The position numbers were made by a program, and so were the translations under genes. The notes beneath the pieces were generated by a model that made no database searches, was not told where the DNA came from, and saw nothing but the letters and a program-made list of their open reading frames with translations. Below are positions 1-28,965 of a stretch of DNA of 28,965 bases, in pieces (within the stretch, counting starts at the first letter, position 1; every line of letters begins with the position of its first letter). The stretch is from a virus: positions 1 through 28,965 of IMG/VR virus record IMGVR_UViG_3300013307_000043; one strand, written 5' to 3'.

Positions 1-2532
1 ACGATTCAGGCTCGACGGTTCTTCGACACCTACTTCAAGAACGCCAAGCAGTTCAACAAGTACAACCGAGACATGTACAACTCGACAGGTCAGGCACAGA
101 AGGCCTTCGAGAAGCTGAACAGGTCTCCAGCAGCACAGTTGCAGAACCTGAAGAACCAGTGGCAGCTGCTTCAGATCCAGATGGGTAAGTTCCTCATCCC
201 ACTCTTGACGCAGCTTGCGAAGGGTATCTCGCACGTACTTACCTGGTTCAACAACTTGCCAGCGCCTGTGAAGAAGTCCACAGCTGTCATCGCACTCGTG
301 AGTACCGCACTTCTACTTGTGCTCGGTACGATTACTACCTTCGCAGGTGCTGCTATGATCTTCGTCGGTGCTACACGCATGATGGGGATCGGCGCCGCAA
401 CGGCTGCTGGACGCATTTCAGGTCTGACTGCGGGCCTTACGATGCTCGTGGCAGGTATGGCGATGGCACACAAGAGTACCAACGATACTACTCAGGCAGT
501 AGGTGTACTGACCACAGTAGCTGGCGGTGCCGCGGCAGGATCGATCTTCGGTCCCTGGGGTACTGTCGCAGGAGCTGCTGCTGGCGGCGTCTTGGGTCTA
601 GTGGCTGCATTTAAGAAGTCGAGCGACACCATTACAGAGGCCAAGGCGCCTGTAGCTGACTATGGTGCAACACTTGACACATTGACTGGCAAGATCACCA
701 AAGCTACTCGTGCAATGGTATCTCAGTCGTTGCAGACTGCAGGTGCCTTCACTGAGGCCAACAAGCTCAAGATTTCCACCCGCGATGTTGTCAGTGCCGC
801 TATGGGACACAAGGATGCCATCGATCGTGTTACCAACTCGATGCGCAAGCAGGTTGCAGCCAACCCCAGCCTGTTGGCAGCTACACTGAATCTCAGTCAG
901 GCTCTTGGTCTCGTTGGTGACGACTACACGAAGCAGGTAGCCAAGGCCCGTGAAGCCTCAGGTGCAGCACAGACTTGGGCACAGGCTCTGAAGGGTGTAC
1001 CGAAGAAGGTACAGACCAAGCTCCAGATGGAGAACTACGAACCTTCGAAGAAGCAACTGCGCGAGATCAAGAGGATGACGACACCTGCGGAATACAAGAT
1101 CGTCCTCAAGGCATTGAACATCGGACCTGTACAGAAGCAACTGAAGAGGACCCAGCAGAACTTCGATGACGTGGTAAATGGCCTCGATCGAGCTGGAGAC
1201 AAGGGAGGTCACAGCTTCCTCGACGGTATTCAGGCTGCCATTCGTAAGGCACGCATCAACCTTCAGCCTCTCGCTAGTGGCATCCAGACAGGTATGGCTA
1301 AGCCCAAGCGTACCGCAGCCGTTGGTGGTGCTCAGGTCGGTAACAACCTCAAGCAAGGCATCATCCAAGGCTTCGCTGGCACAGAAGCGATTCTCTCCGC
1401 ACAAGCTTCGAGTGCTGTCAATGGTGCAGTCGCTGCAGCGAAACGTGCTGGCGATATTCACTCACCGTCCCGAAAGACCCAGTACATCGGCAAGATGATC
1501 ATGGAGGGTCTGGTCAAGGGTATTCGCGATGAGATGCCTACACTTGACAAGCTCATGACTGCCGTCGGCAAGGCTCTGACGAAGGACTTCACTAAGCAGA
1601 TGAAGGCACGTGTTCGACGTCAGACCGCTGGGCCTCTTAAGCAGCTTCAGGATGTCGCTAAGCAGATCCAGGCAGTGCACAAGAAGCTCGAGGATGCGCA
1701 GTCGAAGCTCGATGACATCAAGCAGGAGCGTCAGAGCTACGTCGACAATGTCACGTCTAGCATCCAGAGCTTCGGTAGCCTGTCACAGATGTCAAGCACG
1801 CAGGACGTCTTCGGCAACGACATTGCGCCTACGCCGAGCAACATCATCGCGTTCTACCAGAAGCAGCTCGGGTTCGTCAAGGGCTACAGCGACAACCTGA
1901 AGAAGCTCGTCGCCATGGGCTTCTCGAAGAACGTGTACGACCAAGTGATCCAGATGGGTCCGGAGCTTGGTAGTCAGTACGCAGCAGCACTTATCCAGGC
2001 TACACCTGATCAGGTTAGCCAGATCAACAGCCTCTCCGGTTCGATCCAGACGGTCTCGAACCAGATCGGACAGGCTGCTGGCGATGAGATGTACGCTGCA
2101 GGCATCGCTGCCGCACAGGGTCTGGTCAATGGCCTCAAGTCGCAGGAGGACGCTCTCGTTGCAGAGGCTACCCACCTTGCGAACCTCATCACTAAGGCTG
2201 TCAAGAAGGCTCTGAAGATCAAGTCGCCCTCTAAGGTCGCGCTCGGCATCGGTGATAACTTCGGTTCGTCTCTTGCTACAGCACTTGCTGGACACACGGG
2301 CACGGTTCGACAGGCTTCGACACAACTGGCTAAGGCCGCCATCTTTGATCCTTCGGTCAACCAATACATGGCTCGCCCTGTGGTCGGTGCTTCCCCTGGG
2401 TCCCCGGTGGGAGGACAAGGAGGCACTGTCAACCACTTCGACCAGAAGTTCGAGATCACTACGCAGGAGATCGATCCTCGCAAGCATGCAGCAGACCTCG
2501 GATTCGAGATCGTAGGAAGGTTGGGTAGCTGA
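1..2532 (+). CDS. Tail tape measure protein, 5' end cut by window edge
   Basis: The frame is open from base 1, so the gene begins outside the window; 843 residues are visible and the ATG at 73 is internal. The first ~100 residues (helical, with Leu/Gln-rich NLKNQWQLLQIQMGKFLIP, then WFNNLPAPVKK) resemble the core of TP901-type tape measure proteins. Hydrophobic stretches follow at bases ~283-369, ~396-465 and Gly/Ala-rich ~511-612, as is usual for proteins that set tail length and enter the membrane during DNA injection. Two copies of an SPS-type motif (HSPSRK near base 1460, KSPSKV near 2220), each followed by a glycine-containing helix, are typical of the C-terminal part of the family. The TGA overlaps the ATG of the next gene (TGATG), which suggests coupled translation in the tail operon. 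Length, topology and position all agree. Confidence 0.9.
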   Translation, partial: TIQARRFFDTYFKNAKQFNKYNRDMYNSTGQAQKAFEKLNRSPAAQLQNLKNQWQLLQIQMGKFLIPLLTQLAKGISHVLTWFNNLPAPVKKSTAVIALVSTALLLVLGTITTFAGAAMIFVGATRMMGIGAATAAGRISGLTAGLTMLVAGMAMAHKSTNDTTQAVGVLTTVAGGAAAGSIFGPWGTVAGAAAGGVLGLVAAFKKSSDTITEAKAPVADYGATLDTLTGKITKATRAMVSQSLQTAGAFTEANKLKISTRDVVSAAMGHKDAIDRVTNSMRKQVAANPSLLAATLNLSQALGLVGDDYTKQVAKAREASGAAQTWAQALKGVPKKVQTKLQMENYEPSKKQLREIKRMTTPAEYKIVLKALNIGPVQKQLKRTQQNFDDVVNGLDRAGDKGGHSFLDGIQAAIRKARINLQPLASGIQTGMAKPKRTAAVGGAQVGNNLKQGIIQGFAGTEAILSAQASSAVNGAVAAAKRAGDIHSPSRKTQYIGKMIMEGLVKGIRDEMPTLDKLMTAVGKALTKDFTKQMKARVRRQTAGPLKQLQDVAKQIQAVHKKLEDAQSKLDDIKQERQSYVDNVTSSIQSFGSLSQMSSTQDVFGNDIAPTPSNIIAFYQKQLGFVKGYSDNLKKLVAMGFSKNVYDQVIQMGPELGSQYAAALIQATPDQVSQINSLSGSIQTVSNQIGQAAGDEMYAAGIAAAQGLVNGLKSQEDALVAEATHLANLITKAVKKALKIKSPSKVALGIGDNFGSSLATALAGHTGTVRQASTQLAKAAIFDPSVNQYMARPVVGASPGSPVGGQGGTVNHFDQKFEITTQEIDPRKHAADLGFEIVGRLGS

Positions 2533-3407
2533 TGGCTGTTCCCTCCCTCAACGCCGAAGAGTTCCAGTACAGCGATACTGGTCTTGTCTTGAACAACTCT
2601 GGAACAGGCATTCCGTTCTTCGACGTCACAGGCATCACAGGACTAGACAACGCACCTGCTAGGACTGTAACTCAGGACCATGACGGAATGGATGGTGGCT
2701 ATGTCGACTCTGGCTTCGAGACCATCCGTACAGTCATCTTGGATGGAACGTTGTACGCAAGTGCTACTGCGATGGAGACCTACCTCGACTCGTTGAAGGC
2801 GAACTATGCTCCGTCTGCAGTGAACAAGCCCTTGTACTTCGGTACCGATGCTGGCGTTCGAATGGTGAACGGTAAGGCTCAGGGACTGAAGTACAACAAG
2901 GATCAGTTGCGGCGTCTTGGAGCAGCAACTGCGCAGATTCAGGTGATGTGCGAAGACCCTCGCATCTACACACCTGCAAGCGTATCCGGAACCGTGTCGC
3001 TTGTTTCGGGTGCGATCGCAGGCCGAGGGTACAACAAGAGCTACTCGTTCGGATACGGTGCAGCTGTCACACAAGGAAGTCTTGCACTCGCTATCGGAGG
3101 TAACCGAGACACGCCTGGTATCCTACGGATCGATGGTGCTGTCGTCAATCCGACCATCATCAATGACACCACTGGAGACCAGTTCGTGTTCAACCTGAGT
3201 CTGGCTGCGGGCGAGTACGTTACAATCAATCTCGCTAACAAGGCAGTACTGAAGAACGGTACGCAGTCAGTCAGAAACTCGATGTCGATCACTGGCAGTT
3301 GGTTCTTGATGCAACCTGGAACCAACTTCTTCAGGCTCCTTGGTACACAGTCACCACCTACACCTGTAGCACAACTCACTGCTACAGCAAACTCTGCATG
3401 GAGATGA
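2532..3407 (+). CDS. Distal tail (Dit-like) / minor tail protein
   Basis: 291 residues, starting at an ATG that overlaps the tape measure stop. In siphoviruses the gene directly after the tape measure usually encodes the distal tail protein that joins the tube to the tip. The sequence fits that family: a beta-rich N-terminal half with the segment DGMDGGYVDSGFETIRTV near residue 50, a pattern seen in phage tail-family proteins, then a helical stretch (ATAMETYLDSLKANY), the phrase IQVMCEDPRIY near residue 140 that closes the N-terminal barrel domain, and a C-terminal galectin-like beta region (GGNRDTPGILRIDG, later NSMSITGSWFLMQPG). No enzymatic motif is seen. The call is from family pattern and gene order, so the exact sub-type is inference. 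Confidence 0.75.
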   Translation: MAVPSLNAEEFQYSDTGLVLNNSGTGIPFFDVTGITGLDNAPARTVTQDHDGMDGGYVDSGFETIRTVILDGTLYASATAMETYLDSLKANYAPSAVNKPLYFGTDAGVRMVNGKAQGLKYNKDQLRRLGAATAQIQVMCEDPRIYTPASVSGTVSLVSGAIAGRGYNKSYSFGYGAAVTQGSLALAIGGNRDTPGILRIDGAVVNPTIINDTTGDQFVFNLSLAAGEYVTINLANKAVLKNGTQSVRNSMSITGSWFLMQPGTNFFRLLGTQSPPTPVAQLTATANSAWR

Positions 3408-3410
3408 GCA

Positions 3411-4487
3411 ATGGCAGTTATTAACCCTCCGGGGTATCTACACAACCTGGCAACGCACACCGCTCAGGTGGATCGTATCGCTGCTATCGCTTCGGGCATC
3501 ATGCCCGACGGTGCAGGATTGACCTTCCGTCCAGGGGTGCGTGGCATTGGCGATCTTAAGGTTGCTGCTCAGGGATCACCCAACATGACTGTGGCAGTAG
3601 CTGCTGGTCTGGCTCTTGTGAAGGGTTCCCTGAATGCCTTCCAAGGCCTGTACTCGGTTCCGAACGACGGATCGACGAACGTCACGATCAGTGCGTCCAA
3701 CCCTACGTTGCCTCGGAACGACCTGATCATTGTACGTGTTCAGGACTCGTTCTACTCAGGTGCTACGAACACAGCAACGATCGAAGTCGTGACTGGTACA
3801 GCAGCAGCGTCGCCTTCCGACCCTGCGCTCCCTGCCAACAGCTTGCTACTCGCACGTGTTCGGGTACTTGCCAATGCGACGTCGATCGTAAACGGTCAGA
3901 TCGACGACCTGCGACAGTGGACTGCAGGTGTCGGAGGTGTGATTCCTTGTTTGTCGACAGCGCGACCCAACATCGCCGAAGCGACAATGATCTACGAGAT
4001 CGATACTGATCGGCTTCGTGTGTCCGATGGTACGGGCTGGAACTACGTCGCAGGTACTGCACCTGAGGTCATTGCTCGTCAGACAGCTGCGCAGTCGATC
4101 CCGAACAACACGTTCACCAGTGTGACGTTCGATACCGAGGATGAGGACACCGACGGCATCTTCACTGCTGGAGGTAGTGCATTTACCATCAACACTCCAG
4201 GCCTCTATCTCATCAAGGCACAAGTGTCGTTTGTTGGTTCGACTGGTGGAGCCTATCGTGCAGTACAGCTGACCAAGAACGGTACTGCTATTCCTTCGTC
4301 TGCGACCTATATGGCCAACAACCAAGGTACAGCAGTCATCATCAGTGTACCTATCACTTTTGTTGTTCGGCTCGTAGCAACAGATGTCATTCGAGTGCAA
4401 GCTCAGCACGTTGCAGGCGTCGCGATTAATACCAACACTGCGCTCGACGCACTCTCTCACATGCACATCGTTCGTCTGGCGGCCTAA
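3411..4487 (+). CDS. Minor tail protein with C-terminal C1q/TNF-like domain
   Basis: 358 residues, starting 3 bases after the previous stop. The N-terminal ~165 residues (THTAQVDRIAAIAS, then VAAGLALVKG, LPRNDLIIVRVQD, ALPANSLLLARVRV, IDDLRQW) are a pattern common in minor tail or baseplate proteins of actinobacterial phages. The last ~135 residues, after RQTAAQSIPNNTFTSVTFD, alternate short beta strands with GIFTAGGSAFTINTPGLYLI and AVQLTKNGTAI, which matches the jelly-roll of C1q-like domains that often form trimeric receptor-binding tips. The stop overlaps the next start (TAATG). Binding of the host surface is inferred from the fold; no ligand can be read from sequence. Confidence 0.7.
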   Translation: MAVINPPGYLHNLATHTAQVDRIAAIASGIMPDGAGLTFRPGVRGIGDLKVAAQGSPNMTVAVAAGLALVKGSLNAFQGLYSVPNDGSTNVTISASNPTLPRNDLIIVRVQDSFYSGATNTATIEVVTGTAAASPSDPALPANSLLLARVRVLANATSIVNGQIDDLRQWTAGVGGVIPCLSTARPNIAEATMIYEIDTDRLRVSDGTGWNYVAGTAPEVIARQTAAQSIPNNTFTSVTFDTEDEDTDGIFTAGGSAFTINTPGLYLIKAQVSFVGSTGGAYRAVQLTKNGTAIPSSATYMANNQGTAVIISVPITFVVRLVATDVIRVQAQHVAGVAINTNTALDALSHMHIVRLAA

Positions 4488-5581
4488 TGGCGACTTACCG
4501 TTACTACACAGCAGATATACTCACTGGTACAGTGCTAGCTGAGTTGCCTCTGTTTGGAGTGACGATGGATCGTAAGCTGAGTGCAGCAGGTAACATCAGC
4601 GGTTCGATGAAGTTGGGTAGTGGGCAGCACAACGATGACGATCTCATTACTGGTTCCGAACCTCAGCGGTCTGCTGTGTATTGCGAGCGAGACGGTACAC
4701 TCATCTGGGGTGGGATCTTGTGGTCAAGGTCCTACGACTCTACCAATAAGACATGCGCCTTGACAGGACAAACGTTCGAGTCCTACTTTGATCACGTAGC
4801 CATTCAGAACGATTTCATTCAGGATGGTGGAATCGATCAGCTTGAGATTTTCCGCAACTTGATCAACGTCCTACAGGGTCAAGCTGGATCGAACATTGGC
4901 CTTGACGTGAGTGGCATGTCTATCGTGTCAGGCGTGCCTCGCACAATCCTGATCCCTGGCTACGAGTACCATCTTGCCAATGAGGTCGTTAGTCAGCTCG
5001 TTGGTGTTGAGGATGGATTCGACTACACTATCGATGTCGTGCCTTCAGGTACCGTCGATCAGCCTAACAAGCTTGTCCGTGTAGGATATCCTACCATCAG
5101 CGACCCAGATGCGTCAGCCGCTGTAGAGTACGACTATCCCGGTAACATCACCAGCTACACATGGCCCGAGACTGGTGGAGGTACACGCTTCGCTGTACTT
5201 GGTGCAGGTGCAGGATCGTCCATGTTTAGGGCAGAGTCTGTTGCTTCCGACCTGATCGCAGCTGGGTTTCCTTCATGGTGGGTTGTCAAGGCGTTCAAGA
5301 ATCTAGTCACCGATGATCAGGTGACAGCCAAGGCAGCAGCTGTACGAGACCTGTACAAGACTCCTACGACTGTGCCCGAGTTTACATTGAAGCCTGATCG
5401 AGAGCCTGAGTTCGAGGCCTGGTCAGCGCTAGGCAGTAACTTCAACGTACATATCGAGGATGCTCGTTTCCCCAATGGGAAAGACGTCAGTAGTCGTATG
5501 ACTGGCTGGTCACTGACACCTGAGAGCTCTAACAGTACAGAAGTCTTGAAGTTCACGATCGAGGGGACCGACGATGCCTGA
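4487..5581 (+). CDS. Tail hub-like minor tail protein (Gp37-like family, tentative)
   Basis: 364 residues, start overlapping the previous stop. It begins MATYRYYTADILTGTVLAEL and continues with LITGSEPQRSAVYCERDGTLIWGG-like beta strands, which resembles the minor tail family typified by Rhodococcus phage ReqiPepy6 Gp37. Hub proteins of this type close the tail tube and hold the fibre proteins. A mixed alpha/beta middle (IDQLEIFRNLINVLQGQ) is followed by a C-terminal region ending FNVHIEDARFPNGKDVSSRM. There is no predicted membrane segment or enzyme motif. It overlaps the fibre gene by 8 bases, consistent with a single tail-tip operon. The family assignment is from memory of its pattern and should be taken as likely rather than proven. 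Confidence 0.65.
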   Translation: MATYRYYTADILTGTVLAELPLFGVTMDRKLSAAGNISGSMKLGSGQHNDDDLITGSEPQRSAVYCERDGTLIWGGILWSRSYDSTNKTCALTGQTFESYFDHVAIQNDFIQDGGIDQLEIFRNLINVLQGQAGSNIGLDVSGMSIVSGVPRTILIPGYEYHLANEVVSQLVGVEDGFDYTIDVVPSGTVDQPNKLVRVGYPTISDPDASAAVEYDYPGNITSYTWPETGGGTRFAVLGAGAGSSMFRAESVASDLIAAGFPSWWVVKAFKNLVTDDQVTAKAAAVRDLYKTPTTVPEFTLKPDREPEFEAWSALGSNFNVHIEDARFPNGKDVSSRMTGWSLTPESSNSTEVLKFTIEGTDDA

Positions 5582-6446
5582 GTACAACGAAAGCTCACCT
5601 GATCTAGTTCAGGAGATCGCTGAACTGCGTAGGCGTCTTGAGGCGCTTGAGAAGGGCAACCCTTTCGAGAACGCAACCATTGGCTCTGGAGGTATCACCG
5701 TCGAAGGTGGCGACATCGTCATCGAGTCGGGCGGTTCACTACGAGCAGAGTACGCCAACGGAGTTGTTGGACTTGAGTTCGGACCCATCAGAGACCCTTC
5801 CTGGTCACCTATCTACGATCAGGGTCTTGTGCTTTACAACACTCTGGGCCTGCTTGCTATCGCCATTGCCAAGCAACAGAGTTCGAACAACTTTGACGTA
5901 TCGACGTCCACCAATGCGATTCAGAACCTCGATCTCTATGCGAGCAGCATCTTCATAGAGGCTCTTGGTGGTGCAGGTCTAGCACTCGGCGGAGATGTTC
6001 TGACTAACATCTTCGGCGCTGAGATCCTGCTCAACGCTCCCGGTGGTGACGTTCGCATTCCTAACTTCCAGACGACGGGTAGTGCAGCAAACGTCTTCAT
6101 GACAGCAGCAGGAATCATTCAGCGCGTCACGTCGTCCCTGAGGTACAAGACCAATGTTGAAGACGCGGAGATCGACCCTAAGGACGTACTGAAGCTTCGT
6201 CCACGTACTTGGCAAGACAAGGACGAGTACCAGGTGATGGACGACGAGGCTCCTCGCTACGTCGGATTCATCGCTGAGGAGCTGGACGCAGCAGGCCTGG
6301 GACTCTTTGTAGAGTACGACTTGCAGGGTCGTCCAGATGCTATCCAATACGACAGGCTTGTAGCAGCTCTGATTGAGGTGGTGAAAGATCAAGAGAAGCG
6401 CATCAAGACACTTGAAGCTCTGGTCCCTCCAGGCAAGAGCAAGTAA
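5574..6446 (+). CDS. Tail fibre with S74-type intramolecular chaperone
   Basis: 290 residues. Residues 10-28 form a short coiled coil (IAELRRRLEALEKGN), followed by Gly-rich beta repeats (GSGGITVEGGDIVIESGGS) typical of trimeric fibre shafts. The last ~105 residues match the peptidase S74 / endosialidase chaperone domain: SLRYK (Ser187 or Ser188 with Lys192, the usual Ser-Lys pair), then RYVGFIAEELDAAGL, a Tyr-Asp helix YDRLVAALIEVVKDQ and a terminal coiled coil. In known members this domain drives trimerisation and then cuts itself off before the conserved serine. Autocleavage here, releasing about 100 residues, is inferred from these residues. The stop overlaps the next start. Confidence 0.8.
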   Translation: MPEYNESSPDLVQEIAELRRRLEALEKGNPFENATIGSGGITVEGGDIVIESGGSLRAEYANGVVGLEFGPIRDPSWSPIYDQGLVLYNTLGLLAIAIAKQQSSNNFDVSTSTNAIQNLDLYASSIFIEALGGAGLALGGDVLTNIFGAEILLNAPGGDVRIPNFQTTGSAANVFMTAAGIIQRVTSSLRYKTNVEDAEIDPKDVLKLRPRTWQDKDEYQVMDDEAPRYVGFIAEELDAAGLGLFVEYDLQGRPDAIQYDRLVAALIEVVKDQEKRIKTLEALVPPGKSK

Positions 6447-6841
6447 TGTACCCGTTCTTTCCGATCGCACTCTTCGTGGTCCTAGAGGCAGCTCCTGTCA
6501 GTAGCGATCCGACAGCGATTCTGATACTGAACTACGGAGTACTAGGGATCTCATTCACCCTACTGATCTTCGGCAAGTTGCACACTGACTCGGAAGTGAA
6601 GAACTTGAAGGAAACTATTACTTCGCAAGCGCGTTACATTGCAGCAAGAGATATCCTGATCGAAGGCTTTCTCAAGACCGTGTCTACTACGACCTTGCCA
6701 GCTCTGGAACGAACTACGCAAGCCGTACTGACAGGGCCCCCAGTACAGCAAACAAGTCCTGACCTCGAAAGACTGCTTCGGGAACTTAACGACGTAGCCA
6801 TCGAACTGAAGACTCATGCGGAAGGAGAGGGTCGTCAATGA
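6446..6841 (+). CDS. Small membrane protein with coiled coil, near lysis cassette
   Basis: 131 residues with ATG overlapping the fibre stop (TAATG). A hydrophobic N-terminus (residues 1-16) is followed by a clear membrane segment at about 24-43 (ILILNYGVLGISFTLLIFG), then a hydrophilic helical tail of ~85 residues with heptad-like spacing (LERLLRELNDVAIELK). This single-pass topology with a long charged tail is common beside phage lysis genes. It could be an accessory holin or anti-holin, or a structural membrane protein, but no family is recognised. The stop TGA overlaps the next ATG by four bases. Confidence 0.65.
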   Translation: MYPFFPIALFVVLEAAPVSSDPTAILILNYGVLGISFTLLIFGKLHTDSEVKNLKETITSQARYIAARDILIEGFLKTVSTTTLPALERTTQAVLTGPPVQQTSPDLERLLRELNDVAIELKTHAEGEGRQ

Positions 6842-6978
6842 TGGTCATGGATCCCAGGCCTGTTGACGATCAGTTGATCGAAGGATTCGCCATCCTCGAT
6901 CGTCTTGGGGAGCTATCGTCAGAACTACTCAAGGCAGCAACTACCAGTATTAAAGAGCAGGAGGATGACGATGAGTGA
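6838..6978 (+). CDS. 46-residue acidic protein, unknown function
   Basis: This short ORF starts at an ATG inside the previous stop (ATGA) and ends 8 bases inside the next gene. A strong Shine-Dalgarno, GAAGGAGAGG at 6821-6830, lies 7 bases before the ATG, which is the main evidence that it is translated. The product begins MMVMDPRPVDDQL, has a helical centre (FAILDRLGELSSELLKAA) and ends in an acidic run (EQEDDDE). It has no membrane segment and no recognisable family. Its position suggests it is co-expressed with the flanking membrane proteins. Confidence 0.5.
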   Translation: MMVMDPRPVDDQLIEGFAILDRLGELSSELLKAATTSIKEQEDDDE

Positions 6979-7414
6979 GCCAGGACTCACTAACATCGAC
7001 GAAGGTGAGAGCTTACCGTCGAAAGTGGACAAGCTGATCGCAGCAGTAGGCTTGTTCCAAACGTTCCTATCTACCACTCAGCGCAACGCACAGCGTACGC
7101 GTATTCTATCGTACGTTGTAGGTGCTATCGCAATCGCCTCCCTGATCATCGGTGGCGTTGCTTGGCACGCTCAGAGCGAAGTCCAGCATGGACAAGTTCA
7201 GAACTGCAGGAACTCTAATGCTACCCGAGAGGGTCAGCGGCTGCTCTGGCAGACGTTCATTGGCCTCCTTGTGCAGAACGGAGACGCGCATACCAAGGCC
7301 AACGGTGCAGCCTTCGTAGCCTGGACCAACCTGGTGTTCCAAGAGCACGACTGTTCAAACCTGTCGAAGCAATACCCGCTGCCACCGGTACCGAGTATCG
7401 ACACATCGGAATGA
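6971..7414 (+). CDS. Single-pass membrane protein, possible lysis-associated
   Basis: 147 residues from the ATG at 6971, which sits 6 bases after AGGAGG (6959-6964); an upstream in-frame ATG at 6965 is too close to that site. An N-terminal hydrophilic ~43 residues (VDKLIAAVGLFQTFLS helix) precedes one membrane segment at about 45-66 (ILSYVVGAIAIASLIIGG). The outer ~80 residues contain NCRNSNATREGQRLLWQTF and a second Cys in EHDCSNL, ending in a Pro-rich tail. A membrane anchor followed by a Cys-Arg-Asn motif and a distal Cys recurs in small proteins beside lysis genes of actinobacterial phages. A spanin-like or envelope role is only inference. Confidence 0.6.
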   Translation: MSEPGLTNIDEGESLPSKVDKLIAAVGLFQTFLSTTQRNAQRTRILSYVVGAIAIASLIIGGVAWHAQSEVQHGQVQNCRNSNATREGQRLLWQTFIGLLVQNGDAHTKANGAAFVAWTNLVFQEHDCSNLSKQYPLPPVPSIDTSE

Positions 7415-7422
7415 GGTGAAAC

Positions 7423-8055
7423 ATGGCTAAGCGATGGAGCAGACGAGTGGGACATGTGCCCCATGGCATCAGCTATGCAGTAGAGAACGGGAACTGGTTC
7501 ACTAGGTTCCTGAAGAAGATCGGCATCAGATGGGTGGACAAGGATGTGCACATCACGAAGGACGGCATGCGTGTCTGTGGCCATTGGGGTCTGATTGCCA
7601 AGAATGGCTTCGTGCTTCCTAGGTGGTTCAGGAAGAAGTACGGGAAGCGTCCTCGCCTCAAGGACGTTGTCTGGGCTGACCTTCAACGCCTACGTACGGC
7701 AAGGATCTCGTTCCACGGAATCCGTACCTACAGGTTCGTCACACTCAAGGACGCAATGGCTGTCTGTGCCGAGATCGGTATGGGCATCATGGTCGAGCAG
7801 AAGGGTGACGTAGGCTGGGGCAAGCCTGAGACGTGGGATGCCGTCGATCAGGATCGTATCAGTGTTGGCCTTCCTAAGGGGAAGATGGTCGCAGCAACAC
7901 TCCCTGGCATGGCTCGGGCAGGCATCATGCTTGAGGCAACACATGCAGCAGGAGTTCCCAACATGGTCATTCGTGCACAAGACGGTGTGCCACGTAGCTG
8001 GGAGCCCTTCATGACTTGGTATAGAGGGAAAATAGTCTGGAAGGAGAATCGCTAA
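7423..8055 (+). CDS. GDPD-like (glycerophosphodiester phosphodiesterase-fold) protein
   Basis: 210 residues with GAGGTGA a few bases before the ATG. The N-terminal order of motifs fits the GDPD TIM barrel: HGISYAVEN (compare HRG...PEN), then VDKDVHITKDG (compare ExDVxxTKDG) and GHWG (compare HD), followed by a TLKDAMAVC helix and IMVEQKGD (compare the IEIK strand). The Glu of the ExD metal pair reads Asp-Lys-Asp and the HD motif reads HW, so metal binding may be altered. GDPD enzymes cleave glycerol-phosphate esters in lipids and teichoic acids. Lying directly before the endolysin, it may attack a wall or membrane polymer, but activity is unproven. The stop overlaps the endolysin start (TAATG). 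Confidence 0.6.
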   Translation: MAKRWSRRVGHVPHGISYAVENGNWFTRFLKKIGIRWVDKDVHITKDGMRVCGHWGLIAKNGFVLPRWFRKKYGKRPRLKDVVWADLQRLRTARISFHGIRTYRFVTLKDAMAVCAEIGMGIMVEQKGDVGWGKPETWDAVDQDRISVGLPKGKMVAATLPGMARAGIMLEATHAAGVPNMVIRAQDGVPRSWEPFMTWYRGKIVWKENR

Positions 8056-8588
8056 TGGCAACATGTCAGAATGGGTGGCCGGTGCTGCAACCGGATTCGC
8101 CCTATCTTCACAAGTGGATCATCCCAGCCAAGAACGGGCAGACCCACTTCATCAACCGAAGAGGTTCAGCAGGCTTCTTGCTTGCGTTCCTTGCACTCTG
8201 GTTCTCGGAGGTGATCGAGGACCTGACTGGCAAGGTCTGGGACGAGTGGGGCTACGCTCTCCGACCCATTCGAGGCCAGACGACAGGGTACTCGAACCAC
8301 GCTGGAGGTACTGCCGACGACTTCAACGCCGCAGAGCATCCACTTGGTAGGGTCTCGACCTACAAGCAATGGCAGTACGACAAGATCCATCGGTTCCTTC
8401 GTCGTCGCCTGAAGGGTGCGATTCGCTGGGGTGCTGACTACAACGGACGCAAGGATGAGATGCACTTCGAGATCGTTCAAGACCTTGCGTACTGCGAGAA
8501 GCTTGCGCGTTGGCTGATGAAGTGGACCCGACGTGGTCGGCGACTCATCAAGGCGAACCCTTCGCAGAAGGCAGTCATCCTGTCGTGA
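8055..8588 (+). CDS. Endolysin, M15-type zinc peptidase
   Basis: 177 residues. It carries the M15 (VanY / L-alanyl-D-glutamate peptidase) signature: SNHAGGTADDFN around residue 80, giving a zinc-binding His and Asp, and DEMHFEI around residue 135, giving the catalytic acid and the second zinc His. The surrounding segments (YALRPIRGQTTG before, GAIRWGADYNG between) also match the family layout. These enzymes cut peptide cross-links or stems of peptidoglycan. There is no signal peptide or separate wall-binding domain, though the C-terminus is strongly basic (RRGRRLIK). It sits between the GDPD-like gene and the holin, a normal lysis cassette position. Confidence 0.85.
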   Translation: MATCQNGWPVLQPDSPYLHKWIIPAKNGQTHFINRRGSAGFLLAFLALWFSEVIEDLTGKVWDEWGYALRPIRGQTTGYSNHAGGTADDFNAAEHPLGRVSTYKQWQYDKIHRFLRRRLKGAIRWGADYNGRKDEMHFEIVQDLAYCEKLARWLMKWTRRGRRLIKANPSQKAVILS

Positions 8589-8631
8589 ACTGCTTCTCGG
8601 ACAAGGACACACCACTACTGGAGGTAGCACA

Positions 8632-8889
8632 ATGGCAAGCAACAAGTGGGGCAAGCGATACTGGGGAGACCTCGGCGAACGTGTCGGGTCAACCTTCCTG
8701 GGAGCTCTGCTCGGAACCATCACCCTGACCAGCTCGACCCCTGTCGACTGGGGTGACCAGAAGGCCATCTGGGCGACTCTGGGAGTTCCGACCGCAGTGT
8801 CTCTGATCAAGGGTCTGCTCAGGAACATGGCGACTGACGAAGACGCTCCGCCGTCTGCCTCTCTCGCCGGGGTGAGCTCTGACACCTAG
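8632..8889 (+). CDS. Holin, r1t-like
   Basis: 85 residues from the ATG at 8632, preceded by TGGAGGTAG at the right distance; a longer frame from 8533 would overlap the endolysin and lacks that site. The N-terminus WGDLGERVGSTFLGALLG, then VDWGDQKAIWATLGVPTAVSLIKGLL, fits the r1t holin family, which has two membrane segments and a short charged tail. Holins open the membrane at a set time so that the endolysin reaches the wall. This is the last gene of the rightward operon and is followed immediately by the terminator. Confidence 0.8.
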   Translation: MASNKWGKRYWGDLGERVGSTFLGALLGTITLTSSTPVDWGDQKAIWATLGVPTAVSLIKGLLRNMATDEDAPPSASLAGVSSDT

Positions 8890-8902
8890 ACCCACCTAAG
8901 CT

Positions 8903-8950
8903 GCTAGCCGTCCCTGCCCTGTATGTGGGGTCCCTCCAGGGGCGGCTAGC
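8903..8950 (+). terminator. Terminator of the tail/lysis operon
   Basis: A 14-bp stem (8903-8916 with 8937-8950, one G-T wobble, core GCTAGCCG / CGGCTAGC) encloses a 20-base loop and is followed by TTTAT. It lies between the holin stop and the end of the convergent resolvase gene, where a terminator is expected. The T-run is on the + strand only, but the stem could also slow leftward transcription. Confidence 0.85.
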
Positions 8951-8957
8951 TTTATGC

Positions 8958-9461
8958 CTACAGGTCTTTCCAGCACTTGATCAAGTCTGTCCTACGGTTC
9001 TTGTTGACCAGATGGAAAACCAGGTGTCTCATGGCATCCATCGCATGCTTCTGTCCAGGATACCATAGGCCCATCTTCTTGAGCTTCTGATCCGTCACGA
9101 AAGGCTTCGCGGCCCCCGCTGTCTGAAAGACCACAGGAACGTCACGCTCTTGTCCGAAGAGTTTGGTTACGCCAATATACTCTTTGGACATCAGGTTCAG
9201 GTTGTCACGATGCCTGTAGTTCCGATACTCGAAGCTCTCACACACGACGACCGTATCGTGGATGTGCTGCAGTTCGAGGAACTCGTAGAGGTCAAGGTGG
9301 TGCTCCTCAGGACCGATCTGACCACAAGCCCACTCCTCGTCTGCATAGAGGTACTGTTTGCCTGCAGTACTTATGTAAGACGACGTCTGAGCTGAGTAAG
9401 TCGCCCAGCCAGTAGTGCCTCCTGGGTCAAGAGCGATGACTCTAAAGTTTGGGTCAGACAT
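8958..9461 (-). CDS. RuvC-like Holliday junction resolvase
   Basis: 167 residues from the ATG at 9461, which has AGAAGG about 8 bases upstream; a longer TTG start at 9548 would run through a repeat element and is unlikely. The RNase H-fold resolvase motifs are in order: VIALDPGGTTGWA (Asp12), VVVCESFEY (Glu75) and KHAMDAMRH (His139, Asp142), giving the four acidic/His metal ligands. Such enzymes cut four-way junctions made during replication and recombination, for example before packaging. It is the last gene of the leftward arm and is separated from its neighbour by 170 bases that contain one copy of the 95-bp element. Confidence 0.8.
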   Translation of the reverse strand: MSDPNFRVIALDPGGTTGWATYSAQTSSYISTAGKQYLYADEEWACGQIGPEEHHLDLYEFLELQHIHDTVVVCESFEYRNYRHRDNLNLMSKEYIGVTKLFGQERDVPVVFQTAGAAKPFVTDQKLKKMGLWYPGQKHAMDAMRHLVFHLVNKNRRTDLIKCWKDL

Positions 9462-9531
9462 GTTGCGGCCTTCTCTCCCTGTGGTCTGTGTGTCGGCAAG
9501 GACGGGGTTGCCTGCTATTGTGTGATCGATT

Positions 9532-9626
9532 AGACTTGAGTTAGACAAACCAACGCCGAGATATGTTGCTCAACGGGTGGTTGTTTGTCTAAGCCTATGT
9601 CTCTGAGGTCTAAGCTATGGTCTACA
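9532..9626 (-). repeat. 95-bp element, copy B (inverted relative to copy A)
   Basis: Read on the - strand this is a 95-bp unit matching 26979-27073. The 40-bp block at 9587-9626 differs at 4 positions from copy A. The 15-bp block AGACTTGAGTTAGAC (9532-9546, + strand) is identical. The 40-bp centre (9547-9586) has the same length but only about 16 of 40 matches. It holds TTAGAC-type hexamers at 9587-9592, 9599-9604, 9608-9613 and 9620-9625, and a 10-bp perfect inverted repeat TTAGACAAAC (9541-9550 with 9583-9592). It is non-coding, between the resolvase and the HNH-derived gene. Operator cluster, origin or recombination site are all possible. Confidence 0.85.
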
Positions 9627-9631
9627 AGCCA

Positions 9632-9955
9632 TCAGCTCTCGTTGAGTTGTGCTCGTAGGGACGAGGCTTCTGCCTCCAGCTCTTGCAGACGTGATTCGAT
9701 CTGCGCCAGACGCTTACGCTTCGAGGACGTTCGCTTCTTGATGACCTCGATGCCCTTCTCGTCGTACGGGTTGTTCTTAGCTTCCTTTGACCTGAACCTC
9801 ACTTGGTCAGTCGCAGGATCGATCTGACGACCGAGTACCTTCTCGATGGTCAACCAGTGCGTAAGCACCCAACCCCTGTCAGTTGTCTTCGTGTAGTGGT
9901 AGCCATTCTTCGCTACACGAGTCGCACCGACTTCTGCGGTCGATCCTCTAGCCAT
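9632..9955 (-). CDS. HNH-derived protein with lost catalytic histidines and coiled coil
   Basis: 107 residues, ATG overlapping the polymerase stop (TAATG). The segment NGYHYTKTTDRGWVLTHWL then EKVLGRQIDPATDQVRF follows the pattern of phage HNH endonucleases (GY..leHrlvmEkhLGRpL...VHHidGdk.dNrpeNL). Where the family has VHHIDGD this protein has VRFRSKE, so the catalytic His is missing. It is followed by NNPYDEKGIEVI, the usual Asn-helix. Residues ~75-105 form a Lys/Arg then Leu/Glu-rich coiled coil (RLQELEAEASSLRAQL). I infer a DNA-binding protein that has lost cutting activity, in the polymerase operon. The family reading is by pattern only. Confidence 0.55.
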   Translation of the reverse strand: MARGSTAEVGATRVAKNGYHYTKTTDRGWVLTHWLTIEKVLGRQIDPATDQVRFRSKEAKNNPYDEKGIEVIKKRTSSKRKRLAQIESRLQELEAEASSLRAQLNES

Positions 9956-12351
9956 TACACCTCACCCCAGTTCTTTCCGATCTTGACGTCTACCTTGAAT
10001 GGGACATAGTCCCCGATTAGCTCCTCGGCCGATTCCACCATGCGACGATCCAACAGAGCGGAAACGTCGCTAGCCATGTCGTGAGGACAATCCACCAGGA
10101 TCGAGTCATGAACAATGTTCCTGACATAAGCCCCGCTCCCGCGCAGATCCCTGCGGACGCGAACCATTGCTCGAAGACAAATGTCCGAACTGGTCGACTG
10201 CGGGAGGAATGCCATCGCCTCATTCTTGATTGCCTTCCAGTTGTCATCCGTGATCAGATGGAACCGACGATGACGTCCGAACGGTGTGATGAGGTCTTCC
10301 CCTCGCCACACTCTAGCCTGGACGTCCTTCTGCCAAGCAACGATTGATGGGATCGTTTCGAAGAACCTGTTCTTGACTGCACGTGCTTCCTCGACAGGGT
10401 ACTTGTACTCCGATGCAATGCTGTACTCCGTTCGTCCGTATCCAAGGCCATACACGAAGGCCTTCACACGAATACGGATCTCCTTCCACTCTTCTTCCGT
10501 AATGCTTCCCCCGAGGACAAGCTCCTTCGTCTGACCAGGGTAGAGCTGAGGCGTCAGCTCGTCGAAGAAGTCTCGTTCGGGATGCATGAAAAGGTCACGG
10601 AAGTATTCATCTCCGGCGAGCCAGGTAAGTACTCGAAGTTCAGCCTGAGCGAAGTCAGCCTGTACAAAGACGTTCTCAGGCTGAGCAGGTACGAAAAGTC
10701 CTCGGATGGCAGACTCTCGAGGAACGTTCTGGAGATTGGGATTGCGACATGCAAGTCTTCCTGTAGTGGTCCCATGGATACGGAATGTTGGATAGACTCG
10801 ACCGCGATACATACGCTTCGCTGTTCCCTTAACGTATGTTCCAAACATCTTCTGCTCGCGTCGATGGATGAGCAGTGTCTCGCAGAACTGGTAGAGCGGC
10901 CCGTCGTCTTGCTTTCGTGCCGTAAGAAGGTCTTGAACCTTATGAAGTGTCTCTTCATTGGTAGAATCCACTCTGCACCCGAGATGCGCTAGCGCCGCCT
11001 TGACTTGCTGGGGCGATCTGGGGTTGATGGGGTTGTAGTTCGTCTTGACAAGGATCTGATCAATCTCCTCTTCGATTCGCCCGAGCGACTCTTTGTACTT
11101 CTCAGTAAGCGTTGCGATGTACGATCTGTCCACCGCAATACCGTTGAGCTCCACGAACATGAGTTCGTTGGATGCCTCCACCAGAAAGTCATGGAGTGCT
11201 CGGAGGTTCGATGCATCCAGTCGTCTGCTGAACAGTCGGTACAACGAATATGTACTAGATGCGTCGTACGCGTTGTACCGATATAGGATGTCACGAGGAA
11301 TGACCCCATAACCGTCACCGGGTCCGACATATTTCTTGATCTCCTCGTCGTATTGTGGAGCGCCGAGATACTCCACTGCCATCTGCTTCAGTCCGTGGAT
11401 ACCTGGTCGTTCGTCGAGGCAGTAGTGGGCGAGCATGGTGTCGAAGTAGAGCTCGAGGGTACCAAGGACAGGATTAAGTCCTGCAAGATCGAACTTCCCA
11501 TTCTGGGCAATGAGTCGGCTAGCTCTGAAGGCGTCAGCCATAGCGTCTCGAACGTCATCGTCTTGACACGCACGTTCACCAATAACCAGCGCTCGCCCCT
11601 CTTCCCAGGCGAGGCCAACACAGAGGAGACCGTATCGATTAGGATGGTCGTGGCTGGTGTCCTTTTCAATGTCGACCTCAATATCGACAACAAGGTCTCC
11701 CGTTCGCTGTTCCAAGAACCTGAGGCGCTCGATGGCATCCACAGGATCGTCAACGACTTCGTACTGCGGCTCACTCCAATCGACATGGTCTATGACCACC
11801 TTTCCAATGTCCGCGACAAGAGACGGAAACATATCCGACTGACGAAGGCACGCGGCTGGATGAACCGTTGGTATGATCCTGACACCTGCCAGCTCTGGAT
11901 ACGGGGAGGTTCTCCCGGGACCCACTCGGAGCTTAGTAACGCCCTCAACTCCAAGAAGACCGAACGCCGCCGAGTTTCCCAACGCCACAACAGTTGAGGC
12001 ACCTCGAACGGTGAGCTCGCTAAGTAGGCGACCTCGACAAGCTGTAATGGCAGCCTTTGTCGGAGTCGACCCATCTGCAGGCCTACAGAGTGTGGCATTG
12101 GTTAGGAACACCTCTTCTCGTTCGATCCCGTACTGCTTGCTGACCGTGTTGAGGAGCTTACCGCTTGGGCCAATAAACGGTTTGCCCTCTCGAGCCTCTT
12201 GGACACCAGGTGCTTCGCCGACGAATGCAATGTCTGCATGTTCTGGCCCATCGCTCGGAACGAACTTGCCGCCAACGCGGAGCGGACACTCATCACACTT
12301 AGCTCCGAGCGACTGGGCGTGTTCTTTGTCATAGGTCATTCCTCCACCCAT
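9955..12351 (-). CDS. Uracil-DNA glycosylase (family 4-like) / DNA polymerase I fusion
   Basis: 798 residues. Residues 1-190 match family 4 UDG: CDEC (Cys19, Cys22), GEAPG then GKPFIGPSGKLLN, LCRP (Cys89), ACRG (Cys105) and HPAACLR (164-170); the four cysteines would hold an Fe-S cluster. A 3'-5' exonuclease domain follows (VVDIEVDI Asp223/Glu225, NGKFDLAGL, RYNAYDASSTY). The polymerase domain has motif A DFAQAELRVL (Asp566), motif B from Arg626 through Lys630 to YGLGYG, and motif C VHDS (748-750). Tyr634 sits where E. coli Pol I has Phe762 and T7 has Tyr526; the usual HDE reads HDS. The start could instead be the ATG at 12339, which overlaps the dpdA-like stop (ATGA). It is the likely replicative polymerase. 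Confidence 0.88.
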   Translation of the reverse strand: MGGGMTYDKEHAQSLGAKCDECPLRVGGKFVPSDGPEHADIAFVGEAPGVQEAREGKPFIGPSGKLLNTVSKQYGIEREEVFLTNATLCRPADGSTPTKAAITACRGRLLSELTVRGASTVVALGNSAAFGLLGVEGVTKLRVGPGRTSPYPELAGVRIIPTVHPAACLRQSDMFPSLVADIGKVVIDHVDWSEPQYEVVDDPVDAIERLRFLEQRTGDLVVDIEVDIEKDTSHDHPNRYGLLCVGLAWEEGRALVIGERACQDDDVRDAMADAFRASRLIAQNGKFDLAGLNPVLGTLELYFDTMLAHYCLDERPGIHGLKQMAVEYLGAPQYDEEIKKYVGPGDGYGVIPRDILYRYNAYDASSTYSLYRLFSRRLDASNLRALHDFLVEASNELMFVELNGIAVDRSYIATLTEKYKESLGRIEEEIDQILVKTNYNPINPRSPQQVKAALAHLGCRVDSTNEETLHKVQDLLTARKQDDGPLYQFCETLLIHRREQKMFGTYVKGTAKRMYRGRVYPTFRIHGTTTGRLACRNPNLQNVPRESAIRGLFVPAQPENVFVQADFAQAELRVLTWLAGDEYFRDLFMHPERDFFDELTPQLYPGQTKELVLGGSITEEEWKEIRIRVKAFVYGLGYGRTEYSIASEYKYPVEEARAVKNRFFETIPSIVAWQKDVQARVWRGEDLITPFGRHRRFHLITDDNWKAIKNEAMAFLPQSTSSDICLRAMVRVRRDLRGSGAYVRNIVHDSILVDCPHDMASDVSALLDRRMVESAEELIGDYVPFKVDVKIGKNWGEV

Positions 12352-13088
12352 TCCTCGAGCTCTCGAACGTTCCTACCGATCATCTCGGCCTGACTGAAGT
12401 CGATGAACCTACGATTGAAATAGTTGTCCGGTCGAAGCAGTCCCGACGAGCCATCCAACGGCATGCCGTACCAGGCTGCTGTGTAGGGCATCGACGTGTC
12501 GACGCTTCGTACGAGTGAACGAACAGACGGAGCAAGGTCTCGCAGCTCGATCGGGTAGTGAGTCGATGCACCGAGAAAATGGATGTCCTTGAGATGAGCT
12601 CCGTACGATGCGTACAGGGTCTTGACGATCGTAGCACGAGCCCAAGGATCGCCAAGTGTCTTGATGGCGTGCCGAGGGATAGCAATCGTCTCGATCTCAT
12701 CTCTGTCATGAGCCCACGCAGCACTGTGAATGAAGTCATCCATCATCTGACCCTGTGCGACGAACATCAGACGTTGATCAGGAGAGGCCCAATGCATGAG
12801 GAAGTCCTCTGCCTCTTCCATCGTCTGGCGAGCATCTCCGATGGTGTCAGGAATGACAAGCTCGTCAGGCCTGATCATACGTGAGAGGTCGAACAGCTCA
12901 TCGTTCCTAACCTGCTGTCCTTCAGCGGCACCGTTGTCGAGGATGACGAACTTGTCCAGAGACTTCGCGTAGCGCTCATACGTTGCAAGATAGTAGGCAT
13001 CGTTGCAGAGCTGTGGCAGCATGAGCTGGTACTGCAGAGTTGCCGTATCCTCCAGAAGAGGAATGGGAGGGATGAGAGCCAGCTTCAC
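12336..13088 (-). CDS. dpdA: DpdA-like DNA 7-deazaguanine transglycosylase
   Basis: 250 residues with a GTG start overlapping the preceding stop (GTGA). The motif order follows the tRNA-guanine transglycosylase fold: VILDNGAAEGQ (Asp51, compare DSGGFQ), VIPDTIGD (Asp81), FVAQGQ (compare VQGG), IAIPRH, IHFLGAST and SVDTSMPYTAAWYG (Asp197, compare FDxVxPTR). The tRNA enzyme's C-terminal zinc Cys cluster is absent, and the protein is shorter than bacterial Tgt (about 370-380 residues), as is usual for phage DpdA proteins. Known DpdA enzymes swap guanine in DNA for preQ0 or a derivative and protect phage DNA from restriction. The preQ0 genes lie 0.8-3.7 kb upstream. Catalytic role of Asp197 is inferred by alignment of motifs. 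Confidence 0.8.
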   Translation of the reverse strand: MKLALIPPIPLLEDTATLQYQLMLPQLCNDAYYLATYERYAKSLDKFVILDNGAAEGQQVRNDELFDLSRMIRPDELVIPDTIGDARQTMEEAEDFLMHWASPDQRLMFVAQGQMMDDFIHSAAWAHDRDEIETIAIPRHAIKTLGDPWARATIVKTLYASYGAHLKDIHFLGASTHYPIELRDLAPSVRSLVRSVDTSMPYTAAWYGMPLDGSSGLLRPDNYFNRRFIDFSQAEMIGRNVRELEEWVEE

Positions 13089-13204
13089 TTCTTGACGCCC
13101 TTCTCCTTGTTGTCGACCTTGCGAACCCTACGTGCCTGCTTGGGTGTCAGGTCCTTCTTGCCCGACTGCTTCTTGTAGCTCGCGATGCGCTTATCGTTCT
13201 TCAC
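13085..13204 (-). CDS. 39-residue basic protein, unknown
   Basis: A GTG start overlaps the upstream stop (GTGA at 13204-13201) and its own TGA overlaps the GTG of the dpdA-like gene (13088-13085). Two tight couplings make translation likely. The product is very basic (about 15 Lys/Arg of 39), with IASYKKQSGKKDLTPKQARR in the middle and the end DNKEKGVKK, so nucleic-acid binding is plausible. The LTPKQARR phrase resembles short basic proteins seen in other actinobacterial phages. It sits between the MazG-like pair and dpdA, so a helper role in DNA modification is possible but unproven. Confidence 0.6.
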   Translation of the reverse strand: MKNDKRIASYKKQSGKKDLTPKQARRVRKVDNKEKGVKK

Positions 13205-13521
13205 TTCTGCCACCCCACGTCCTTGGTTCCCTTGAACGCCTCGACACCGATCGTCAGGTTGTCCTGCTCGTCCGGAGTCAGCTTCTCGTTCAGCAACTGG
13301 TCGAGGTGGTTCTGGAGGATCATCAGCTTGACTGACTGGTAGCGACAGTAGTTGGCTGTGTCGGCGAGCTCCTCCAACATCATCCGAATGACGTCGTTGC
13401 CGAGGTACGTAGCGACACCGTACTTCTCTTCTCCGACGTCGTGACGCAACTGACAGAGCATGTCGAACTGCTCACTGAAGGCAGTGACCATCGCTGCCAG
13501 CTCTTCAGCCTCCGTTGCCAT
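13201..13521 (-). CDS. MazG-like all-helical protein (tentative)
   Basis: 106 residues from the ATG at 13521, which has GAGAGGG about 10 bases upstream; a longer frame to 13575 would overlap the previous gene further. The protein is predicted helical. The phrase MMLEELADTANY (Glu50, Glu51, Asp54) resembles the second acidic motif (ELxD) of MazG-type nucleotide pyrophosphohydrolases, and EEKYGVATYLGND before it could supply other acidic ligands. The first ExxE motif is not as clear as in the next gene upstream. It may be a divergent second subunit or paralogue. It overlaps its neighbours at both ends in the operon that leads into dpdA. Confidence 0.55.
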   Translation of the reverse strand: MATEAEELAAMVTAFSEQFDMLCQLRHDVGEEKYGVATYLGNDVIRMMLEELADTANYCRYQSVKLMILQNHLDQLLNEKLTPDEQDNLTIGVEAFKGTKDVGWQK

Positions 13522-13873
13522 TACGCTGTGCCCTCTCTGCGCGCTGTTCGGCGAAGCGCTTGTTGTTCTCCGCACGCTTCATCTGATAGGTCTTGCCCAG
13601 GTCGATCTGAAGGAGCCCTGCCAGGTTCAACAGGTAGATGAAGACGTCTGTCAGCTCCATCGCCATGTCGTAGCGAACGGCAGGAGTCCTAATGTCCAAG
13701 CTCCCCCGTTCGACCTTCTTCACGATGTTGCAGAACTCTCCGACCTCGCCAGCCATCGCGAGCGCGTGGTGAGGGATGCTGTAGACTACGGCACTGTCGC
13801 CGAAGTACTTCTCGCTGTCCTCCACGCACTGCTTGGCCAACTCCTCCAGGGTCTTTACTTCTCTCGTTGACAT
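13505..13873 (-). CDS. MazG-like nucleotide pyrophosphohydrolase
   Basis: 122 residues. The MazG core is readable: AMAGEVGEFCNIVKK (Glu43 and Glu46, the ExxE motif), MELTDVFIYLLNLA (Glu73 and Asp76, the ExxD motif), then LQIDLGKTYQMK and AENNKRF, the usual Lys-Asn-Arg tail. The family hydrolyses (d)NTPs to monophosphates using magnesium. It is the first gene after a promoter with perfect TTGACA and TACAAT boxes, and the -10 box ends one base before the ATG, so the message may be leaderless or the true start slightly internal. Possible roles are pool cleaning before replication or altering guanine nucleotide supply for base modification. Confidence 0.75.
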   Translation of the reverse strand: MSTREVKTLEELAKQCVEDSEKYFGDSAVVYSIPHHALAMAGEVGEFCNIVKKVERGSLDIRTPAVRYDMAMELTDVFIYLLNLAGLLQIDLGKTYQMKRAENNKRFAEQRAERAQRNGNGG

Positions 13874-13874
13874 T

Positions 13875-13904
13875 ATTGTATCACAGATCCTCTCGGAATG
13901 TCAA
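13875..13904 (-). promoter_or_regulatory. Sigma70-like promoter of the dpdA-polymerase unit
   Basis: On the - strand TTGACA (13904-13899) and TACAAT (13880-13875) are separated by 18 bases, close to the bacterial consensus. It lies in the 61-base gap between folE and the MazG-like gene. A start of transcription 6-8 bases after the -10 box would fall inside the annotated ATG region, which hints at a leaderless message. Confidence 0.7.
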
Positions 13905-13934
13905 GATGTCTATTTAAGTTTCCGCAAAGATAGG

Positions 13935-14558
13935 TCACTTGCCGATGATCGACATGAACTCTGCCTTCGCCGTGCGGCTGTGATCCGCGAACACCCCCCT
14001 CATGGTGCTCGTCGTCGTCTTGGTACCCGGCGTCTGGACACCGCGAATGGTCATGCACATGTGCTCTGCCTCCATCACGACACCGACACCCAGAGGGCTC
14101 AGTCTCGCCTCCAGGTCGTCAGCAATGTCGTGTGTCAACTTCTCTTGCACCTGAAGAGCTTTCGAGTGGTACCGAACCGTTCGTGCCAGCTTGCTCAGTC
14201 CGACCATCTTGTGGATGGGAATGTAGGCAATGTGTGCGACACCGATGAATGGAACGATGTGATGGTTGCAGAGACTGACGAACGGAATGTCCTGCATCAC
14301 GATCATGTCCTCCATGCCGTCTGCATCGAACGTCGTGAACTCGAAGTCTTCCGGAGTGGTCATCTCCTTAAGCATCCTGGCAAACCTCTTCGGCGTGTTG
14401 GCTCCATGAGGCGAGTCAGCATTCAGTCCTGTGGTCTGTTCAAGCAATACCTGCGCGGCTTCCTCGGCGGAAAGCTCAGCCATCAATGGACGAAGCTGAC
14501 CCTTCACTCGGTCGATTGCGTCCTTGATGTCCGCATTGATGTTAGGCGTCTGTGCCAT
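13935..14558 (-). CDS. folE: GTP cyclohydrolase I
   Basis: 207 residues from the ATG at 14558, which overlaps the queE stop (TAATG); the longer frame to 14642 runs into queE and is rejected. Family motifs are strong: SLCNHHIVPFIGVAHIAYIP (Cys97, His100 zinc ligands), GLSKLARTV, ALQVQEKLT and AEHMCM with IRGVQ (Cys168, third ligand), then TTTSTMRGVF. The enzyme converts GTP to dihydroneopterin triphosphate, the first step toward 7-deazaguanines. Its length is near the usual ~190-220 residues and no key residue is lost. It is the last gene of the preQ0 run before the 13875 promoter. In this setting it most likely serves base modification, not folate synthesis. Confidence 0.93.
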   Translation of the reverse strand: MAQTPNINADIKDAIDRVKGQLRPLMAELSAEEAAQVLLEQTTGLNADSPHGANTPKRFARMLKEMTTPEDFEFTTFDADGMEDMIVMQDIPFVSLCNHHIVPFIGVAHIAYIPIHKMVGLSKLARTVRYHSKALQVQEKLTHDIADDLEARLSPLGVGVVMEAEHMCMTIRGVQTPGTKTTTSTMRGVFADHSRTAKAEFMSIIGK

Positions 14559-15259
14559 TACCGTCCTCTTTCGTTCGCGGGCCAGATGTAGTTGTGCAGT
14601 TGAACGTTGAGCTTCCAGGGCAACATGTTCTGCATTACCCAAGCTGCGAGCTGTGCGTCAGTAACGTCACCGTTCCAGACCTTGCCGTAGTACCAATGGA
14701 TGGCACGACGGGTCTTCTCTGGCAACATAGACCACAGGGACGCAGCTGTGTCAAAGTCCTCCTCGTCCTTGCAGACGAACTTGACTGAGTGAAACAGAAT
14801 CGACTCGTCCAGCTGCTTGATGTTCTGATAGCGAACTTCGTTGTACGGGTCTTCTCCTGAGCCCGGAAGCTTCCAGTCCATGATCATGGAGATGTTGTCC
14901 ACAGCCCACTCTGGATACAAGAAGGTCCCGTTGGTGAAGGCTTCGATGCCGTAGCCCTTACCTTGAAGCATATCCGTCAGCTGTTCCAGGTTGGCATTGT
15001 TCTGAAGGAATGGTTCTCCACCAGTGAACGTAACCATCTGGGCACCAGCAAGCTTGGCTGTACGGTCGACCTGGTCAACGATCTCGGCTGGAGACAGGAC
15101 CATCCATTCCTTACGGAAGGCTGGATCGATCGCATGCTGAGTGTCGCATGGCCAGCCAGGGCAACGAAGGTTGCAACCTCCGAACCTCAGGAAGACGGTC
15201 GTCTCTCCGACGCGAGGTCCTTCACCTTGCACGCTGGCATAGATCTCCGAGACCCTCAC
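14558..15259 (-). CDS. queE: 7-carboxy-7-deazaguanine synthase, radical SAM
   Basis: 233 residues from the GTG at 15259, chosen because GGAGG lies 6 bases upstream and because it overlaps the stop of the preceding small gene (GTGA). The N-terminus VSEIYASVQGEG and VFLRFGGCNLRC are diagnostic of QueE. The cluster motif reads C29-x3-C33-x4-C38 (CNLRCPGWPCDT) where most QueE proteins have CX3CX2C. VTFTGGEPFLQ (the GGE SAM-binding motif), TNGT and VKFVCKDEED follow. It converts 6-carboxytetrahydropterin to 7-carboxy-7-deazaguanine using SAM and magnesium. The stop overlaps folE (TAATG). Confidence 0.92.
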   Translation of the reverse strand: MRVSEIYASVQGEGPRVGETTVFLRFGGCNLRCPGWPCDTQHAIDPAFRKEWMVLSPAEIVDQVDRTAKLAGAQMVTFTGGEPFLQNNANLEQLTDMLQGKGYGIEAFTNGTFLYPEWAVDNISMIMDWKLPGSGEDPYNEVRYQNIKQLDESILFHSVKFVCKDEEDFDTAASLWSMLPEKTRRAIHWYYGKVWNGDVTDAQLAAWVMQNMLPWKLNVQLHNYIWPANERGR

Positions 15260-15420
15260 TGGAGTCCTCCAGCCAAGGCGAGCTCTGCGAAGAACTGTTG
15301 TGCATTCGAGCTCCAACCGCCTGAAGGAGTCCAGCTGTGCAGCTCATCAAACAGGTCGCGCATCTCCTGAGCTGTGCCCTGAAGAGTTACAGTCGCTTCG
15401 TTCTGGATCTTGGTTCTCAT
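15256..15420 (-). CDS. 54-residue protein coupled to queE, unknown
   Basis: The ATG at 15420 overlaps the stop of the gene before (ATGA) and its TGA overlaps the queE GTG (GTGA). Its last codons contain the GGAGG that serves queE. The product starts MRTKIQNEATVTLQG, continues with an acidic helix TAQEMRDLFDELHSW and ends QQFFAELALAGGLQ. There is no Cys cluster or membrane segment. It is not a recognised family. The tight two-sided coupling inside the preQ0 genes argues for co-expression with QueE. Confidence 0.65.
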   Translation of the reverse strand: MRTKIQNEATVTLQGTAQEMRDLFDELHSWTPSGGWSSNAQQFFAELALAGGLQ

Positions 15421-15575
15421 CCGTCCAACCAATCTAGTACATGTTGTGCTACGTCTTCGACAGCAACGCGAACGTCACCTGCGAAGTGTGGAATGTTCGG
15501 AGGGTCGATGTGCGTGATTGCGTCTGGCACATCTTCCGGTTCACACTCAAGCGAGACGACTAGAATCGCCTTCAC
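15417..15575 (-). CDS. 52-residue protein between queD and the queE pair, unknown
   Basis: The GTG at 15575 overlaps the queD stop (GTGA), and its TGA overlaps the next ATG (ATGA). The product reads MKAILVVSLECEPEDVPDA, then THIDPPNIPHFAGD, then a helix VAVEDVAQHVLDWLD. The start looks like a short beta strand followed by helices, suggesting a compact alpha/beta domain. It has no known motif. As with the neighbouring small gene, its meaning lies in its position inside the preQ0 operon. Confidence 0.65.
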   Translation of the reverse strand: MKAILVVSLECEPEDVPDAITHIDPPNIPHFAGDVRVAVEDVAQHVLDWLDG

Positions 15576-16102
15576 TTGTCGACCTCCTTGGTCGGAGAGA
15601 ACTGGAAGCGAGCCATGTTGACTGACGTCTCCCAGACAGTCACATCGATGCTATAGATGTTCCTAGGCATTGCAGTGATCAGGTCGTTCGCGACCATCTC
15701 CTCATACATGTCGTGAGCGATCCACTTGGCGAGGTTCTCCGTCGTCGGGTCTCCCATTGTCGCTTGCAGACCAGGCAAGTACTGCTTCGAACCTTCATCG
15801 ACATTGACTCGCTCACCTGGTTCGAAGTCATCGACATCGAACATGTAGATGGGTCGAGCATATGGGTCAGCCACGTTGAGGAGCAGACGGTGGTCGTACG
15901 TCTCATCGAGATGTCCGCGGAACACCTTCTTCAGGGCTCCGTACTCGATCCCTCCGAGGATGCCCTTGTCGTTCAGTCTGCCCTGAAGCTCCATCGTGAC
16001 CCACATCGAGTGGCCATGGATCTGTTCGCACTTGCCAGGGAGCTCGAACAGTCTATGTGCGACCTCGATGTTGTGCTTGACCGCAATGGTCGTCATTGAC
16101 AT
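15572..16102 (-). CDS. queD: 6-carboxy-5,6,7,8-tetrahydropterin synthase
   Basis: 176 residues, ATG overlapping the queC stop (TGATG). PTPS/QueD motifs: VAHRLF (His16), LPGKCEQIHGHSMWV (Cys25 catalytic, His29 and His31 completing the zinc site), DETYDHRLLL (Asp70, His71 of the catalytic relay), DPTTENLAKWI and VWETS (Glu158, which binds the pterin). The enzyme turns dihydroneopterin triphosphate into carboxytetrahydropterin, the second step of the preQ0 route. It is longer than typical bacterial QueD (~120 residues) because of an insert at about residues 78-112 (DPYARPIYMFDVDD and after). Confidence 0.92.
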   Translation of the reverse strand: MSMTTIAVKHNIEVAHRLFELPGKCEQIHGHSMWVTMELQGRLNDKGILGGIEYGALKKVFRGHLDETYDHRLLLNVADPYARPIYMFDVDDFEPGERVNVDEGSKQYLPGLQATMGDPTTENLAKWIAHDMYEEMVANDLITAMPRNIYSIDVTVWETSVNMARFQFSPTKEVDK

Positions 16103-16818
16103 CAGACAGTCTCCCTCTTGAGTGCCTCGCGCCAGAACTGGTCGTCCTCGTACGGAGTCGGGTCAGCGTTGCCGGTCGATGCGATGGCCTCCAGACGCTC
16201 GACACACGTACCGCACTTGCCGCAGTGGATGTCTCCACCCTTGTAGCAGCTCCAGGTACGAGCGATGTCGACGTTGAGGTCGAAGGCACGCTGAGCGATC
16301 CAGTTCTTGTCCTTGTCGATGAAGGGTGTGTCGATGAAGAAGCCTGGCCTGATGAAACCCTCGTTGCCCAGGTTGATGGCTACATCAGTAGCGCCGATGA
16401 ACGCTGGACGACAGTCGGGATAGATGAAGTGGTCACCCGCGTGAACGCCTGTGCAGACCTTCTCGGCACCGATCGACACGGCGTAGCCTGCTGCGATGGA
16501 CAGCATGATCATGTTGCGATTGGGAACGACCGTCTGCTTCATCGACTCTTCCCCGTAGTGTCCTTCGGGGACATCGGTGTCGGTGACGAGCGAGCTACCT
16601 GACTCGGCGAACAGCTCCGTGAAGTCGAGGTCGACGATCTGCAAGTCGTTCCCGGAGAAGCCTGCCTGGTATGCAGCGAACTGCAACTCCTTCTTGTGGC
16701 GCTGTCCGTAGTCGAAGCTGATCGGGTACGCATCCCAACCCTGAGCGATGACGTGATGCAAGAGGGTCGTGCTGTCGAGCCCTCCGGACAGAACTACTAC
16801 TGCCTTACTGTCTGACAT
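16102..16818 (-). CDS. queC: 7-cyano-7-deazaguanine (preQ0) synthase
   Basis: 238 residues, ATG preceded by GGAGAA. The ATP pyrophosphatase loop SGGLDS (11-16), SFDYGQRH, VPNRNMIML, GVHAGDH with YPDCRP, and the zinc cluster WSCYKGGDIHCGKCGTC (Cys191, 199, 202, 205) are all intact. QueC uses two ATP and ammonia to turn 7-carboxy-7-deazaguanine into the nitrile preQ0. No glutamine amidotransferase domain is fused, unlike the Gat-QueC seen in some phages that make archaeosine-type DNA. Nothing resembling QueF, which would reduce preQ0 to preQ1, is seen in the window. It lies 8 bases after the primase gene. Confidence 0.95.
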   Translation of the reverse strand: MSDSKAVVVLSGGLDSTTLLHHVIAQGWDAYPISFDYGQRHKKELQFAAYQAGFSGNDLQIVDLDFTELFAESGSSLVTDTDVPEGHYGEESMKQTVVPNRNMIMLSIAAGYAVSIGAEKVCTGVHAGDHFIYPDCRPAFIGATDVAINLGNEGFIRPGFFIDTPFIDKDKNWIAQRAFDLNVDIARTWSCYKGGDIHCGKCGTCVERLEAIASTGNADPTPYEDDQFWREALKRETV

Positions 16819-16826
16819 TGTTTCTC

Positions 16827-19040
16827 CTATACCTTCGCTAGTGCTGGAATGACTGTTGGAAACAAAACCTCTGCCTTGCCGTTCTTCTGTCGAATGATCA
16901 AGTTGCGCTGCTCAAGTGTTTCGAACAGCTGTGTTGCATCTCTGGCGCTGAGGTGATATGCCTGCATAAGATACGATCGAGTCACGCCAGGTCTACGCTT
17001 GATGGCTCCGAGGATGTTGTCCAGCTGACGTTCAGCCTGACCCTTACCAACGTTAGCCATTACTTCCTTGACGAACATTCGCCAGTTCTCTCCGTACACA
17101 GCTGCACGAATGATGTCCTCCACCTCGACGATGATCGTCTCGTTGCGTTGTCTAGTCGCAGCCAAAAGAACGGCAGCCTTCAGGATGGACTTGGCTAGAC
17201 GATCAAACGTCGGAGTCATGATGTCAGCACGATCAGAACGAATACCTGAGTCAAGCATCTGCTGTTCCAGTTGGTTGTATCGGAACCAAGCGTCTGGTGT
17301 CAGCTTCGCATTGACCTTGACCTTCTCGTCGATCGTGATCTTGGTACCCTTGACAGTCATCTGGATCGTACGGTTGTAGAAGCTGTACATCTCTTCTAGT
17401 TCCGTACGAATGACTTCGCGATTGCTGTCGGTAACGTCTGTAGGAGGACCAAGAGGTCGTACTCTGTTGACGTCTGACTCGGCGGTGATGAAGACGAACC
17501 TAGGCATGAAGCCGGAGCTGACCTGTTCGAAGCTGAGAAGGCTGGTGATCTTGTCCTTGATACCACCTGCGAAGATGATCAGGCATGGATCTCGAACCTC
17601 GACTGACTCTTTCCGCAACACACGCTTCTGCATCTTGCCGTCGTACAGCTTAGTGAACAGCTCGGGCATGCCTGCGTAGTAGTCCTTCTTGGTGATCATC
17701 TCGAGCAGACCGGAGAACTCATCTCGCAGGAACACACTGGGCTTGCCTGCTCTGGTCGACAGCGATGTCAGAAGACCTTCGATCGATCCATCAGTCGCCA
17801 TGAGGATGTCATCGTTCACTTCCATCGCTAGGTCCATCGCGATGTCCATTGCTGTCGACTTCCTCGTCAGAGTCGTGTCGGCCAGAATCATGAACCAGAG
17901 ATTCGGCTTGATCGTCCCAAACGAAGTGGGCAACTGGACAGCTCCTGCAAGAAGCGACGATAGTACAGTGAAAGCTCCAGCCTGGTGGTACTGCGGCGCA
18001 GCGTCTCCCAATGACTTGGCCCACTCGATGTACCTCTCAATGAACGTGTCTTCGCCTTCGATGATCGCCTTTCTTTCCTCGTCGGAAACAAGTGGCTCAT
18101 CGAAGAGGTCTTTCAGGACTGCTGCGTCGGTGCTCTGCTGGTGCTTGAGTTCAGCCCTACAGACATCCTTCCACAGTTGAACAAGCGGTGCTCCACGCTT
18201 CTCGTACTTATTGCAAGCCGCATTCATCACGATCGACATGACCTGCTGAGCGTTGAAGCCTGCCTCGAACAGAAGCATCTCCAACTTCCATAGAGGCTCA
18301 GACCAGGAAGCATCCTCAGGAAGAGGTTCCTGATACAGTCTCCAGATAGTCGGGTTCAGCTTGAGACGTTCCTTCTGCAACAGCTCTTCGCCGTCAATGA
18401 ACTCAGTCGGCATAGGAACATCGATGTGCTGGAAGCCCTGCACAGTGTCATAGAACTCATCGAAGTCAGTCAGGCTGTACTTGACCTTGTCGATCTCGAC
18501 GATCTGTACTGTCGGAGTCGTGGCGTACTTGTAGTTGTACGTAAAGGGTAGCCGCAAGAGCTGCGTCAGATCCCAACCACTACGGTCTGCACCGTTGTCT
18601 GCATGCCCATAGGCAATGCGCTGACTAATGTTCTCTGCATCGTCTGGGTCGACTTCTTCATCGAACATCCAGAGACCCTGAAAGCGTCCAGGCGAGGACT
18701 CAATCAGGATCGACGGCTTCATGAACAGTTCATCGGGCTGACACGTGTCTAGGTCAGACCAGGCGCAAGGAGTGTAGGAGACGTTCTCCTTCTTCCTGCG
18801 TCGCGTGTCGAAGAGATGGGGACAAAACCAGACGTTGTGTCCCTGATACACTTTGTTGATCAGGTCCAACGCCTGCGGGATTTCGTTTGGGTACTTGAAG
18901 AACTGTTCCCGAAACTTCTTCGGATCTCTGTCGCGAGTTCCGTATGCGATGCAGAAGTAACCAGTCCCGTTGCCGAACAGAAGCTGGAGGAACGTGCTCC
19001 TACGCTTATCTGTTTCGGCCGAGATGTCAACTACTTCCAC
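16827..19040 (-). CDS. Primase-polymerase / helicase (AEP plus DUF3987-like ATPase)
   Basis: 737 residues with a GTG start 6 bases after GGAAAGG. Residues ~90-175 look like an archaeo-eukaryotic-type primase: WSDLDTC (Asp96, Asp98), ILIESSPGRFQGLW and LLRLPFTYNYK. The usual His after SSPGR-aromatic is Gln121 here. Residues ~340-620 resemble the DUF3987 helicase module, with a Walker A-like ADTTLTRKST (RKS replacing GKS) near 387-396 and a Walker B-like VFLRDEFSGLL (Asp440, Glu441). The last ~75 residues look like a winged helix (RRPGVTRSYLMQAYHLSARD). I infer that it primes and unwinds DNA for the fused polymerase. A strong hairpin precedes it. Confidence 0.75.
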   Translation of the reverse strand: MEVVDISAETDKRRSTFLQLLFGNGTGYFCIAYGTRDRDPKKFREQFFKYPNEIPQALDLINKVYQGHNVWFCPHLFDTRRRKKENVSYTPCAWSDLDTCQPDELFMKPSILIESSPGRFQGLWMFDEEVDPDDAENISQRIAYGHADNGADRSGWDLTQLLRLPFTYNYKYATTPTVQIVEIDKVKYSLTDFDEFYDTVQGFQHIDVPMPTEFIDGEELLQKERLKLNPTIWRLYQEPLPEDASWSEPLWKLEMLLFEAGFNAQQVMSIVMNAACNKYEKRGAPLVQLWKDVCRAELKHQQSTDAAVLKDLFDEPLVSDEERKAIIEGEDTFIERYIEWAKSLGDAAPQYHQAGAFTVLSSLLAGAVQLPTSFGTIKPNLWFMILADTTLTRKSTAMDIAMDLAMEVNDDILMATDGSIEGLLTSLSTRAGKPSVFLRDEFSGLLEMITKKDYYAGMPELFTKLYDGKMQKRVLRKESVEVRDPCLIIFAGGIKDKITSLLSFEQVSSGFMPRFVFITAESDVNRVRPLGPPTDVTDSNREVIRTELEEMYSFYNRTIQMTVKGTKITIDEKVKVNAKLTPDAWFRYNQLEQQMLDSGIRSDRADIMTPTFDRLAKSILKAAVLLAATRQRNETIIVEVEDIIRAAVYGENWRMFVKEVMANVGKGQAERQLDNILGAIKRRPGVTRSYLMQAYHLSARDATQLFETLEQRNLIIRQKNGKAEVLFPTVIPALAKV

Positions 19041-19071
19041 GGTACACCTTTCCAGTCAAAGGGTTTGGAGA

Positions 19072-19114
19072 GGGCGGCTCCTGCCCTACGGGGGATGAGA
19101 AGCAGGAGCCGCCC
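19072..19114 (-). terminator. Perfect 13-bp hairpin between DUF669-like gene and primase
   Basis: GGGCGGCTCCTGC (19072-19084) pairs perfectly with 19102-19114 across a 17-base loop. On the - strand it lies 15 bases after the DUF669-like stop and before the primase ribosome site, and no T-run follows. It may be a U-less partial terminator that lowers primase and queC-folE expression, or an RNA end stabiliser. Confidence 0.6.
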
Positions 19115-19129
19115 GGTCTTCAGGTCGTA

Positions 19130-19651
19130 CTACGGGAGAAGCGAACCGCTCCCGCCGCCCGAACCCGATCCGGCGTCCGCCAGAGCCTTGAAGCCCTTGA
19201 CGTCGTTCTTCCAGATGATCTCCTCCGGGTTCTCCGAACGCTCCATCGCGTACTTGTCCTTGACCTTCGCGATGACTGCGAGCACCTTCTCACCCAGGAA
19301 GTCGTCGGCAGGCGGGATCTGACCCGACTCCAGCGCGTCCAGGTGTCCGGTGGCCTTGCAGAGCTGGGCGAGGGAGTAGAGTGCACCCTCGAACAGCATC
19401 ACGTTGGCCCAGAACTTGCGATCGGCGTACGGGCCCTCCTGAACGTTCAGCGTGACAGCCCAGTAGGGCTTGCCGTTGTGCTTCTCGCTCGTGGAGAACC
19501 GGAGGTCGATCTCCGTGATGGCGCACAGGTACTTGCCGGACGGAACGGGGGAGAAGTCCCTCGCCTCCGAACCTGCCTCTTCCTGGCTGAAGTTCACACG
19601 GATGGTGCTCGGGTCGAAGTCGACCTGGGGTTCTGCTGACTTGCTCGGCAT
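19130..19651 (-). CDS. DUF669-like, putative ssDNA-binding protein
   Basis: 173 residues. The core, VPSGKYLCAITEIDL then HNGKPYWAVTLNVQEG and DRKFWANVML, resembles the phage DUF669 family, often found beside recombinases and thought to bind single strands. A helical part follows (YSLAQLCKATGHLDALE). The C-terminal 16 residues form a flexible tail (SGSGGGSGSLLP), reminiscent of SSB tails but without the acidic tip. It sits between the Sak4-like recombinase and the primase. The DNA-binding role is inferred from family and place. Confidence 0.65.
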   Translation of the reverse strand: MPSKSAEPQVDFDPSTIRVNFSQEEAGSEARDFSPVPSGKYLCAITEIDLRFSTSEKHNGKPYWAVTLNVQEGPYADRKFWANVMLFEGALYSLAQLCKATGHLDALESGQIPPADDFLGEKVLAVIAKVKDKYAMERSENPEEIIWKNDVKGFKALADAGSGSGGGSGSLLP

Positions 19652-19699
19652 AACAGTATCTCACTTTCTCGGTGTGTACAGCATCACAGTATTACAGTT

Positions 19700-20467
19700 T
19701 CACTCTTCGCTACCATTGATCATGTCAAAAAGCTTCTGCATCGTCGGATCCTCGATCACCTGCGGTAGCTGACCGGTGCGATCCTTGGCGATGATCGTTT
19801 CGGTCTTTGTTGTGAGGAGTAGGCGCTTCTCCAAGTTCTCGCCGTTGTCCTTCACATTCTTGATGTAGTAGTACACTACAATGTCCAGGAAGGCGGCGAC
19901 CTCGTCTGCCATCTTTCCGGAGAGGGAAGGCTTGGTTGTGACCATGCCAGTACGTTCGTTCTTGTCGTCCTTCTTGAGTGCCGTGAAGATGGTGTTCATC
20001 GGAAGGTCACGGAAGGCTCGGACGAAGCGTCGGATCTGTTCGAGGTTCTTGCCCCACTCTCGCATCGAGGGGACGTCGATCTCTCGGTCTGGCTTCTCCT
20101 TGATCAAGTCCTCCATGATGTTGTACATGTTGAACTTCTGGATCTCAGTCAGAGAGTCCAGGATCACGGTCGAGTAGCCGGAGTTGCCACGAAGCAGTTC
20201 GTCATAGACCTTCTGCATCTCGTCCCAGGTTGTCACGCGAACCTGATCAACACCTGGGTAGCGACGGACGAGAGACTCGGTACCGCCCTCGAAGTCGATG
20301 ATGAGTGCAGGACTCAGATCGACACACTCGGCAGCAGAGCCTGCCAAGGTCGTCTTGCCGACACCTGAGTCACCGTAGATCAGGATGTTCATGTACCGAG
20401 ACCGCTGCTGTACCGGAAGGACCTTGAGCCCTCCGAGGGTCTTTGCCGTCAGGACTTCAGTCGTCAC
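19700..20467 (-). CDS. Sak4-like RecA-fold recombinase ATPase
   Basis: 255 residues, GTG start overlapping the exonuclease stop (TAGTG). Walker A GDSGVGKTT (32-40), LIIDFEGGTESL (the second acidic strand typical of AAA_24/Sak4), and Walker B VILDSLTEI (Asp104) with IFTALKKDD after it identify a RecA-core ATPase. It is the size of Sak4 single-strand annealing proteins and lacks the extra domains of full RecA. Flanked by a Cas4/RecB-like nuclease and a DUF669-like protein, it completes a phage recombination module for repair and replication restart. Confidence 0.8.
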   Translation of the reverse strand: MTTEVLTAKTLGGLKVLPVQQRSRYMNILIYGDSGVGKTTLAGSAAECVDLSPALIIDFEGGTESLVRRYPGVDQVRVTTWDEMQKVYDELLRGNSGYSTVILDSLTEIQKFNMYNIMEDLIKEKPDREIDVPSMREWGKNLEQIRRFVRAFRDLPMNTIFTALKKDDKNERTGMVTTKPSLSGKMADEVAAFLDIVVYYYIKNVKDNGENLEKRLLLTTKTETIIAKDRTGQLPQVIEDPTMQKLFDMINGSEE

Positions 20468-21765
20468 TACTCTCCACCTTGCTTGTCGGTACTGAGTTCC
20501 TTGACCCAGTAGTGCTTGTCGCGCTTCTCGAACAGAGTGTCCAACATGTACTTGTAGTCGCCCTGTCGGTTCTTCTCCAAGCAGGGTTGACGGAAAGCAC
20601 AGAAGCCACAGTTGAACCTACCAGCTGATGGGTAGATACGGAGACCAGGATCGATCATGTCGGCCGCCTCATAGAAGAGGTTCCGTTCGATCTCGTAGAG
20701 CTCCTCTTCCGTCTTCACGATCTGGTAACGACCGTGGAAACGTTCGCCTTCGTTCTTGAGGTGCTCCAGAATGTCGTCGTAGAAGCCAGCCTCGTACGCT
20801 TCGGTGTCGTTCTCCTTCACCGTCTTCAGGTACGTGTCGTAGTCACAGGGCTGCTGCTTGTTCTTGGAGTACGCACAACCAAGACGAATGACCTTGTTCC
20901 TAGCTGGAGGCTGTGGGTAGGCCTTCTTCAGCTCGACGTAGACGAAACCTCGGACGTTGATTCCGAGCTTTCGACGGAGAGCCATAACGTATGATCCGAT
21001 TTGGTCATCAAGCTCGAGGAACTCATCGCGATCCTGCCCCGAGGAGTCACCACGAGCCAGACGTGCTGCAGTCTTCCAGTCGACGATCCAGTACTGTCCA
21101 TGCTTGTCCTCCGCTAGAAGGTCGATCCGTCCTGCGAGAGCTACGACGAGTCCACGAACGATGAGCATGTGGTAGTACTCGACCTGCTCGCTAGTAGCAT
21201 TGTCCCAACCACCAATACGCTCGAACCACTCGTCGATCGTCTTCTTACATCGAACGCAGTGACAGAAGAGGTACTCGCCTGTGTCAGGGTTCTGAATCGG
21301 AACGATGAACTCAACCTCCACCTTCAAGGGAGTCCAGCCCTGATCGACAACGGGTGCAATGTCGTTGCAGTAGTACTCGATCATGCCCTTGCCGAGCTCG
21401 ACACGTTCGTTGTACTCTGCCTCGGTCTCTTCCCGAGTGAAGAAGGTCTCGTCGAATGCCTTCAGGTACTTCTTCTTCTGGTCCTCGCACTCGTTGGCGA
21501 ACACATTGATGGCTGTGTTCTTGACGATCGTACGATCCCACTGCCAGGTGTCTGGGTCGTACAGTGTCTCCATGGCCTTGTGGAAGGCAACACCGAACTC
21601 CAACGGCTTAGCCGTCACCTGTGGGTAGTAGAAGTCCTGGAAGACCCAAGACCATCTGCGCCTGCAACCTCGAAACGAGCGACGCTCGGAGGTATGAACC
21701 TCGTGCACCAGGCGCTGGTTGATCATGTCGCGCACGAGTTGTCCAACATCATCAGTCACTAACAC
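20467..21765 (-). CDS. Cas4/RecB-like PD-(D/E)XK exonuclease with Fe-S cysteines
   Basis: 432 residues from a GTG at 21765 that lies 6 bases after AAGGA; an upstream ATG at 21780 contains that ribosome site and is less likely. Motifs: FRGCRRRW (first cluster Cys), FGVAFHKAMETLY (GxxxH helix), LAGRIDLLAEDKHGQYWIVD followed by WKT (motif II Asp and III Asp-x-Lys), a QIGSYVMAL helix, and FNCGFCAFRQPCL (three Cys near the C-terminus). This matches Cas4/AddB-type nucleases that resect DNA ends. It is the first gene after a promoter with a perfect TATAAT and feeds the Sak4-like protein. Confidence 0.8.
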   Translation of the reverse strand: MLVTDDVGQLVRDMINQRLVHEVHTSERRSFRGCRRRWSWVFQDFYYPQVTAKPLEFGVAFHKAMETLYDPDTWQWDRTIVKNTAINVFANECEDQKKKYLKAFDETFFTREETEAEYNERVELGKGMIEYYCNDIAPVVDQGWTPLKVEVEFIVPIQNPDTGEYLFCHCVRCKKTIDEWFERIGGWDNATSEQVEYYHMLIVRGLVVALAGRIDLLAEDKHGQYWIVDWKTAARLARGDSSGQDRDEFLELDDQIGSYVMALRRKLGINVRGFVYVELKKAYPQPPARNKVIRLGCAYSKNKQQPCDYDTYLKTVKENDTEAYEAGFYDDILEHLKNEGERFHGRYQIVKTEEELYEIERNLFYEAADMIDPGLRIYPSAGRFNCGFCAFRQPCLEKNRQGDYKYMLDTLFEKRDKHYWVKELSTDKQGGE

Positions 21766-21803
21766 AGACGTTCCTTTCATTTGGCTTGCTGTGCTATAGG
21801 TCT

Positions 21804-21833
21804 ATTATATCTTGCATGAGGTTGCTGAAGCAA
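21804..21833 (-). promoter_or_regulatory. Sigma70-like promoter of recombination-primase-preQ0 unit
   Basis: On the - strand TTGCTT (21833-21828) and a perfect TATAAT (21809-21804) are 18 bases apart, leaving about 32 bases of leader before the GTG at 21765. It lies in the 102-base gap between the exonuclease and the next small gene, the only sizeable gap in this part of the arm. Confidence 0.75.
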
Positions 21834-21867
21834 GATGGATGAGCGAACTTTCTTGGAGGAAGTTTCG

Positions 21868-22071
21868 TTAGGCATGGATGTATTCGAGACAGAGCCTGCA
21901 TGTGACCTTCGACTTGTCACGTGTAGCGATACCGTCTGCTTCGTCCATCTCCGCTACGACGGCACCATACTCGTGCGCTACTATAGGGACGTAGCAGATA
22001 GGTCCGCCACGTGTGTAGCCCTCACCCGACACCTCCACCTCGACCCAGGAGTCAAACCCCTCGTCAACCAT
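21868..22071 (-). CDS. 67-residue Cys-containing protein, unknown
   Basis: The ATG at 22071 lies 8 bases inside the end of the preceding gene. The product starts MVDEGFDSWVEVEVSGEGY, contains GPICYVPIVAHEYG and ends KVTCRLCLEYIHA. The terminal CxxC with an earlier Cys suggests a small zinc-binding fold of a type common in actinobacterial phage early regions. No family can be named. It is the last gene before the 21804 promoter. Confidence 0.55.
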   Translation of the reverse strand: MVDEGFDSWVEVEVSGEGYTRGGPICYVPIVAHEYGAVVAEMDEADGIATRDKSKVTCRLCLEYIHA

Positions 22072-22273
22072 TACGGATCACTTCCCTCAAGGAAAGCGCG
22101 TCCAACACGTCACGAAGACCACAGGCTGTATGCTTCTTGTCAGTGCATTCGCAATGGGCTGCAGCGATGTTTGCCAGGACCAAAGCAGCCTTGCGTGCAT
22201 CCTCTGGATCGATCTCGTCCATGAGGTGCCTCTCCATTCGTGGGTACCTGTGATTGTGGATGTCGCTGCCCAT
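22064..22273 (-). CDS. 69-residue protein with Cys/His cluster, unknown
   Basis: The start is the ATG at 22273, which overlaps the stop of the upstream gene (TGATG); the longer frame upstream overlaps that gene out of phase. The product has DEIDPEDARKAALVLANIAA followed by AHCECTDKKHTACGLRDVL, where three Cys and two His in 15 residues could bind zinc. The helices before and after suggest a compact helical fold. No family is recognised. Confidence 0.6.
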   Translation of the reverse strand: MGSDIHNHRYPRMERHLMDEIDPEDARKAALVLANIAAAHCECTDKKHTACGLRDVLDALSLREVIRNG

Positions 22274-22614
22274 CAGACAGGCTCGAGAGGGTTGTTGGGT
22301 ACGTCCTCGGCGTCTGGAAGGAGGTTCACACCTTGACCCACACAGGCACGCATGCGCTGTTCGTCCGACGCCAGAGAGGTTGGCCTGCCACATCCGACAC
22401 AGACCCACCAACCGTACTTGGCACCTCTGAACCAGCTACTGAAGCGCTTACCCGTTCGGCAGCCACCTGACCCAGAGCTCTCACAGAACATGGTCGGCTT
22501 GGCAAAGAGGCCTTCGACCTTCCAAGACCCTTCGACATGTTCAAGATTGTCATGCTGGAGGAAAGAATCGGCGTCAGCGTTGTCCTCGAAGGAAAGAACC
22601 ACGTACCTAGCCAT
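22273..22614 (-). CDS. 113-residue zinc-ribbon-like protein, unknown
   Basis: The ATG at 22614 overlaps the preceding gene's stop by 8 bases. The N-terminus is MARYVVLSFEDNADADSFL, a ferredoxin-like strand-helix start. The middle has MFCESSGSGGCRTGKRFSSW and WWVCVGCGRP, giving paired Cys that suggest one zinc ribbon. A short C-terminal tail ends PDAEDVPNNPLEPV. Similar small proteins are frequent in phage early regions, but the role is unknown. Confidence 0.6.
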   Translation of the reverse strand: MARYVVLSFEDNADADSFLQHDNLEHVEGSWKVEGLFAKPTMFCESSGSGGCRTGKRFSSWFRGAKYGWWVCVGCGRPTSLASDEQRMRACVGQGVNLLPDAEDVPNNPLEPV

Positions 22615-22822
22615 TCTTCCTCAGTCCCCTATCGACAAGATGACTCAAGAGCCGTTCGCAGAACTTGAGCTGTGCTGTATTGGACAGGAGCTCGACCTGG
22701 TTCTTGCCTGGCCTTTGTAGGGTCACGACAAGGTCACTACTGACCTGTTCTCCGATTGTCATGATCATGTCGCCGAGCTCGCCCCATGTAACAGGAGTGT
22801 CCCTCTTCAACTGGTCATCCAT
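22607..22822 (-). CDS. 71-residue protein, unknown
   Basis: The ATG at 22822 has GGAGTG about 8 bases upstream and overlaps the previous gene's end. The product is amphipathic and helical (TWGELGDMIMTIGEQVSSD, then NTAQLKFCERLLSHLVDR) with no motif. It overlaps the following gene by 8 bases, consistent with a coupled operon. Confidence 0.55.
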   Translation of the reverse strand: MDDQLKRDTPVTWGELGDMIMTIGEQVSSDLVVTLQRPGKNQVELLSNTAQLKFCERLLSHLVDRGLRKNG

Positions 22823-23282
22823 ACTGGATCACTCCATCCACCCTCGTAGCACCGCAGCCCTCTTCGCCGGTCTTGTTGGTGCAGCAGTGTTCGATCTTCG
22901 GCTCTTGTGGCTCCTCGATCGGTCCCATCTCGTCGACAGGCACTGCACCGAAGGCACGCATGGTCATCTCGATCGGGTTCAGATTGATCTGCTTCTCGGA
23001 CTCGACCCAGAAGTGATCGTGCTGCTTCTGGAACTCGATGTACTTGTGCGCCCAGTCGTCAGAGTTCATGACGACTTCCATCGTTGAGAGACCCGCGAAC
23101 GAGTAGTACAGCCGCTTGGTACGGCCATCCTCATCGTCCTTGACCTCGATCACGATGTAGGCATCGTCCACGTGGAAGCGCTCGACACGATCGAACCCGA
23201 ACTTGAGACGTGTGCGCTGGTACGGACCGACTGGCTTGAGGAGTTCCAGAACGATGTACCCGTCTTGCTTAGGCCTCTCCAT
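22815..23282 (-). CDS. 155-residue protein with C-terminal Cys motif, unknown
   Basis: The start is the ATG at 23282, preceded by GGAGCAGG; the longer frame to 23378 would overlap the upstream gene. The product begins MERPKQDGYIVLELLKPVG and is beta-rich through FDRVERFHVDDAYIVIEVKD and RLYYSFAGL. A helix follows (DWAHKYIEFQKQHDHFW). The C-terminal region has EHCCTNKTGEEGCGATR, three Cys that may bind metal. No family is recognised. Overlaps at both ends place it in the SNF2 transcription unit. Confidence 0.6.
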   Translation of the reverse strand: MERPKQDGYIVLELLKPVGPYQRTRLKFGFDRVERFHVDDAYIVIEVKDDEDGRTKRLYYSFAGLSTMEVVMNSDDWAHKYIEFQKQHDHFWVESEKQINLNPIEMTMRAFGAVPVDEMGPIEEPQEPKIEHCCTNKTGEEGCGATRVDGVIQYG

Positions 23283-23454
23283 CGGCCTGCTCCTGTCCTG
23301 AGTAGATGTAGCACTTCGAGTTGCACATGGTTCCGTGTCGGTGGTAGTGGATGGCAGTTGCTTCTGGGAATCGTGCATCCAATGCTCGCGCCTCGGCCTG
23401 CTTCTTGACGACAGCCTCGTCCACGATCCCTGGAAGTACGTAGGCGTTATGCAT
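23269..23454 (-). CDS. 61-residue protein with His/Cys motif, unknown
   Basis: The start is the ATG at 23454, 8 bases inside the previous gene and preceded by GGCAGGAAGG. The product has a helix (VDEAVVKKQAEARALDARF) followed by AIHYHRHGTMCNSKCYIY, where His and two Cys could form a small metal site. It overlaps the next gene by 14 bases. Function unknown. Confidence 0.55.
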   Translation of the reverse strand: MHNAYVLPGIVDEAVVKKQAEARALDARFPEATAIHYHRHGTMCNSKCYIYSGQEQADGEA

Positions 23455-23719
23455 CCTTCCTGCCTCCTGTGGTCTTGTCAGGCCTGGGGCGGCGTGAGAT
23501 CCCAGGACCACGACGCTCTGCCTGAATGTCCAGGAGGAAGTTGTCACTAAGCCTCTGAGCTTCAGCAGGATCGTCCAAGAACGGGTCTCGGGACGTCTGC
23601 CACTCGACCCACTCTTCGAAACTGACTAGTTCACCACCGCCGATGTCGAACACCTGCCTTGCCATGAAACTGAGGTGTGCTTCGTGTGCGTAGTCGATCT
23701 CATTCGTCTGTGTCGTCAT
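23447..23719 (-). CDS. 90-residue acidic-to-basic protein, unknown
   Basis: The ATG at 23719 lies 20 bases inside the end of the SNF2 gene. The first 70 residues are acidic and helical (YAHEAHLSFMARQVFD, LVSFEEWVEWQTSRDP, AEAQRLSDNFLLDIQAE); the last 20 are strongly basic (RRGPGISRRPRPDKTTGGRK). Such a tail often touches nucleic acid. No family is recognised. It may act with the helicase it is coupled to. Confidence 0.55.
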   Translation of the reverse strand: MTTQTNEIDYAHEAHLSFMARQVFDIGGGELVSFEEWVEWQTSRDPFLDDPAEAQRLSDNFLLDIQAERRGPGISRRPRPDKTTGGRKDA

Positions 23720-25370
23720 TGAACAGCTCCTCTATTCCCTTCATCTCTGCTTCCAGGTCTTTGATAAGTAGTTCGGGGTCAACCTTGTCACCGAGTAGCA
23801 TCTGCAACCAACGTGCCTTCGTCCTGATCTTGGATGCCTTGCCAAGGTCGACTGTGTGCCGTGCCATCAGGTCGATGACTTCGACGGCTTCCGTTTGACC
23901 GATACGGTGCAACCGATCCTCAGCTTGTCCGTTGACTGCTGGCGACCATACGCGATCGATAAAGACCACTGTCGACGCTGCAGTGAGGGTGAGACCGACA
24001 CCGCCAGCCGCAATGGTCCCAGCAAACACTCGTATCCTCTTGGCCTGGAAGTCTTCGACAGCCTTGGCACGATCCGCATCGTTGATTGCGCCCGTGAGGA
24101 GACCGTAGGTGATTCCCTTCTTAGCCAGGCGCTGTGCCAGTAGATCAATGACTGATCTGAACTGACTGAAGATGACGATCTGTTCCTCATTCCTGTCCTC
24201 CAAGATGTCCAAGATCGTGTCCAGCTTACTGGATGGGTCTGTCACGTCGTACTGGTAAACCCTCTTCGCGGCGCCAGACATTTCGATCTCGTCGTCTGTC
24301 ATGCCTGCTTCGAGCCAGCGGTTCCGGAACTCAGCTCGCTGTGCGTTCGACATCGTCTTACTTGGGTAGTTCCACTTCCACTTGAAGACGTGGTTGCCAT
24401 TCGCATCGAGTCGTGGAATGACGTAGCCACAGGCGAACTGCTGCAAGCGAACGAGTTGCGAGACGGCCGCGTTGGCGATGATGGGATCTTCCCGATCGAG
24501 TTCGTCCTTGTGCTGATCGACCCAAGCGATCATTGTCTTACGCATCTGATCGTAGGCACGACGTTGCTTGGGATCGAGATCGACCCACACACGTGTGTAG
24601 TACTTGTTAGGCAGATCGGGGAGGACGTCTTCCTTCCGACGTCGGGTGTACCAAGGTTCGATCTCCTTGTGTAGGTTACCGATCGTCTCTTCGTTGGGTC
24701 CGACAAACTTCCTATAGCCCAACGGTTCACCTGTGTTGGGGTCGTTCGTGATCTGTTCGACGTAGACGTTGACGAAGTTCCAGAACGAGGTGTAGTAGTT
24801 GGGCCAGAGCCAGTGAAGGATCGCCCACAGATCTTGAGGTGCGTTGTCTGCAGGCGTGCCGCTCATGGCGGTCTTGTACTGTGTCTTGAGCTTCCACAGT
24901 GCGATCGTTACCTGAGCCTTACGGTTCTTCGCACGATGAATCTCGTCACCGATAACGTGCAGCCAAGGCACCTTCCGAAGCTCAGGCATCCGAGACAGTG
25001 CATCCCAGTGCATGATGAAGTACCCACCCTGATTGGGATTGAGTGCCATGCGAATGAACTGGTCTCGCTTCTTGGCATCGATGACTGTCACATCTAGGTC
25101 TGTGAGCTCCATGCAGTGGCTGTCCCAGACGGAAATGACGCTCTTGGGGCAGAGGATGAGGGTCTTGGCTCTCGCGTTCAGAGGTCCGTTGAGTACTTGA
25201 CCTTCTTGTATTGCAGTCGGAGTGATGTTTTGCCGCCGCATCTCAAGGTCCAGTGCGATCCCCTCGTACGTCTTACCTGTACCAGGGTCGTTCGCAATCA
25301 GACGTGACTTGACCTTCTTGAGCTTGTCAACGTCCTCTTGCTGGAACTTGAAGAGACTGATCCTGTTAGC
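23700..25370 (-). CDS. SNF2-family DNA helicase/translocase
   Basis: 556 residues from the GTG at 25370, which overlaps the preceding stop; the frame continues upstream to 25424 but only inside that gene. Motifs: I NDPGTGKT (residues 28-35), Ia LILCPKSVISVW, II GDEIH (Asp143-His146), III MSGTPADN (171-174), and in the second RecA lobe IVIFSQFRSVIDLLA, YGLLTGA, FAGTIAAGGVGLTLTAAS and VI AEDRLHRIGQTEAVEV. SNF2 enzymes track along double-stranded DNA using ATP. Phage members are usually placed with replication and recombination genes, as here. There is no fused nuclease domain. The C-terminus is acidic (LFNDDTDE). Confidence 0.88.
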   Translation of the reverse strand, partial: ANRISLFKFQQEDVDKLKKVKSRLIANDPGTGKTYEGIALDLEMRRQNITPTAIQEGQVLNGPLNARAKTLILCPKSVISVWDSHCMELTDLDVTVIDAKKRDQFIRMALNPNQGGYFIMHWDALSRMPELRKVPWLHVIGDEIHRAKNRKAQVTIALWKLKTQYKTAMSGTPADNAPQDLWAILHWLWPNYYTSFWNFVNVYVEQITNDPNTGEPLGYRKFVGPNEETIGNLHKEIEPWYTRRRKEDVLPDLPNKYYTRVWVDLDPKQRRAYDQMRKTMIAWVDQHKDELDREDPIIANAAVSQLVRLQQFACGYVIPRLDANGNHVFKWKWNYPSKTMSNAQRAEFRNRWLEAGMTDDEIEMSGAAKRVYQYDVTDPSSKLDTILDILEDRNEEQIVIFSQFRSVIDLLAQRLAKKGITYGLLTGAINDADRAKAVEDFQAKRIRVFAGTIAAGGVGLTLTAASTVVFIDRVWSPAVNGQAEDRLHRIGQTEAVEVIDLMARHTVDLGKASKIRTKARWLQMLLGDKVDPELLIKDLEAEMKGIEELFNDDTDE

Positions 25371-25590
25371 CACTGTACTGACACTCCGATGAGCGAACGA
25401 ATCTCGGCGGACCTTCACCCTCACTTGCCAGCTGGATGATCATCTCGAAAGGGGCCTCGCGGTCGTCTCGAACGATCTTTCCCTTGGTACGATGGTCTGC
25501 GTCGTAGTGAAAGATGACCTCGACTTCCTTCCCGATGAGGCCAGACTGCTTGGGAAACTTGTCGTGTGTGATGTTCGGGTGGTTACCCAT
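25366..25590 (-). CDS. 74-residue small beta-barrel-like protein, unknown
   Basis: The ATG at 25590 overlaps the preceding stop (TGATG) and its own stop overlaps the SNF2 start. The product has LIGKEVEVIFHYDADHRTKG then KIVRDDREAPFEMIIQL and PPRFVRSSECQYS, an alternation of strands that resembles SH3-like barrels found in small phage proteins. No function can be named. Confidence 0.6.
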   Translation of the reverse strand: MGNHPNITHDKFPKQSGLIGKEVEVIFHYDADHRTKGKIVRDDREAPFEMIIQLASEGEGPPRFVRSSECQYSG

Positions 25591-25859
25591 CAGCTACTCC
25601 CGTTCAGAAGTGGTTGGTCCTTCAGCGTCTGACCTGTTCTTGAGCAGTTCCACAGAACGTGCCAGACTCCGCTTCGCTTCTCGTACGTAAGCTTCAGCAA
25701 CCTCGATCGGTATCCATGACGCGTGTTGCACGGCGGACACCAAAGCCCCAACTCCGGCTGTGTCGCCTTGCTTGTTCGAGGTCGCCATGTCTCTCCGATG
25801 TGCTTCAGTCGCCTACGGTACTTCTTCCCCAGACCCGAGATGGGTGTCAGTTCGCTCAA
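25590..25859 (-). CDS. 89-residue zinc-binding-like protein, unknown
   Basis: A TTG start overlaps the preceding stop (TTGA) and the stop overlaps the next ATG (TGATG). These two couplings favour this frame over a competing 64-residue frame at 25594-25788. The product has a basic N-terminus (GLGKKYRRRLKHIGETWRPR) and then LWCPPCNTRHGYRSRL and WHVLWNCSRTGQ; CxxC with later His and Cys could form a zinc finger. Nucleic-acid binding is possible. Confidence is limited by the rare start codon. Confidence 0.6.
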   Translation of the reverse strand: MSELTPISGLGKKYRRRLKHIGETWRPRTSKATQPELGLWCPPCNTRHGYRSRLLKLTYEKRSGVWHVLWNCSRTGQTLKDQPLLNGSS

Positions 25860-26263
25860 CGACCCATCACCCTGTCTGCCAGGTCTCGAACGAGCTCGCG
25901 ACGATACTGGTCACGAGTCATCCCTACCATGTGCTGGAAGATTTCGTCCGACTCTTCTTGGTCGGTGATCGTCCGTTCGTCGACGACGACGTGGACGTAG
26001 CTCCTCATGTCGTAGCAGTCCGACTTGTTGATGTGAACGTGCGTGCGCCATTGTCCTGCACACTCGTCGATCAGTCGAACTTCGACAGTGCGATCGTTCT
26101 TGGCCACAGCACCATAGATCGGATGACCCACGAGCACGGGTGCGAGACGGTCTCCGATCCGAAGGTCCTCAACCAGGATCTTCCGGACGAAGAGGATCTT
26201 CTTGCTACCCTTCGCCTTCTTGGAAGCCCTGCTCGACCGCTTAATCGGTGCTGATGTGCTCAC
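25856..26263 (-). CDS. 135-residue protein, basic N-terminus, unknown
   Basis: The start is the GTG at 26263, 7 bases after AAGGGG; the longer frame to 26374 overlaps the HTH gene out of phase. The first 22 residues are basic (APIKRSSRASKKAKGSKK). The centre is beta-rich (LVEDLRIGDRLAPVLVGHP, RTVEVRLIDECAG, VHINKSDCYDMRSYVHVVVD). The end is helical (MTRDQYRRELVRDLADRV). No family is recognised. Its stop overlaps the next gene's TTG. Confidence 0.6.
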   Translation of the reverse strand: MSTSAPIKRSSRASKKAKGSKKILFVRKILVEDLRIGDRLAPVLVGHPIYGAVAKNDRTVEVRLIDECAGQWRTHVHINKSDCYDMRSYVHVVVDERTITDQEESDEIFQHMVGMTRDQYRRELVRDLADRVMGR

Positions 26264-26495
26264 TGTGAATCCCCTTCTTGAAGTACTGATCGGACTTGTC
26301 GATGTCGATGACACTTCGGCCACACAGACATTGTTCCTTGTCGATGTGGCCTTCCCTGATGTGGTAGTACACAAGCTGTGGGCTAATGCCTCTTAGCTTA
26401 CCGTACTCCCTTGGGGAAAGCTTGGTAGCACCTTCGAGCTCATGCAGACGCATCTGATCGAACAGCTCGTCGGTGTTCTGAATCTCTTCAGCCAT
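26241..26495 (-). CDS. Helix-turn-helix DNA-binding protein
   Basis: 84 residues. After a helical N-terminus (TDELFDQMRLHELEG), residues ~25-50 read KLSPREYGKLRGISPQLVYY followed by HIREGHI, a typical MerR/excisionase-type helix-turn-helix. Then CLCGRSVIDIDKSDQYF forms the wing. It is the second gene after the 26910 promoter and so a candidate regulator of this arm or of the neighbouring 95-bp element. It overlaps the next gene by 23 bases. Binding site unknown. Confidence 0.7.
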   Translation of the reverse strand: MAEEIQNTDELFDQMRLHELEGATKLSPREYGKLRGISPQLVYYHIREGHIDKEQCLCGRSVIDIDKSDQYFKKGIHSEHISTD

Positions 26496-26522
26496 GAAGA
26501 CTCCTTCCGAGTCCTGAGAGGG

Positions 26523-26885
26523 CTACTTTCGAACTACGCTTACCTTCCGGCGAAGTCCGTCGATAGTTTCGTACGATGTTGCATCTCGCCACTTACGTCC
26601 TGCGTAACCACTTGTGTGAACGAAGTAGCCAAGATCGAGGAACGGAACGAGCTGACCACCGCGCATGAGTGCCTTCAAGTAGTTGTCCACTCGAATGCAG
26701 ACGTCGCAGCTGTCAGTGTTGACTCGATAGCCGAACTTGTGCTTCTTGTGTCCAACGTTGAAGTTGTCGAAGTAAGACTGAAGCGCGTCCAGCTTCTTGT
26801 AGGTGCTGAGTCCCTTCAGAGACTTCCGGAACTCCTGCCACTCGTCGTCACTGACTGCGGACTTGATCTGTTCTCGAGTTGCCAC
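26523..26885 (-). CDS. 120-residue protein, first gene of the 26910 unit, unknown
   Basis: GTG start at 26885 with AGAGGAG about 8 bases upstream. The product is hydrophilic: helices ISDDEWQEFRKSL-like (SDDEWQEFRKSLKGLSTYKK), then HKKHKFGYRVNTDSCDVCIR (CxxC), VDNYLKALMRGGQL and a Tyr/Gly-rich stretch, ending RRKVSVVRK. It has no family I can name. As the first gene after a strong promoter and beside copy A of the 95-bp element, it is probably expressed early. Confidence 0.65.
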   Translation of the reverse strand: MATREQIKSAVSDDEWQEFRKSLKGLSTYKKLDALQSYFDNFNVGHKKHKFGYRVNTDSCDVCIRVDNYLKALMRGGQLVPFLDLGYFVHTSGYAGRKWRDATSYETIDGLRRKVSVVRK

Positions 26886-26909
26886 GCTCTGCTCCTCTCT
26901 TATACATCA

Positions 26910-26939
26910 AGTATATTGCAGACCTCGTTGACCTTGCAA
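26910..26939 (-). promoter_or_regulatory. Sigma70-like promoter next to 95-bp element A
   Basis: On the - strand TTGCAA (26939-26934) and TATACT (26915-26910) are 18 bases apart, with the GTG start 25 bases further on. The promoter lies 40 bases downstream (leftward) of element A, close enough for proteins bound there to affect it. Confidence 0.7.
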
Positions 26940-26978
26940 GGGGTACATCGCGGTGCTTTTGAGATGTGCTCAGGTCGA

Positions 26979-27073
26979 TGTAGACCATAGGTTAGACGTT
27001 AGAGACCTAGGCTTAGACGAGTTAACCCTATCACAGCAAGGTCTTTGTGTTGTCGTAGGTCTAACTCAAGTCT
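26979..27073 (+). repeat. 95-bp element, copy A
   Basis: A 95-bp unit whose inverted partner is at 9532-9626. The 40-bp block 26979-27018 has TTAGAC-type hexamers at 26980, 26992, 27001 and 27013, forming two 21-bp direct repeats. The centre 27019-27058 is diverged from copy B but has the same length. The 15-bp block 27059-27073 (GTCTAACTCAAGTCT) is identical to copy B. The last 13 bases lie inside the end of the 27061 gene and encode its final Asp-Leu-Ser-stop. TTAGAC at 27013 and GTCTAA at 27059 form an inverted pair around the centre. Confidence 0.85.
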
Positions 27074-27363
27074 CTTCGGTTCTCAGGTAGCGCACCGACC
27101 ACAGGTTGGATAGGAGGGATGTAGCTGATGCCGACACGAGTCAGGTCTGCCTGCTCGTCGTACTCAACGGTCACAGGCCAGACAGGTTCGCCGATGGTGG
27201 TGGGTCCGAACGGAAAGCCTGTGGCCTCACGCTCGATGATCCCCTTGCGAACGTCACCCTTGTAGTTGAGGTAGTTGGTCGGCTCGCGAATGTCGAGACC
27301 AGCTTCGTAGGCCTCTTGGACGACGACTTTGAGGTGCCTACTCTTCCGTTTGTGATTCGTCAT
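27061..27363 (-). CDS. 100-residue protein, unknown
   Basis: The start is the ATG at 27363, 6 bases after AGGAGG; the longer frame to 27423 lacks such a site. The product begins with a basic helix (TNHKRKSRHLKVVVQEAYEA), then DIREPTNYLNYKGDVRKG and a beta-rich end (VWPVTVEYDEQADL, RVGISYIPPIQP). No motif is recognised. Its stop codon falls inside the 95-bp element A, so the element constrains this gene's 3' end or was inserted there. Confidence 0.6.
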   Translation of the reverse strand: MTNHKRKSRHLKVVVQEAYEAGLDIREPTNYLNYKGDVRKGIIEREATGFPFGPTTIGEPVWPVTVEYDEQADLTRVGISYIPPIQPVVGALPENRRDLS

Positions 27364-27562
27364 CGCCGTCCTCCTCTTCCCACTCCTCGGTACGTTCCTC
27401 GATGTGCAGGCGCTCTGCGACATCGTCGGTCAGCAAGTCGAGTGCGTCGCTTGCCCTCATGGCGTCTGGGTAGCGCCCTCTCGTGTGCGAGTGCACCCTC
27501 AACTGCAAGGGCACATCGTCGTTGTACCGAAGTACAGCGTAGTCGTTTGTCACCGTCACCAT
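27338..27562 (-). CDS. 74-residue acidic-tailed protein, unknown
   Basis: The ATG at 27562 overlaps the preceding stop by 7 bases. The product has a beta-rich start (MVTVTNDYAVLRYNDDVPLQ), a helix (ASDALDLLTDDVAERLHI) and an extremely acidic end (EERTEEWEEEDGDDE). The tail could be a DNA-mimic-like surface, but this is speculation. The AGGAGG for the next gene lies in the acidic-tail codons. Confidence 0.55.
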   Translation of the reverse strand: MVTVTNDYAVLRYNDDVPLQLRVHSHTRGRYPDAMRASDALDLLTDDVAERLHIEERTEEWEEEDGDDESQTEE

Positions 27563-27726
27563 GACATCCTCCTCAGGACCTCTTCACTCAGTTGGTCGAT
27601 CTTACCTTGGACAGTCTTCAGTTCCTCGTCAGGGGCATCTGTCTCAACCAAGATGCCCCTTTCGGTAGCCGTCTGGATGAGGTTCTCGACGAGGATCCCA
27701 GAGCCCATCCCTTGAACGTCAAGCAT
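27556..27726 (-). CDS. 56-residue protein, unknown
   Basis: The start is the ATG at 27726, 2 bases after the stop of the zinc-ribbon gene; the longer frame upstream overlaps that gene. The product has MLDVQGMGSGILVENLIQTA then an acidic linker and a C-terminal helix (EELKTVQGKIDQLSEEVLRR). It may be a small coiled-coil protein. No family is recognised. Confidence 0.5.
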   Translation of the reverse strand: MLDVQGMGSGILVENLIQTATERGILVETDAPDEELKTVQGKIDQLSEEVLRRMSW

Positions 27727-27728
27727 GA

Positions 27729-28055
27729 CTACCCACGAGGGTTCCTGACTTCGCCACCAGGACGCGTCTCGGCAGCCAGCTGTGCCTCCATGGCTTCCTG
27801 AACACGCGTCTCGGACTCGGGGGAGAGCTTCGGGTACTGCTTCGGTCCGACCTGCGAGTACGCTTCCGGAATGGATCCGTCCTCGTTGACCTGAATGATC
27901 CAGGCGGTGTTGAACCAAGGACAGAGTTCCGTCTCGCAGTACACGAGGTGTTGTTCGACCGTCCTTCGACCCTTGCGGACTGTGGTCTTCTTGCGAACAC
28001 TGCCCGGCTTCTCACACTTCGGACACCTGGTCGCCTCTTCGTAGGTGGTACTCAT
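27729..28055 (-). CDS. 108-residue zinc-ribbon protein, unknown
   Basis: The ATG at 28055 overlaps the preceding stop (TAATG). CPKC (residues 11-14) and a second pair in YCETELCPWF near 40-46 make a zinc ribbon, with a basic loop between (VRKKTTVRKGRRTV). The C-terminal half is helical and acidic (ESETRVQEAMEAQLAAE). A nucleic-acid or protein-binding role is likely but not specified. Confidence 0.65.
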   Translation of the reverse strand: MSTTYEEATRCPKCEKPGSVRKKTTVRKGRRTVEQHLVYCETELCPWFNTAWIIQVNEDGSIPEAYSQVGPKQYPKLSPESETRVQEAMEAQLAAETRPGGEVRNPRG

Positions 28056-28501
28056 TACTCCTCCTCCACGCCGAAGTGTTCGGCCATTGCGAGCTTGATG
28101 TGATGCACGTCTCTTTCCACCTTGGAAACGAGATCGGAGAGGTCGTTGATCTGCTCCTGCATGATGTCGAACTTGGAAGCAGGTCGTTCCTTGCTCTCGT
28201 GTGCCTTGAAGAACGCTTCCTCGGTGGGCTGGTAGATCAGCTCCCACTGACTCGGAGCTGTCCCGCCGCCCCTCTTGAGCTGCCGGATGCACCCCATTCG
28301 CATCAGCTGTTTGCGAACCGAGGTGTAGTAGGGCACGCTCAGGTTGAGTTGCGCCGTGATGAGTTGCGTCAGGAAGCCCTCGTAGACGATCTGGCCGGAC
28401 TCATGAGGTTGTGCCTGTGCAAGCATGGCCTCGTAAGTCCTGACACAATGATCGAAGAGGGCAGGCGGCGCCGACTCTTCACTCGGTGCGGTCGTCGTCA
28501 T
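28055..28501 (-). CDS. Winged-helix DNA-binding-like protein with coiled coil
   Basis: 148 residues. The middle (YEGFLTQLITAQLNLSVPYY, then TSVRKQLMRMGCIRQLKRGG and SQWELI) has the helix-turn-helix plus wing pattern. The C-terminal ~45 residues are a coiled coil (FDIMQEQINDLSDLVSKVER) that would support dimerisation. This suggests a small transcription regulator. It overlaps the upstream gene by 23 bases. Confidence 0.6.
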   Translation of the reverse strand: MTTTAPSEESAPPALFDHCVRTYEAMLAQAQPHESGQIVYEGFLTQLITAQLNLSVPYYTSVRKQLMRMGCIRQLKRGGGTAPSQWELIYQPTEEAFFKAHESKERPASKFDIMQEQINDLSDLVSKVERDVHHIKLAMAEHFGVEEE

Positions 28502-28742
28502 GGTCTAGTCCTTGGGTGATCTCTCGCCTGATGTTGCTCAGGGTCTGAATGTTGTTCTGATGGATTGCCATCGTGTCGGTGAAGACTTCCAAGTCATCGA
28601 TCGAGTGGTCCTCGATCATCCGATCCTTGGCCTCTTCCATGGCTTCCAGCTGCATGCTGAGGACGTCCTTCAGAAGGATTGCGCCCCTCTCATCGAGTTG
28701 TAGCTCCACCGAGTCCCTCTTCCAGTTCCACACGGTTGACAT
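28479..28742 (-). CDS. 87-residue helical acidic protein, unknown
   Basis: The ATG at 28742 has no clear Shine-Dalgarno; GATACT lies directly against it, so the message could be leaderless. The product is helical (ERGAILLKDVLSMQLEAMEE, AIHQNNIQTLSNIRREITQG) and acidic at the end (HDDDRTE). No family is recognised. It is the first gene after the structured non-coding gap 28743-28911. Confidence 0.55.
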   Translation of the reverse strand: MSTVWNWKRDSVELQLDERGAILLKDVLSMQLEAMEEAKDRMIEDHSIDDLEVFTDTMAIHQNNIQTLSNIRREITQGLDHDDDRTE

Positions 28743-28763
28743 AGTATCAAATGGTGGCTAGAA

Positions 28764-28829
28764 GTCGGGCCGCCGAGCTAACACACGAGCCAAGTGTGAC
28801 TGGACTTGGCTAGCACTCGACGACCCGAC
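28764..28829. other. Nested inverted-repeat element, possible structured RNA or DNA cruciform
   Basis: GTCGGG (28764-28769) pairs with CCCGAC (28824-28829), and inside it AGCCAAGT (28788-28795) pairs perfectly with ACTTGGCT (28804-28811) around an 8-base loop. A CGAG/CTCG pair lies between. It sits in a gene-free gap between a hairpin and the next start codon. It is not a canonical tRNA, as no T-arm or 7-base anticodon loop fits. Confidence 0.5.
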
Positions 28830-28836
28830 CTCTAGA

Positions 28837-28899
28837 GGGAGCCTCTTCGTTCTAGGTAGTCCGCCCTATGTGAGCGGGTCTGTACTTGAAGAGGCTCCC
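28837..28899 (-). terminator. Strong hairpin after the right-edge gene
   Basis: GGGAGCCTCTTC (28837-28848) pairs perfectly with 28888-28899 over 12 bp. The 39-base loop contains a smaller CCGC/GCGG hairpin (28861-28864 with 28874-28877). It begins 13 bases after the stop of the edge gene on the - strand. No T-run follows, so it would be a U-less terminator. Confidence 0.65.
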
Positions 28900-28911
28900 C
28901 GTCTGGAGGGG

Positions 28912-28965
28912 TTACTCGGCCTCGACGACCGGCTCCGAGCTGGCCTCGGCCTCCGGCTGGTTGGC
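28912..28965 (-). CDS. C-terminal end of a gene cut by the window edge
   Basis: Seventeen residues and a TAA are visible on the - strand (NQPEAEASSEPVVEAE, after one Ala), rich in Ala and Glu. Its strand, the hairpin that follows and the repeated GAGGCC codons support a real coding end. The product cannot be identified from this piece. Confidence 0.5.
   Translation of the reverse strand, partial: ANQPEAEASSEPVVEAE

Follow-up and report, generated by a model that had tools for sequence, protein, structure and literature searches.

We examined why a 95-bp sequence stands twice, in opposite orientations, at the two ends of a 17-kb gene arm in an uncultivated phage. The DNA analysed (the window) is an entire IMG/VR record of 28,965 bp, which begins inside a tape-measure gene. 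The 95-bp sequence is conserved, belongs to a broadly known kind of regulatory element and has an unusual, well-defined geometry; its most likely role is to bind a virus-made protein that would switch blocks of genes, rather than to mark an invertible arm.

The element in the window and in uncultivated relatives

Ungapped alignment of 9532-9626 (- strand) with 26979-27073 (+ strand) gave identity at 67 of 95 positions. The match put forward in the original prediction was reproduced in the outer blocks, with 36/40 positions identical in the first and 15/15 in the last; the middle 40 bp agreed at chance level (16/40), so that the conserved part is two blocks 40 bp apart (Table 1). No other inverted repeat in the window is as strong as the 40-bp block, which is 90% complementary over 40 nt compared with 70-76% for the runner-up pairs of 30-44 nt. 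TTAGAC/GTCTAA occurs seven times in the 28,965 bp, and all seven belong to the two elements, lying inside them or at their margins. Block A of copy 1 holds four AGAC sites (GTAGAC, TTAGAC, AGAGAC and TTAGAC, at spacings of 12, 9 and 12 bp), and the block B sites of this copy run in the opposite direction. Copy 1 sits in the gap preceding the RuvC-like gene, with the likely RuvC ATG at 9461; an alternative TTG start at 9548 would fall inside the copy. Copy 2 precedes the gene 26523-26885, with a sigma-70-like promoter in between, and its block B overlaps the final codons of the gene 27061-27423.

Table 1. Positions of the element, its flanking motifs and nearby genes in the window.
Feature	Position	Strand	Remarks
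RuvC-like resolvase gene	8958..9461	-	PHROG 1981; tblastn matches annotated RuvC-like resolvase
GACCACAGG at copy 1	9478..9486	-	Shortly before likely RuvC ATG
Copy 1, block B	9530..9546	-	Two + strand TTAGAC (9530, 9541), 11 bp apart
Copy 1, variable gap between blocks	9547..9586	.	16/40 identity to copy 2 gap
Copy 1, block A	9587..9626	-	36/40 identical to 26979-27018; architecture recurs upstream of RuvC in relatives
HTH26	26241..26495	-	Small BldC/Xis-like winged helix; model pLDDT 79
Sigma-70-like promoter TTGCAA-18-TATACT	26910..26939	-	Between copy 2 and operon starting at 26885
Copy 2, block A	26979..27018	+	36/40 identical to copy 1 block A
Copy 2, variable gap	27019..27058	.	16/40 identity to copy 1 gap
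Copy 2, block B	27059..27073	+	15/15 identical to copy 1
GACCACAGG beside copy 2	27097..27105	+	Strand opposite to surrounding genes
HTH28	28055..28501	-	Predicted winged helix and C-terminal coiled coil; model pLDDT 90

Megablast against a collection of sequenced phages returned no match to the window, and the best match to its polymerase in that collection was 34% identical. Relatives in IMG/VR were reached by alignment of the protein encoded at 12336-13088 and its distant phage homologues; polymerase and RuvC alignments added about a hundred further contigs, and some two dozen relative contigs were examined as sequence pieces. Scans with the SNF2 helicase alone or the polymerase alone retrieved no relatives. 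The 40-bp-block pattern had a single match in viral contigs; it fell within the coding sequence of an unrelated phage and was discarded as chance. The uncultivated contigs reached through the 12336-13088 protein share the replication and 7-deazaguanine genes, in the same order. A scan of genome contigs found a single polymerase match (44%), located in a bacterial bin, and identified no host; in Curtobacterium phage Yappy, a distant relative, no comparable inverted element was seen. The family is widespread and uncultivated, and the element can serve to mark how regulation is laid out in phages that have no isolate in the collection searched.

Absence of the copies from relatives had been named in the original prediction as an outcome that would speak against it, and the opposite was found: the element recurs in related uncultivated phage contigs, about 25 of them, where it occupies up to three fixed places. 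One is before RuvC, another is before the HTH26 operon, between the genes for HTH28 and HTH26, and the third is before tail-chaperone/tape-measure genes, the tail-assembly chaperone being named by position and look and not by family match. The two matching copies are real, but they are not a private pair, since relatives carry up to three. The tail-side place lies outside this window, whose sequence starts within the tape-measure gene, so that a third copy may be present beyond that end. In one relative (G002, 7555-7645) the element is directly upstream of a tape-measure-like gene and not of the tail chaperone. A phased TTAGAC pair was found in the 700 nt before RuvC in 34 of 69 contigs, compared with 14 of 2,981 random windows from the same loci.

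Across these contigs the element is built of TTAGAC sites that are spaced by one or two helical turns and grouped in two blocks, with GTTAGACTT as the extended site consensus. Adjacent TTAGAC pairs 8-75 bp apart numbered 81 against 5 expected, the highest count among all 180 permuted hexamers (each strand counted). The spacings fell into classes with means of 10.7, 20.8, 47.0, 57.5 and 65.8 bp, and the two blocks were separated by about 47, 57.5 or 66 bp, i.e., about 4.5, 5.5 or 6.3 turns. With intra- and inter-block spacings split after the data were seen, the sites inside a block kept to whole-turn spacing (R=0.80 at 10.5 bp, phase 0.02 turn) and sites in different blocks lay near half turns (R=0.77, phase 0.45 turn), with p values for phasing that are too optimistic because pairs were treated as independent while some contigs are related. 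Pooled over all spacings, the 10.5-bp period was weak (R=0.21), an effect of the half-turn offset between intra- and inter-block spacings. The direction of the TTAGAC sites flips within and between elements and is not conserved.

Most RuvC-side elements are followed by the motif GACCACAGG, which elsewhere in the family often stands just 5' of a start codon. It was found 78 times in 1.008 Mb of pieces, compared with 11.6 (sd 6.9, maximum 32) for 150 permuted 9-mers, a 6.7-fold enrichment in the phage family; 14 copies had a plausible start within 25 nt, compared with at most 5 for 150 permuted motifs. One relative (G003) has about a dozen copies outside phased elements, several of them just before start codons, which indicates that the motif is more widespread than the element. 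Downstream of the element GACCACAGG would be a separate start-associated sequence.

Candidate binding proteins and alternative functions

Inverted copies at both ends of a 17-kb arm could be recombination sites for its inversion, as the original prediction had suggested. The copies do flank the arm in inverted order in the window and five relatives: with the richer block scored as block A, the RuvC-side and HTH26-side copies were opposite in 6 of 8 scored genomes (the window, G002, G011, G016, G018 and G023). They were direct in the remaining two (G003 and G012), so that the inverted order is common but not fixed, and RuvC-side copies run mostly with the RuvC gene. Every relative in which both arms were seen resembles the window in having its RuvC end turned towards the tail genes. 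Searches of 16 relatives for tyrosine and serine recombinases (Phage_integrase, PF00589; Resolvase, PF00239) gave no match while the controls were positive, and the outer blocks provide no uninterrupted crossover sequence. Conserved opposite sites, a dedicated recombinase and both orientations of the segment would characterise an invertible segment, and none of these was found among the relatives examined. With the orientation of the gene arm relative to the structural arm constant and no integrase or resolvase found in 16 relatives, inversion of the arm is the least probable of the functions that we weighed. It is hardly more credible that the transcript leading into RuvC carries a structured leader RNA of riboswitch-like or attenuator type; the TTAGAC and GTCTAA of copy 1 are able to pair as a stem, but the folding z-scores were only -1.0 to -2.1, the predicted stems differ between the two copies, an Rfam search gave no match, site direction flips among relatives, and copy 2 is antisense to its genes.

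Two proteins, HTH28 and HTH26, were considered as binders; neither had a match in the phage collection or a convincing Pfam match. The best fold matches of HTH28 were N-domains of RepA_N initiators (4pql, 5kbj and 4pt7; probability 1.00, E 2e-3 to 4e-3, TM-scores only 0.39-0.51), followed by MarR regulators. HTH26 best matched BldC-DNA complexes and the Xis of mycobacteriophage Pukovnik, and on fold grounds it was the first candidate, until it was displaced when co-occurrence favoured HTH28. Among 28 further contigs, 15 had a strong HTH28, and phased pairs were present in 10 of these (over the stretch searched, the other 5 gave no strict phased pair); none of the 13 contigs lacking a strong HTH28 had such a pair (p=2.5e-4). 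The corresponding co-occurrence with HTH26 was not significant (p=0.12). Moreover, the element is present in six contigs where HTH26 was undetectable, four from this set (G047, G049, G052 and G053) together with G022 and G028. On the strength of this co-occurrence and of the elements in contigs without detectable HTH26, HTH28 is the better candidate binder, although shared ancestry could yield the same co-occurrence.

These six contigs and the lack of significant co-occurrence also weigh against the proposal that the blocks are operators of HTH26, which would polymerise on one-turn direct repeats and regulate its own operon and two others. The fold of HTH26 is BldC-like, in most relatives an element stands immediately before HTH26, and Streptomyces BldC protects evenly spaced one-turn tracts on variable numbers of short direct repeats about one helical turn apart (PMC5859096). 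The BldC repeat is AATTnnnnC every 9 bp, whereas the site here is GTTAGACTT at a mean spacing of 10.7 bp, and BldC operators keep a single direction per site and have no distant second block, whereas direction flips here. We regard control by HTH26 as improbable. Slightly better placed, though still doubtful, is a role in replication, in which the TTAGAC sites would be iterons bound by HTH28 as a RepA_N-type initiator and replication would start at one or more copies. RepA_N initiators bind repeated iterons (PMC7145576, PMC5703833), HTH28 weakly resembles the N-terminal winged helix of the initiator, RepA_N N-domains being its top fold matches, and the replication genes are flanked by two copies. 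Against this, MarR regulators match HTH28 almost as well at such low TM-scores, and RepA_N iterons are semi-palindromic and converge on a central poly-A tract that is not evident at the element, which occurs as up to three separate near-start copies per genome, one of them in the structural arm. The adjacent start-associated motif and sigma-70 promoter suggest expression control instead. The paired origins offered in the original prediction are therefore weakened by the third copy and by the motif associated with start codons, yet they still stand as the main rival to an operator.

A probable operator for a phage-encoded regulator

The reading that we favour, and consider probable on the patterns in the DNA, is that the 95-bp sequences are two copies of an operator used across the phage family by a predicted phage-encoded regulator. 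The TTAGAC sites at whole helical turns inside each block would be sites for one oligomeric regulator, most likely HTH28, which would fill both blocks cooperatively and probably join them by bending or looping the gap. It would thereby co-control the HTH26/replication operon, the RuvC gene and, in relatives, the tail-chaperone/tape-measure operon. The suggestion that one regulator binds at both ends thus gains support from the helically phased repeats kept at the same genes and from the co-occurring regulator, with binding itself predicted. Several observations count against an operator: the flips in site direction fit poorly with head-to-tail binding, the 5 contigs with a strong HTH28 gave no strict phased pair, the excess of promoters given below is modest, and the GACCACAGG beside copy 2 is directed away from the operon. 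The fuller proposal, in which HTH28 is an undescribed type of regulator that loops the phased TTAGAC blocks and co-ordinates early, recombination and tail operons, is tentative, and we think it possible rather than probable.

Promoter predictions bear on the sign of this putative regulation. Sigma-70-like promoters were found near 6 of 14 HTH26-side elements, a modest excess over the 1.9 expected by shuffling, compared with 0/13 near RuvC-side elements (1.7 expected) and 0/8 near tail-side elements (1.2 expected); a sigma-70 promoter inside the inter-block gap was searched for and not found consistently. This suggests that the element modulates an ordinary promoter at the HTH26 side and supports a non-consensus one at the other two places. 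Beside the sigma-70 promoter of the HTH26 operon the bound protein may repress or modulate transcription, and at the RuvC and tail genes, where such a promoter was not seen, it may activate expression.

Known start-associated repeats and other genes of the arm

The closest known kind is the start-associated sequences (SAS/ESAS) of actinobacteriophages. In cluster K mycobacteriophages, SAS is a short asymmetric conserved motif before start codons, and ESAS adds, directly before the SAS, imperfect inverted repeats of 17 bp that are separated by a spacer of 4-13 bp; they have been described since 2011, with no established function (PMC3203893). Both systems place a conserved motif beside the starts of several genes, with some copies after inverted repeats with a variable spacer, and both are conserved by gene family. 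They differ in that the cluster K SAS is the 13-bp GGGATAGGAGCCC and the motif here is GACCACAGG; the 17-bp repeats there are replaced here by hexamer sites phased by the helical turn; the spacer of 4-13 bp compares with a gap of about 40-60 bp here, in blocks lying 45-66 bp apart; and here up to three elements occur per genome, the structural arm included. In Microbacterium phages, the cluster EC repeat TAGaCTCTaGGTgTaAgC shares TAGAC and precedes starts, and cluster EF has an SAS/ESAS pair (PMC7302621), but these are single asymmetric repeats or one GTAGAG core, and the two-block phased layout is not described there. The statement that no phage element with this layout had been described is thus partly right: the SAS/ESAS repeats (PMC3203893, PMC7302621) are of the same kind, and the sequence, spacing and number of sites differ. 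With its strict geometry, its three defined target operons and a candidate protein to bind it, the element lends itself to direct testing.

Several other genes of the arm were assigned. A family A DNA polymerase with a fused N-terminal domain of the uracil-DNA-glycosylase superfamily (PF03167, PF00476) is encoded at 9955-12351. GTP cyclohydrolase I, QueE-like, QueD-like and QueC genes of the 7-deazaguanine pathway lie within 12336-16818, and this pathway may modify the phage DNA. The protein of 12336-13088, conserved beside these genes, matched no family model, and from its position we would guess at the role of DpdA. The gene at 16827-19040 encodes a primase/helicase whose match to RepB_primase is marginal and which also has a DUF3987 domain.
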